Origin: Phlyctochytrium arcticum
Lineage: Eukaryota > Chytridiomycota > Chytridiomycetes > Chytridiales > Chytridiaceae
Reading direction: 5' to 3'
Length of the DNA: 64,000 nt
NCBI GenBank assembly: GCA_025602905.1
Contig: JAHLKI010000044.1
Location: forward strand, 1 to 64,000
A program made the position numbers and the translations under genes. Each line of letters starts with the position of its first letter. Position 1 is the stretch's first letter. The notes below the pieces were generated by a model. That model made no database searches, was not told where the DNA came from, and saw nothing but the letters and a program-made list of their open reading frames with translations. This document shows positions 1 to 64,000 of the stretch, piece by piece.

Positions 1-118
1 TTTGACGAATAGACGGTACAGGCGCCGAAAACTTCTTGTCCTAGGATTTCCCTCGACCAAGATCTGCACCACTTTCCTTTTTTTCCGCCAAACCCTTTAA
101 CACACTAATACAAACACC

Positions 119-3100
119 ATGGCGCAAACTATCGCATCTGATGCCTTGAATCCTGAGGTTCTGTCTCAGCTGGCGGAAGTTTTGGCCCAATTGGCGAGTC
201 CCGATAACAATGTGAGATCGGCGGCCGAGGACAAGCTGAATACGCAACTCGCTGGACAACCTGATCTACTGCTGAGTGCTATGGCCAATGTGACGAGGCA
301 GCATCCGGATGTACACGTAAGATATTATTAAGATCTACCTCTTAGTTGAAGTTTGTAGCTAATGTTGATTTGCAGTTGCGCTCTTTCTCCGCGATTTTGC
401 TCCGACGATTGGCATTGAAGCAGGCTGCTGCTGCGCCCAAGAACCAAGCGGTGACATACTTTGTCTGGATCGGGGATGGCCCACGCACCTACATTCAGAA
501 TGAGCTGCTCGAGTCGATCAAAAGTGAGCAGCACGCTCAGGTTCGCCGTAAGGTGGCGGATACGGTTGCCGAGCTGGCCAAGCATATGCTGCGAAAAGGC
601 AGCACATGGTCGGAACTTTTGCATGCTTTGTTTGAATGTGCACGCTCCCCTGCGGCTGATCACCGAATCTCGGCTTTCCAAATCATTGCCCAAGTTCCCG
701 GACTCATTGCCGACATTGATGTACAGTCAATGAAACGGTCATTTGGAGCTGCATTGCAGGACACAGACTCTAAAGTACGGTTGGAAGCACTCAATGCCAC
801 CATTCAGTACATGATTGAGCTGGAAGGTTCCGGCGTCAACCAGTTTACCGACTTTATTCCTCAAATGTTGAACGTGTTGCCCCCTTTGGTCGAGGAGGAG
901 GATGAGTTGGAGAAGGGACTCGGATACTTTATCGAATTGGCTGATGTGCATCCCAAGAGCATGAGAGCGGTCATCCCGCAATTGGTGTCTTTCACAACCG
1001 ACGTCATGAAGAATGAGGATATCGATATGTCAAGACGACAAACAGCTTTGGAGTTGCTGATGACCTTATCCGAAGCTGCCCCAGCCATGATGCGTAAACA
1101 CGGCGGCTTTGTCCAGACCTTGGTGCCAATCTTGTTGCAGTGGATGGCAAATTTGGATGAGGATGAGAAATGGTACACTGTAGATGACGTTGAGGACGAT
1201 GATCCAGAGTCGGATGACATTCTTGCCGGAGAAGCGCTTGATCGGCTAGCTCGAGCCTTGGGTGGTAAGGCTGTTCTTCCTGTGGCATTCACCGTGATTC
1301 CTGGCATGTTGGCAGCTCCGGAGTGGCAAAAGCGACATGGTGCGCTCATGACAGTGTCTGCGATTGGTGAAGGTTGTGCCAAAATTATGGAGGCGGAACT
1401 CGCGCGAGTGTTGCAGCTTATTGTCCCTCACCTGCGAGACCCCCACGCACGTGTGCAATGGGCGGCCTGTAACGCCATCGGCCAGATGAGTACGGATTTT
1501 GCACCAGTTATGCAAACCAAGTACGCTGAGCTGGTATTGACCCATCTTGTACCTGTTATGGATTTCCGGGACCAGCCGCGAGTTCAGGCTCACGCGGCAG
1601 CCGCATTGGTCAACTTCTGTCAGGAAATGACCAAGGATGCTGTTGCACCATACTTGGGGACCATTTTCGAGAAGCTCATGGTGTTGTTGAGTACTGGCAA
1701 AACATACGTGCAAGAGCAAGCTTTGACGACCATTGCGACAGTAGCTGACAGCGCTGAGGATAACTTTACCCAGTATTACGCTGCCATTATGCCTTTGTTA
1801 TTGAATGTCTTACGGTCTGCCTCCGCCAAAGAGTTCCGACTTTTGCGCGGAAAGGCTATGGAATGCGCCAGTCTGATCTCCCTCGCTGTTGGCAAGACGA
1901 CGTTCGCCCCCAATGCCGTGGAGTTGATTGATTTGCTCCGACAGAGTCAGGAATCCATCACTGACGCTGATGACCCACAATCGTCCTACCTCCTTGCCGC
2001 ATGGGCGCGCGTATGCAAAGTTCTTGAAGCCGACTTTGTCCCCTACCTCCCCTACGTCCTCCCTCCTTTGCTCCACTCTGCTCAACTCAAGCCGGATTAT
2101 GCTTTAATCGATAGTGAAGAGGATGAAGAGACAGTTCGCGACAAGTACGATGACGATTGGGAGATGCTGGTCATTGACGGCCAACGCATCGGAATTCGTA
2201 CGACGGTCCTCGAAGAAAAGTGCACCGCCGTTGAAATGTTGATTTGCTACGCCCGCGAGCTTGGCGCCGGCTTTGCCCCTTACGTGAAGCAGGTCATGGC
2301 GATCGTGGTTCCTCTCCTCAAGTTTTATTTCCATGAAGGCGTCCGCCACGCTGCTGGGGCCACCATTCCCCTACTCTTTTCATCCGCCGTCAAGGCACAA
2401 CTCCCTCGTGAAGAATTTGACATCTTCGCTGCATGGCATGAAGTCTGCGCCAAGATTATCGAAACGTCCAAAGACGAATCAGACTTGGCGTTTTTGGCTC
2501 AGCTGTACACTACCATGTCAGAATGTCTTGATGTTTTGGGCGCCTACTCTACTCCAGAGAACTTGCGCGACGACTTTGTTACCGCTACCACGGCACAACT
2601 GGAAGAGTACTTTGGACGTATTACGGAGCGAGAAGGTAAGCACCACATCATTGATTTGTGTTGGCCAAAGTCAGCTACCCACTCGTGCCGCACAAATGGC
2701 AAGGTCTGACATGCCGCTGATGAGAATCAAGAGGAGCCGACGATGGGAATATTGGCTAGAGTCGAGGAACTCTCACGAGATTCTCCTCGCCAAATCCCGC
2801 ATTGATGGGGACTCTCATCATACACTTGACCTGATGGCTTGTCTACTGCCCACACAATCTTTTGGCGGAAGTTTGGAGATTATGTTGTTCAAATTCTAAT
2901 CGATCACTGTTCTTTTTTCTTTTAGCTTCTCGCAAGGACGTGGACCACGACCAAGAAGATGAAGAAGTGTTGCAGACCGAGGAAGAGCACGAGGACATGT
3001 TCCTCGCCGAGCTTTCCACGGCCTTGCATCAGTTCCTCAAGCACCACCGCGAGGCATTCATTCCCCAATTTGACCGATTCGCTCCCTACGTCCAGCGTTT

Positions 3101-3904
3101 CATCACAAGCAGCCAATTCGCCGCTCGGCAATGGGCCATCTGCGTATTTGACGACGTGCTTGAGTTTACTGGCCCCCAAAGTCTGCGCTACCGGGACGCC
3201 TTCTGGGCACCCATGGTCCAGGGTCTTTCCGACTCGGCTGCTGAAGTCCGACAAGCTGCCGCGTACGGTGCTGGAGTAGCAGCCAAATACGGCGGTGTTG
3301 AATACGCACAACCCTGCGCGCAAGCTTTACCTTCTCTCTTTGCCATGATTGACGCCCCTGACGCTCGCTCCGAAGAAAATATCCTTGCGACCGAGAACGC
3401 TGTTGCGGCCATAGGCAAGATTTGCCACTTTTTGGGACACACCGGCGCCTTTGACCTTAACGATACCTTGGTGCGCTGGGTAAAGGCTCTCCCCGTCGTA
3501 GAAGACTCGGATGAGGCCCCGCATACCTATGCTTACCTTCTCGAACTTCTCACCCAGTACGTTTCCATTTCACTATTCCATTCTTTTCGTACCTTCTCAC
3601 TCATTTTCTTCTCCCAAATAGAAACCATCCTGCCATCCTCGGCCCATCCAACGCCCACATTCCCCACATTTGCCTTGCCCTCGCTCAAATCCTATCCCGC
3701 CCTGACGTCCTCGCCGCTCAACCCGCAACCTCGACCATCCCCTCCGCCCTCGACCCTCCAGAATACTACGCAAACTTGACACCCCGTCTCAGCACGGCCC
3801 TCCAACAACTCCTAGCGCTCGTCGACCCTGCAGTCAAGCAAGGCCTGTGGAACGCGTTGGCTCCCGAGCAACAGAAGGTGCTCGTTACCAAAGGATTTGT
3901 TTGA
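119..3904 (+). CDS. Importin beta-3 / Kap121-RanBP5-type karyopherin
   Basis: HEAT-repeat nuclear import receptor, which binds cargo and RanGTP and shuttles through nuclear pores. I read four exons: 119-316, 376-2635, 2926-3556 and 3622-3904. All joins keep frame and give 1,123 aa, matching the roughly 1,090-1,100 aa of Kap121/RanBP5. The N-terminus has the family layout (short helices, then LRSFSAILLRR). Helical HEAT repeats run throughout, with an acidic stretch near residues 360-375 (DDVEDDDPESDD). Exon 3 begins at the family's acidic linker (QEDEEVLQTEEEHED), and exon 4 restores the NHPAILG motif and the C-terminus. Intron 1 is 59 nt and intron 3 is 65 nt, but intron 2 is 290 nt, long for this locus. 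The first ATG, at 119, follows a pyrimidine-rich leader. Family assignment is secure; the splice sites are my reading of GT..AG signals and frame. Confidence 0.93.
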
Positions 3905-4378
3905 ACAATCCCTATGCATTCCCCTTCCCTCACGATTCCCTTATCCTACTTTTGTTTTTGTTTTGTCCTAGCGCACCCCATCTTTATCTATTCTATTTCT
4001 TATACATAACGAGGAGTTATTGGTTTTATTGTTTGGATTCTGTAATTTCTTTTTTGTCAACAACCATAAAAAAACCTCTTCACTCTTTCCTTACATCTAC
4101 TTGCCCTTCCGCCCTCCTGGCGCCCTCTCACCCAATGGACAAAGTCCGAAGTGCAGATGGAAGACAAACTTATGAGAATGAGAGATTAAATATCCTATCA
4201 TTAGGGTAGATGTCAAAATTAGGAAAAAAACAAGCAAGTATGTATCAGTAAACAACAAAAGAGCAACGACTAAACACAAGACGGTGGATATCTAAAAAAT
4301 GCAAAAGAAAAATGCAGAAGGTACAAGAGGGTATATATCAATCAAATCAAACAAAGAACAAGATCCCAAACAAACATC
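3905..4378. other. Convergent intergenic spacer
   Basis: About 470 bp between the 3' ends of the importin and histidine kinase genes. It is T-rich on the left and A-rich on the right, as expected for two facing 3' untranslated regions. I see no gene, RNA or strong hairpin. Confidence 0.6.
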
Positions 4379-7300
4379 TCATCGCCCCAACAACCCCCGA
4401 ATCTTCTCGACCATCTCCCGCTTCACATACGGTTTGACCATATAATCATCCATACCAGCGTGCAGTGCCTTATCCAACTGCTCCTGGCGCGCGTTGCCGG
4501 TAACAGCCACAATAGGGATGCGGGCTGGTCCACCAAACAAGCTTCCGCTTCGTTCCAGGGCGCGAATGGCGCGGGCAGCAGTCAAGCCGTCCATGACCGG
4601 CATCTCAATATCCATTAATATCAGATCGAAATGGGAGCGAGCGACTTGGCGGGCGCGGATATGGTCTAGAGCTTCTTGGCCGTGGTTGGCGACGACGGCG
4701 GAGTAGCCCAGAGTTTCGAGGAGTCGTTTGAGAACCTTTTGGTTGACGACATTGTCTTCTACCATCAGGATTTGGGGTTGTTGGATCGGAGGTGGTTGTG
4801 GTTGTTGTTGCTGTGGGGGTTGCCAGAGTGATGGTGGGTTCGATGTAGATTCCGTTGATGAAGAAGGGGTCATGACATCTCCCAAACTCCTACTCCCGGC
4901 ACTCCACACCCGTCGCCCAACCCCTTCATTCCCAGGTACACTCCCCTCATCCGTCCCCACCTCCTTCCCTTTGCCGACCGTAATCACCTTACCAACAACG
5001 GGCGGTACCCCACCGTCCCCCTCAACGCGGCCATATCGCACGAAAAACGTAAACGTCGTGCCAGAGCCTTTGGTACTCTCCACCCGAATGTTGCCGTGCT
5101 GGAGCTCGACGAGGCGCTTACTGATAAAGAGGCCGAGACCGCTCCCGCCAAATTCGGCATACGTTTTTGGACTCGCTTGCGCAAACCGGCGGAATAAGAG
5201 AGTTTGTTCCTCGGGTGTCATGCCCACTCCCGAATCCGCAATAGCAACAGTGACATAAACCGGGTTGGGCGGTGTCGGCTGGGGATGTGTCGCGTTGGCA
5301 GGCGGTGTCGTGGACATGGGCGGCTGGACCGTATCCGTACTCGAAGCCGAAGACATATCGTCCCCATCCATTCTCAAATCCTCATCCTCATCACCCCCAG
5401 GCGCCAAAAATGGAATCTCGTTACTCGCCCCAATCGTCACTCGAATCCGCTTGGTGGTCACCTTTTCCATAAACCGAATCGAATTCGTCAAAAAGTTAAT
5501 CAAAACTTGAGCCAGGCGGGTCGGGTCCCCTTTGACCCAACTGACGCCGGTAGCGGTATACGTCGAATTGACTTCCAGATCCACTTGGACGTGTTTCAAT
5601 CTTGCCTCGGTATCAAACATCCGCAAGACTTTGGCGATTTCAACGTGTGGTTGGAAATCGATTTGGGCGAGGACGAGGAGCTTCATGCTGATTTTGGACA
5701 TGTGGAGGACATCGTCCGCGATTTTCTTTTGATGTTGGGCACAGAGAGCAATTGTTTCGACGGCGTCGAGATCGGAAATGACTTCTTGGTTTAGCCAGGT
5801 TGCGACGCGTTTGACCGAGGATATGATTTGGTGGTTTGAGCTTCTCAGATAGGCTAGATCCGAGTCGTTGGTCCGTTTCGTCGAGGGCAGGGTCTCGCCC
5901 AGTGTAGAGGATAGGGACGGAACGAGGAGCGTCGGCGACGGTCCATTCCCATCTCGCAACAACCCATGCTTAGGATCATCACTGGCCGACCTACTCCCAG
6001 CCACCTCACTCATCACAGCAGACTGATGCAACCCAAAGACTTCCCGCTGGACCCGCTCCAGACTTTCCTGCAACAAATCCGCATTATGATATATCCCATT
6101 CAGCGGATTGCGCAACTCATGGCACGTCATGTCGATAAACAGCTCTTGTTGCTGTTTGAGCATCTCGGCTTCTTCAGCCCGTTTGCGTTGGTGCCGTTCG
6201 GCCATTTGAAGGGCATCCAGGCGTTCCCGCTCCAATTTTTTCCGCTCAGTGACATCTGTCAATGTCCCAATATGTGCAACAGGGTTCCCGGAATGGTCAT
6301 ATTCGACCATGGTCTCGCCCAGCGCCCAGCGCTCCTGGCCCGTTCGGACACATTTAAATCGAAATTCCAGATACGAGCGTTTGGCGTCTGTCAGTCCGCT
6401 TCCCCATTCGGCCATGACGCGGTCCCGGTGGGCAGGATGGACAGCCTCGCAAAACCCGTTTCCAGTGGGATCAGCGTCCCGATCATGCATCGAAATCTCC
6501 CACCACCGTTCATTCGTATATGTAATTTTTCCATTCAAGTCCATCCGAAAGATGCCGACGGGAGACATGGACGCCAGGACTTTGTAGCGCCATTCGGATT
6601 CGGCCAGTTCTTGAGTCCGTTCCGCGACGCGCCGTTCCAGTTCCACGCGTAATTTGCCCAACTCCAGATGCGTCTGCACGCGTGCCACAAGTTCCTTGGC
6701 ACTAAACGGTTTGACCAAATAATCATCGGCGCCCATCTGGAGCCCATCCACTCTAGCCTCCTCCCCAGCCCGGGCACTCAACAGGATGACCGGCAAATTT
6801 TTGGTTTCGCTCAGACTCCGAAGTACTTTGAGTAACCCAAACCCGTCCAGAACCGGCATCATCACATCTGAAACAACAATATCGGGCATATCCCGGCGAA
6901 TAGCGTCCAGGGCCTGTTGTCCGTCAGCCACGTCCGTGACTTGCCACCACTGCGACAAGATATTTTTGACGTAGCGGCGCATATCCGAGTTATCATCCGC
7001 CAGTAAAATCTTGTTGCCGCGAGTGGATGCCGACACTGCATTCGACGGGATACTTGAATCGCCAGAGTCAGAAGTTGAGGAATTTACCGTGTCATCGTCC
7101 GACGAGGGTAACCACCGCCGAGCCTCCTCCACCATGGTCATCCCATAACTCCGCGACGACAAGATATTCTCGCGCAAATACGCGTCCGCCTCATCACTTA
7201 ACCGGTCCTGCGGTAAATGCGCCGTCCCATACGGAATGAGCACCGAAAACGTACTCCCTTTGCCAAACTCGGAATCAATGACTAACTTCCCGCCATGGAG

Positions 7301-10189
7301 TTTGACAAGTTCATTCGTGAGCGCCAGTCCAATCCCCGAGCCTTCATGCGACCGTCCCTTTTGCCCTTCAACGCGATGGAAGCGTTCCATGACGCGAGAA
7401 ATTTCGTGGCTCGGGATACCGGTCCCCGTATCTTGAACAGCAAACACCATGCCCTGGTCACCCGGATACACGATGACTTTGATGCTTCCTTCAAGCGTAA
7501 ACTTGAACGCATTCCCAATCAAATTAAACACGATCTTCTCCCACATGTCGCGATCGACCCAGACAGTCCGTCCGGCTTCCTGATGACACTCGACTTTGAA
7601 CGACACTCCGCCCTTTTCGACCGCAGACCGAAACACGCTGGCCAGGTCGGCCGTCACAGTTCCCAGCTCGCATTCCGTAAATGTCGCCTGCATCCGTCCC
7701 GCTTCGATCCGCGAGAAGTCCAATAACGAATTGACGAGTTTTAACAGCCGTTGTGCGTTCCGGTTAATCAAGTTGACACGCTGAACATGCCGCGAAATCA
7801 AGGGGTGGCGCGAGTCCCGCAGCAATTCATCGGTGGGTCCCAGAATCAACGTCAACGGCGTCCTCAATTCATGACTGACCGAACTGAAAAACGCCGTTTT
7901 GGCTCGATCAATGGCCGTCAACGCTTCCGCCCGCTTGACTTCTTCCTCGTAGGCTTTGACCGTGGCAAAAGTGCTCGCAACCTGTCGCGTCAACATATCT
8001 ACAAACCCGGAATAATCCGCATCAAAGGGCCGGCGGGCACTCGTCCCAATGATGATCACGCCCATAACATCGTCCGCATCATTGGCAACAATCGGACACG
8101 TCAAATACAATTTGGAGGGTTCGCCCCAGCCGCGGCCTTCGATGCTTCCGACGCGGGAATCACCCGGTTGCTGGATCCGAGTTTTGTGTACACAGGCGTC
8201 CCAGACGGGCCAGGGGAGTGCCTTGCCGGCCTCGGGGTTGGCGGTATCGACCACCATGCGCTCGACGGCGGCAGGATGTCCGAAATCGATCCCGATGGTG
8301 GTTTCGAGGGTAAGGCGGTAGAGTTTGGAGTTCTGGGTTTTGGTTTCATCGTGGGAGGTGCCCGAGTTGTCGATGGTGCATGTGTAGAGGAGGAAAAAGA
8401 CGATATCATGCTGGTTTTCGGCAATGGCTTCGGTACCAATCAGACAAACGTCGCGTAATTTCTTGGCCGTTGCTAGATTTCCCCTCAAATCAGTTCCATG
8501 TTGCAGAATCAAAGTTCCAAAAATAAAAACTCACAGGTATTGGCACTAAAATCCCGTAAAGTCTTGAGCCGGCGTTCAGCGAGTATCCGCCCAGTAGCTT
8601 CGAACGTCGGATTCAACAGTCCCCCCACAGACCCATTCTCCTGCCGAATCGGGATCCACGACCACGTATGGTACGATTCCTCGACATAGCCATTCCGTGT
8701 CATAAACAGCAAATGGTCCTCAATATAGACTTTATCCCCTCTTTCCATAACCCCCCGTGCAATCGGTTCCAGGACATCCCAAATCTCGGACCAGGCTTCG
8801 CGGCCGGCTTTGCCAAAGAGCCAGGGGTGTTTGGTGCCAGCGACCGGGGCGTAGGCGTCATTGTAGAGGAGGACGAGGTCGGGGCCATACCATATGGCCA
8901 TGGGGAAGGAGGATGCCATGGCGAGAGCCACGATGGTGAGTAGGGATTGAGGCCAGGAGGAAATAGGGCCGAGGGATGTTGAGGACCAGTCAAAATTGCG
9001 GAGCATTTCGCCCATAAGGCCACCGCCAGCCAGACTATCCGCAAACTAACACAACCACCCATTAATACAGAACCACAAAGAAACTCTTGAACGTAAAACT
9101 CACCCTGGGAATAGACCGCCACGCCTCGCCGTCTCCTCCAACTGACCCATCCCCGACATCCGAAATGTCTGTTTGCGACGGCTCACTCACACTCGTGGCC
9201 GCAGCCTTGATGAGCGCCATATGCCGACTAGTACTCCCGCGCTTCAAATTTCTTTGCGTCGCTCTATCCCCGCCGCGGGAGGTTTGTGATGAATTGGTGT
9301 CGTCTTCAGAGGATGCGGTAGAGTGTGGGACGAGGGAATTGGGTTTGGAAGTGTCAAAGGTTGTGTTGTCGTCGTGGGGAGAATCAAAAACGGATGTGCC
9401 AGTCAGGACAATACATTCTTGATGAGGGATATACGCCGCGGTCCAATTAATGTTCCAGCCAGGCAAGGACCAATACTCTAGCTCATCATTCGTCACATCC
9501 ATCGTATCCACATCCTCCACTTGAACCGTCTCTCTCTCTTTTTGATCCGGAGATTTCATCCTCGTCGGTGGACTTGAACTCTCGGTACACCCAGCCACCG
9601 GCGCATCTATGATGGCGGTAACAGTTGGACCATGGTTCTGAGCTGGCCCTCCAAAATTATGCGGCATGTGCAGTGCAGCATGACTGTTTGCACTAGGCTG
9701 CATCTCCTCTTCTTCTTCATCATCATCATCATCATCATCAGTGCCGTGATCCGACGCGCTACTCTCTGAATTCAAACTTGAGCGGGACTGACGGTTGGTA
9801 CTAGTGGATCGGTAGATGGGACAGGCAATCCCGGTGGTCCATTTCTGGGCTCCCCCCTTGGTCGACACGGCCAATTTTTGCAAAAACCGGACAGTATCTG
9901 ATGTCTCTTGCAACACCCGCTGCTGCTTTCCCGCGCCCCAGGCCGGTAATATCCGCCCTATATCCAATGTTCCAAGGACACTGCCGACTTTAGTCTTTGG
10001 CGGCCGGCGAAACGAGGAGCTGGGAAGGAGGTCGGCGGAAAAGAGATCAAAGAGGGAAAGGAAGGCATCGTTGGCGTAGGTGACGGATGGGTCTTTGTTG
10101 GCGTGGAGACGGCAGGTGAGGGCGGGGGTGGGGAGGACATCGAGGTAGTCGGTCAACGACTGGTTCGGCCTTGCTTCTTCCTCCTCCAT
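4379..10189 (-). CDS. Hybrid histidine kinase with two kinase cores and two receiver domains
   Basis: Sensor kinase of a fungal phosphorelay. Exons are 9104-10189, 8535-9045 and 4379-8472 on the minus strand. Introns are 58 and 62 nt, the frame is kept, and the product is 1,896 aa. Order: PAS-like N-terminus, a second PAS-like segment (FDWSSTSLGPISSWP), a GAF-like region, HisKA with SHELRTPL (His near residue 733), HATPase with NAFKFT and GTGIP motifs, receiver 1 (VVSDVMMP, Asp near 1068; VKPF Lys), PAS, a second HisKA-like core (CHELRNPLNG) with its own HATPase (GSGLGLFISKRL), and C-terminal receiver 2 (LMDIEMP, VKPY). No transmembrane segment is evident, so it is probably cytoplasmic. Exon 1 has an Asp/Glu-rich run encoded by a CAT microsatellite near 9720. 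This double-kinase layout resembles fungal group VIII/X-like hybrid kinases; the exact group is not assigned. Confidence 0.92.
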
Positions 10190-10587
10190 TCGTTCTCGTT
10201 ATTCGTTTTAATTTGTCGTTGTCGTCGATTCGTTGGTAGTCCTGACAAGATACAAGTTCATCAGTGATGCTGATACACATCCAGACCCTCATTAGAATGC
10301 ATACCTGGAGTTCCTGATAGTCCCCCCTATGGTCAATACAAGATCCCGGCCCAATCTCTGGCCGTAATCTTTCGCCTGCTGCCCGCTCAAAGTCGCCCAA
10401 AAAGTGTTGAAACGCTGACCAAACCGCTGGGAACGATATGTGCGCACGAATCGCCTACCGCGGTCCTGGGCGATGGGCCACTTTTGGGCCACTCGGCACC
10501 CCGGTAGAACATAAACAAACTTTATTCGTTTGTTTATTCTCATAGCATTTATCTTTCTACCGGTACTTTTATGTACATTAGAAGAGA
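10190..10587. other. Upstream region of the hybrid kinase gene
   Basis: About 400 bp between the start of the kinase gene and the 3' end of the UBR7-type gene, both on the minus strand. It should hold the kinase promoter and the UBR7 3' end. No recognisable motif, gene or repeat was seen. Confidence 0.5.
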
Positions 10588-12001
10588 CTAGATAGCACTA
10601 CGATTCCGCTCATGGCGCTCCCGCTGCTTGGCCTCGAAATACTGCTGAATGTCGGTCGCCGCAACAACCGTGCCGCTATTGGCAAAACCCCTTAAAAAGT
10701 CGCTGAGCTCGGCCTTCATCTGCTGGTAGGCCATGGCACCATGGATGGCCGTCTCGCGGTCCATGTGCGTCGACAGCTTCTGCAGGCCCATATCGTGAAG
10801 GGATGTGCCGGCGTCTGCATCGGGTTCGGGGTCGTAGGTCTCGCTGGCCTCGTCGGTGGTGATGAAGAGGATGCCTTGGGTAGTGTACATTTGGAGGCAG
10901 GCGGGACATGAGCAGAGGTCTTGGCGCCAGCCTTCCTTGCAGAATAAGTCCAACGGTGGACTTTCTTCTGCTTTTGCTTTTGCTTCTGATGATGTTACTT
11001 TTGGCGGTCGGATACATCCTGATTCTTCTTTGAGTTTGAGCTTGAGTGATGGCTCGTCCTCACTCTTGACTTTTTTGTGGCCATTCTCCTCTTCCTCCTC
11101 CTCCTCCCGCCCCCTTTTCTTACTCTCGTTTTCTTCTTTCAGGTCCTCCTTTGCCTCTTCCTTCGCCTCGTCCTTAGAGTCGTCCTTACTACCATCCTTA
11201 GAGTCCTCCTTGATGCCTTCCTTTGAGTCACTAGTGGTGTCATGCGGAGGGTCATCCTTGGAGTCCCGCCCAACGAGAACGGCCTGGAGAGCCTGGAAAT
11301 TGCCCGTCGTCGTCCCTGTATAATCCCTCAAAAAAGGATGCAGGCCCACACAACCGCGACAAATGTAATCCCATCCGACATACGAATCCCCGCCCTGCAG
11401 TTCTTTGGCAATACATGCATCATGCATCTATTCGCTTATGATGAGCTATCGATTACGGATGTTCGTCAAGTAAAAAGAGACCCACCCAATCTTCACAGAG
11501 GACGCATTGGTACATGACAGATTCTTCTGTGTCAGGGTCATAGAGTTTCTTGCAAAAGCAGAACCGGCCCCGAAAGTTGTCCGTGTACACATTCTCTTGA
11601 TTCCTCTCCTCTGATTTCCGCATCAACTGGCACGTCTGGTTTGGGAGTGTCCCACAGTCACAACGAAAGGCGCGCTTGTAAAACAACTCGACGACGTCGT
11701 GGGTGGTATGACATTGGACAAAGCAGGCATAGCAGACCCCACAGGTCCCGTCGGGGCTGCAGGTCAGGCACGAATAGACTTGCTGGCGGACATGGCCGCG
11801 GGGGTAGGAGCAGGTGTCGATCTGGCCGGAGAGAATGTCGGCGGCTGCGCGGTGCTGTTCCTCCTGGGCGGCGAGATACTCTCCGGCCGTAATAGTGTCC
11901 TGGGCTTCTGCCATTTCCTTTGGGACCTCTCGCTGATCCATATCTGCTCTCGGACCTCTGACTCTCTGAGCCTCTTCCTCCGCTGCGCCACAGAATGTCA
12001 T
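10588..12001 (-). CDS. UBR7-type putative E3 ubiquitin ligase (UBR box + PHD finger)
   Basis: Homologue of UBR7 / fission yeast Mlo2, which bind chromatin or N-degrons. There are two exons, 11486-12001 and 10588-11427, with a 58-nt intron placed inside the PHD-like finger (CVLCEDW, then MHDACIAK). The UBR box lies near residues 62-130 with the Cys/His pattern CSYPRGHVRQQVYSCLTC, CGVCYACFVQCHTTHD and CDCGT. The atypical PHD finger follows (FCFCKKLYDPDTEE). The middle is a Lys/Glu/Asp-rich low-complexity linker. The C-terminus has the family signature LCSCPACLQMY and a final coiled coil. The start could be the ATG at 12001 or one of two in-frame Met codons about 20 and 30 codons later. Length (about 450 aa) fits the family. 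Confidence 0.9.
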
Positions 12002-13140
12002 CGTCCCAGTCAGTGAGAAATTATCGCGTCCCAGCGCTGTCCCAGCGCTCTCGATCTCTCACGATCGCTCCCATCACGGATCAGATTGCGCCTTGAATGT
12101 CTTACATGGGAGACTCGGACGGGGCGAGCTCTGCAATGCCCACCACTTCCACACCGCCAAAGGCCAGCACTTGCGGGTTTATCTTGCAATCACATTCCTT
12201 CCGATCTGTCACTTAATCCTGCTGTCAGCCTGTCAGTCAATCGTACGTTGCAATCTTTGCTGGGGGAACAGTTGCTGGGCTGTGGAAAAAGTGGCAGGAT
12301 ATTTATGGTGAGTTAGGAAAGCGATCACTGACGAATTGCGGCCCTGCCTAACTGTTTATACTACATCCATAGCTTCCCCAAACCCAAATCGACCGTCGGG
12401 GGTGGGACAAAGGAAAGTCCTTCCGGGCTCAGGCAGACTCACAAGAGCAAGAGCACTTTCCCGTCGATAACAAGGGATGTCTTTTCGACGTAAAAGTTGT
12501 TCTCGTATACCTCATGAGGACGCGTGTAGCTATGTATAACAAGACTCCTTGGTTCAGTGTTGTTGAGCAATAACTATGTCGAATGAAGTATGATACAATG
12601 AGAATAGAATTGCTAGAGAAAGAAGAGGGGATGTCCAGAGGACCAAGACTATATACAGGGGAGAACTATGTACAAAAAGGCTACCGCTAGCTATCTAATG
12701 AAAAGGATGGCGAACGGTAAACTACGGAAATGAAGACGCGAACGCGACACGCGACGCGTTAACAATGACAAGCTATACTGACAAGCCGGGCTTGTCACAC
12801 TATGGGATAGGCAGTTTGGCAAATGAATTTCGTGGATAGTATTGGGATGGAATTCCATTACCAAGTCGATACAATGCACAGATCATTAAGAATCACAACA
12901 TTCTGGTAAGCACAATTTGTTGTTCGCCGCGCGTTTTAAAATCCCTTTTGCTGATGTCTTTCATAGGTCTCATGGACACACAGGCCGTACCTGGAACTCT
13001 ACCCTTCTAGTGGACATTAGAGCCGGAGCTGCACGGAGCGGATACAGTCTCCAGAATACCCTGAACTTGAACTACGGCACGCCGGTCTCTATCCAAGAGC
13101 ACAACAACGAAAGAATTTAAGGGAAGTTCAACTTCTCGCC
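12002..13140. other. Intergenic region, no gene supported
   Basis: Promoter side of the UBR7-type gene, then about 1 kb of unique-looking sequence. Short ORFs occur on both strands, but none shows domain-like composition. No tRNA or repeat was recognised. Confidence 0.5.
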
Positions 13141-13300
13141 AAGGGTTGTGTGGACTTGCGCGTGGAAATTGAAACCAACGCCGTGTGTTTTCTGGAACTG
13201 AGGAAAGTAGTGAAGCAGCAAGATATCAGGCAAGCGATCGCAGATGCTTGTCGCTTTCGGACGGGATGCACGGGGTTGTGGTGGTGGAAATGCGCAAGTA
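13141..13300 (+). pseudogene. Decayed fragment of a Crinkler-type C-terminal (nuclease-like) domain
   Basis: The plus strand here reads DLRVEIETNAVCFLELRKVV, followed by a helical stretch ending ACRF. This parallels the effector domain of the CRN gene at 32 kb, which reads DLQVEIQSVPVCFMELKKSV and then ACLF at the same spacing. The match covers about 45 residues and includes the Glu-x-Lys/Arg core. There is no start codon in context, and similarity stops on both sides. It is best explained as a relic of a CRN gene copy. Confidence is limited because the match is short and judged by eye. Confidence 0.55.
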
Positions 13301-14073
13301 TTTCCGTGAACGTTTTTTCGATTGTAACGCCGCCCAGCCAACAACATGTACACTAGTTTACTTTGTATGTACAATATATGTGGCGAGCTAGATTCAAACC
13401 TATTGCCCGCTAATGTGCGAATGTTGCATTTTAGGATCTTGTTGCGATTCTTGTTATTGTAATTGCAATGACTGTTATACTCATAGCGCAGTGCGTAGCG
13501 CTCTCGTACTGGCCAGAACACGTCGACCTCCCCGCCCACAAGGCGAACCGGGTGGTGATTTGCCCATCCTTCAAGGACCTCGTCCTCCATTTGGCATTAC
13601 CTTAGGGACTTAAGTTCCCACCCTGCCTCCCACCCGGCCGCGTCTTATAAGCCACTCGAAGTCATCTAACCCGCATTGAGCGAAAGTAGCTGCGCCCCCT
13701 GGCTTCTCTTTGTGCGCTGTTTCAACGAGCGTCTCTTCGCAGCAACGAGCCTTGAACGACTTTACTAGTGCTCTCTTGACAACAACGTTGCGTGGAAACG
13801 GGTGGGAACTCTGGGACTTGGGCATAGTCTTTTCCCTTTATTTTACTTTGGGTTCCCGTCTGGGGATCACTCCCTGAGGGGGTTGGGAAACTCCCGGGGG
13901 TATTGCTCGATTGCTCCGGGGTTATTTTGGCTTGAGGCATTGACATTGGCAAGATTGTTTATACCCGGTTGCGTTGCGGAAAACGTATCATGGAGGTGCG
14001 TCGTTGATGAGATGTAAAAGGACACAGCAGAGATTAATAGTACAAGTAGAACCCAGAAGAAGACCACCACCAA
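13301..14073. other. Upstream region of the RFX gene
   Basis: About 770 bp before the RFX start codon. I see scattered short ORFs on both strands with no coherent product, and no clear promoter element beyond an A-rich leader directly before the ATG. Confidence 0.45.
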
Positions 14074-16017
14074 ATGGCCGTGGATCTAGCCGCGACGCTG
14101 ACGGCCGCCCAGGCTTTAGCTGCTGCCTCTGATACACCCCTCGGCAGCCACTTTCATCATCACCATCACTCCTACACTTCCCAACATGACCTCGAGCAGC
14201 AACAGCACTATGAAGACACGGGGGAATTATCAGGCGACGATGTGCATCAAGGCAACCCGACCAATGCCCGTGAAACCCAAGTCCCCACAGAAGCAGATAT
14301 GCGGAGACTCATGCTCGAATCCAAAGACTCGTTGGAACAACTCGCCCAAAAGGCTGCTCAGCAGGGTCCCCAGGCCGATAAAGCCCGCTCGATCCTCGTC
14401 ACCCACTGGCTCATGGAAAACTATGAACAGTGTGAAGGCATTTCCATCCCGCGGCAAAACCTGTACGACCATTATTGCTCGTATTGTTTGGAACACCGGA
14501 TAGATCCCGTCAATTCTGCGTCGTTTGGGAAATTGATTCGCACCGTGTTTCCGGATATCAAGACGAGACGGTTGGGGACCCGGGGGAAATCAAAGTATCA
14601 TTATTGTGGGATCCGGATTCGGAGTTCGGCGGCTCCGATGCTTCATCGGCAGGTTCAGGCGGCGGATGCGACGGCGGCCATGGTTGCGGCAGCCCAAGCT
14701 CGGAGTCAAGCTCAAGTGTTGTCTCAGCCTTCGGGAAGTACATCCGCAGCAGCAGCGGGAATGGCGGGTGCAGTAGGAGTGAATGGATCCCAGTCGTCGA
14801 CTGCCGCAGCTGCTGCTGCCGCCGCCGTCGCTGCTGCAGGCCAGGCCGGTATCATGATTGACCCCAGCATGCTCCGACTCCACCAACAGCAGTTGGACAA
14901 GGCCCTCTTAGCCAAAATGCCCGAGCTCCCCGAAATCGTACAAGCCCAGATCCCGCCTGGCATGTCGTACCCCGCCGCCCGTGCCTTGTTAGAAGCCTAC
15001 AACAAACACTGCCAAACCATCCTCCAAAGCGTCCAATACATGAAATTCAACGAAGTCGAAGGCATCATCAAATCCTACTGGCTCAGTTTATCCCCCTCTG
15101 ACCGCGAACTCATCAACTCCCCCGAAATCGTCGAATACGTCTGGCGCTACGACTCGTTATTGTACGATACCATCATGAACCTCCTCCTCCCCAACGTCCT
15201 CCAAATGATGCCGATCCAAATCATCCAAGCCGTCCGCCAATTCGCGCGTCAACTCGAAGGCTGGATGCTCAAATCCCTCGCTCCGTACTCTCAACTCCTT
15301 GTCTCGAGAAAAATCGAAGTCGCCAAAGTCTTTATTCAGCAACTCCGCAGACATACCAGTCTGAACCACCTCGCCCAGGCCGCAGCTGCTGTCCTCGATA
15401 ACCAGGAACAAGTCAACCAAATGCTGACCGACTGGAACCGCATTGATTTTGAGACGATACGGGATCAGGCATCCTGGGTCTGCGAATGCCGGAAATCCGA
15501 TATTATGCAAATCATGGAAATTGATTTCCGACAACTACTGCAAACGGGCGGAAAACTGGATCATTGGACGACATGGCTCGAAACGGTTGTCAACCGGTTC
15601 CTAGATGAAAGCCTGGACCCGCAACGATACGTTTACGTCGCGCGTCAGTTTTTGTTAAAATGGGCGTTTTATTCTTCGTTGGCTATGAGGGATTTGACTC
15701 TTAGGAGCGCCACGAGTTTTGGGTCGTTTCATTTGTTGAGGTTACTGTTTGACGAGTATATTTTTTACCTCGTTGAACAGCGGATTGCCAATATCAAGGC
15801 CTTTGAACAACAAACCCAACAACAGGCTCAAGCTCAAGCCCAACAACAACAACAACAGGTTGACGCATTACATGCTCAAACTCCACCGTCACCGTCTGCT
15901 TTGGAGAATCCTCAGGCAGAGGCTAATACGGAGGTGGAAGCGGCTGCGGCGGCGGCGGCTGTGGCTGCTGCGACGGCTGCTCAGCATCAACAACATCAAC
16001 AGGAGGAGTGGCAGTAG
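14074..16017 (+). CDS. RFX-family winged-helix transcription factor
   Basis: Single-exon, 647-aa DNA-binding regulator. The RFX DNA-binding domain lies at about residues 104-183, with WLMENYEQCEGISIPRQNLY, SFGKLIRTVFPDIKTRRLGT and RGKSKYHYCGI all intact. These include the helix and wing residues that contact X-box DNA. The conserved extended B, C and dimerisation regions follow (about 285-600), e.g. YWLSLSP, VCECRKSDIMQIME and FGSFHLLRLLFDEYIFYLVEQR. Low-complexity segments flank these: a His run near 28-32, Ala runs near 245-270, and a Gln/Ala-rich tail. RFX factors regulate ciliary genes in animals and in flagellated fungi, and cell-cycle or DNA-damage genes in yeasts. The full dimerisation region makes it closer to animal-like RFX than to the yeast Crt1 type. 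No intron is needed. Confidence 0.95.
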   Translation: MAVDLAATLTAAQALAAASDTPLGSHFHHHHHSYTSQHDLEQQQHYEDTGELSGDDVHQGNPTNARETQVPTEADMRRLMLESKDSLEQLAQKAAQQGPQADKARSILVTHWLMENYEQCEGISIPRQNLYDHYCSYCLEHRIDPVNSASFGKLIRTVFPDIKTRRLGTRGKSKYHYCGIRIRSSAAPMLHRQVQAADATAAMVAAAQARSQAQVLSQPSGSTSAAAAGMAGAVGVNGSQSSTAAAAAAAAVAAAGQAGIMIDPSMLRLHQQQLDKALLAKMPELPEIVQAQIPPGMSYPAARALLEAYNKHCQTILQSVQYMKFNEVEGIIKSYWLSLSPSDRELINSPEIVEYVWRYDSLLYDTIMNLLLPNVLQMMPIQIIQAVRQFARQLEGWMLKSLAPYSQLLVSRKIEVAKVFIQQLRRHTSLNHLAQAAAAVLDNQEQVNQMLTDWNRIDFETIRDQASWVCECRKSDIMQIMEIDFRQLLQTGGKLDHWTTWLETVVNRFLDESLDPQRYVYVARQFLLKWAFYSSLAMRDLTLRSATSFGSFHLLRLLFDEYIFYLVEQRIANIKAFEQQTQQQAQAQAQQQQQQVDALHAQTPPSPSALENPQAEANTEVEAAAAAAAVAAATAAQHQQHQQEEWQ

Positions 16018-16386
16018 AAAACTCTTTCTCCCTCTTTCTTTACTTTACACCCACCGTATATATATATATCACGTTCTCTCACCCTCACACTTTTCCCTTC
16101 AGTCTTTCTCCCCCCCAAGTCTCTATACTTGTACTGTACTTTCTTTTCTTTCTTTTTTATATATATTGGTTTCTTTTGTGCGGATCTGTTTTGGTATATG
16201 AGACCGGGTTATGATTGGATAGAGCATCAACAATCTGATGACATGTACTGTTTGCGAAATGCGTGTGTAGAATATCAATCAATATATGAGATTGACCACA
16301 AACACCCATTCTGTATTCTAACAAGCACTACTTTTTCCGTCCATCATAATTCCACCAAATCAATCCTCCCTAAGAAAACAAGTCAA

Positions 16387-16701
16387 TCAACAACTCTTTC
16401 TCCCCATAAACTCTTCAATGAAACTTACCACCAGCGCCATCGCACCCCCAATAATCCCATACGAAACTCCAAAAGCCCGAGCGCTCTCGGTCCGAATATC
16501 CTTTCTGATCGTCTCCCGTTCGGATTCCGAGAGTTTGAGCATGGGGTCTTGGTCTTTATCGTAGATTCCCGAGGATGTGGGGAGCGGGTCAGAGGAGGAG
16601 GGTTTTTGTTGGGTGGTGTAGCGGCGAGCTGGCGTGGGGGTTTGGGAGAGTGTGCGCAGGGAGGGACGGAGGAGACGGGTTGTGGTTGTTGTTAGGGACA
16701 T
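16387..16701 (-). CDS. Small predicted mitochondrial membrane protein
   Basis: 104-aa ORF. I chose the internal ATG at 16701 because it is followed by a typical mitochondrial presequence rich in Ser, Thr, Arg and Leu and lacking acids (MSLTTTTTRLLRPSLRTLSQ). A polar middle with an acidic/basic helix follows, then one hydrophobic segment near the C-terminus (GVSYGIIGGAMALVVSFIEE). This is a single-pass inner-membrane topology. The frame is open upstream to 16824, but that part reads as untranslated leader. I do not recognise the family. It converges with the RFX gene. Confidence 0.6.
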   Translation of the reverse strand: MSLTTTTTRLLRPSLRTLSQTPTPARRYTTQQKPSSSDPLPTSSGIYDKDQDPMLKLSESERETIRKDIRTESARAFGVSYGIIGGAMALVVSFIEEFMGRKSC

Positions 16702-16944
16702 TGGTTTGTTTGCTTTTGTATATGGGGATTGTGTGGAGATGTGTGAGATGAGATGGGGTAGGATCTTGAAAGTGGTGAAGTGGTATAAAGTGTGGTTCAT
16801 GGCTTTGCCACCAACGGTCATCACCTCATCGCGTCGTGCCCAAAGTCTTTTGCCTCACAATCTTGTGGCAAGATCTACACTGCAGATGACTTGATGGATT
16901 TCTGATTTCTGATTGCTGATGATATTCCAATCAATGCTTCCGAT

Positions 16945-17262
16945 TTGGAAAACGAAGAACAATTTACCCAGTCAACCGGGAAAACCATGCTCATCCAGAG
17001 TTCGTTCCAAGATGTCAAGATTTCGGCTGCGTTCCAAGCTTTTCTATGGGCAAACTCTCTCGCCGTTGCCCTAAAGTGGTCTCACCGGAATCGACCGAGA
17101 AGGTTTGGACAGAATGCCATCTTGGTTTTCCACATCACGTCGCAGGATGTGGAATGGGTAGGATGCACATGGAAGATTTTAGACGACATCACCGAGTGGA
17201 GGGGGGTTGTATTTTCCTCACGGCATGAAGTATTCGACAATTTTGACTTTTTTGAAGGATGA
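16945..17262 (+). pseudogene. Degenerate DUF3990-like (ADP-ribosyltransferase-like) fragment
   Basis: The plus-strand frame reads as protein: AILVFHITSQDVEWVG, then a DDITEWRGVVFSSR stretch and FDNFDFFEG before a TGA. The order (hydrophobic beta strand, D..EWR.VV..SR, then a YDFIEG-like motif) resembles fungal DUF3990 domains as I remember them. A related tail recurs at 19.7 kb (DDFDFVEG) with the TGA replaced by a Trp codon. No complete gene can be assembled. The assignment is tentative. Confidence 0.35.
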
Positions 17263-18390
17263 ATCCTGGTGAAACATCCACCAGGACTCCCCCGATGAAG
17301 ATGACACATATTTGTACGATTCCAACCCCTGATTTTGACGGCAACAATCAACTGCTCTCCACACCTGCGAGTTCTTGGGATTGACCGCCTGCCACGTTCA
17401 TCAGCGCCCAACTGCATCGACCCAGCCTCAAGTTTGTTGAAGAGCCGTCAGAGAGGCCTCGTCCCGAAACAAGCAGGTTGCGGTCAAGACGCCCAAAGCA
17501 GGGAAAGCGTTGTGACCTCATCTGCTCGCTCTACTCCATATATATATCGCGGAACAGGATGGCACCACTTTTTCAGCCGAATACACAGCAACGTGGTAAT
17601 CTTGTAAGCCCACTGTCACGGAAGCTATTCAAGAAACTCGCATGAACCTTGTTCGAAATCGTCCCACACGCAGCCGGGGGTCGAGGACATCTTCTCGGGG
17701 ATGGCAGCAACGAAAACAAAGTATCGCAAACCGCATGCATGCATGTGGACACCCTGAAAAAGGTTCACACAACTCAAACTTTATCACCGATCAATATGTT
17801 TCGCCCAGAACGGAGGGGAGTCATCCATCAACCATGAGATGATGAAGGACTTTGACGAGCTAGTTGGCTTTCACTCCATCGACGATCTGGAAGAGTTTGA
17901 AACGGGGCAGGAGCACTATGATGGGGAGGTTCTTCTCGGCCGGGAAGATGCTTTCATGGAGGACCACTTCGCGGGCAGTTTAGGATCATTACTATCGCGG
18001 GGGGACATCACGGCACAAATTTGTCGTCCATTCAGTGGTACCACGGTATTGGCTCACGCAATGTGTCATTTTTTCGTCCTTTTACACGTTTCGGTTCCCT
18101 TCCCTCCACAATCCATCTTTTGCGCAATCCAACAATGCCCCGACCGAATTATTGAAAGTCTGGCTGGACAAGTTACTGAACCCTACATCAGGAAAAGATT
18201 GATTCATGGGCTCCAGTCAAGGCAGTAGTCATAGACGAAGCGTCCATGGTGAGCCATTCCACATTCGGATGATTCGAAGAAAGCTTGCCGTAAGGCTGAA
18301 AGGAGAACGAAAAGCCGTTTGGCGGGGTTGCACAGCAAGTTTTGCGTAGATCATTTCCACTGATTGGCGTTTCATTGCAGTGTCTCTGTC
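17263..18390. other. Decayed region without an intact gene
   Basis: Several open stretches occur (for example an acidic one at 17839-18000), but none has a recognisable domain or good start context. It probably represents gene debris between the repeats described below. Confidence 0.35.
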
Positions 18391-18556
18391 CGTCGCCCGT
18401 GGTCAAGTGAATTCCCACGGCGGTGCGATCGAGACATGTACGGATTTGACGAGGGATGGGGGAATTCCATCCAATTACTCTTTAACCCCCGCTTCACTGG
18501 TCATTGGGGTAGACTCAGGACGTATCGAAATCTTCACACAGTCGTACATGGGAACG
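18391..18556 (+). repeat. Dispersed direct repeat, copy 1
   Basis: About 165 bp beginning CGTGGTCAAGTGAATTCCCA. It recurs at 19438-19574 with roughly 85-90 percent identity by eye and a few short deletions. The reverse frame in both copies contains RTAVGIHLTTG preceded by cysteines. This hints at a fragment of a coding gene on the minus strand rather than a structured repeat. Confidence 0.7.
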
Positions 18557-19437
18557 CCCGACGCGGCAGGGGATTCACGAATTCAACCACCCGAGAAACC
18601 AGCGGTTTCTGGTCGATATGGGAGCGACGGCAGAGTTCGAACTACCGAGAGCTGAAGACAATTCACGCCGAGCTTTGGGATGAAAACCGGTCCATCAAGG
18701 CCGACATGGAGCAGCGGATGGCCACGCTTGAAGAACGGGTCCAGCTGCGCTTGTTGGAGATGCTTTTGTCAGAGTTGAAAGAGCGGATGGCAAAAAGCAA
18801 CGGCAAAGATGGCAAGATGGCAACGAGGGCGAACGTAGAAATGGGAGCGGGGGCGAGCGCGAGCCTGGCTGGACCCCAGCGACATTTCGACGGACTCATC
18901 ACTACCAGCTCGACTTGCAAGCTTCAACGCTTTGAGTACTTTACAACAAATCTCACAATCAACATCCTTCACAACTTCTTACAACATCAACATGAAAATC
19001 ACCACCGAGGACGTTATTGCCAGGGGCGCGTGCCATCCATGGCGACACTTACGACTATGCGGAGGCGGTTTATACTGGGGCTTCACAATAAACTTTCCGT
19101 CGTTTGCAAGACCCATGGCGCCTTCTCGATTACACCAAACAGGCCACATCTCGCACCCGGTCAGGCTGTTCAGCATGCAAACTTGCCCGAACAAATTCAA
19201 CAACCACCCCGCTCCGCGTGCAAACCTACTACTAGACCTTTAGCAAAGAAGATGGGCGCTTTATGCATATGACTCAGGATATCCGGCTCACGGCCGAATT
19301 CATTTCAGGGAAAGGAAAACGTGCATGTCGACCGTCTGAGCAGGATTCACTGGGGACAGGAACTTCATACGCAACTACACCCGATAGTCTTTCTGAGCCA
19401 TCCAGGAGATACACGGTGTCCGCACAATAGACCTCGC

Positions 19438-19574
19438 CCGTGGTCAAGTGAATTCCCACGGCGGTGCGATGGAGACATGTACGGATTTGAGGAATTCCAT
19501 CCAATGACTCTTAACCCCCGCTTCACTGGTCATTCCAGGTCGTATCGACATCTTCACACAGCCCTACATGGGGA
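19438..19574 (+). repeat. Dispersed direct repeat, copy 2
   Basis: Second copy of the element at 18391-18556, shortened by small internal deletions. On the minus strand the frame reads VGIHLTTGEVYCADTVYLLDG, which has the spacing of an FAD-oxidoreductase strand-turn (G..L..G....AD.V....G). This is weak evidence for a relic of such an enzyme. Confidence 0.65.
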
Positions 19575-19694
19575 ACTCCCAGACTCGTTTCAGTGGTATA
19601 TGACCGTCGTTGCAAATACAACAAAGGCCAACAAAGAAACGAATGAGGCCTCGGACCGCGAGCCGATATCAGCCATATGACCGAACATCAAACT

Positions 19695-19800
19695 CGAGTA
19701 TCGACGATTTTGATTTTGTAGAAGGATGGAATATTGGTGAAACGGTCGACGCTAAAGATTGCCTCCTTGTGCTTCAAGTGTCACGTCCTCATCTGCTTTG
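19695..19800 (+). pseudogene. Second DUF3990-like tail fragment
   Basis: Reads SIDDFDFVEGWNIGET in frame. At the nucleotide level it parallels the 17,227-17,272 segment (TTTTGAYTTTKTWGAAGGATG). It supports an ancestral duplication of the 17-20 kb gene debris. Confidence 0.35.
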
Positions 19801-20179
19801 CCGTGATGTATATATATGGACGGACCCCGCTCTTTTGGCCGATTACCGCAACATAAACCTTCTAAGCGAATGTCTACCTCCTACAAAGCAATATACCCGA
19901 ATCTGACATTGCACCTAATTTTTCACTTTTCTTCGATTTATTTATAGTGGGTCGTGTAGATAAATGTTTGTGTGGTATACATTAAGAACACCATCCCTCG
20001 CATTCGTAATTTTTACTTGGATTAACTAAAGTTCTTTGGGGTATTCTGGCACATCTATTATATCTAATATATAAATATAAACGATCAAAGTCAGAAAAGC
20101 TCGAAAGTGGCACAGCTTTGCAAGGGAGAAGGCAAAGTCATACCAACTAATCAATAGGAAGGGGCACAGTTTTCGGGCC

Positions 20180-21235
20180 TGCAAGGGATCCTCAAATGCT
20201 TTGACAAGCATCGGAGATTCGCACGAGATTTGGAAGGACACTGTCATGGCTCAAGGTGGGCCAAGTGCGCAACCACCACATGTAAAAGACACATAAGGGG
20301 AGACTTGGGGTACCATAACCCTCTTCACTGAGAACGGCATGATTTCCGCTACAAATCCCAACGGCATGAATGCCATCATAGCGTTCGTGTTTCCGGACGT
20401 TAACACGATGTCTCCACAGTCATTTACCGGACGGGCTATTGTTGTACCCAGAAACGATATTGTTGATACGGTCAATGAAACTCTTCTTGACCGCCACCAT
20501 GGAGAAGATCATGTCTTCTTCAGCAAGGACAAACTTTCCGATGACCACCAATTTCCACCTCACAGACTTCGCCTGAAAGTCGGTGTGCCCATTGTCCTCC
20601 TAAGAAACCTCAACGCGGCCAAGGGACTCTGCATTGGCACGCGTCTCATGATTCGCCGACTCGGACAAAGAATGGAAGCCGAGATAATCACTGGGACAAA
20701 TATTGGGACAATTGTTTACATACCCCGCATTATCCGCATGGTTATTCGAACAGGTAATTGTTAGCAGTATTTCAGTATCAACGATCACGTATTCATATCG
20801 CATATTTTTCTCATTTGAGCAGCTCCAAATGGAGAGATCGTCCGATTCCAACAACGTCAATTTCCCGTTCGTGTTGCATATGCCATGACATTGCACCAGG
20901 TTCAAGGACAGACTATGGAGAGGATTGGGGTCTATTTACCAGATATGACTGCTCCCCATGGTCAGCTGTACGAAGCTGCCGCACGAGTCCCATCAAGCAG
21001 TGACATAAAATTTGTTATTGACAATTCAAGGTGTGTACATTTACATTGCTCCGTTCCGTAATACGCAGATCCTGATATTTGTCTCAGTCACCAAGAAGTT
21101 TGACCTTAAATTTTTTGTTCCAGCTCTATTTATTCGATTTGTGTGTCTTTTTCCTTAATTTAAGTTTACTTTTAACTTTTAATACACTATCTCTTCCTTC
21201 TTTGTGATACCCATTTTCTTTTTATTTGCTGGCAT
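20180..21235 (+). mobile_element. Internally deleted Helitron remnant
   Basis: The left part shares AGGGATCCTCAAATGCTTTGAC and a downstream GGTGGGCCAA with 21,276 onward, the start of the larger Helitron. The segment 20339-21030 encodes only the C-terminal helicase region in pieces: ATNPNGMNAIIAF, HRLRLKVGVPIVLLRNLNAA and a late motif with QGQTMERIGVYLP. Frame breaks and a residual intron-like gap separate them. The right end shares TTTGATACCCATTTTCTTTT-type sequence with the larger element near 26,866. It appears to be a non-autonomous or decayed copy lacking Rep and most of the helicase. Confidence 0.75.
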
Positions 21236-21269
21236 GCAAAAATCCACGCGACCATTAATCAAAGAGAGG

Positions 21270-24200
21270 GGGCTTAGGGATCCTCAAATGCTTTGACGAC
21301 CCTCGGACGGATAGCTGTCATTGCCCACGGTGGGCCAACTGGAAAAACAATGAAAAAAATGTAAAAGAAAATGGGGAGAATAAGGAGGGAAGATATAAAG
21401 CCAAAACCATCCCTGGCAAAGCAAATGCAGCAAATCCCCCTTTATTCAAAAAAAACCCGTTATTGCTGCATTAAGAAGTTCCCACGTTAAGTTCACCAAT
21501 GGCCGAAGCTGAAGAAGAAACCGCACAACAAAGAAGGAATCGACTCGCCCGAGAAAGATATGCCCGCAATAAACAGACCGAAGCTCTCGGCCCAGTTGCA
21601 CAATTAGCTGATTCGTTAAATGCTTTATCTCTTGAGGAGCGCCAAGGTTAGATCTACCAAACTACCCATTAAGGCATAGTATTAAAATTTCTGTTTACAG
21701 ATCCAGAGACTACAAAGCAGCGTCGAGCCCGACTGGCAAGGGAAAAATATGCCCGCGAAAAGGCTGTCCGGGAACAAGAACGAAATGAATTGGCCGACCT
21801 GAATTACCTCAACGAATTGCTGACAACCTTGACCATAAACGAGAGGGATCAAGCTACTCCTGGAAACCGAGGTAAACTGAGGCGTATTTTAGTATCAAAT
21901 GCGTACCTGGCTGAATTCCTGCAGCAGATGGCTCTCCCGCGATACATCCAGAAGCCAGACAAGCTGATAGCAATCTCTTTGACAACATAATTGACGGAGG
22001 CTCACAGGAAGACGATGCAGGTACTCAGCCGGATCAGGGAAATTTAGGTGAGCGTCAAGGTAAAGATAGACAGTTGACCTTCAACTTTATGTTTCTAAAA
22101 CATCATCTTAGGGGCTGATGTCTCCATTGCCACTGCTCGCCCTCAATTCAGAAACCTCATGGGATTCAAGGCACCCTCTACCATACAACGATGGGCGCCG
22201 AGTATCCGTGACCAGGAATGCGCCCGCTGTGGGGCAAAGATGTGGATAGAGGAACGGAAACCAGGATCGACCCTGAACAATCCAGTATTCATGCTCTGTT
22301 GCGGGAACGGCCAGGTGGCGCTACCGTTGTTGCGACCGGCCCCAGATCCACTGAGAATGTACTTGGAAGGGCAGCGTCCGGAGCACAAACTGTTTTGCGA
22401 GAAAATTAGGCACTACAATTCAGCGCTTGCCTTTGCATCTGTCGGAGTCAAATTGGACGAAAAAGTGACGGGAACTGCCGGGATGTGGGCCTACCGCATT
22501 CACGGATGTCTCACCCACAGAATGGGCGCCATTATTCCAGAAGTGCTTGGTACGCAGGATGGACAGCTCAGTCGGGCAAAGCCACAGTATGCCCAAGTAT
22601 ACATTTATGACTGCAATAACGAGTTATCCAATCGCATGTCCAACACCCAGAACGTGAAGGAAGATGTTATGCGGTCGCTTCAGGGAATGATCCATGAGCA
22701 TAACCCATATGCGCAGGCATTTGTGAACGCCCGCAACTTTATGCAAGAGAATGGGATCATATCAATGATCTTAAACTGCGCATTGTGTCCAAACGAAACA
22801 AGGATCCCAGACGGTACAACCAGCCGGTCGCCGATGAGGTAGCTGCTGTGATCGTAGGAGATGGTTCTGAACCCGTGGAGAAACGTGACGTTGTCCTTCA
22901 GACGAAGGCGGGTCCATTCATGCGGATTAGTGATTACCACCCAGCGTATATGCCTACCGGTACGTAAATCAAGATTTTGCTGCAACAAAAGCTAACTACC
23001 TGTCTGTCTGCGTAGCGTTCCCCTTGCTTTTTCCTTATGGTGAAGATGGGTGGCATCTGAACATCCCGCTCAGTGGTGCAACATTTCGTCCGGAAGCTCA
23101 GGACGCGCCCGAGGATGTGGCGGACAATGCAGGAGAGGATGCTGACGAAGACACTGTGGGCCGTAAGAAATCTACGCGAGTGACCGGGTTACAGTACTAC
23201 GCATTTCGGCTTCAGGAACGAGCCACGGAAGGAAAAACATTGCTGTCAGGAGGACGTTTGTTCCAGCAGTACTGTGTGGATGCATTTGCAGCCATCGAAC
23301 AGAATCGGTTAAATTTTATTTGCACCCACCAGGATGACTTGCGCTCGGAACTTTATTCTGGCATTCAAGACGCTGTTGACAGCGGTGATCACAATCCGAC
23401 ATTATTGGGAAAGCGGATCATCCTACCCTCGACTCATCAAGGGTCTCCTCGAAATATGCTACAGAACTACCAGGATGCCATGGCTATTGCACGCGAGTAC
23501 GGCAAGCCTACCTATTTCGTCACATTTACCTGCAACCCCAACTGGCCCGAGATCAAAAACAACCTACTGCCTCACCAACAAGCAAACGACCGGCCGGACT
23601 TAATTGTGCGCAGTTATAGAATGCGGATCAAAGCTTTGAAAGATGATCTTTTCAAAAAAGGTACGAAATTGAAATTCCCAAAGGCCGTACATGGTGCTGA
23701 ACAATGTTGCCGATTTCTTAGGAGTTCTCGGTGTTTGCACGGCGCATTCTTTCACGATCGAATTCCAGAAGCGAGGATTGCCGCACATTCATATATTGAT
23801 GTGGATTCAACAGCGTGATGTGCCCACCACAGCAGCGGAAATTGACAAGGTCATATGCGCTGAATTGCCAAACGTGGATTCTGATCCGGAACTCTATGCT
23901 ACCGTCTCTAAAACCATGGTTCATGGCCCGTGTGGCCCTACCAATACAAATGCACCCTGCTGTAGAGACAATGGGGGAAAATGTGCGAAAACTTTTCCCA
24001 AAAAGTTCACTGCAGCCACAGAAACACCAAACGATTCGTACCCTACTTATCGCAGACGTGACGACGGACGGACTGTAAAGGTGAAGGGGGTACATTTAGA
24101 CAACCGCTGGATTGTGCCATACAACCCTTACTTGACAAAAAAATATGATGGGCACATTAACGTGGAACTGTGTTCGACTGTCTCAGCTGTCAAGTATATT

Positions 24201-26935
24201 TTCAGGTATATTTACAAAGGACCTGACTGTGCCACGATTGAGCTCACAGCCCCTTCTCATCCCTCGGATACTGCAACCAATGGACCTCAAGCACCACCAA
24301 TGGTTGACGATGAAATTAAAAGGTACCTGGATGCCCGCTACATTTCTGCCTGCGAGGCTGTTTGGAGGATATTTTCAACATCTATGCATCAGAACTACCC
24401 TCCAGTTTGTCATTTACCGGTTCATCTCCCTGAAGACCAGATGGTCATCTTTCGTGGCGAAGAGAATATCATGGATATTGCTTCCCGCGGAGAGCGAGAT
24501 ACTATGCTGACAGGCTTCTTTCAGGCCAACACGACATACTCAGAGTCTGCCAACAATCTGACGTATGCGGAATTCCCGCAATTCTTTGTATGGAACAAAA
24601 AGCTCCGAAAATGGACCCCACGCAAGAAGGGAAAGGCAGTTGGCCGAATGGCATTTGCACACCCTAATTCAGGCGACCGCTACTATCTCCGTTTACTTTT
24701 GATAACGGTGAAAGGTCCGACCAAATGGGAAGATCTTTTGACCATCAACGGCGTGGTGCACCCAACATTCAAAGATGCATGCAGGGAGCTGGGTCTGCTC
24801 GCCGATGATATGGAGTGGACGCGGGCGCTCGGTGAGGCAGCCGGTTTTCAGACTGGGAGTGCTTTGCGCAGCTTATTTGTCACCATAATTTTGTTCTGTG
24901 ATGTGACGGATCCTAGAGGTCTGTGGGATGAGCACAAGAACAATTTGTCTGATGATATGCGACATCGTATACGGCATGGACCTGTGTCTCTCGGATGCAG
25001 AAATATTTCGGATGATGTCGTCCTTAATGAAACATTACACGAATTGGACCGTGTTTTTTCCCGAAACGGATCTTCTTTGGCCGCCCATCCATCACTACCT
25101 CAACCTGATGGTTTGTCTCTTTTTGCTGGCAATCAAAATAGGCTCATTGTTGAAGAGCAGAGCTATGATGTCGATGAATTGGCTGCGCAGGTTGAGGTGG
25201 CGCGGGAATCACTCAACACGCTACAGTCGCAGGTGTACGAAGAAATCGTCGAAGCAGTCAACACACAGAAAGGGGGGGTATTCTTTGTAAATGGCTGTGG
25301 CGGTGCGGGTAAGACTTTTGTTTACAAGAGTCTACTGGCGACGTTCCGCTCTGATGGGAAAATTGCACTTGCGGTCGCAGGCTCGGGCATCGCGGCTTTG
25401 TTATTGGAGGGTGGTCGTACGGCGCATTCGAGACTGAAAATACCACGGAAATATTACCCGACTCCGTCTGCAACATCAAACCCAAAAGAGATGCGGTTGG
25501 GGAGTTGCTCCAGAAAACGAGCATCATCATATGGGACGAAGCTCCCATGACCCATCGCTATGCCATGGAAGCTGTGGATAGAACCCTGCAGGATGTCAGG
25601 AATGACCGCAGTCCTTTCGGTGGCATCGTAGTTGTCTTCGGCGGTGATTTCCGCCAGACACTACCAGTGATAAAGAAGGGTTCGCGTGAAGAAGTAGTGG
25701 CTTCTACTTTGACACGTTCCCACATTTGGGATACCGTTACCCTCTTCAACTTGACGGAGAACATGCGGCTCAACACTCTCAGCCTTACTGATACCGACAC
25801 TGTTGCAGCAAAGGAGTTTGCGCAGTGGATACCGCAAATGGGGAACGGGGGCTTGCCCAACCTTAATCCTGCGCAGTACGGCAACGCGATTGAGGAAGAT
25901 TGGATAACAATTCCTCCGGATTTGTTGATCACGGCTACGACTCCCTCAAACGGCCTGGAAGCCCTCATCGCCTTCGTCTATAATTCGGATATCAACACAA
26001 TGTCGTCAAAGTCTTTAACCGAACGAGCCATTCTCGCACCCAAAAATGATAATGTCGCTATGGTCAACGAAAATATTCTTGACCGGCATCTAGGTGAAGA
26101 GCACGTATTTCTGAGTGAGGACAAATTAGCCAGCAAAGACCAACAAAACTCCCATCTATATCCCAGGGAGTTTCTTAACACTATGAATCCCAACGGATTT
26201 CTGCCACATCGACTTCGATTAAAAATTGGTGTCCCAATTATGCTATTGAGGAACTTGAATGCTGCCGAGGGACTGTGCAACGGCACGCGCCCAATAGTTC
26301 GCCGACTGGGAAGAAGAGTTCTTGAAGCAGAGATTGTCTCCGGGACTAATATCGGGTCAATTGTCTTCATACCACGGATTATCCTTCGCACAGGTAAAGA
26401 TCCGCAGTATTTAGTTCCAACGATGCTGTATTCATATCGCACATTATCATTTGAACAGGTCAAAACGAAGATTACTTCCAATTTCAACGACGCCAATTTC
26501 CAGTACGTGTAGCGTACGCAATGACGATCAATAAATCACAAGGGCAGACGATGCAGCGGGTGGGGGTTTATTTGCCGGATCCAACTTTTGGGCATGGTCA
26601 GCTCTACGTAGCTGCATCCAGAGTCTCATCAAGAAGTGGTTTAAACTTATATATTGACAACTCATGGTATGATAAAGTTTACATTCCTCCATTCCGTAAT
26701 ACAGATCCTAAAGTTTTCCTCAAGTCATCCAAAAGGGAAAAAGTTGTCGGGCTGCACAAGAAATGTTGTTTACAAAGAAGTTTTGGATGTGATTCAATGA
26801 TTGTACACTTCCTGTTTCAGATGATTTTTATTTTTATTTAATGGCCAACTCCTTCCTATGTTCCATCTTTTTGATACCCATTTTCTTTTAGTCCGCTGGC
26901 GATCCTGTATCAAATTTCCAAGGAGAATGCCCCCT
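21270..26935 (+). mobile_element. Near-complete Helitron (rolling-circle transposon)
   Basis: Limits are approximate. The left end is taken near the GGATCCTCAAATGC segment shared with the deleted copy. The right end is taken after the shared GATACCCATTTTCTTT segment near 26.87-26.93 kb. Helitrons start with TC and end with CTRR after a small hairpin; I could not fix the exact termini. The element carries one large Rep-helicase gene and no other ORF. Confidence 0.8.
21499..26841 (+). pseudogene. Helitron Rep/Pif1-like helicase gene with two frameshifts
   Basis: Replication initiator and helicase of the Helitron. I read exons 21499-21646, 21701-21871, 21952-22059, 22112-22959, 23016-23660, 23722-26393 and 26459-26841, with introns of 54-80 nt. 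The N-terminus has basic RLARERYARNK repeats. The zinc-finger-like region CARCGAKMW is followed by the Helitron-like core (LLFPYGEDGWH, FVTFTCNPNWPEI). The HUH motif is LPHIHILMWI, and the tyrosine motif is KYIFRYIYKGPD. Pif1-like motifs are GCGGAGKT (Walker A), IIIWDEAPM (Walker B), FGGDFRQTLPV, and INKSQGQT with YVAASRV. Single-base frameshifts are needed near 22,752 and near 25,450. The element is therefore probably inactive, or the assembly has errors there. Confidence 0.88.
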
Positions 26936-27823
26936 ACATGCTTAGAAAGCTACATAGTACCCGAGCGAAGCGAGGGTTTACCCTCTCGTATATAAGGAAA
27001 TGCTGCTGAAGATGTGTCGCCATTTGACTTTGTGTCATTCCCAGCCATGGGTCGCGCAAGCACATTTACTTGTGATGAGATCCGTATTCTTGATCTCTGG
27101 TGGGGACGTTTTCCTGACATTAGAGCTATGTTCCCTCTGCCTTCGTCGACACCGTCGCGTACAGTACACGTTTGGGTCATCGTTTGTTATTATCAATCTT
27201 GGCCGGATGGCTCCAAGTCCCAACCGGGGACAGACTTACAAATCCTGCCGCTGGTATAGTTATCGTGTTTCTCATCCAGGAGTAAGTAGTATATCGGGGG
27301 AATATATTCAGGTCTCATATACTTTGTTTTTGCGCGCGCGCATAAAAAGGTTTCTAGCGAGCGTGGGAGCGTTGCGCAGTGGGTTCTGCCTTGGTTCACA
27401 ATCCGCATATATATAGTTCTTGGGCAATGGAAAATCGACGGCTTTGGATTATATATCGGAATTTTATCCATTTCCGCTGACTGACCGGCAGTGTGTAAAC
27501 CTTTTTTTTCTTGGATGGACATAAGTTGGGTCTTTCTATCAAAGTGACAAACTGCATGTCACTCTGCTTTCCGTAACTCCGGCGGTGAATCAGGGCGCTG
27601 TAAACTGGCCTTTTTTTACCTCTAAGAGTATCGATTCCGTTTTTTTCTTAGCGTAAATAACGAATGTCAGACGGGGGGAATGTGTATCATGGGGCCAAAA
27701 CGACAAGTTTTTGTAAGTGCATTCAAATTAACCCACATAAATTCATGACAAGAAAACAAAAGATATAACAGATTTCTACAAGACAAGAACCCGCTACCTT
27801 ACATGCTACAAAATTACAAAACA
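26936..27823. other. Intergenic region with a small palindrome
   Basis: No gene is supported. A palindromic CCCGAGCGAAGCGAGGG lies at about 26,964-26,980. The same word, in reverse complement, recurs in the glutamate decarboxylase intron near 29,372. A short GC alternation (GCGCGCGCGC) occurs near 27,330. The 27046-27259 ORF beginning MGRASTFTCDE is not recognisable. Confidence 0.5.
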
Positions 27824-30038
27824 CTAACAAACCGAGCGATGAACCCCCTCACTCATGGGCCGTCGTGCCTTGCCTTCATGTTTCCTAGTACCCACTCGGG
27901 CATGCGTGCCTTCCATACTCGTATCCCGTCCCCCTGAAAACGCGGCCAAATCGGTGGGATCGGCCGTCATGAGTAATTGCGTGACCGCACAAATATCCGT
28001 AATGAGCCGATCAACCAGGTCGAAAGCCATACTTTCCCTGACCACAACGCGGAGGATTTCAGTAGAGTTGCAAGAAGGCGGGAGGGCGTAATTGGGGATA
28101 ATGTATTGTCGGGCTCTAAGAAGCGTGCTGATGGATTCTTGGCGGATGTGGGGGTAAGCCTTCTTAAACTTGTCCGAAAGACGAAAGGCGACAACGGGGA
28201 GTCCGGGGTTATAATCCGCACTTGTTTTAGTGTTGTGATTATCAAAATCCTTCTTCGTAGTAGTAGTAGTAGTAGTATCATCAGCAGAATGAACACCGAC
28301 CGGACGATGAATATCCGAACAGCAGGTATACCACCCCGTAGCCTCCAAACTCTTGCTCAGTAACCGGGCATTCGCCATACAATTCTCCATAATCTGTCTG
28401 TACCCATCAAACCCGAGATGAATCAGATTAAAGTACTGCGCAATGACTTGAGCTCCCGGGCGGGAGAAATTTAAGGTGTAGGATTCTTCGGTGCCGCCCA
28501 GGTAGTGGAGTTCGAAAATGAGGTGTTTGGGGAGGTAGGCGGCGTCTCGCCAGATGATCCAGCCTAGACCGGCGTAGACTAAGCCAAATTTGTGGCCGGA
28601 AGTGTTGATGGATTTGACCCGTGGCAATGCGAAATTCCAGTTTTTGTTGGGTCCTGCTTGAGCGTGCGTAAACGGAGCGACAAACCCTCCACTAGCCGCA
28701 TCCACATGAATAGGAATATCCACCCCAGTCTCCTTCTCGTACGCATCCAAGACCTCACTAATCTCCTGAACAGGCTCGTAATGGCCCGTGTAGGTTGACC
28801 CCAAGATGACAAAGACGCCAATCGTGTTTTCGTCAATGTTGGCGCGGATAAGGGCTGGGTCCAGACGGTAACAGCTCTTTTCTGAGACGGGTAAAATCCG
28901 GGCTTCCACTTCAAAGTACCTATGCATCAGACTTTATGTTAGCACATTATTTCTCTCTCATGCTAACTTGCTCTTTGCTCCCCCCCTCTCATCCCATCCA
29001 TCCCTCGAAACCATTCGAGTCTGTGAGTAAACGCTTGCTCCTCCCCCTCGCATACGCTCGGGGTCGTCGTATTGTTGCTACCATGTGTGAGCCCCGATAT
29101 TGATTTTGCTCTGCAAAATCATTGTTCCTCGCTCGTTGCGGAGCTTCGTCAGTCTCTTTTTTCCCTCCTCGCTTCGCTCGTCACATTTGACTTTGCTTCG
29201 CAAAATCGTCAGCGCCCATCCATTTTTCCTTGCGGAAAAATGTCTGGGCCCGACCGCGCTCCCGCTCGCCAATTTCCCTTTGGGAAATTGTCTCGCTCGC
29301 GCGGGCCCTCCTCGCCCTACGGGCTCGTCGGGATTCCTCCCCCTCCGCTTCGCTCGGGGTCGTCATAAATCGCCCTCGCTTCGCTCGGGCTCGTACTCAC
29401 CTAGCAAACTTCTCCAGCGCGACCTGAGCATTGGCGCCCATGATGATATTGGGAGAATCCGTACTTTTACCAGCAGCACGCCTGAGTTCCTGCCAACGTC
29501 GTTTCATGGCGAGACCTGCCAAGTGAATAGCCTCTGAAGAACCAGTCGTAGCCGTGCCAATGGGCGTCTCAGTCGTAAAAGAACCCCAAAGATCAGCGAG
29601 AATCGAGACACAACGAGAATGCATTTGCATGACGGAGGGGTACTCGTCTGCATCCGCCAGATTTTTGTTTAAATTCTCGAGCATCAAGCGTTCAGCGCGT
29701 TCATCCATGTACGTAGAGACAAAGGAAGCCAAATTCAAGTTGGGCCGTCCATCCAAGTCGAGTTCATCTTTGAGTAAACGGTAAACGGTATCCCCATGGA
29801 CACCCTGTTGGGGGATCTTGAATTTGGGGATGGAGAGGGAAGAGCAGTAGCGGGTAGAGTACGGAGTGACATGGTGGGTGCCGCCGTGGGTGTGAATGTG
29901 CTGGCTGCCTGATTCTGCCAAGTCTAGGTCCTGGATCTTTGCAATGATGTCCTCGGGGTCGACCTTTTATTCCAGCTTAGCTATAGTAATTAAATACAAC
30001 AATGTGCTATAGCGAACCTGTGGTGCTAATCCTGCCAT
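27824..30038 (-). CDS. Glutamate decarboxylase (PLP-dependent)
   Basis: Converts glutamate to GABA with a pyridoxal-phosphate cofactor, in the cytosol. I read three exons: 30018-30038 (MAGLAPQ), 29401-29963 and 27824-28919, giving 559 aa. The joins are in frame and restore family sequence: PQ|VDPEDIIAKI and EKFAR|YFEVEARILPV. Hallmarks are YPSVMQMHSRC, TIGTATTGSSEA-type substrate/PLP region (PIGTATTGSSEA), HVDAASGGFVAPF, and the PLP lysine in SINTSGHKFG. LGGTEESYTLNFSRPG follows. The C-terminus has a low-complexity Thr run and a basic tail that may bind calmodulin in some homologues. Intron 1 is 54 nt with a GTTCGC donor. Intron 2 is 481 nt and filled with hairpins. A truncated viral polymerase starts only about 100 bp upstream. 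Confidence 0.93.
29036..29396. repeat. Cluster of short perfect hairpins inside a glutamate decarboxylase intron
   Basis: At least six compact inverted repeats occur in about 360 bp. Examples are GATTTTGC-TCT-GCAAAATC (29,101), ATTTTTCC-TTGC-GGAAAAAT (29,222), CAATTTCCC-TTT-GGGAAATTG (29,270), GCCC-TAC-GGGC (29,313) and several CGCTTCGCTCG units. They are arranged nearly back to back. The intron is eight times longer than its neighbours, so the array probably invaded it. Confidence 0.75.
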
Positions 30039-30139
30039 TGCTATGTGCTATATTTACCCGGGTTTAGATGGAAACACTCTGTGGTCTGTGCTCTGTGGAT
30101 AAAGGATAAAGAATTATATGCCCCACAAACCATAATGCT

Positions 30140-31135
30140 ATGGTCAAAGACGATAAGGGTAAAGAAAGTCGCAAATTGATTGGTACAACTTGCGCTAACA
30201 ATTTATGGATTCCTAATCCTCTATTCAAATGGTACGTACAACATGGATTATTTGTCGACAAAATTCACACTACGATTTTCTATGAGGCTGGAACAGTTTG
30301 CTTTGATTGGTTTGTGGATTATTTTGTCAATGAACGAAGAAAGGGTGACGAAAAACCAGAGTACGCCATCAAGGCAGCAGGTGCCAAATTGGTTCTCAAT
30401 AGTTCATATGGAAAAACCATTACAAATTTTGAAAAACATATCGACATTAAAATCGTAGCGGATAAAAATATTCCTCGGTACGTTCGAAAGAATAACTATC
30501 AACGATTAACTCCGCTAAGTAAGATGTGTGAGATGGAGTTTTCCAAAAAGAAATATCGACAAGGTTTACCATTTCAAATTGGGCTGATGGTCTACGGATA
30601 TGCAAAGTTGCGAATGCTACAGTTTTACTACAACTTTCTGGACAAGTTCATTCCCCGTGAGTATTTCCAATTACAATGGATGGATACCGATTCTTTCTAC
30701 ATGGCGTTAGCCGGCAAAAATCTGGACGATTTGGTGCGACCAGATTTAAAAGATGAATACGAATGTGTAAAACAAGATTGGCTGGTAACCAACGCATACG
30801 ATGAAAGAACTCCAGGATTATTCAAAGACGAATGGATTGGTTCGGCTATGATTGCTTTAGCACCGAGAATGTATTTTGCAGTTGGAGAAAAAAAGGACAA
30901 GATGAGTTGCAAGGGGTCAAACAAAAAACAGAACGTTGACATACTGAATTATGCGAATTTTATGAAAGTGTACGACAACAAGGATGAAGACCTTACCATA
31001 GAAACTAAAAATGCGGGGTTCAGGGTCTATGATAGTCTTCTTTATCGTTACACTCAAGAAAAAAAGGGACTCGGTTTTCGTCAAGACAAAAGAAAACTGT
31101 TACCCGATAATAGACAAACTGAACCTTTGTTCTAA
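30140..31135 (+). pseudogene. Truncated protein-primed family B DNA polymerase (viral/Polinton type)
   Basis: Open ORF of 331 aa covering only the C-terminal part of a PolB. It has the motif B-like KLVLNSSYGK (near residues 83-92) and the catalytic motif C QWMDTDSFYMAL (near 183-194), plus a thumb-like Lys-rich region. The exonuclease domain, protein-priming insertions and motif A are missing upstream, where the glutamate decarboxylase promoter lies. The flanks and codons are AT-richer than the host genes. Such polymerases occur in Polintons, Polinton-like viruses and linear plasmids. I infer a fragment left by integration of such an element; it cannot be an active polymerase as it stands. 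Confidence 0.8.
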
Positions 31136-31373
31136 GTAATTGGTGTGTAATCGTTTAAATAGTGTTCTTCTGTACTGCAATAAGGTTTCCTGAATATATG
31201 TATGTCCTCCGGTATGCCGTTACTTGTGAACTTTGCGAATCTCGGCAAGATTTATCATTGGGTATCACCGAGTAACACCTGCGTATCACGTGCGTCAGCC
31301 ACCCGCAGTTCTCTCATGTCATGACACAAAGCTGGCAATCAACTGGCAACGTCAACCGTACAAATTCGCAGCA

Positions 31374-32858
31374 ATGGCTGACCCCATGGAAGTCTGGTAT
31401 CGATTGTGCAATGAGAAGGGTGAAGAACTGGGTGATTTGTCGTCGATCCCTATCACTCCCGAGGTTCGGAATGTGGACAAGTTGCGCAAAGAAGTGAAGA
31501 AGGAGTGTCCCCGCCACCTTGCAGACTACGACCCTATCGACCTCAAAGTCTACGCCAACGAAGCCGCTCTGAAAGCCGATATCGACTCAAACACGACTTT
31601 GAAAGGTCTGGATTCACGCGAGAAACTGAAGGACCTGAAGGACACCGAACAGAACCCGCTGCAGATTGTAGTGCCGGATCGAGTTCAGGCGACGACAAGT
31701 GGTAAGGGAGCGATTCGGGTTGATAATCACTGTCGAGCAGTTGTTGATGATAATTGTGTTGGTCTTTTAGATAGTGAAGGGCTTGAAAGTCGATTGTTTG
31801 AACGGCTTTTACCTAAAGTTGTACAAGAGTTGAGGAAGCAAGAAGGTACGTTTTTTGTCGACTGCTAACCTTCAAAATCGACTTATTGACATATACGTAG
31901 AATTGGAGAAGGTGAACCTCTCGAGCATAAAAAGTTCTCAGTTGGATAGTCTTTGCGAGCACCTGGCGCTTTTGCGAGAGTTCTGGGTAAGCGGAATCTC
32001 GTTTTATAATTCAGAAGAAGAAGGATGTATTTGCTGAGTTGGAAATAGGAAGACGAAGATGCTCTCGGTAATGTCCTTCCTGTGGCCGAGGGGGAGCCTT
32101 TCGTTTGGCGTGATGAACCTGAAACAAAGCAATATGAGCGAGCCGCCTCATGGCTCACCGAGGCTCTTGGATTCCAGAGTGAAGATAAGGTGACGGTGCA
32201 GAATGTGCATGGTCAAACCAGAATGGCAAGATTCAATTTTGAGTTAAGCGGAAATACGGACTTACAAGTGGAAATTCAATCCGTACCCGTTTGTTTTATG
32301 GAACTGAAGAAGAGTGTAACCGAGAAGGACATGCTTCATGCGCAGGCGGAAGCCTGCCTGTTTCTAGCGGATATGCCTGGTGTGGTCATTCCCGCTGGAA
32401 TATGTGTACTGACGGATCTGCGTGATGACTGGAGGGTTATGTTCGTCAGGTCAATACCATCCGGTCAGAAGTTCTTGAGAACTGTCAAAGTCAATAGACG
32501 AACAGGTCTCGGAGCCATTCGCACCACTGTCTTACTCGGCTTAAAAGAAAAATATGATCTTGCCGCGATCAGTCCCTCAGGTGTCTTCAAACGGATGATT
32601 GACGAGGTCTCCAGACTGGCCGATACCCCGCTCAGTAAACGTATCAAAGTAAGTCAAGACATCTCTGGCGAGATGTCGCAACTTTTACTACTTAAAGAAG
32701 TAGCGGAGGATGACGCAGAACGCAGGCTTCTGGATACGAGAATCAATATGATAGCGCTTGCTGAGGGCTGTGACGTTGAGTCGCAATATATATTTCGTGA
32801 GATAGACAAAGTGTTGCACGAGAAATACAAGTCTGTGTGTATTAATGGAAGTAATTGA
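31374..32858 (+). CDS. Crinkler (CRN)-family protein with nuclease-like C-terminus
   Basis: Four exons (31374-31701, 31771-31845, 31901-31986, 32049-32858) separated by 55-69-nt introns give 432 aa with continuous frame. The N-terminal roughly 100 residues match the CRN header, a ubiquitin-like fold (VWYRLCNEKG, then DPIDLKVYANEAAL). A helical linker follows. The C-terminal domain contains VEIQSVPVCFMELKK with a following helix. That is the (D/E)-x-K strand-helix arrangement of PD-(D/E)XK (REase-like) domains reported for CRN effectors. No signal peptide is evident. CRN proteins occur in oomycetes, chytrids and arbuscular mycorrhizal fungi, where they act in nuclei of hosts or possibly in conflicts. 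A decayed relative of the C-terminal domain lies at 13.2 kb. Confidence 0.8.
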
Positions 32859-33692
32859 ACTGTTTGGAACACCTGTAAAGTGCGGTGATAGCGGATTCAC
32901 ACTTCTGCACAGAAGGCAGTAATAAAAGCAGTAAATAATACACTGACCACTCCGAACAGTGATTGTTCTGCCTTATATCCGGATCATTAACATTTTTCAA
33001 ATCCTGGATTCTTTTGTGCTTCTCGTGTAGTGGGTAGTGGTGTCAGTCCTGATGTCAGAGATTGCCAATGAGAGACCTTTTGGCAAATGGGTTTCCACTC
33101 TCACTATACTGGATTCTCTCCGTAGGCTTTGGAGGGTTGTTCCAAGGTACTGGAGTGTAATGGAATTAGTGTGAACTGTATTGTGTAAGCAGTTAATGTC
33201 CTTGTTGCCATAGAGATGAGTGTGGCAGGCTCCGTCCATTGCACGTGAGGACCACGTAGCTAAGCCTCCGGCGAGCCGCACGAATCCCCGCTGCTCTCAG
33301 TAGTAGCCACACCCATTATGGCTAGGCCAATGAGTGTGCTACCGCTCCGAGAGAGCATAATAAAGGAAGAAAGGACACCGGACGGAGAGAGGAGAACTCT
33401 CAACGTCGAATTCCACACACACACACAATCATAAACAAAACACAACAGTAACTTGTATTACTGGCTTATATTTCACTCCCGGACCAAGAAACAATTAATT
33501 CCGCGTCAACAGGATATATTGGCGCGAGCGCAAGCGAGCGTCAATCTGAGCGTCAATGCGCCAATAAATATGCATGAGTGTATCAAGTCAAGAAATCTAT
33601 AATGTAATAAATGATATTTGAAGGAAAAAATGCGTCTTTATATGACGACTTGATGGTTGCGTATAAATCCGTTGTCCACGAGTCGTCATCCT
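32859..33692. other. Intergenic region with CA microsatellite
   Basis: No gene is supported. A short (CA)n tract lies at about 33,413-33,428. A GC-rich stretch with GCGAGCG repeats lies near 33,522-33,542. It may contain a solo LTR, but I could not define paired ends or target-site duplications. Confidence 0.4.
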
Positions 33693-36600
33693 TCACACTT
33701 CCACTTTCCACCGCCCAGGACATGTTGTGGACTGGCAGCTACGACAGTTGCGGATCTTTGATTTCGTCAATCGCCCCGAAGCACCCACAGTAACAGTGTC
33801 CGGTCCAACCCCTGTACACAAAGCACGATTGCCACTACCTGGACATATTCCGTTGCAGATACGACATAATCTCCTCTGCCTTTTTGCTCGGGGCTTTGAT
33901 GACTCGTCCATTGTCGCATCCAAGGGGGCATTGGTCGGTAAGATGGGAGGAATAGCATTGATAGGTCTGGGCGTCTGAGTAGCGGGCGTTATTTGCGGAG
34001 CGATCATCAAATGGAGACTATCCGTCGATTGTGGAGCGGAGATTGCTTGGGAAGAGGTGATAGCAGTTGGAGCTGTTGATTGAGTGTCGGGAAGGTCGGG
34101 AGTTGGTTCGGGGTCGGGAGTTGGATCGGGATCAGGAGTTGGTTCGGGATCGTGAGTTGGTTCGGGGTCGGGCATTGGTTCGGGGTCGGGCATTAGTTGG
34201 GGAGCGGGGATTGGTAGGGGGAGACGCGTCGGATCTGCGGGAATGTTAATGAGCGGTAGGTCAGAAACGTTTGCGGTGGGTAAGTTGCGGATGGTTCGGT
34301 TGGGGTCTCGCAAAAGCCGATCCACTTCTTCCCGCTGCTCCGCGCTGGACAATGCAGTGGCCGCTTCAATCCGGTACTGCACCCAGTTTTTGAAGTGGGC
34401 TTCCAAATGCACACCGATCTTATAAAAGATTGTTACTCCATTTGCCTCTCGGTTCCATTGGGTGCTCATTTTCGTCCACTGAGCGGTCGAGAATCCAGTT
34501 TTAGCCAACGCACGTCGGGAGAGAATTTCTGCCCACTCCCGTTCCTTGAGGAATTCAAGGAACCGCCTCTTTTCCTCTCTAGTGCTAATGGGAATAATTG
34601 CGAAACGAGAGTTTTGCAGGCGGGCCACTTCAGATCGACGGAAAGAGTTTGACTCTGGCTCACGGAAAGGTTCTATCTGGTGAACTTCAGCCATCTCTGT
34701 TCCTAGCGGACAAATGAGGAAGGTTTCTTGACTTGGCTTGTAGTAGTTTGGATTACACCAATTGTCAAGAAGTGGTGGCAAGGGTGATTTCAGAACATGT
34801 TCCAACTCCAGGTAAAGAGAATGTATCGAATCATCAGCCACAGGTCGTAGTGCCACTTCCATGGCTTGCCCGATCTGTTCAAAGTTCCCACCTGAAAGCG
34901 TCGCGTTTAGTGTGGTAAAGAGATTGGTAGAGGTGGACCCCCCAATGAGAGACTTACATTCTGATTGTGTCTACAAACGTATTCTGCCATTAGGCTATGC
35001 GTAAATGGCACACTTGCCCGATATGCGGAGAACCGTGCAATCATTTTCTGATGAACCCCGCCTTCCAAAAGGTTCGTCCCTCGGATGCACCTATACTTTG
35101 TCAGACGAAACTTGTCAATTTTCATTTTGTAATATAGTGGTACGTCAACGGGGTCGGAGACATGACCAAGGAAGATTTCACGGATGACAAGCTTCGCCTT
35201 CTTCCATGCCTCCATGTTGAACAATGGCTTTTTCAGCTTTTCGCAGAGAATGGGACCGTAGGCCAAGAAAACCTTCCTAACTAGTGGGAGTAGTACTTCC
35301 GGCTTTGGAATGTACCGCCGGACGCGTTTCCAGACCCAGGCAGGTTTTTGGATCAGAACCTGTTCCCACGTTTGATTCCGTGGTTCGAGATAAACTCTTA
35401 TCATATGACGCTTGTCATCTTCGTCAACCACAAACATTGCATCCCTCAAAGCTCGAACGAATCTCGTTAAAATTCCGTGCCGTCTGGGAATGACTATCCT
35501 TTTCATCAAATGGAAGGGATCCATGAGCACTCTTGTTGGGAGTGTGGATTGTTCAGAAGCAGTCTCCATCCCGCTCAGCATCTGGGTGGCAGCTTCTAGA
35601 ATAGTTGCGTCAAGAACGGCGTCTTCCAACGGATTGCCTTCATCGTGGTGCTCATCTGTTTCCGACTGCTCGTCCCCCATAAGTAGGTCGGACAAGTTCG
35701 TCATCTCCGAAACATTTTCCGCTGACGCATCTTCAAGGCTATCTTCAACGAAAGAAGACGGCTGGCTGTCGGCATTCACGGTTATGGTAGCGCTCGGGTC
35801 CGGTATGTTTGTTGGAGGGACGATCTCAATGGGGCGGGACGCAGCGACTCGTAGTTGTGTAGTCGGTACAACAATACGTGATGGCAGGTCAAGGTCACCA
35901 TAGGCAATTTCTAAAAGGACGAGACGTACTTCAATGTCGCGCGCTAACATTAATTGCAGACGGCTCATGCTTACCTTTACTTTGGGGTATGAAGGCAGCT
36001 GGAACGAAAATTTGATGGATCTCGACAGCCTGGCGGGTCTTGGTTAGGTTTACTCCATGTAATCTTGTGACATCGGCAGGTCCCACGATTCCAGTTGCGA
36101 CGACCATCTTCTTGTTGTCCTTGGCCACAATATCAACAGCTAGGCCCGGACGAAGCTGCTGCGCATTTAAGTTGGGCAAATTCACCACGTTGGTATAGAT
36201 CATTAGACTGGCATACGCGTCGTTCGCGGCGTACGTTAGTTGCTGTTCGGACAGTTGCTCATTGTCCCAATCCTCACTTATTCGAATGGAATCTGGCTTG
36301 GGGAGTCTTTGACGCAGAACCGTTGCGCAAAGTACGTCTAGGCCGACCCTTCCATCCGAAACTACATTCAAACGTTTACAAAAGGCACCAAGTTCCAACG
36401 TTCCACGGTTTACAGGCAAGCCATAGTCCCTTTCCAGTTTTGCCAAGTCAGTACCGAGATTTTTGCCTACTTTGATGACACGCGCTTCCGCAATCAATCG
36501 CTTCATGCTTGAGGGGATCGTTCCGATACGAGAGAGGTGAACAATCAAGACAACTTCACTGGTCGCAATTTGTATGGTGGCGACTTTACCCTGTACACCT

Positions 36601-38797
36601 GTACGGGGATCATATGACCACTCGCAGTCGAATCCAACCGCGATCGTCTCTGCACCTGTTTCTGCACCTGTTTCTGCACCTGTCTCGTCCCCTGTCTCTT
36701 CACCTGTCTCTTCACCTGTCTCTTCACCTGTCTCTTCACCTGTCTCTTCACCTGTCTCTTCACCTGTCTCTTCACCCCCGGCGTTCAGGTTTCGCAAGAC
36801 CCATACATTGAGCATAAAATCGCAGGCAGTCGAGGTAGTGATCAGAAATTGCTCCACGTTTGGAGGACGTGAAAACTCAGGAAGATTGGCAAATTCATCG
36901 ATAATAGTCGCCCTGACATCTTGAGTTAAGGATGGAATGGCCTTTTCGAAATACCCTCGTTCTCCTATTGATCAATCCAGCGATTAGAAAATGCATGATG
37001 GGCAGAAAGAGAAGCACAAAGAACTTTACCCGGCACGTCGTCAACAAATAAGAGTTGTGGTTGCTTATGACCGAACTGCTTCAACGAATTCAACATCCCT
37101 TTGATCGGCTGATCTATTTCCCTCAGGCTTTTCGTGAATGTGAGCGTGTGCCCGCGGATCTCTCCAAATTGATTACCAAAAGAGTGGACGGCCGTATACA
37201 CAGGGCACCCGTCAACGCGTGCAACACGTTTCGGAAGTTTGTGACTGAAATCGCTGGAAAGAATGTCCGCTGGGAGCATAGCAATCTGTTGATCACGTCG
37301 TTTCTGGAACCGCCTTTGCGCCGTATTGTAGACAGCTAACAGGTAGTTCGAAAGAGGAAGCTTCTCTTCATACTCTTTAACAAACTCCGGGAAAGGGGGG
37401 AAGATTGTCTGAGCGTCAAAGGGCGGCGGGTAGGTAACTCGATGACGAACTTCTTCCAAATAGGCCAACCGTCGAATATCGTACTGCTTAGTATGGAGTT
37501 CTCGGAGGAGGTTGGCTGTAGGCGACGGCCCTGTTCTGTGGTGGAAAAGGGGCCGCATCTGATTCATCAACAGCGACGAGATACCCATTCGTTGGGTGAG
37601 GACGGCTGGAAAGGACATGCGCGAGCTTTCGGGCAATTGGTCAAGAATGAATGGAGCATGCCCGACGAAACTTTTCCCACATCCAGACTTTTTCCCGCGC
37701 TTGTCGCAGCGGTAGCGTCGCGAAAGCAGGTACCACGTTCGATCTAGATCCACTACTCTCCGAAAGTCGTCATTCCATCCCTTCGTAGTCAGTTCGTGGC
37801 CGCAATGACATCTTAAGTTGGCGTACAGGTGCGGCACATGTATGTAGACATCTGGATAAGCCAGCTCCATAGGGTCCAAATGATGCTGGCCCCGGAAGAT
37901 GTTTTGAACTGCTGGACGGCTGATCCAACAATCGCGTTGCGTGATGAAGTCAGGATAGGATCCTCCGTTTTTGTTCAGCTTCTCCATTTCGTCATTCAAG
38001 TTCTTTTTCACAGACGTGAGAAAAGCCAAATGGCAATTCTCACGCTTATCTGGCACTGTAGTCTCATCATCCCCCAGTTCTTCTTCTTGTATCTCCGGCT
38101 CTTCAGGGCTATCTACTAGATGGATGGGAAGGCGTTAAGCACTGCCTGGTACAATCCATCAGTTTGAGAGCTCACCTATCATATCCGGCTGAATCGTCCG
38201 CGCACCCCCGTCCAACATTTCCCCCACAACATCAGTAGTCAATTCTGCAGGCTTGATAGTCTCCGCAGAGCTTTCCGTAGCCGGTTGCATTTGTTCTGGG
38301 TCTTGTGGTTGTTCATCAGTCGACTGCGTGAAGGGCTGAGCTGCGGGTTCTTGCTCGGCGCTGCGGGAGGGGCTAGTAGGCGCTCTGTGTGAGGGGCTAC
38401 TTGGCGATGCAGGCTCTATGAATGGAAAGGAAACATGAGAACCCGTGCATTGGCTTGAGACAGTCTGGATGATGTCTTTTTCCAATATTGTACCATTGCT
38501 ATTATGAGCTCCTTGATTAGTATCATCAGCTCCTTCTTGTACAGCAGGCTTAGCAGCCGCGTTCCCACGCGCTGTAAAGATCGGAAATAATGATGTATTC
38601 GCACTTTTGGAGACAGACATGCTCCCCCCTTGCATTTCATTGTTTAGATTACTAGCACTGGCATGAAGAATAGCGTTCGTTTCAGGCTCGGAAGTTTGGG
38701 CACGTCTACCCCCTCGGTTTCTGATTGTCCAAGGTCTTCCTGCGCGATGATTGGACTTGTTCTTGGAGCCCTTGGGACGGCCTCGTTTTGCAGTCAT
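33693..38797 (-). CDS. Large transposon-derived gene: AT-hook, DEDDy 3'-5' exonuclease, transposase-like core, Cys-rich tail
   Basis: Five minus-strand exons (38176-38797, 37030-38115, 35975-36964, 34958-35910, 33693-34874) join in frame to 1,610 aa. Order: AT-hook (KRGRPKGSKNKS); Pro/Ser/Glu linker; a zinc-binding region with HVPHLYANLRCHCGHEL and CGKSF resembling fungal DUF6729 proteins; a tandem GEET repeat; a 3'-5' exonuclease with FDCEW, GKNLGTDLAKLERDYG and YAANDAY (DEDDy residues intact). Then comes a transposase-like core with MDPFHLMKR and CIRGTNLLEGGVHQKM, a Pro-Asp-Pro repeat, and a C-terminal double CxxC knuckle (CRICNGICPGSGNRALC). Similar multidomain genes are multicopy in many fungi. 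The transposon origin is inference; the ORF itself is intact. Confidence 0.75.
34085..34200 (-). repeat. In-frame PDPEPT-type minisatellite
   Basis: Tandem copies of an 18-bp or related unit encode PDPEPMPDPEPTHDPEPTPD-type sequence in the last exon of the transposon-derived gene. It is an expandable Pro/Asp/Glu spacer between the transposase-like core and the Cys-rich tail. Confidence 0.85.
36654..36780 (-). repeat. 12-bp minisatellite encoding GEET repeats
   Basis: Plus-strand unit TGTCTCTTCACC (with TGTTTCTGCACC variants) repeats about ten times. On the minus strand it encodes GEET and GAET tetrapeptides directly before the exonuclease motif I. The frame is preserved, so copy-number changes would only lengthen an acidic spacer. 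Confidence 0.9.
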
Positions 38798-40335
38798 GAT
38801 TATAGTTACGCGGACAAGATTTGGACACTAGGTTATGCAATCAGATATAGGCTATGAACTCAGGAAGGAGAAGGTGTTCAGTTCAGTACATAGCAGTACA
38901 GCCTGATTTATTTTTATTTTTTATTTGTATTTGGGCACTGTTTGTTCAGCTGTTTGTTTGTCCGAAAAGTCCGAAACCTGACTCAGACCTATCAATTAGA
39001 CTTAAGGCCTGCTGCGCAAAACCTATCAATTAGACTTAAGGAAAAATGAGTCAGACCTAACAATTAGACTTAAGCTGGTCCGCCAGTCGCGCAACTGCCC
39101 CGTGAAGGAAGTAATGTATTACTTCACTCGTACACAAGGTTTACTACACAGAATCAGGAAGCGATATGTATGTATTGAGAAGGTTGCACAATCTCTCGCT
39201 TGCGGGCCTGGCAACATGCTATGAAACTATCGTTGCACTTCTTTCCATGTTTGTCTTCTATCTTTAACTCTTGATCTCTCCAGTGCACGCTGGTGTGCGC
39301 TGGCAACCGGTCAATCAGGCAGCTATACTGTACGTATTGCTGGTGTTTTTCCATCTTTGATTGCTATACTAGGGAACACGCGCGTAGAGGGATGGGCTAA
39401 GTTGGAAACATGCTCGGTAGGATGAGTAAAAGGCACCGTGTGATGCGAACGAAGTGTAGTCCCAGGTGTATTCAGATATCGCAATACTCGGACGAAATGT
39501 GACATAAAAGATGCTGACTTGATTCAATGTCAGTACTCAGGAGGCGGGGCCACTGAGGAAGATAGAAATGTGATGAATCGCGCAAGGATCACCCATATTC
39601 TCTTTGACATTATAGTTTGTCCTTTGTCTCTCAATCTGTAACGTTTTGGGCTTCCTTTGTATTTCATTTTTTTGGGAGATTGGAGGCCGTGTATTTGAAA
39701 GTGTTGTTTTGGAAGTCATCAGTGCAGGAAAATCTGTGTACGGTGAGTATGAGTAGGAGGTTTGTCCTTTGTCGGTTTCGGTTGTAGTTTGGTGTCGGGG
39801 GGTGTCGGTTTGTCTTGGTTGGTGCCTGCCTCCTCGGATGCTCGGGATGTATTATGGGAATAGAAAATAGAAAAACGTTTTGGAGTAGAAGTCTGGCATT
39901 GCTCGGATGCTCGGGGAATAGAAGGGAAATGGATGCACGTGAAGGTGGTTTGCGCTAATTTTGCCACCAATCAGAGGGCGTTGTATGAGTCAGGAATTTG
40001 GCGATTAATTGAAGGCTTTTTGGGGGCAAAGGCATGGAAGCAGCATGGCACAGTTACGTTGTAAGATTAGTTAGGTTTTTGGCCCCGCTCTCTCACTTCA
40101 TTTGGCAACAGCATGACAGCAAAGATTTCTTTGTATTTTCTCACACAGAGACATTCATAGTCCCGATCATAAATTTTTTTTTATATGTACCATGCACTAT
40201 TCATACCCTGGCCTCTCCCCCTCGCGCAACCCAATAGTGCTGAGGGTAGGTCAAAGTACTTTTTGGAAGTTTAGCTACTAAAATATCGTCATCGCTGTCT
40301 GACTATACCCTTTTGATGACGCCTGGGCATACCAT
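38798..40335. other. Repeat-bearing intergenic region
   Basis: Includes three imperfect copies of CCTATCAATTAGACTTAAGG within 38,985-39,075. No gene is supported; small ORFs near 39.7-40.2 kb have no recognisable product. Confidence 0.5.
38985..39075 (+). repeat. Triplicated ATCAATTAGACTTAAG motif
   Basis: Three copies of an approximately 20-bp unit (third copy AACAATTAGACTTAAG) lie close to the 5' side of the transposon-derived gene. They may be subterminal repeats of a transposon or protein-binding sites. Confidence 0.8.
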
Positions 40336-42280
40336 TCATCGTTCAACAACACCTTTTTGAAAACTCGTCATAAAAAATGCCAATGTGGCTATCGATACTG
40401 TTTGTTCATCTACCCGGTGGCTACCTCCACGCCCCATAAAGGCTAGCTCCCATTCATTGAACTCTCCGACAATACCTTTGTACGTCATATCCATTTGTAA
40501 TTGATTCATAACTAGCAAACCCTCGATTTGCCTCTGCAAACCACAAACAATGATGGTCTTGCCGGCAGCCGTAAACTCTAGCAAGGACCATCATCAGATT
40601 CGGCTTGGCATAAAGTACTGCTGTTGCACGAGGTACTCACCCACTCTACGGAGGTAAACACCGTCTTCCACATCGCGGATCTTTGATTGTTTGTACATTT
40701 CTGCCATAACCCCCATTACGGCCGTCCCCCATGGATCTCTACGTCGGATTTAGGCATTGATCAGACGGCGGGTTACATCGAAATCGTTCAATGCGGGGTG
40801 GACGTGCGCTGCCAGCGTGTCTGTTCCACGCCTAGAAACTGTTTAGTATGTTTGACCGTGAATTTTGGAAACAGTCCCGCCATACCCAAATAATGTTTGT
40901 AAGAACTTTCCACCGATCAAGTTCCGAGCTTTGAGCATATTAGAGTTGACGCCAGCCAGGCTGTCTTCTATTTGCTTGCGAATGTTGGTTGGAAGTTTGG
41001 ACGGGGGAGGGGGTGGATGATTGTGCACACCGGTACTGATCAAAATGAGGTAGGGGCAGCCATCCTCGTCGATTGGCGTGACCTTAATGAACTTAACAGG
41101 ACAATGCTTCCTAACCATTTTCGCCTCAATAAAGTCGCCGTCGTCAAGCTTGTGAAGATCCACTGTGGCAAGTAAGTTAGCGCCTGATAAGCCGATCGTT
41201 GCAAGGAATAAGCTTGGGACTTACGACATGTGCGTTGTTTCGACGAAACCGACATAATCGTCTTGCAGGGTGCCACTGCTGTCGTGACCCTTTGCGCGGG
41301 CGGTTGATATTGGGTCGGTATCAGGCGTTCAAGATATTCCATATCTAACTCCGGCTTGATAAAGTGATAGTAGTGGTTTTGATGCGGTGCCCATTGACTG
41401 CAACCCAAAAATTTTCGGGCGGTTATAAGGCCGGCCAACTGCGCGGGCATATCCTGAAGCAGGATATTTAGCAAACAGAACGGTCCGTGGAAAAAAAATT
41501 GTCATACCTGCGACATGGGTTTGATGATTGGTTTTCCAGTGCACGAGATTCCGTCGCCGTCAACAAATGGACAACATTTTGATCTGCAAGCTGCAAAAAA
41601 TCTAATGAGAAGCTCACAAAATTATTAACAAAATAGTGGATATTCAGGTATGGGTACCTACTTCTTGGTGTCGTAATTCGCAGTTTCTTCGGAATGATGT
41701 AGCAAATCCATTATTGCAAGTATGGGGGCCATAACGGGACTCTCGGGGTCCACGGCCATGTGACTCATTTCTTTAATCTCGTCCGCAACGTATTCACACA
41801 TTTTGATACCCTGGCAGGTTCGGGTTTCTTTCTTGGTCTGAACCCCCAGCTATTAGTACACGCACATGTCACTAGGTGAGTCTTGAGATGTTATACCTGC
41901 ACATTTAAAAGCACACAATGCGCGACTTGGCTCCCGCCTGGTGACCCCGTAGAATATTGGACATCGGCGAATGCCGCTTTTGGGGTGGTCCAAACTGATA
42001 CGTCGTAAACAATGGCAACTCCGGTAGGGGACGTGGGTGGATACTCAATCGGTTCCGTTGAATACAACAATTGTTCTACAAAAGTTTTTGCGAAGATCTG
42101 GTGTTTGGTTTCTTCCACAAAAACCACTTGTTCGTCTTCTTCGACTAATTCGTTCTCTCCAGGCGTGTCCGTTTCGCTTTGACTCGCGGCGTCCTCAAGC
42201 TCCTGGTTTGCGGCGCTCTCAATCTCAGGCTCCTCCTGTTCACTCTCTTCATCGGTCTCGTCCTTGTTCAATTTCGTCAC
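40336..42280 (-). pseudogene. Broken MULE-like / fungal multicopy transposase-related gene
   Basis: Minus-strand exons can be followed in order. 41891-42280 has an acidic linker, then VSVWTTPKAAFADVQYSTGS. The next, about 41,687-41,850, reads KKETRTCQGIKMCEY. The next, about 41,510-41,600, reads CRSKCCPFVDGDGISCTGKP. The next, about 41,220-41,450, reads GCSQWAPHQNHYYHFIKPEL. 40843-41163 has CPVKFIKVTPIDEDGCPYL, then GVHNHPPPPPSK. 40336-40584 has GLLVMNQLQMDMTYKGIVGE and NEWELAF. The Cys/His clusters and the HNHPPPPP motif are typical of an unnamed fungal family linked to MULE-type transposases. The sequence ends where the catalytic DDE region should continue, so it is probably truncated. Exon limits are approximate. 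Confidence 0.6.
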
Positions 42281-42931
42281 TTCAGGCAGTCAATCCTGGC
42301 GGCAGTAGATGATCAGATTTTTTTATGACCTTGGATATCTTCTATTGAATTACCTCTTCGTCGTACTGGTCACCCGCTATGTCTATGTGTGGGAAGATTC
42401 GGCTAAATTCGGAGGGTTTCAGGTTCCCGCCGTTTTCTGAGCGGGATCGTTGGGAAAGGGGGGCGGGCTCAGATCGCCACAAATGTCCAAGCCACATGTG
42501 GCGTATTTTCTTCCATTGACTGGCTGGCTGGTAGTCACAGGTAGTGAGTATGGTTGGTCACCAACCCTACGTGAGTAGTGTGAGTAGTGGAGTAGTTGGT
42601 GGCACCATGGCACGCTACTTGGCTACTTTATAGTAACATGTTTACACTACGGCACAAATTGGGTCAATTTACAGCCGTTGATTGGCATAATCGGCTGTAA
42701 CTGCCTGTTATCGACAATTACAGCAATAAATGCCCGTTGATGCCTGTTGATGCCTGTTCTTGCTTGTTGATGCTTGTTGATGGTTGTTGATGGTAATTGA
42801 TGCTCAGGTGATGATGTACAACGCTGTTGATGGCCGTTGATTGGTGTCCCATGCTGCGCAGACTGCCTCTAAAAATGGTTTAATTAAGACCCCACGCGTG
42901 TTCCAGCAAGAACGGAATTCTAAATTTCGCT
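42281..42931. other. Spacer between divergent transposon genes
   Basis: Contains the TGTTGATG tandem array described separately and should hold promoters for the minus-strand MULE-like and plus-strand CACTA-like genes. Nothing else is recognised. Confidence 0.4.
42715..42850 (+). repeat. Imperfect GTTGATGCCT tandem repeat
   Basis: About ten degenerate copies of a 9-11-bp unit around CTGTTGATG. It lies just upstream of the CACTA-like gene, a place where subterminal repeats of CACTA elements usually occur. Confidence 0.75.
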
Positions 42932-44738
42932 ATGTCCCATCAATCCCATCACACACCACTCAACATGACTGAAAACCTATACGCTCTATGCCCTCTACCA
43001 AACTGCAGCAAGCAGATTAAAGTCAACGCAGGTGTGCTTTCCAACCTGTATCGCCATGTTGACCGCTGTTGTGCCAAAGCGGGCGTTTTGGCAAATGAAG
43101 CGACCACATACGACTGCCCCCACTGCGATCAAATCACATATGCCGGGAACTATCGAAAGTTCGTTCAGAGCCACTACCCCGTCCACTTCCCTACGCCGGC
43201 CAGGTCACAGCAAGCAGCCTATCACGAAGCCTCTCAATTCTATGCCGAAGATGCCATGGCGGACGAGGTGATTTTCCACGCTCCCATGTTTCCTAACGAA
43301 CAATTCTTGGTTGGATCGGTCATAGGGGAGGGCAATGGCCAAGAGCTTCATCCATCCGAAGCAGATCTCCAAAATATTGGGCTTAGTGAAGGTGGTGAGT
43401 TTTCAACGGCTATATTTCATTCTATTCATGTCATATTTACATGTTCTTTTAGGGAACATGGATGATCCAATGAATGAAGAGGATGGTGAAGCACAGGATG
43501 GAGAAGAACAGGATGAAGCACAGCATGACGAAGGGCAGGATGAAGCTCAGCATGACGAAGAGCAGGATCAAGCGCAGTTTGACGAAGAACAGGATGAAAC
43601 GGAGGATGATGAATCAGGATCTGACATGGATAATGACAATTCTGAGACATTCCACAATGACACGAGAGAAATTTCACTCCGCGACGGCGACAGCGCAGTT
43701 TGGGAACCCGAGGTCAAGCGCCCATTGACCCTCTCAGGAGATCAGATTATTCTGGCCGAATTCATGCTTCACACTGTCAAAATGAAATGGACCAGGGAAC
43801 AATATAAAAGCTTTTTGCAACTGCGGTTACTCCAGGAAAGTGAACTTGTTGTTACCCCGTCCACCCACCCAACGACGGCCAAGCGACGCTTGAGCAAGAT
43901 GATATCACCCGTGATGTCAGTTGAACATATATCCATTCCCAACGTTAGCGCCCCGCTTCCGTATGTCCCTATCGCCCGGGTGATACAATTATGGTTTCAT
44001 CACTCGCGCATATCAAAAATTTTAACATTGGCCAACACAAGGATTACTCGCGCGTTGATTGACGATGGAGTACTGGAAATGACGGTAGCCCAAATCAAGG
44101 AATACTATCAGCATCGTTTCCCCGTAAAAACATATGCCCATACTGGCTACCAGTGGGCCACCAGCATTGTCGCCGGCAGAAATAAGTGGAACAGCTTTTA
44201 TCAAGCCCATAACGGTGACGTGATTTTTCTGCATCTTGTTGTCTTCTGCGATGGGTTCAAAATATTTAGAAATCGGATCAAGAACATGCATATATTGGCG
44301 ATATCCCTTGCGGAACTCCACCACGGCATTCGCAACCGATCCACCTCCCATGCGATGGCGCCGATAAGCTTGTTGGAGTTGGCACACCATCAAACCATCG
44401 GCACAGAGTTCTGGACAGAATTGATTGCAAACGAACTGGACCGGTTGACTCAGGGGTTTGAGGTATTTAACGCTTACACTGGCCAAGTGAGCCGGTGCGT
44501 TCTTGTAATGCACTCCGTACTTGGAGACGGTCCAGGGAGGATGTCACAGTGCGCAGCATTCTTGACAAGAATGCTGCGCACTGTGACAGGCATTCCTGGC
44601 CTATTAGGGACTTACATTCCTGGCAAGAATGGGGGGGTATCATTAGTGAAGAATGCCGTGCGCCCAGATTCTTGGTACATTTCTAGCCCGATATCTACCG
44701 TGGGAACATTCCTGCAAGAATCCGTCGTCAATCAGTGA
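42932..44738 (+). pseudogene. Truncated CACTA/Tnp2-like transposase gene with N-terminal zinc finger
   Basis: Two exons (42932-43394, 43453-44738; 58-nt intron) keep frame. The N-terminus has CPLPNCSKQI, HVDRCC and CPHC patterns, a zinc finger region. A tandem acidic repeat (EEQDEAQHDE units, residues about 165-205) follows. The catalytic part reads VVFCDGFKIFRNR, then a helical segment to TGFEVFNAY-type sequence and HSVLGDGPGR. This resembles the DGF.......GD.P blocks of Tnp2/Plavaka transposases. Similarity stops at about 44,535, where a palindrome and tandem repeats begin. The last roughly 65 codons are repeat sequence, and the rest of the transposase is absent. The start may be 42932 or 42965. 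Family assignment is by motif only. Confidence 0.55.
44542..44588. repeat. Perfect 23-bp-arm palindrome
   Basis: Arms start TGTCACAGTGCGCAGC on the left and end GCTGCGCACTGTGACA on the right, separated by one base. It sits exactly where transposase similarity ends. This suggests a fold-back or terminal structure of a mobile element. Confidence 0.92.
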
Positions 44739-44845
44739 AGAATGCCGCGTGCCCCTCCTTCGTTACATTCTTGCATCATCTTGCCCTCAATCAGTGAAGA
44801 ATGCCGCGTGCCCCTCCTTCGTTACATTCTTAGCCATTCTTGCAA
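44728..44845 (+). repeat. 59-bp tandem repeat, two copies
   Basis: Unit begins TCAATCAGTGAAGAATGCCG and continues with GTGCCCCTCCTTCGTTACAT. Copies start near 44,728 and 44,787; a partial, diverged copy lies near 44,648. CATTCTTG/CAAGAATG words match the palindrome just upstream. Confidence 0.85.
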
Positions 44846-44899
44846 CATACTATGTCCGGAATGACTGGCGCCCTTATGCTCACTAAACGTCCCAATTTC

Positions 44900-45043
44900 C
44901 GCGCTCAAATTGTTAACCGCTTAAGTTTTTATGCGCTCTAATTGTTAACCGCTTAAGTTTTCAAACCGTTCACTTCCCCGACATCCATCACTGTAACCAA
45001 CCCGTTGACTTCCCCGACATCCATCACTGTAACCAACCCGTTG
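44900..45043 (+). repeat. Two adjacent short tandem duplications
   Basis: AATTGTTAACCGCTTAAG occurs twice (near 44,908 and 44,940). A 36-bp unit beginning ACTTCCCCGACATCCATCAC occurs twice (about 44,971-45,042). They mark the left approach to the virus-like element. Confidence 0.85.
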
Positions 45044-45107
45044 CCCGGACCTGGTTCCTTTGGTTTCTTTCTCGCTTCCTGGGGTTTCTTCCTTTGGTTT
45101 CTTTTTT

Positions 45108-45122
45108 GTTATCGATAAACTC
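45108..45122 (+). promoter_or_regulatory. GTTATCGATAAACTC motif, copy 1
   Basis: 15-bp exact word recurring at 50,259-50,273 in the other large intergenic region of the virus-like element. It contains the palindrome TTATCGATAA. A regulatory or replication site is possible. Confidence 0.45.
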
Positions 45123-45451
45123 ACTCCCCCAAGCGCCCTCACAGCAGCTCACAATGTTTCTACTACTGGCACAAGACGCTATCTATTCTGTCCACATTGA
45201 AGACCACGGGCCGGGAAGGCACAAGACGCTACTGAGTTACTACAAAGTTACGTCTCGAAGTTACATCTCAAAAAGTATCCCTGTGCCCGCTAGAGGGGGT
45301 CCTTCTTAGATATAAACCGGTGCTGGCGGGCAGACGGATACCTTTACTCGTACGTTTTATCAGAGTCCTCGTTCGCATTCCGGCCTTCCTCGTCGTCTCT
45401 ACTTTGTAGCCTCTTTGCAATTGATACTGTCTTCGAGAGTCCAAGCTCCCA

Positions 45452-45461
45452 GTCACGTGAC
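45452..45461. promoter_or_regulatory. Palindromic GTCACGTGAC site 1
   Basis: Perfect E-box-type palindrome preceded by AAGCTCCCA. The same extended word recurs at 45,711-45,720, and the core recurs at 47,922-47,931 and (mirror) 63,913-63,922. A weaker form, GTCACGTGG, is at 50,692. It is probably a bHLH-type binding site or a viral promoter element. Confidence 0.5.
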
Positions 45462-45514
45462 CAGTCGGCACGAAAACGGGGGCAAAGACTTGCAACATCA
45501 CTTGTCAGAAGTCC

Positions 45515-45600
45515 ACAGATTCGACCCGGTCCACGTTAGCGTATACGTGTATGTGTGTATGTGCCAACAGTTGTTGCTACTGGCAAACGCGCACTTTGAA
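45515..45600 (+). repeat. Upstream repeat of viral-type promoter, copy 1
   Basis: Contains CAGATTCGACCCGGTCCACG and then GTGCCAACAGTTGTTGCTAC followed by TGGCAAACGCGCACTTT. Both blocks recur in the same order at 46,137-46,274, directly before the HSF-like ORF, with an insertion between them. Confidence 0.75.
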
Positions 45601-45710
45601 AAGGCACACTACACTGTCTATGCTGTACACATTACTGACCATGGGCAGGCAACCACAACCTTGCATCTTGTCCAAGTTCCTATCTTTGCAACTTCACGTC
45701 AAAGCTCCCA

Positions 45711-45720
45711 GTCACGTGAC
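45711..45720. promoter_or_regulatory. Palindromic GTCACGTGAC site 2
   Basis: Second copy with the same AAGCTCCCA flank as site 1, about 260 bp downstream, within the non-coding region before the HSF-like ORF. Confidence 0.5.
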
Positions 45721-45836
45721 CTGTTGGCAAACGCGCAATTGAAAGAGTCTAGCCTTTCCCAGCATCCATCTTCAGCATTCACTCAACAGTATCCTATTAG
45801 TAACTCATCTGTCTTCAAGACTCGAAGCTCCCGTCG

Positions 45837-46071
45837 TGTACATTGTACATTTGTACATTTGAAAAAACGTTTAGTCATTCAAAAAGCACCCAATATTTGA
45901 GTTCAGCTCTCAACTCGAAAATCATGTCCTTTCTTTTCTTGAATTCTACTTTTTGATGTACTTGATGTACAAATGTACAAAAATAACAGAATACAGCCAA
46001 AGACACTACATACAGTTGCAACCACCCCCAATTTCCGGTGTACATTTAAAATACATTTGCTGGGGTATGTA
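45837..46071 (+). repeat. Dispersed hairpin repeat with TGTACAT arms, copy 1
   Basis: About 235 bp similar (roughly 75-80 percent by eye) to 50,708-50,935. It contains GTACATTGTACATTTGTACA on one side and TTGATGTACAAATGTACA on the other, an inverted pair around an AATATTTGAGTTCAGCTCTC block conserved in both copies. It is followed by GTGTACATTTAAAATACATT in both. Confidence 0.85.
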
Positions 46072-46136
46072 CAGTACAACAATTGCAACTCAGAAGTCCA
46101 CAAATTGCAGGTCGATGCGACAGTTCCCATCAGACG

Positions 46137-46274
46137 ACAGATTCGACCCGCTCCGCGTTAGCGTGAACGTATGTGATCCTGCTGTAAGTCCCGACGTTAT
46201 GAAATCGAATGGTAAGCGGGTTATTACGTGTATGTGCCAACAGTTGTTGCTACTGGCAAACGCGCACTTTAAAA
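46137..46274 (+). repeat. Upstream repeat of viral-type promoter, copy 2
   Basis: Second copy of the 45,515-45,600 blocks; the GTGCCAACAGTTGTTGCTAC block ends about 20 bp before the HSF-like start codon at 46,295, consistent with a promoter or leader. Confidence 0.7.
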
Positions 46275-46294
46275 TACTGGAAACCAGATGCACA

Positions 46295-46645
46295 ATGGCC
46301 ACAGAACAACGCAAACACGTCCAGCTTCTAGGCAATGACGTCTTCAATGCGACGAAGGCTGTTAGCGACCCTGCGTCCCTTGCAAAGGTATGTGAATGGA
46401 TTCATAATGGCGACGGTCATCGTTATGCAGTGGTTTTTGTAAACAACCAGAACAAGGATCTGTTTCGACACTTGAGTTCCATTTGCTCCGGCTTTCAGTT
46501 TCCCAAGTTTAAGCAGCAGAGGCGCTCATTTTTGACGCCAAAAAGTGGCTATATCTGTATAGGTAGAGGTGAGATGTGTCTGTCTATCCGTGGGCATAGC
46601 TCTTATGAACGCTTGGAGATTGAAATTTCCGCGATTCCAAGCTAA
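46295..46645 (+). CDS. Protein resembling an HSF/Skn7-type DNA-binding domain
   Basis: 116-aa ORF, with the start chosen at MATEQRKHV just after the promoter-like repeat. Residues about 14-75 fit the heat-shock-factor winged-helix pattern: FNATKAVSD-like helix 1, CEWIHNGDGHRYAVVF aligning with the W.(T/H)NGD.F.V strand, an F..L...F helix, then FPKFKQQRRSF aligning with the F..FVRQLN.Y.F recognition helix. The match is clear in spacing but degenerate in residues. If real, it binds DNA. It lies about 900 bp from a stand-alone receiver gene. In fungal Skn7 these two domains form one protein. The family call is inference. Confidence 0.45.
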   Translation: MATEQRKHVQLLGNDVFNATKAVSDPASLAKVCEWIHNGDGHRYAVVFVNNQNKDLFRHLSSICSGFQFPKFKQQRRSFLTPKSGYICIGRGEMCLSIRGHSSYERLEIEISAIPS

Positions 46646-46784
46646 GCCACTTGGCAAGCGCTCGTCTCTAACACGTTCACAAAAGAAAGCAACATGGCAG
46701 AAACATCAAGGCATCAACATCAACATCAACTTGCGTATGAGTGTTTTAAGAATATCTTCTGTTCCTGGTAACATACAACGCAAT

Positions 46785-47246
46785 ATGCCACCACACAACG
46801 CCACAGACTCTAACTCTGACTCGGACTTTGACTCAGAAATCGGGCGGTGGTCTGACTCGGACTCAGATTCAGAAACCGGGTTAGACACCGGGTGCTTTGA
46901 CTCAGACGCCAGTGATGCAACTACTTTAGCCGACTTGGCAATTTCACGTACGTTGTTTCGACTACTACTTGAAGACCGGGATCTATTCAATGACTTCTGC
47001 CATTTCTACCTAAAGGAATGCTTAATGGTGGAATTATCAGAGGAACATAGTCCTGCTTGTCGGAGCAACATCAGACAAATTTTAGATCAGTTTGATCACG
47101 GTCGTTTCCCAATAAGCGAAGAGTTAGAGGACCTTGTCGAATACAGCCGACAGCAGCCGAACTGTTTGTATGGGGAGACGATAGATGCTCTCAACATGTT
47201 CGCCACCGCCACTTCGCAAGAACGTTCAGTCGGTATCGGTAGCTGA
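46785..47246 (+). CDS. Uncharacterised protein with Ser/Asp-rich N-terminus
   Basis: 153-aa product from the ATG at 46785 (an upstream in-frame ATG at 46738 is possible). The first 50 residues are a Ser-Asp repeat (DSDSDSETG type). The rest is predicted helical (RTLFRLLLEDRDLFNDFCHF and after). I do not recognise it. Its 3' end overlaps that of the next gene by about 20 bp on the opposite strand, a compact viral-style arrangement. Confidence 0.5.
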   Translation: MPPHNATDSNSDSDFDSEIGRWSDSDSDSETGLDTGCFDSDASDATTLADLAISRTLFRLLLEDRDLFNDFCHFYLKECLMVELSEEHSPACRSNIRQILDQFDHGRFPISEELEDLVEYSRQQPNCLYGETIDALNMFATATSQERSVGIGS

Positions 47247-47489
47247 GACGGTTATCCGTTTCTTCTTTGCTCGCTTCACTTTTAAGCTGCCCTTGTATTT
47301 TTCCTTCAGCAAATCAAGTTGCAGCTCGTTTTCCAACCAGACCAATATGGGCTTTGACACCACTGATTGGGTTTTCAAATCATTTACGAACTCCTGCTTC
47401 TTGTCATTTGAGGTCAGGTCTTTAAACATATTGATTACCCGAAGCTTTGTTGCTTCCTCTGGTTCACTGAACTCATACCTGTCACGCAT
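47226..47489 (-). CDS. Small uncharacterised basic-tailed protein
   Basis: 87 aa starting MRDRYEFSEPEEATKLRV, helical, ending in a Lys/Arg-rich tail (KVKRAKKKR). It is divergent from the receiver gene, with about 70 bp between start codons. No family recognised. The frame is open further upstream (to 47567), but that start would overlap the receiver gene. Confidence 0.45.
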   Translation of the reverse strand: MRDRYEFSEPEEATKLRVINMFKDLTSNDKKQEFVNDLKTQSVVSKPILVWLENELQLDLLKEKYKGSLKVKRAKKKRITVSATDTD

Positions 47490-47558
47490 ATTGATTCTTT
47501 CTAGTCTTATATGATAGTAAGAACTACATAAAAGAGTTGGTCCTTTCAACGCATCACT

Positions 47559-47930
47559 ATGTGTCAAACCGTGCTTATAGCTGACGACAATGAGCTAAGT
47601 CTTAAGATCGTTGCCCGCTTGTTCAAGTCCTTAGGTTGGTGCACTATTTTGACCCGATCTGCAAACCTGATCTTCCCCATATTGGTCGACAATTTCGCCG
47701 ATGTAACGCTACTACTGACTGACTATAGTCTAAGTGAGCGGATTACCGCGCTGACCATTATTGAAGGGGTCAGACAATGGGAGCGAGAATCGCAGTTGGA
47801 CAAGAGTCTGCCAATCATTGTCTTCTCAGCCCACCGTGATGTAGCAGCAGGCGCCGACATGTTCTTTGACAAACCATTGTCCTTGCAAAATGTGAACAAG
47901 ATCGTCGCGATTTACGGTTCAGTCACGTGA
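47559..47930 (+). CDS. Stand-alone CheY-like receiver (REC) domain protein
   Basis: 123-aa response-regulator receiver domain and nothing else. All key residues are present: acidic pair D9-D10 (LIADDNE), phospho-acceptor D55 (LLLTDYSLSE), switch residue S90 (IIVFSAH) and lysine K105 (FFDKPLS). Hydrophobic strand spacing is normal for the fold. It would accept a phosphoryl group from a histidine phosphotransfer protein. It sits among virus-like genes, tail to tail with the capsid gene. Its 3' end lies in the inverted repeat, so a second copy of at least its last 29 codons is present at the right edge of the window. Origin from a fungal hybrid kinase or Skn7 gene is likely. Confidence 0.85.
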   Translation: MCQTVLIADDNELSLKIVARLFKSLGWCTILTRSANLIFPILVDNFADVTLLLTDYSLSERITALTIIEGVRQWERESQLDKSLPIIVFSAHRDVAAGADMFFDKPLSLQNVNKIVAIYGSVT

Positions 47931-47945
47931 CCAGGCAAAGCCTGG
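47922..47945. promoter_or_regulatory. GTCACGTGAC site plus CCAGGC-AAA-GCCTGG hairpin at the receiver stop codon
   Basis: The palindrome 47,922-47,931 overlaps the TGA stop. It is followed at once by a perfect 6-bp-stem hairpin (47,931-47,945). Both are conserved in the right inverted-repeat arm. Confidence 0.55.
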
Positions 47946-48163
47946 AATCCGGGCACGGTTTGGCTTTGCAACATCACCGACATCACTTTACAACAGACAA
48001 GACAAGACAAGATAGTTTGGAGTTTGTATTGGGTATCATTAAATATATGTATTTACACGTCGTTTGCCCGTCCCGTGAGCCGCCTCATTTGTTTGGGGTC
48101 TGGTTGAATAAATGTGTCCCAGCCGCCCACCAGCTTAATTCTTCGCCCGTTGATAGAAAGCAT

Positions 48164-48183
48164 ATATGATTGTAGAATCATAT
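48164..48183. terminator. Hairpin between convergent receiver and capsid genes
   Basis: Perfect 8-bp stem ATATGATT/AATCATAT with GTAG loop, overlapping the capsid stop codon. It could mark mRNA 3' ends in both directions; Polinton-like and giant viruses often use such hairpins. It is conserved at 63,661-63,680. Confidence 0.55.
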
Positions 48184-49270
48184 GTTTGATCTCCACTGGT
48201 AGCTATGAAATGGTTGAGAAAGGCGTGAGCAGGAGGAGGTATCCAGATCGGCTAATGCTTCCCAGGAATTGTTAGCTGAAAGCTCCGTTAAAAGCAAAGT
48301 GGTCGGATCATTGGGACCGTGAGTAAAGCCCAAGCTACCACTTGGAATGTGGAGATTAGGACCGAGTGTTATGCGCCATTCCTTGAGGCCTTGGCTGTTG
48401 AAACTGAGGGCTTTATCCTTTGTCCTATCCCCGATCGTATCGTCGTCCACGAAGCAAGAATTGAACGCTTTTAGAGATCGTACACCCGACATGTGTAGCT
48501 TGAACTGGTTCTTGGTGCCGCCTGAGCAAGCATTTTCGACCTGCGTACACCTCATAAAATTGTAATTAATAACGACCCTCGCTGATCCTTTGAGTTACTG
48601 TTTGTACAAACGAAGGAGGAGGCGTTATGAAGGGTACTGTCATAATTATGTTGCTGAAACGGATCTCGTCAACATCTCCGGAGGTTAGGACCTTTTCCGG
48701 TTCGGCTAGGTACATTTCATAGGTAAGCGACTGCAGATCCAAGGCCCACGGGTGGAAACAGGAGTTGTTGACCGGATGATTGAACCCTATGTATGGATGA
48801 TGCACGTATCTTTTTGTCGGCGTATTTGCAAAAACGTCCGTTGTCCCATACCCGCCAGTGCTGCGTAGGATCTTTTTGAACCCAGCGGGCAGGTTCTTAT
48901 ACATAAGGGCGCAATAGAGAGGATAATTAGGAATGTCGCAAACGACCTCTCCACCCGCTCGGACGATCAGTCTCTCAATGCACCCGTCGAGCCCAAGATA
49001 GGTGTTAACTATTCCCGCACCATATACAGGAACACCGTTTTTTAACACTGTTACGTCCGCATTGAACAGTAAATTCGGTAGATAAAATGACTGCTTGTTA
49101 GAGTCCAGTTGAATCTTGATGGGGGTCAATTTCCCGCTTTTGGTGCTATAAGTACTTTGACCTACTGGCGAGATACTCAAAACACCCTCTCCTCTGGGAT
49201 CCGAATAACTCCGAGCATACTGATTGCTCGAAACGAGCCAGTTTGCAGGAACTTGGACTTCTGAGGCCAT
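48178..49270 (-). pseudogene. Double-jelly-roll major capsid protein, frameshifted
   Basis: Two overlapping minus-strand frames form one protein of about 360 aa. 48566-49270 gives the first 234 residues; the frame continuing to 48178 gives the rest. A one-base shift near 48,575-48,585 separates them. The N-terminal half shows capsid features: KLTPIKIQLDSNKQSFYLPN, then IERLIVRAGGEVVCDIPNYP (a strand-turn typical of Polinton/PLV capsids), and VDEIRFSNIIMTVPFI at the end of the first jelly roll. The C-terminal half has FKLHMSGVRSLKAF and LKEWRITLGPNLHIPSGSL, matching the second jelly roll. Either the copy is dead or the base is missing in the assembly. The gene's 3' end lies in the inverted-repeat arm. 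Confidence 0.72.
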
Positions 49271-49302
49271 TATGCTTTACAGTATGCTTAGAAAAAAATT
49301 AC

Positions 49303-49884
49303 TTAGTATCCTCCTTCGCCAAAGATATCATCAAATTTAACTCTGTGAGGTCCAGGCCGTCGCTGTTGCGCCTGCTGGTATGCGGCAGCGGTATAGTTGT
49401 CATTATAGTGGTCACTATCCGACTCACTTGCATCACTGTCGTGACTTTCATCCTCATACAATGGCCTCGACGGTGGTGGAGTCGCCTCGCGTTTAGGCAC
49501 TCGCGCCTTTGGCTTTGCTTTAGTTGCTTTAGTTGCTTTAGTTGCTTTTGGGTTTTCTGATGCAAGTTGCGCAACTTGCTTCTGTTCACGGGCCTTTCGC
49601 TTTTCTTCACGGTGCTTGGCCAGCAACGCTTTAGCCTCCTCTAACCGTAGCTTTTCTTCTTCGAGGGCAAGTTTCTCTTGCATTTTTCTTAAGTTTTCGG
49701 CTCGAGTGGCCGTCGCTTTCTTTTGAGCTTCTATTTGTTTCTTAGTCCGACGCGGCTTGGATTCTGCTGCAGCATCAACCTTTCCCCCATCGTTTTTTGC
49801 TACTTTGACCTCCGGTTCCGGAACGGGTTCTGCTGGCTCCGGGTCCACTTCTGTCGGTACCGGGCTGGTTCTGTCGGTGTCCAT
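49303..49884 (-). CDS. Charged coiled-coil protein upstream of capsid
   Basis: 193 aa. It has a Pro/Glu N-terminus, a long Ala/Glu/Lys/Arg coiled coil (about 45-110, e.g. LRKMQEKLALEEEKLRLEEA), a KATKATKATKA repeat, an acidic Ser/Asp patch, and a C-terminal VKFDDIFGEGGY. It lies 32 bp upstream of the capsid start, on the same strand. Proteins of this kind often precede capsid genes in Polinton-like viruses and may be scaffold or virion components. No named family. Confidence 0.65.
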   Translation of the reverse strand: MDTDRTSPVPTEVDPEPAEPVPEPEVKVAKNDGGKVDAAAESKPRRTKKQIEAQKKATATRAENLRKMQEKLALEEEKLRLEEAKALLAKHREEKRKAREQKQVAQLASENPKATKATKATKAKPKARVPKREATPPPSRPLYEDESHDSDASESDSDHYNDNYTAAAYQQAQQRRPGPHRVKFDDIFGEGGY

Positions 49885-50258
49885 AACTTTTCGGGTTTTC
49901 CTACATACTGATGATGCAAAATAAAATGTTGAACGCTGCTGCGCAAATGCGTTTTCCGCTTGTTGCCTATCCGTAACTCAACACGTCTCCGTCGGATAAC
50001 CTGCAGAAAATACATAAGAGTCCCATTTGGGGACTGTAAATCATCACTTTTTTGAGGCAAGGAAGAGTCTCATCTCAACTTTGCAAGCGCAACCTTTAAG
50101 AAACCTGTCACCCTTCCAGACCCGTAATGTATCCTTTTTGGGACAAGCAGCTAGCCACAAAAAGCGCGTTTCATAACCATTTTGGAACTAAATGAGCTCC
50201 AACCGCGGGTCCCCGTATCAATAAGCCAACGCGTTGCATTGCCTACGGGCGGCCAGTT

Positions 50259-50273
50259 GTTATCGATAAACTC
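50259..50273 (+). promoter_or_regulatory. GTTATCGATAAACTC motif, copy 2
   Basis: Exact 15-bp repeat of 45,108-45,122, here on the left of the second hairpin repeat. Confidence 0.45.
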
Positions 50274-50353
50274 GTTGGCAAACTTTTGCAAAGGCTTCGG
50301 CTGCGAACAGTTGACGTGTCCAACACGACAGCAACGCAACTACACAGCCACAC

Positions 50354-50581
50354 TCAAGACACTTTTGAGACTTTGCGGTTGATGCACGGAGGGGTCTCAT
50401 CTCGTTTCCTTTGCGGTGTTCGTCGATTTGCTATGCTGTGAGCCATTGCAAAAGCTTGGTTACGGCTCGTCACTTTAACCCTTACCCCGCCTTTGCCACT
50501 ATACATAAGCGTTCCATTCTCGAAATCTTGTAATACACTATTGAATATATCCTCCCACTCGCTACTACGCCCTTGCTCCAT
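50354..50581 (-). CDS. Small basic ORF of the virus-like element
   Basis: 75 aa starting MEQGRSSEWEDIFNSVLQD, with a basic C-terminal half (RRTPQRKRDE). The peptide NGTLMY followed by a basic strand recurs in the neighbouring frame at 49800-50060. This suggests two related small proteins or a duplicated leader. Weakly supported. Confidence 0.35.
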   Translation of the reverse strand: MEQGRSSEWEDIFNSVLQDFENGTLMYSGKGGVRVKVTSRNQAFAMAHSIANRRTPQRKRDETPPCINRKVSKVS

Positions 50582-50707
50582 TCAAAAGGGTCTATGTGTT
50601 CTCTTCTATGTAACAACGGTAGGAAAAAGTTTGGCATCATGTTGTGGCCAACCGTATCCTTTGTTGCGGTCAGTCAGAGTCTCAATCACAAGTCACGTGG
50701 CTCGGAC

Positions 50708-50935
50708 CTGTACATTGTACATTTGTACATTTGAAAAATGGTCGGGGCATCCCAAAGTCACCAAATATTTGAGTTCAGCTCTCAACTTGAAAAGTGGTTC
50801 TTTCTTCTTTCGTAATTCTATTTTTTGATGTACAAATGTACAAATGTACAAGATAACAGAATAGAGACAAAAAACACCACATAAACCAACGAGCAGGCGC
50901 AATATTCAGTGTACATTTAAAATACATTTGGTGGA
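50708..50935 (+). repeat. Dispersed hairpin repeat with TGTACAT arms, copy 2
   Basis: Same order as copy 1: CACGTG-type site upstream, TGTACATTGTACATTTGTAC, AATATTTGAGTTCAGCTCTC, a TTTTTTGATGTACAAATGTA arm, then GTGTACATTTAAAATACATT. It lies between the 3' side of the TVpol-helicase gene and the small ORF, ending about 10 bp before that gene's stop. Confidence 0.85.
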
Positions 50936-50946
50936 CCAATGTACTG

Positions 50947-53343
50947 CTATGTAGGACGAGCAACAGTAAGTTTGATCTTTGTTCCTCCATTCCGGTTCTG
51001 AGTTGCATTCTCAATGGCTAGCTTCCGGCGGATGACCTTACCGAAAGCCTTCTTTCCCAACAGCCCTTTGTGTCGAACGCACCCTGAATGACTGCTACCA
51101 TAGAACTCAACATAGCGTTCAAACAGTTCGACCATTGTCATTTGATACTTTTCTCCAGGTTGGAAGTATGCAGCATCACTTTTGGTCTTTGTCTCCTCAT
51201 CCCATTTTCCTTTCTCGTGGACAATGCCCCCGTCAAGCATTTCCTCTACGAACAGATCTAACGGGTTCATTGCCATAACTCGCATATCCTCCTTCTCCTC
51301 TGTATGTGGAATGTTGCGAACGTTGAATTTGCTGAGATCCAAGCTCATCAGATAGGTGTAGAAGTGATCTGCTGTTTCTTGCGTCAGGTTTTGACATAAA
51401 GGAGCAAAGTACTCCTGCGCATTGCGGTGCTTGTCGGAAACACGCTTGACATAGTAGCGGCGGCAAGTGTCTTCAATCTTGACAGCATCGTCATTGTTAC
51501 TTAGGAAACATAGGTTCATGAAGTCTTCAATCATAAGAGGATCGCATCCCTTTTTCTCGCACTTCTGCCAGGCCTGAGTTATCTTCGATTTCAGAATGTT
51601 GTTCGTCTTGTGTGCACCAGCAAAGACAACTTCGTCTCCCAATACAAAGATCTTGGCAGATTGAAGTGAAGTGAATCTACCGGTGAGATCGTCCAGGTCA
51701 TTAAGATAGAGATAGTGATCCTTGCCTATGATGTACTGACCGAACCATTCAAAAAGGATATTTTTGCCGGTACCTTGTGATCCGTGGAGGACAATGGCCG
51801 TGCGATTCTTGTCCTCCGGGTTTTGAACCATAGATGCCAACCACCCTTCCAAGTAGCGCCAGTGCTCCTCAACTCCTCCGTTTATAACTTCTCGCAAATG
51901 GTAAAAGATTGGAGCCAGAATTGTCTCGTCGTAAGAGTCCAGCCTCGTTGCCTTGAATCCGCGGAAAAGGTTCAGTTCATAGCCATTGCGGTCACCGACG
52001 CACCGTGGGTTCATCACTATCTTCTTGAAGGTGAGCAGTTTGGGTTCTTGGTACCAGAAGCGGAACATCTCTAAATGGGTTGTCTTTGTCTTCTCCGATT
52101 TTCCCGTTTTTTGATAGGTAGATGACAGGTGCGACAGACAGGTTGAAGTTGTTGCTTTGTCACGCCAGATCCAAGGGTCGCTCCGCTTCTCGCGATAGCA
52201 GAACCAAGCTGTATCCTCCTCGGTCACTTTTGCAAAGAAGTTGTTGAGATAACGAAGCAGGGACTTAGGATCCTGGCCATTGTTGAAGAGTTTCTTGGCT
52301 CGCGAGATCGAGATAACCTCATCCTCAGGAATAGGAAGAACTACAATTCCCTCCTCCTCATCATCATCGTCTTCGTCGGGTCCGTCCTCAAATGTCCGCT
52401 TAGTCAGCAATGTAGCAGCCGGAACGACTTGAAGATGCCAGTGGGTGAGAAATTCTGAAGGGATGAAGAAGTCCTTTTGCAATAAGACAACCTCAAAGTG
52501 GGTACGTTCCTGAACATAGCTTTCGCAGTCCTTCAACAAAGCCGGTATGTCAGCCAATTGGGGAGACTTGAGCACCAACGCTCCGTCAAAGATGGGAACA
52601 TGAGCCTCGAAGTTCTGAGACTTTAAGTTGTCCATAATAGAAGTGAGGCATTGTTTCTCGAACGTTTGATAGATCAAAGAGAGGAAACAGCCTTCCTTAT
52701 TGCCTCGTATGTCGCGTTGCCGAAGTAACTGGACGTGCTCCCACACTGCTGACCAGTAATTGTGCTGTCCAGAAGTCAACAGTGGAACAACTTCTCCGTA
52801 AAAAAAAGTGTGGATCTTTCGTATGAAGGTGTTGCGCGGCTTGGAGTTGGAAGTAAAGATCATACGAATCACGTCGGTCTTGGCCAAAGATTGTTGAGTA
52901 AGAACCTGCTTGCGATTCTCAATAAGCTCGATCAGCTCCGGGCATAGTGCCGCCACGTCCAGGTTCAATTGCTCGGCCAAGGATTTCAGGAGACGGAACA
53001 TTGCATTCTCCATATCAATGTCCAGGTAGTACTCGGAAGCAAGGAAGGCTCGGATCTCCTTTGGGAACATTTGCAAACCAATGCCGCCGCGAGCCCAGAG
53101 TCGTCCGTACTCGAGGATGGAGTACTTGGAATAAGTGTATTCGATTCTAAATTGATTGGGACCAACGTTGCATTTGGTGTAGGCCATTAGCTTCTTGCGC
53201 CAGGTGGAGTCCAGGTTGGGACATTTGATCAGCTGTTGCAGGTGGGCCTCGTTGGCATATTCAATGTAGGCCACGACTGTTGGCATACCATTGTTATCAA
53301 TGCGGAACAGGCTGGAGATGGGTTCGGCGGAAAGTTGCAACAT
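50947..53343 (-). CDS. TVpol-SF3 helicase fusion (viral replication protein)
   Basis: 798-aa intronless protein. The N-terminal part (about 60-300) matches the transpoviron/virophage-type family A-like polymerase. It has GRLWARGGIGLQMFPKEIR, then motif A YYLDIDMENA (D108, D110), a KTDVIRMIF motif, and motif C PIFDGALV (D253). An acidic linker (320-332) follows. The C-terminal half is an SF3 (D5-like) helicase: Walker A GSQGTGKN at 521-528, Walker B KIFVLGDEV at 564-572, sensor LSNNDDAVKIED, and RRYYVKRVSD. The combination is a hallmark of Polinton-like viruses and virophages and would drive genome replication. All catalytic motifs look intact, so this copy may be functional. The ATG at 53343 is the first in frame. 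Confidence 0.88.
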   Translation of the reverse strand: MLQLSAEPISSLFRIDNNGMPTVVAYIEYANEAHLQQLIKCPNLDSTWRKKLMAYTKCNVGPNQFRIEYTYSKYSILEYGRLWARGGIGLQMFPKEIRAFLASEYYLDIDMENAMFRLLKSLAEQLNLDVAALCPELIELIENRKQVLTQQSLAKTDVIRMIFTSNSKPRNTFIRKIHTFFYGEVVPLLTSGQHNYWSAVWEHVQLLRQRDIRGNKEGCFLSLIYQTFEKQCLTSIMDNLKSQNFEAHVPIFDGALVLKSPQLADIPALLKDCESYVQERTHFEVVLLQKDFFIPSEFLTHWHLQVVPAATLLTKRTFEDGPDEDDDDEEEGIVVLPIPEDEVISISRAKKLFNNGQDPKSLLRYLNNFFAKVTEEDTAWFCYREKRSDPWIWRDKATTSTCLSHLSSTYQKTGKSEKTKTTHLEMFRFWYQEPKLLTFKKIVMNPRCVGDRNGYELNLFRGFKATRLDSYDETILAPIFYHLREVINGGVEEHWRYLEGWLASMVQNPEDKNRTAIVLHGSQGTGKNILFEWFGQYIIGKDHYLYLNDLDDLTGRFTSLQSAKIFVLGDEVVFAGAHKTNNILKSKITQAWQKCEKKGCDPLMIEDFMNLCFLSNNDDAVKIEDTCRRYYVKRVSDKHRNAQEYFAPLCQNLTQETADHFYTYLMSLDLSKFNVRNIPHTEEKEDMRVMAMNPLDLFVEEMLDGGIVHEKGKWDEETKTKSDAAYFQPGEKYQMTMVELFERYVEFYGSSHSGCVRHKGLLGKKAFGKVIRRKLAIENATQNRNGGTKIKLTVARPT

Positions 53344-53407
53344 TTTGGATAGGAGTAGTTACTTGTTTAAGTACCAATTTTTTTCGGCAGTTGAAACGAA
53401 GCAAATC

Positions 53408-53674
53408 TCAGAGGGAATCGCTCGCCCTTTTATAGGCCTGGGTTCGGCGTCCCGGGCTTACATTAGAAGGCACTGTCCCCAACGGAAGGACCTCGACCGT
53501 CAGCAGTTTGTCATAGCGACTCGGCGCTCCCGTAGCCAGATGCTTTAGCGTTGCATATGACAGACCAAGTTGGACTGAAAGCTGTCGCAATGACGGTGCT
53601 TGAATTGCATCTTGAGTGGAACCATTCCGAAATATGACCCGGTAACAAACAGAAGACGCTGGCATTGGTCTCAA
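53408..53674 (-). CDS. Small helix-turn-helix protein
   Basis: 88 aa, 65 bp upstream of the replication gene on the same strand. Residues about 28-50 (SLRQLSVQLGLSYATLKHLA) have helix-turn-helix spacing with Gly at the turn. It may be a regulator or origin-binding protein of the element. It ends just before the start of the tandem duplication region. No named family. Confidence 0.5.
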   Translation of the reverse strand: MRPMPASSVCYRVIFRNGSTQDAIQAPSLRQLSVQLGLSYATLKHLATGAPSRYDKLLTVEVLPLGTVPSNVSPGRRTQAYKRASDSL

Positions 53675-54566
53675 ATACTTTATACGATCTCTTCTCCTTA
53701 TATTGCTTTAAACATGTTAGTTGTCAGAAGATAGCAATATGCCCAATATGCCCACATTCTTCTTGAGGCTTTCGTTTAATGCCTCCTGGCCTGAACAGGC
53801 TTTGGCCTTCAAATGAATTCAATCGCGGCTTGAATCGCCGCGTTCACCGCGCGACATCGCAACTGTGCCGCTTGGGGGGAGGGTCCAGGATAGCGTTTGC
53901 TACGGTATGAGACTTGGAAGGATGCCGGGCATACAGAACTTTTGATTTACAACTTTCGAAATTCTGCATCGTAGACGCGTGCCTGAGTTTGGATCTCTCG
54001 ATTGTAGGAGTTTTGTGCTGTCAAACAAGAACTGGAGCCCGTGGGAATAACGCGTCGGGATTCGAAGGGCAACTCAAGAAGATCGAACTATTTGAGTAGC
54101 AAATCTATACCGGGACTGGAGTCGGTGGTCAGGTGCAGCAGCCACCACGTATCATGTCATGCTGAAAACTCTGATGGTATGTACAGGAATAAATTTCAGG
54201 TAGTCTGATAGTCAGGGTAAGCCGCAATAGACCCTAAGGTAAATTCAATTTGAAAGCTTACAGCGAATTGACTAGCTTGATGTTAAGATTTGTTGGCTCT
54301 CAGCGCAAGAGAGCAAAAGGATTGTTGTTGCATCAGGCCAAAGTCAAGGAGGGCCAAGCAATCACTCGGGGTTATGACCGAGTTGGCGCCGCCTAGGGTG
54401 TGTGCGGTGTCAAGAAGGGAGGCGCTTGGGGGGAGGATTAAAATATACGGAAGTTTGGCGGTAACTCATGAAGCTGATGTATCGAGAGACATAGAGAAGT
54501 GTGTGTTAGTTCATAACAATGTGATATATTTATCTGCTGCCGGGTTTGAACTTACGCAAGAGGGCT

Positions 54567-56367
54567 TCAGGACATATGATGTCTGATGCTTTCTTCGAAA
54601 GGAACTGGATCTTCTGTCAGCTGATTGTGCTCAAGTCGAATGTTTTTATTGATTTGCTGTTGCTCATTAAGTGTTCTAAACATCTCGGCAACCAGCTCGG
54701 TTACCCCCATCAGAGAGCCAAATTCGTCCCAGCTGGTAGGGATACACGCGCTTCGTACTTCTTCGACCTTGCATGTCCTCCCATCCGCTCCAAGAGTCAT
54801 TTTAGAAAGGGTCAGCCGGTTCTGAATGAACTGAACGATCATCAACGCTTTCCTTCGGGCAGTCTTCATCGAAGCGCCCTTGTATTTGCTGAGGAAAAGT
54901 TTCAAAGCATAACACGCGCTCTCAAGGAGCTTTATCGAATCTCCCTCCGTATGCTCGGATTTTTCCTTCAGTAGACCGCCACTTGATTCTATGAATACGA
55001 TTTCGTCTCTGGTGCTCGGATCTTTCCCCAGTCCGTCCGCAAAACGCGGCGCATCCCCTGTGCGGCTTGGGTCTTCTTTCTTTGAATTAATCGCATACTC
55101 GCACCAATGCCAACTAATCAATCCGGTCTCTCTAAGCGGGGCCAGTAGAGGCACCACTAGATCCGCGGTAGGGGTTCGCTCATGGTCGTCTTGGAAGAAC
55201 CTGGCGTTGGGTGAGACGTAACCATGCATTGAGTGAAGGCCGTGGCGTAAAATTCTCCAAAGCCGCCCTTCCTCGTCTGGTAACGTCTCAGGGTCTAAGG
55301 CTAGAGCCCAGGTGTCCCAGGAAGCCCAGCTCCCAGTGTCACCCAGCACTCTTTTCAAATGCTGGAGTAAGGTGGGGTATTCCCCAATTATTATTGCTCG
55401 TGGGTATGCCGCTGTAGCAAATGTCATGTTCCGTGACATGAGTTTTTGGGAGGCTGCGGAGTATTTTGGTTTGTTGGGGGTTGGCATGGAAGTGATGTCG
55501 GGAATGTTGAATGTTTTCTTTCCGATTTGAACTTCCACATCTTCCACCTATCATATATGTTACTTTGAGGATCTCAAACTAAGGTTCACTAGATCATATT
55601 CACCTCTATATCATCGGATCGCTTTCGTTTCACCACAACAACGCTGGCGTGTTCGCCTACCACGACGTTGTTTTCACCGACACATAATTGCTGTCCCTCG
55701 CCAGGTTGCATGGAGTGCGTTTCTCCAGCACCCGTGCTTCCCTGCTGAGCAATGATGATGTTACTGAAAAGATTTTGGAGAAAGGTGGTGTAGCTTATAT
55801 TCACCTCCGCGCTCAAGCTGTCCGAAATCTGCAGATTGGCGCCCTGTCCGACAACAATGTTGTCGTTTCCGATTACAATTTGCGGAGAATTTATTGTGAT
55901 AGCAGGCTGGACAGCAGGTGCCTCTTTTTCCATCGCCTCGAACGCGTCCTTCAGACGGGAATATAACTTTCCTTTTGCCTCACCAAGAAGGTGTTTGCGG
56001 TGACGGGCAGAGGCGGCCGCGCGATAGGCTTGAATAACTGCATTGTGAGTGCTCTGGTTATAGGTAGTGTATTCTTGGGTCAGATTTCCCAAATCCTGCA
56101 GAACAAAATTTAAAAAGGTAGCTTTTGGGTTTTTGGCGATGTATGTATCGGCTGTAGAGAAAGGTCTTTGATTGATGAATGAAAACTTCCCGAGTGCATT
56201 GACATACCTCGCTTTTTAAGCGGTTCAGGGGTATTTTTAATCATTGTTGAGAAATGGAATTGAATGATCTTGGATGATCTCGCGGAGGATCTCGCGCGTC
56301 CATCAACTGGCACTACGCGGTTGCCATAGTGGTCACTCATTTTGGCCAGTGTACCCAGCGTCGGCAC
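54567..56367 (-). CDS. Three-exon uncharacterised gene, copy 1
   Basis: Exons 56208-56367, 55604-56151 and 54567-55547; the two 56-nt introns have GT..AG ends and keep frame. About 562 aa from the first Met (later Met codons are possible). The middle has two beta-rich blocks with the same rhythm (PQIVIGNDNIVVGQGANLQI and QLCVGENNVVVGEHASVVVV). The C-terminal 250 residues include DEIVFIESSGG and a long helical segment (LLESACYALKLFLSKYKGAS). This is the shape of PD-(D/E)XK-like domains expanded in some fungi, but the usual E-x-K lysine is not seen. Function unknown. The introns suggest a host or host-adapted gene rather than a core viral one. Confidence 0.65.
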
Positions 56368-57554
56368 GGACGCGTCGAGATCGCGGACATCTGCTCCAAC
56401 CTACCAACCTATGACCTCTGCAGGCCCACACCGAATGCAGACTGACGCACGCGTGAATTTGGTGAGTGCCTTTCTCAAAGCACTGTCGAAGCGAGTGCGG
56501 CACAGCTAGTCCACGTTGTGCTGCGGGCGAGTGTTACTGCGGAGAAGAGACGGCATCCCCAGCTCTACTTTTCACTCTCCGGCCCTCTCTTCCGCTCCAA
56601 ACCTATCTGCTATTCTGCTGAGGGCTGCTCGTGCGGCGAAGTATATGGATGCCTCCGCTTGTGGGCATATACTTTTAGCTCACCCCGTAGCTTGTCACCT
56701 TGAGGGAAAAACTCAGGAGATTTTGCTTTTAGTTTGTTTGGATAAAGCTTATGAGAGACCACTCGATGGACTATACCCTACATATTGGCTCGTTGATTGT
56801 GATAAGCACCAGTACTTGATTGCTACTCATTTGCATGCTTCTTTCCTCCGCGTCTCTTTTTCCTAGTCATCAAAAAACAAACTTGTTTGTGGCAGCACAG
56901 CTCTTCCAAATCGGTCAAGTTGCCCCGGGGGAGCTGAATCAACGCGGGGCTAATGGGCCAAAGATGCATCCCAAGCTGCATTGCTGCGATTGCAGAACTC
57001 AGAGGGGCTGCCGCGTTTGCTTGTCAAGTGTCTTGTTACGCTATCAATCCTGTTACGGTGAGCCTTTGGAGGATTATGGGCTCGATGCAAACCCGATGTC
57101 GTCCTGTATACAAACCTATGTCCATGTAGATTGTTCCTGTAAATAAGGAATGCATTCGATACACACATAAGAGTACGGGGACAACGAGCACATTTTCCTT
57201 ATGCTGTGGCAAATCCCACCACAAGGGGGAGGTCTGTGCAGCCCGGGGTTTACATGTTTCGTTTCGCTTCCTTCGGTTGCAAGGGCATGTCGGATGACGG
57301 TACTGGAGCCGCGGCAATCGTACGCTCCTGGTTCGGTCGGCAATTTGAACTGATCAAGCTTTTATCAACCGGCTGCTCGGCTGCGTTTTTGGCTGCGGTA
57401 AAATCATCAAAATTCCCTCTCTCAGCAGCGGAGCGAATGGTCGGGAGAATGAAGACTGATAGCTGTGCAACTATCGTTGAAAAAGATGTTTACAACGCTG
57501 ATTACTACAATTCTGACGACGGATGGTGAATGAGTATCAATTAATGTTTTTCCA

Positions 57555-57860
57555 TTAATCATCCAACATTTCGCACACATCCTTTGAATTCACGATCAGC
57601 TCGCGGACGTCATCTATCAACGATTCTGGCATTGCGAAAATATCCGTCAATAATCCTATCACATTCTTCTGTGATTGGGCTTGCTCCAAAAAGTGTTGGA
57701 AGCTGTATTTGATAGTTGATGAGTTGGTGTATAATGATGGAAGCCCTAAAGTGCAAATTGACGGTACCGACATAGTAGACGTAAAAAGCTATAACATTGT
57801 TGGTTATTCTATCAAAACGAATACTGGAATGCTAAAACATAGATGACTTACGTTTGCCAT
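57555..57860 (-). CDS. Tiny two-exon gene, copy 1
   Basis: Exon 1 is nine bases (ATGGCAAAC) at 57852-57860, followed by a GTAAGT donor. A 63-nt intron ends ..TTATAG, and exon 2 is 57555-57788, giving 80 aa. The product is mostly helical (FQHFLEQAQSQKNVIGLLTD). The plus strand is also open here and reads plausibly (VQIDGTDIVDVKSYNIVGYS), so strand choice is uncertain. No family recognised. Confidence 0.35.
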
Positions 57861-58720
57861 CTTTTTCGACCGGGGTAACCCGCCACTTTGTCATCGTACT
57901 TGGACCCACATTCTTCTTGAGGCTTTCGTTTAATGCCTCCTGGCCTGAACAGGCTTTGGCCTTCAAATGAATTCAATCGCGGCTTGAATCGCCGCGTTCA
58001 CCGCGCGACATCGCAACTGTGCCGCTTGGGGGGAGGGTCCAGGATAGCGTTTGCTACGGTATGAGACTTGGAAGGATGCCGGGCATACAGAACTTTTGAT
58101 TTACAACTTTCGAAATTCTGCATCGTAGACGCGTGCCTGAGTTTGGATCTCTCGATTGTAGGAGTTTTGTGCTGTCAAACAAGAACTGGAGCCCGTGGGA
58201 ATAACGCGTCGGGATTCGAAGGGCAACTCAAGAAGATCGAACTATTTGAGTAGCAAATCTATACCGGGACTGGAGTCGGTGGTCAGGTGCAGCAGCCACC
58301 ACGTATCATGTCATGCTGAAAACTCTGATGGTATGTACAGGAATAAATTTCAGGTAGTCTGATAGTCAGGGTAAGCCGCAATAGACCCTAAGGTAAATTC
58401 AATTTGAAAGCTTACAGCGAATTGACTAGCTTGATGTTAAGATTTGTTGGCTCTCAGCGCAAGAGAGCAAAAGGATTGTTGTTGCATCGGGCCAAAGTCA
58501 AGGAGGGCCAAGCAATCACTCGGGGTTATGACCGAGTTGGCGCCGCCTAGGGTGTGTGCGGTGTCAAGAAGGGAGGCGCTTGGGGGGAGGATTAAAATAT
58601 ACGGAAGTTTGGCGGTAACTCATGAAGCTGATGTATCGAGAGACATAGAGAAGTGTGTGTTAGTTCATAACAATGTGATATATTTATCTGCTGCCGGGTT
58701 TGAACTTACGCAAGAGGGCT

Positions 58721-60521
58721 TCAGGACATATGATGTCTGATGCTTTCTTCGAAAGGAACTGGATCTTCTGTCAGCTGATTGTGCTCAAGTCGAATGTTTT
58801 TATTGATTTGCTGTTGCTCATTAAGTGTTCTAAACATCTCGGCAACCAGCTCGGTTACCCCCATCAGAGAGCCAAATTCGTCCCAGCTGGTAGGGATACA
58901 CGCGCTTCGTACTTCTTCGACCTTGCATGTCCTCCCATCCGCTCCAAGAGTCATTTTAGAAAGGGTCAGCCGGTTCTGAATGAACTGAACGATCATCAAC
59001 GCTTTCCTTCGGGCAGTCTTCATCGAAGCGCCCTTGTATTTGCTGAGGAAAAGTTTCAAAGCATAACACGCGCTCTCAAGGAGCTTTATCGAATCTCCCT
59101 CCGTATGCTCGGATTTTTCCTTCAGTAGACCGCCACTTGATTCTATGAATACGATTTCGTCTCTGGTGCTCGGATCTTTCCCCAGTCCGTCCGCAAAACG
59201 CGGCGCATCCCCTGTGCGGCTTGGGTCTTCTTTCTTTGAATTAATCGCATACTCGCACCAATGCCAACTAATCAATCCGGTCTCTCTAAGCGGGGCCAGT
59301 AGAGGCACCACTAGATCCGCGGTAGGGGTTCGCTCATGGTCGTCTTGGAAGAACCTGGCGTTGGGTGAGACGTAACCATGCATTGAGTGAAGGCCGTGGC
59401 GTAAAATTCTCCAAAGCCGCCCTTCCTCGTCTGGTAACGTCTCAGGGTCTAAGGCTAGAGCCCAGGTGTCCCAGGAAGCCCAGCTCCCAGTGTCACCCAG
59501 CACTCTTTTCAAATGCTGGAGTAAGGTGGGGTATTCCCCAATTATTATTGCTCGTGGGTATGCCGCTGTAGCAAATGTCATGTTCCGTGACATGAGTTTT
59601 TGGGAGGCTGCGGAGTATTTTGGTTTGTTGGGGGTTGGCATGGAAGTGATGTCGGGAATGTTGAATGTTTTCTTTCCGATTTGAACTTCCACATCTTCCA
59701 CCTATCATATATGTTACTTTGAGGATCTCAAACTAAGGTTCACTAGATCATATTCACCTCTATATCATCGGATCGCTTTCGTTTCACCACAACAACGCTG
59801 GCGTGTTCGCCTACCACGACGTTGTTTTCACCGACACATAATTGCTGTCCCTCGCCAGGTTGCATGGAGTGCGTTTCTCCAGCACCCGTGCTTCCCTGCT
59901 GAGCAATGATGATGTTACTGAAAAGATTTTGGAGAAAGGTGGTGTAGCTTATATTCACCTCCGCGCTCAAGCTGTCCGAAATCTGCAGATTGGCGCCCTG
60001 TCCGACAACAATGTTGTCGTTTCCGATTACAATTTGCGGAGAATTTATTGTGATAGCAGGCTGGACAGCAGGTGCCTCTTTTTCCATCGCCTCGAACGCG
60101 TCCTTCAGACGGGAATATAACTTTCCTTTTGCCTCACCAAGAAGGTGTTTGCGGTGACGGGCAGAGGCGGCCGCGCGATAGGCTTGAATAACTGCATTGT
60201 GAGTGCTCTGGTTATAGGTAGTGTATTCTTGGGTCAGATTTCCCAAATCCTGCAGAACAAAATTTAAAAAGGTAGCTTTTGGGTTTTTGGCGATGTATGT
60301 ATCGGCTGTAGAGAAAGGTCTTTGATTGATGAATGAAAACTTCCCGAGTGCATTGACATACCTCGCTTTTTAAGCGGTTCAGGGGTATTTTTAATCATTG
60401 TTGAGAAATGGAATTGAATGATCTTGGATGATCTCGCGGAGGATCTCGCGCGTCCATCAACTGGCACTACGCGGTTGCCATAGTGGTCACTCATTTTGGC
60501 CAGTGTACCCAGCGTCGGCAC
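58721..60521 (-). CDS. Three-exon uncharacterised gene, copy 2
   Basis: Same structure as the gene at 54567-56367, shifted by 4,154 bp: exons 60362-60521, 59758-60305 and 58721-59701. No coding difference was seen. The promoter region is also duplicated. Confidence 0.65.
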
Positions 60522-61708
60522 GGACGCGTCGAGATCGCGGACATCTGCTCCAACCTACCAACCTATGACCTCTGCAGGCCCACACCGAATGCAGACTGAC
60601 GCACGCGTGAATTTGGTGAGTGCCTTTCTCAAAGCACTGTCGAAGCGAGTGCGGCACAGCTAGTCCACGTTGTGCTGCGGGCGAGTGTTACTGCGGAGAA
60701 GAGACGGCATCCCCAGCTCTACTTTTCACTCTCCGGCCCTCTCTTCCGCTCCAAACCTATCTGCTATTCTGCTGAGGGCTGCTCGTGCGGCGAAGTATAT
60801 GGATGCCTCCGCTTGTGGGCATATACTTTTAGCTCACCCCGTAGCTTGTCACCTTGAGGGAAAAACTCAGGAGATTTTGCTTTTAGTTTGTTTGGATAAA
60901 GCTTATGAGAGACCACTCGATGGACTATACCCTACATATTGGCTCGTTGATTGTGATAAGCACCAGTACTTGATTGCTACTCATTTGCATGCTTCTTTCC
61001 TCCGCGTCTCTTTTTCCTAGTCATCAAAAAACAAACTTGTTTGTGGCAGCACAGCTCTTCCAAATCGGTCAAGTTGCCCCGGGGGAGCTGAATCAACGCG
61101 GGGCTAATGGGCCAAAGATGCATCCCAAGCTGCATTGCTGCGATTGCAGAACTCAGAGGGGCTGCCGCGTTTGCTTGTCAAGTGTCTTGTTACGCTATCA
61201 ATCCTGTTACGGTGAGCCTTTGGAGGATTATGGGCTCGATGCAAACCCGATGTCGTCCTGTATACAAACCTATGTCCATGTAGATTGTTCCTGTAAATAA
61301 GGAATGCATTCGATACACACATAAGAGTACGGGGACAACGAGCACATTTTCCTTATGCTGTGGCAAATCCCACCACAAGGGGGAGGTCTGTGCAGCCCGG
61401 GGTTTACATGTTTCGTTTCGCTTCCTTCGGTTGCAAGGGCATGTCGGATGACGGTACTGGAGCCGCGGCAATCGTACGCTCCTGGTTCGGTCGGCAATTT
61501 GAACTGATCAAGCTTTTATCAACCGGCTGCTCGGCTGCGTTTTTGGCTGCGGTAAAATCATCAAAATTCCCTCTCTCAGCAGCGGAGCGAATGGTCGGGA
61601 GAATGAAGACTGATAGCTGTGCAACTATCGTTGAAAAAGATGTTTACAACGCTGATTACTACAATTCTGACGACGGATGGTGAATGAGTATCAATTAATG
61701 TTTTTCCA

Positions 61709-62014
61709 TTAATCATCCAACATTTCGCACACATCCTTTGAATTCACGATCAGCTCGCGGACGTCATCTATCAACGATTCTGGCATTGCGAAAATATCCG
61801 TCAATAATCCTATCACATTCTTCTGTGATTGGGCTTGCTCCAAAAAGTGTTGGAAGCTGTATTTGATAGTTGATGAGTTGGTGTATAATGATGGAAGCCC
61901 TAAAGTGCAAATTGACGGTACCGACATAGTAGACGTAAAAAGCTATAACATTGTTGGTTATTCTATCAAAACGAATACTGGAATGCTAAAACATAGATGA
62001 CTTACGTTTGCCAT
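61709..62014 (-). CDS. Tiny two-exon gene, copy 2
   Basis: Exons 62006-62014 and 61709-61942, identical to copy 1. Only this copy retains the probable original upstream sequence beyond the duplication, with the same strand uncertainty. Confidence 0.35.
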
Positions 62015-62058
62015 CTTTTTCGACCGGGGTAACCCGCCACTTTGTCATCGTACTTGGA

Positions 62059-63504
62059 CAAATATCCACAATAATTCTGATTTGAAAAGCAATGAATGGA
62101 CTTGATGCCAGCAAAAAGCAGAAGGGAGTAGTACCTTCTAGAGAAACTAACCCTTTTCTTGTGGGGATGTTTTGCTGCTTCTGTCATCATGGTCATGACT
62201 TCGTCTTGGGTGGCAGCTTCATATGGCGAGATCTGTCAAATAGAGCAATTCATTGTAGAGTTATCAGTTGGCTGCATGGCATACATTCGCCTCTTTCTTT
62301 GGCTTTCCTTTTGAGTCCGGGCACTGCCGCTGCAAATCTAATCAGATTCCTATTACAATAACGAGTTCATCCATAATTACCTGTGCATGCACCTTCACCC
62401 TGTCCCACCCAAAGCTCCACCTCCATTGCCAGTACAGTCAGACTCGATACAGTGACCCCCTCGGGTCCGTGTGGATGGCCCAAAAGGTGACTGTGAGGTG
62501 CTCATTTGGAGGAGCGGACTGAGGTACAAAAAGTTTGGGACCAGGCGAAGAGGGTGACTGAATCGAGGATTGACTGTAAAAGGGGGTAACTGTATCGAGG
62601 CCTGACTGTAGGTCATGCCGTCCACTTCCGCAAATCGATCGTTTTTGGAGAACAAAATCGGACCCATACTCTTTCCGAAGTCTAAGAACAGGACGTAGCT
62701 CTCATGGTCCGACAAAAGAGCTCCGTGCAACCCGGTGTTTACATGTGTTGTTTCAATTCCTTCGGTTGCAAGGGCGTGTCGGATGACGGAACTGGAGCCG
62801 CGGCAATCGTACGCTCCTGGTTCGGTCGGCAATTTGAACTGAAACTGCCCTTTGGGCTTTCCCCTTTGACGTGCTTGAAAAACGAATACAGCTGGATAAT
62901 ACTCAAAAAGGTAAGACCTCCCACAGTTTCCAGTACTGGTGAGTGGCGACGACCAGATAGTCGCTGCTGGTTTATGTAGGATCAGTGGAAGTTCAGTGAC
63001 GTGCCAAGCAAAAACTTACTTGCAAGATGCTGGAGCTACTTTTGCTAGACCACTGTTTTTCCGAAGCTGTACTGAACGCGTTTGGCCTGCCCCGTCTTTC
63101 AGACCCGCCCAAAAATGTTCTGACTGATGCGAGAAAACTCTTGTATTCATACGTTATGCCAAACTCTGGCCTTTTATACATGTAGACACTGAACTAAGAC
63201 ACTGATCTCTAAGACTATGATAGGACGACCTCGACGACTTCGCGTACCGCGTCGCTCGGCGTGGCGCAGCTGGGACAACCATTCACTCAGATTCCTGTCA
63301 CTGACTCATAATTTAGCCCTGAAAAACCCCATAAAGCAGAAAGCTCTTCAAGGCAGACCTTCTGTGACACTTTGACCTACCACAGGTACCACCAACAGCA
63401 GTGGGAAAGTGAGGACAAGTCATGGGCTTGACAACAACTGATGTGGCCCATATACATGTGCGCCCTTCACCAATCAGATTCGGAGCTTTTGGGACAGAGA
63501 ACTA
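62059..63504. other. Non-duplicated spacer before the right inverted-repeat arm
   Basis: About 1.4 kb with no convincing gene. It contains a diverged copy of a segment of the tandem unit (see 62,727-62,842). Open frames on both strands here have no recognisable domains. Confidence 0.45.
62727..62842 (+). repeat. Diverged third copy of a 116-bp segment
   Basis: Matches 57,237-57,352 and 61,391-61,506 at about 90 percent by eye. In the plus frame several differences are silent and others change residues, within the conserved peptide SDDGTGAAAIVRSWFGRQFE. It may be an exon of an unknown gene family or a short dispersed repeat. Confidence 0.75.
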
Positions 63505-63666
63505 GGTAGCTTAGGCTTCACTCACGGTCCCAATGATCCCACCACACTGCTTTTAACGGAGCTTTCAGCTAACAATTCCTGGGAAGCATTAGCCGATCTG
63601 GATACCTCCTCCTGCTCACGCCTTTCTCAACCATTTCATAGCTACCAGTGGAGATCAAACATATGA
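63505..63666 (+). pseudogene. 3' fragment of a second capsid gene
   Basis: Encodes the last roughly 53 residues of the capsid C-terminal jelly roll (GFTHGPNDPTTLLLTELSAN region) in opposite orientation. The upstream part is absent: sequence before 63,505 is unrelated. Confidence 0.85.
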
Positions 63667-63913
63667 TTCTACAATCATATATGCTTTCTATCAACGGGCG
63701 AAGAATTAAGCTGGTGGGCGGCTGGGACACATTTATTCAACCAGACCCCAAACAAATGAGGCGGCTCACGGGACGGGCAAACGACGTGTAAATACATATA
63801 TTTAATGATACCCAATACAAACTCCAAACTATCTTGTCTTGTCTTGTCTGTTGTAAAGTGATGTCGGTGATGTTGCAAAGCCAAACCGTGCCCGGATTCC
63901 AGGCTTTGCCTGG

Positions 63914-64000
63914 TCACGTGACTGAACCGTAAATCGCGACGATCTTGTTCACATTTTGCAAGGACAATGGTTTGTCAAAGAACATGTCGGCGCCTGCTGC
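63914..64000 (-). CDS. C-terminal part of a second receiver-domain gene (partial)
   Basis: 29 codons identical to the end of the receiver gene at 47559-47930, including the FFDKPLS lysine motif, cut by the window edge. Whether the full gene continues outside cannot be seen. Confidence 0.85.
   Translation of the reverse strand, partial: AAGADMFFDKPLSLQNVNKIVAIYGSVT

Follow-up and report, generated by a model that had tools for sequence, protein, structure and literature searches.

Polinton-like viruses (PLVs) are already known from chytrid fungi. An integrated PLV has been described from Spizellomyces punctatus, and PLV genes from Allomyces macrogynus (Bellas and Sommaruga 2021; excerpts of PMC7805220), and Powellomyces chytrid fungus MELD viruses 1-6 are entered in the NCBI taxonomy as unclassified dsDNA viruses. 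The S. punctatus group shares with the locus described here a chytrid host and an integrated dsDNA virus; inverted repeats and, in some elements, 5-7-bp duplications are reported in excerpts of PMC7805220, whose main text contains neither "palindrom" nor "hairpin", and the present copy is by contrast defective. Cryptophyte PLVs (PMC12220804) likewise combine both replicase types (TVpol-S3H and AEP-S3H), terminal inverted repeats (TIRs) and many copies, but they occupy protist hosts, and their main text has zero occurrences of the same two terms. Maverick-Polintons share an rve integrase, an A32 ATPase and a double-jelly-roll capsid with sibling elements of our locus, and their published duplications of 5-6 bp (from excerpts) include the 5 bp seen here; they use a protein-primed PolB, however, where TVpol or PrimPol is found here together with a helicase. 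Virophages (class Maveriviricetes) are recognised through reference HMMs for a virophage-type MCP, an ATPase and a cysteine protease (excerpts of PMC9952930).

The window analysed here is a stretch of 64,000 nt, positions 1 to 64,000 of contig JAHLKI010000044.1 (C44; other contigs are numbered likewise) of the chytrid Phlyctochytrium arcticum. The contig bears fungal-type genes, including those for an importin, a hybrid histidine kinase, an RFX factor and a UBR finger. An element of 22.67 kb was delimited at C44:44542-67207, its right end lying 3.2 kb past the window. It was inserted as a single piece with a 5-bp target duplication, GAGGA, at 44537-44541 on the left and 67208-67212 on the right, and its ends read TG...CA, which is typical of retroviral-type integrases. 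The joined flanks, read and aligned, matched C4:1062904-1063282 without interruption (83%, query 17-399 of 400), which represents an empty paralogous site, and also C4:1018089-1018482 (71%, query 1-400), again uninterrupted. Because of the fungal-type genes, the target duplication and the empty site, the contig is fungal, and a bacterial, contaminant or free-virus origin was excluded; viral or contaminant DNA had been named in the first-pass annotation as a refutation to look for. Traits of PLVs include TIRs, a size of 14-40 kb and integration with a target duplication; the element has all three, with TIRs of 3.7-3.8 kb. These results support an endogenous PLV-type element within a fungal chromosome, as had been proposed from the window. 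The accompanying suggestion that a fungal copy would widen the host range needs qualifying, since fungal hosts had been reported before. The features of the locus are as follows.

43335-44541, plus strand: host repeat ORF, portion ahead of the insertion point; split by the element, with uninterrupted matches on C4
44537-44541: left target-site duplication GAGGA
44542-44588: terminal perfect palindrome of 47 nt, arms 23 nt and centre 1 nt; partner at 67161-67207
44542-48339: long terminal inverted repeat, left arm; pairs with 63505-67207
46605-47246, plus strand: unassigned ORF within the repeat arm; Pfam and PHROG gave no match at E 0.1
47559-47930, plus strand: receiver-domain-like ORF (response regulator) in the repeat arm; Pfam PF00072, E 3.5e-6, 27.6 bits, below the curated cut-off of 30.2
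48178-48555, minus strand: major capsid remnant, C-terminal piece; last 162 nt within the repeat arm; NCBI gene model P0001 has the same residues
48566-49270, minus strand: major capsid remnant, N-terminal piece, double-jelly-roll family, from genome matches, Spizellomyces P0004 and fold
49303-49884, minus strand: coiled-coil capsid neighbour, a lysine/glutamate-rich ORF judged by eye
50947-53343, minus strand: TVpol-SF3 helicase fusion, 798-aa open frame, from profile matches and fold
53751-57904: tandem duplication (4154 bp), unit 1, with ORFs of 306 and 114 aa on the minus strand
57905-62059: tandem duplication, unit 2, 99.98% identical to unit 1
62718-62842: third, partial copy of part of the tandem unit, 125 nt, 92%
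63505-64000: start of the right inverted-repeat arm, continuing to contig position 67207

The sole long ORF of the element is the TVpol-S3H replicase, whose predicted identity was borne out by a family-A polymerase fold joined to a DUF5906 helicase. In phages and IMG/VR, matches span part of the protein: the best 20 of 207 tblastn matches in phages cover residues 413-726 only, and two IMG/VR contigs match the TVpol alignment at residues 405-696 only. No protein-primed PolB, the polymerase of Maverick-Polintons sensu stricto, was found within the element. A PolB fragment is present at 30140-31135, 13 kb outside it.

The capsid gene, first described as one gene at 48178-49270, does belong to the double-jelly-roll family by fold comparison and family matches, although a single intact gene was ruled out: it is split into two ORFs. 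In fold similarity, Sputnik and mavirus ranked lower than PBCV-1. The N-terminal piece is 50% identical to Spizellomyces P0004 and matches 47 places in its own genome, itself included; at 26 of these the frame is free of stops over 415 aa or more. The capsid copy on C4 is closer to known chytrid proteins, with 68% identity to S. punctatus P0004 and 64% to the hexon of Powellomyces MELD virus 5. No match was found in phages with the capsid, or in IMG/VR with the capsid protein and the capsid alignment, and a PDB sequence search with the capsid piece gave three rows (E 0.36-1). The capsid phylogeny proposed earlier was built from 30 rows, namely 20 of the 29 own-genome loci examined, the piece from the window and nine further proteins; nine loci with frames outside 395-460 aa were dropped, P0014 was omitted for its long branch, and the remaining listed capsid-matching proteins also stand outside the tree. 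The capsids clustered with those of other chytrids, whereas the window's own piece formed a long branch of unsure placement. The predicted coiled-coil neighbour was corroborated by counterparts adjoining the capsid gene at four own-genome loci (L052, L053, L054 and L030).

An A32/FtsK-type packaging ATPase, already noted as absent from the window, had none of its 49 own-genome matches on C44, the part beyond position 64,000 included. No rve integrase was found on C44 among the 98 matches listed (93 of 218 candidates scored), and no minor capsid protein (penton) was recognised in the window. The element is thus a defective PLV, with a broken capsid gene, no ATPase match and no scored integrase match. 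Sibling elements in the genome encode a capsid, an A32-type ATPase (Pox_A32, 1e-7) and an rve integrase with a chromodomain, and some look complete; a replicase of the PrimPol (PrimPol-D5) type also occurs among siblings. On C4 and C17, the capsid, coiled coil and ATPase are clustered with penton-like and fibre-like ORFs, both judged by eye; a 241-aa ORF adjoining the C4 capsid gene is penton-like by position only and has no Pfam match.

Both ends of the C44 element are perfect 47-nt palindromes. The palindromic form of their outer motif, TGTNAYRGTGC, occurred at 129 places in the 31-Mb genome and its reversed control at none; longer palindromes (one example has 87 nt) and variant motifs fall outside this count. 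Among the 108 palindromes read, which form 28 families, 1805 of 1850 inner pairs, left free by the search pattern, were complementary, and 100 were perfect bar central pairs. The arms measure 21-43 nt. Since the inner arms vary between families while pairing is kept and the outer bases are common, the sequences indicate a constraint on structure. The same pattern hit ten contigs in IMG/VR, where 63 of 180 inner pairs were complementary and the best contig had 15/21.

An exact flush 5-bp duplication was observed in 14 of 22 candidate pairs, C44 among them, and both ends of all 14 are palindromic, as expected of a hairpin-replicating virus; the other eight pairs had no duplication, and flush matches of 4, 6 or 7 bp did not occur. 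Thirteen of the 14 are independent, as C1 and C3:1361088 have one flank in common. Offset controls gave 2/2640 matches and swapped partners 5/462, some of the latter stemming from two pairs with a common flank and two with GAGAG. Just inside the palindrome, ungapped matches were 8/40 for C13:606105 and 12/40 for C1; in such pairs repetition stops with the palindrome, which is thus the end of the element. That the palindrome is a host target site was excluded, as the duplications sit outside it. For the element starting at C1:1324339, no right end was found at the mirror position. Palindromic ends are established for a minority of copies: 9 of 47 capsid matches lay inside one of 21 pairs, a further 12 had a read palindrome no more than 25 kb away and 26 had none nearby, the corresponding figures for 42 TVpol matches being 6, 26 and 10. 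Palindromes occur on elements of both replicase types, TVpol and PrimPol, and hence do not go with a single polymerase. Some small elements likewise have palindromic ends and flanking duplications (C25, 1.7 kb; C7, 4.6 kb; C32, 8.6 kb).

The end structure is the part for which no earlier description was found in open-licence PubMed Central articles; term searches for palindromic or hairpin PLV ends were negative in PMC7805220, PMC10120064, PMC8547959, PMC12220804 and PMC12721341. Palindromic repeats near the ends are reported for virophage DSLV3 (excerpts of PMC10301787), and hairpins on TIRs for the giant virus Tyrannovirus (excerpts of PMC12747079).

We know of no explained way by which PLVs lacking a protein-primed polymerase copy the tips of their linear genomes, and the terminal palindromes may explain it. 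Parvoviruses, poxviruses and telomere phages are hairpin-ended viruses. Such viruses resemble the present elements in their terminal palindromes or hairpins and long or variable TIRs, and differ in having unrelated genes or far larger genomes; for the present elements, the use of hairpins is a proposal. With moderate confidence, we favour a defective endogenous PLV of the chytrid (S. punctatus-like) group that is palindrome-bounded and replicated through hairpin telomeres. The perfect palindromes would accordingly be the opened form of such telomeres. The 3' end would fold back and be extended by TVpol-SF3, or by PrimPol-D5 in siblings, so that replication of the linear genome could reach the very tips with no need of the protein primer used by Polintons; copying through the hairpin would keep the two palindrome arms identical. 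Copying of one end onto the other could generate long, variable inverted repeats (3.8 kb in C44, 12.2 kb per arm in C24). Two observations favour the model: C24:303568-328046 is an inverted dimer, in the parts read, between differing host flanks, and the left C44 arm, which stops within the capsid remnant, recurs at the right end. The C44 element itself may have been mobilised in trans by siblings recognising the shared outer motif. More tentatively, and with rather less confidence, chytrid PLVs as a whole might form a hairpin-telomere lineage, with fold-back priming by TVpol-SF3 or PrimPol replicases and opened ends inserted by a retroviral-type integrase. If true, double-jelly-roll viruses would have a third route for end replication in addition to protein priming and circles. 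The material consists of integrated DNA sequence from the P. arcticum genome, with no virion, episome or replication intermediate.

Observations on the palindrome centre are mixed. In C24 and in C1 it is inverted from one end to the other (by eye), as hairpin copying would allow; five duplication pairs with an asymmetric centre (C44, C6, C10, C25 and C7) show no such inversion, and in C13 the centre bases differ between ends. Against the hairpin model, the joint of the inverted dimer at C24:303568-328046 is a 97-nt unpaired spacer, whereas simple hairpin copying predicts a terminal palindrome, and the PrimPol domain of the siblings could prime without hairpins. The PLV reading could be right and the palindromes be merely a symmetric integrase-binding site, with replication by other means such as primase-initiated copying or circles. 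The TG...CA ends, the common outer motif, the 5-bp duplications, the rve-chromo integrases and PrimPol of siblings and the small elements all fit this explanation, which we nevertheless regard as rather unlikely: a binding site should conserve sequence, yet the arms vary among the 28 families with their inner pairs kept. Under the preferred hairpin reading, palindromes that stay paired while their sequence shifts would offer a concrete, testable answer to tip copying. They also make a very specific search signature, which pinpoints the termini of elements whose capsid genes have decayed, yielded 129 candidate termini in one fungal genome and reveals small elements missed by gene searches.

It is improbable that the element is a large palindromic-end DNA transposon with captured viral genes. 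Precise insertion with a duplication, the small members and, in the C44 copy, the broken capsid gene and the lack of an ATPase or integrase match would suit such a transposon, but more than half of the capsid matches retain long stop-free frames, virion genes lie together on C4 and C17 (penton- and fibre-like ORFs by eye), and the capsids group with those of other chytrids.

The long inverted repeat reported earlier was verified: its arms, 15.2 kb apart, differ at 9 mismatches in 3703 aligned nt (0.24% diverged) and by indels of 59 and 36 nt, and the left arm, copied to the right end, stops inside the capsid remnant. Long-read sequencing is known to produce artefactual palindromic chimeras, and the C24 arms are 100% identical across the 4,745 nt adjoining the centre; an assembly origin of the repeats and the dimer is nonetheless very improbable, and fold-back was excluded for the window's repeat by its arm differences and by flanking duplications, one each for C44 and C24, set in differing host DNA (parts read for C24), which fold-back would not produce, while the C44 site occurs empty elsewhere and its right end and flank were found again on contig C85.

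Contig C44, one of 91 in this 31.48-Mb genome, contributes positions 1-64000 to the window. Fungal-type genes (importin, hybrid histidine kinase, UBR finger and RFX factor) occupy the left part of the window, and to their right lie transposons, one of them a Helitron:

23691-25550, plus strand, Helitron-type helicase ORF (PIF1, 7.6e-28; Helitron_like_N, 2.4e-7)

Outside the element, the plus strand at 30140-31135 carries part of a type-B DNA polymerase of organellar/viral type (DNA_pol_B_2, 4.1e-6), perhaps left by a further virus or a linear plasmid. On the minus strand at 33693-37987, a DNA_pol_A_exo1 3'-5' exonuclease is clustered with a DUF6729 ORF, perhaps a transposon.

The long inverted repeat reported by the first-pass annotation was confirmed, its right arm running beyond the window edge. 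An alignment of the arms (C44:44542-48339 and 63505-67207) spanned 3,703 nt; it contained 9 mismatches (0.24%) and two indels, one of 59 nt and one of 36 nt. An identical 47-nt perfect palindrome formed the outer edge of both arms, with GAGGA directly outside it at each end. When the host flanks were joined with a single GAGGA retained and matched to their own genome, an uninterrupted paralogue was found at C4:1062904-1063282 (83%), with AAGGA at the corresponding place; a second, C4:1018089-1018482 (71%), was seen as a search match. The matching GAGGA flanks and the uninterrupted paralogue therefore show that the element, 22,666 bp long, entered as a single clean insertion. A response-regulator-like ORF (window 47559-47930) was present in both arms. 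C85:1-24270 held a second copy of the element's right half, sharing its right flank and differing in the tandem unit; it is either an allele or a duplication.

A copy in a fungal genome had been proposed to widen the host range of Polinton-like viruses (PLVs). The fungal-type genes and clean insertion place this copy in a fungal chromosome, but the wider range does not follow, as fungal PLVs are already described (PMC7805220) and the MELD viruses of the chytrid fungus Powellomyces, known here from NCBI names plus one record, are a further precedent. A large protist survey left out Fungi (PMC10120064). Among the titles of open-licence PubMed Central papers that mention the host species, Phlyctochytrium arcticum, none concerned viruses of fungi.

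Searches of the genome yielded 42 matches to the TVpol-SF3 polymerase-helicase (E 0.001), 47 to the capsid (E 0.01; 26 of them in frames of 415 aa or more uninterrupted by stops), 49 to the ATPase and at least 98 to the integrase (93 of 218 candidates scored; many of the weakest span the chromodomain only), several matches being fragments of a single gene. Complete-looking siblings on C4 and C17 encoded capsid, coiled coil, A32-type ATPase (Pox_A32 1e-7 on C4) and rve-chromo integrase, with penton-like and fibre-like ORFs judged by eye. The C4 replicase comprised Prim-Pol (6.8e-20) and D5_N (4.4e-11) domains; two replicase types therefore coexist among the elements. A SET-domain protein also occurred in complete-looking elements (L054:8330-8941 on C17, by Pfam; L076:1-489 on C4, which reads alike). 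In a capsid tree of 30 rows, 27 of them different, the window's piece grouped with a C6 copy (100/98) within a Spizellomyces and Powellomyces group, and 15 other copies formed a separate clade (100/100); the position of the window's piece, a long branch, is unsure.

A scan of the window and 56 loci for palindromes (arms of at least 14, loop up to 4, at most one mismatch) gave nine, one being the element end in the window and eight lying across seven loci. TGNNAYRGTGC stood within the first few bases of eight; the palindrome of locus L019 lacked it. A pattern with 11 outer positions per side held fixed was searched across the genome and occurred at 129 places, the reversed control at none. In the 108 of 129 palindromes read, which fell into 28 families, 1805 of 1850 inner pairs were complementary, and 100 of these palindromes were perfect except for the four central pairs. 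The identical pattern hit 10 IMG/VR contigs, where 63 of 180 inner pairs were complementary and none of the 10 was a full palindrome. No description of palindromic PLV ends was found in the main text of the open-licence PubMed Central articles searched. One palindrome family lay no more than about 1.8 kb from contig ends (C7:801-1742, C23:433192-434133, C10:907402, C18:578479 and C40:203480), with a spacing of 942 bp in two cases, and is possibly subtelomeric.

Pairing neighbouring palindromes of the same family at most 45 kb apart gave 21 candidate pairs; C24, with a single mismatch in its right palindrome, was added as the 22nd. An exact 5-bp duplication lay flush with the palindromes in 14 of 22 pairs, and flush matches of 4, 6 or 7 bp in none; controls gave 2/2640 (offset comparisons) and 5/462 (swapped partners). 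C1:1308257 and C3:1361088 have common flanks, which leaves 13 independent events. A capsid or TVpol match was enclosed by ten of the 14 pairs, in some via a nested element; the other four were on C32 (8.6 kb), C10 (22.8 kb), C7 (4.6 kb) and C25 (1.7 kb). Eight pairs showed no duplication (C4:900741, C6:103483, C28, C8, C7:801, C23, C15 and C22). Of the 47 capsid matches, 9 fell inside one of the 21 pairs, 12 others were no further than 25 kb from a palindrome that had been read, and 26 were near none; for the 42 TVpol matches the corresponding figures were 6, 26 and 10. The matches on C24 were tallied in the middle class. Nested insertions with differing palindrome types occurred at C13:606105-628141 and C6:97321-133912, the inner palindromes of the latter being symmetric about the outer ones.

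The outer bases of the palindromes, with TG at the start and CA at the end, are shared across families, which fits integrase recognition, and the main rival explanation is that they are an integrase site only. The inner arms vary yet stay paired, which fits a need to fold, and we infer hairpin replication of these PLV ends. If a linear genome is copied by a polymerase that has no protein primer, its tips would pose a problem; a self-complementary 3' end could supply the primer, and copying through the hairpin would generate matching arms. The repeat was the palindrome alone at C1:1308257 and C13:606105, and its arms reached 3.8 kb on C44, about 6 kb at C1:1324571-1330556 and about 12.2 kb on C24. 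C24:303568-328046 was, in the parts read, a 24.5-kb inverted dimer with arms 99.9-100% identical, TVpol pieces in both arms and a 97-nt spacer at the centre. On C44, the left arm stops partway through the capsid remnant. The same fragment recurs in the right arm; the sequence of one end had thus been copied to the opposite end.
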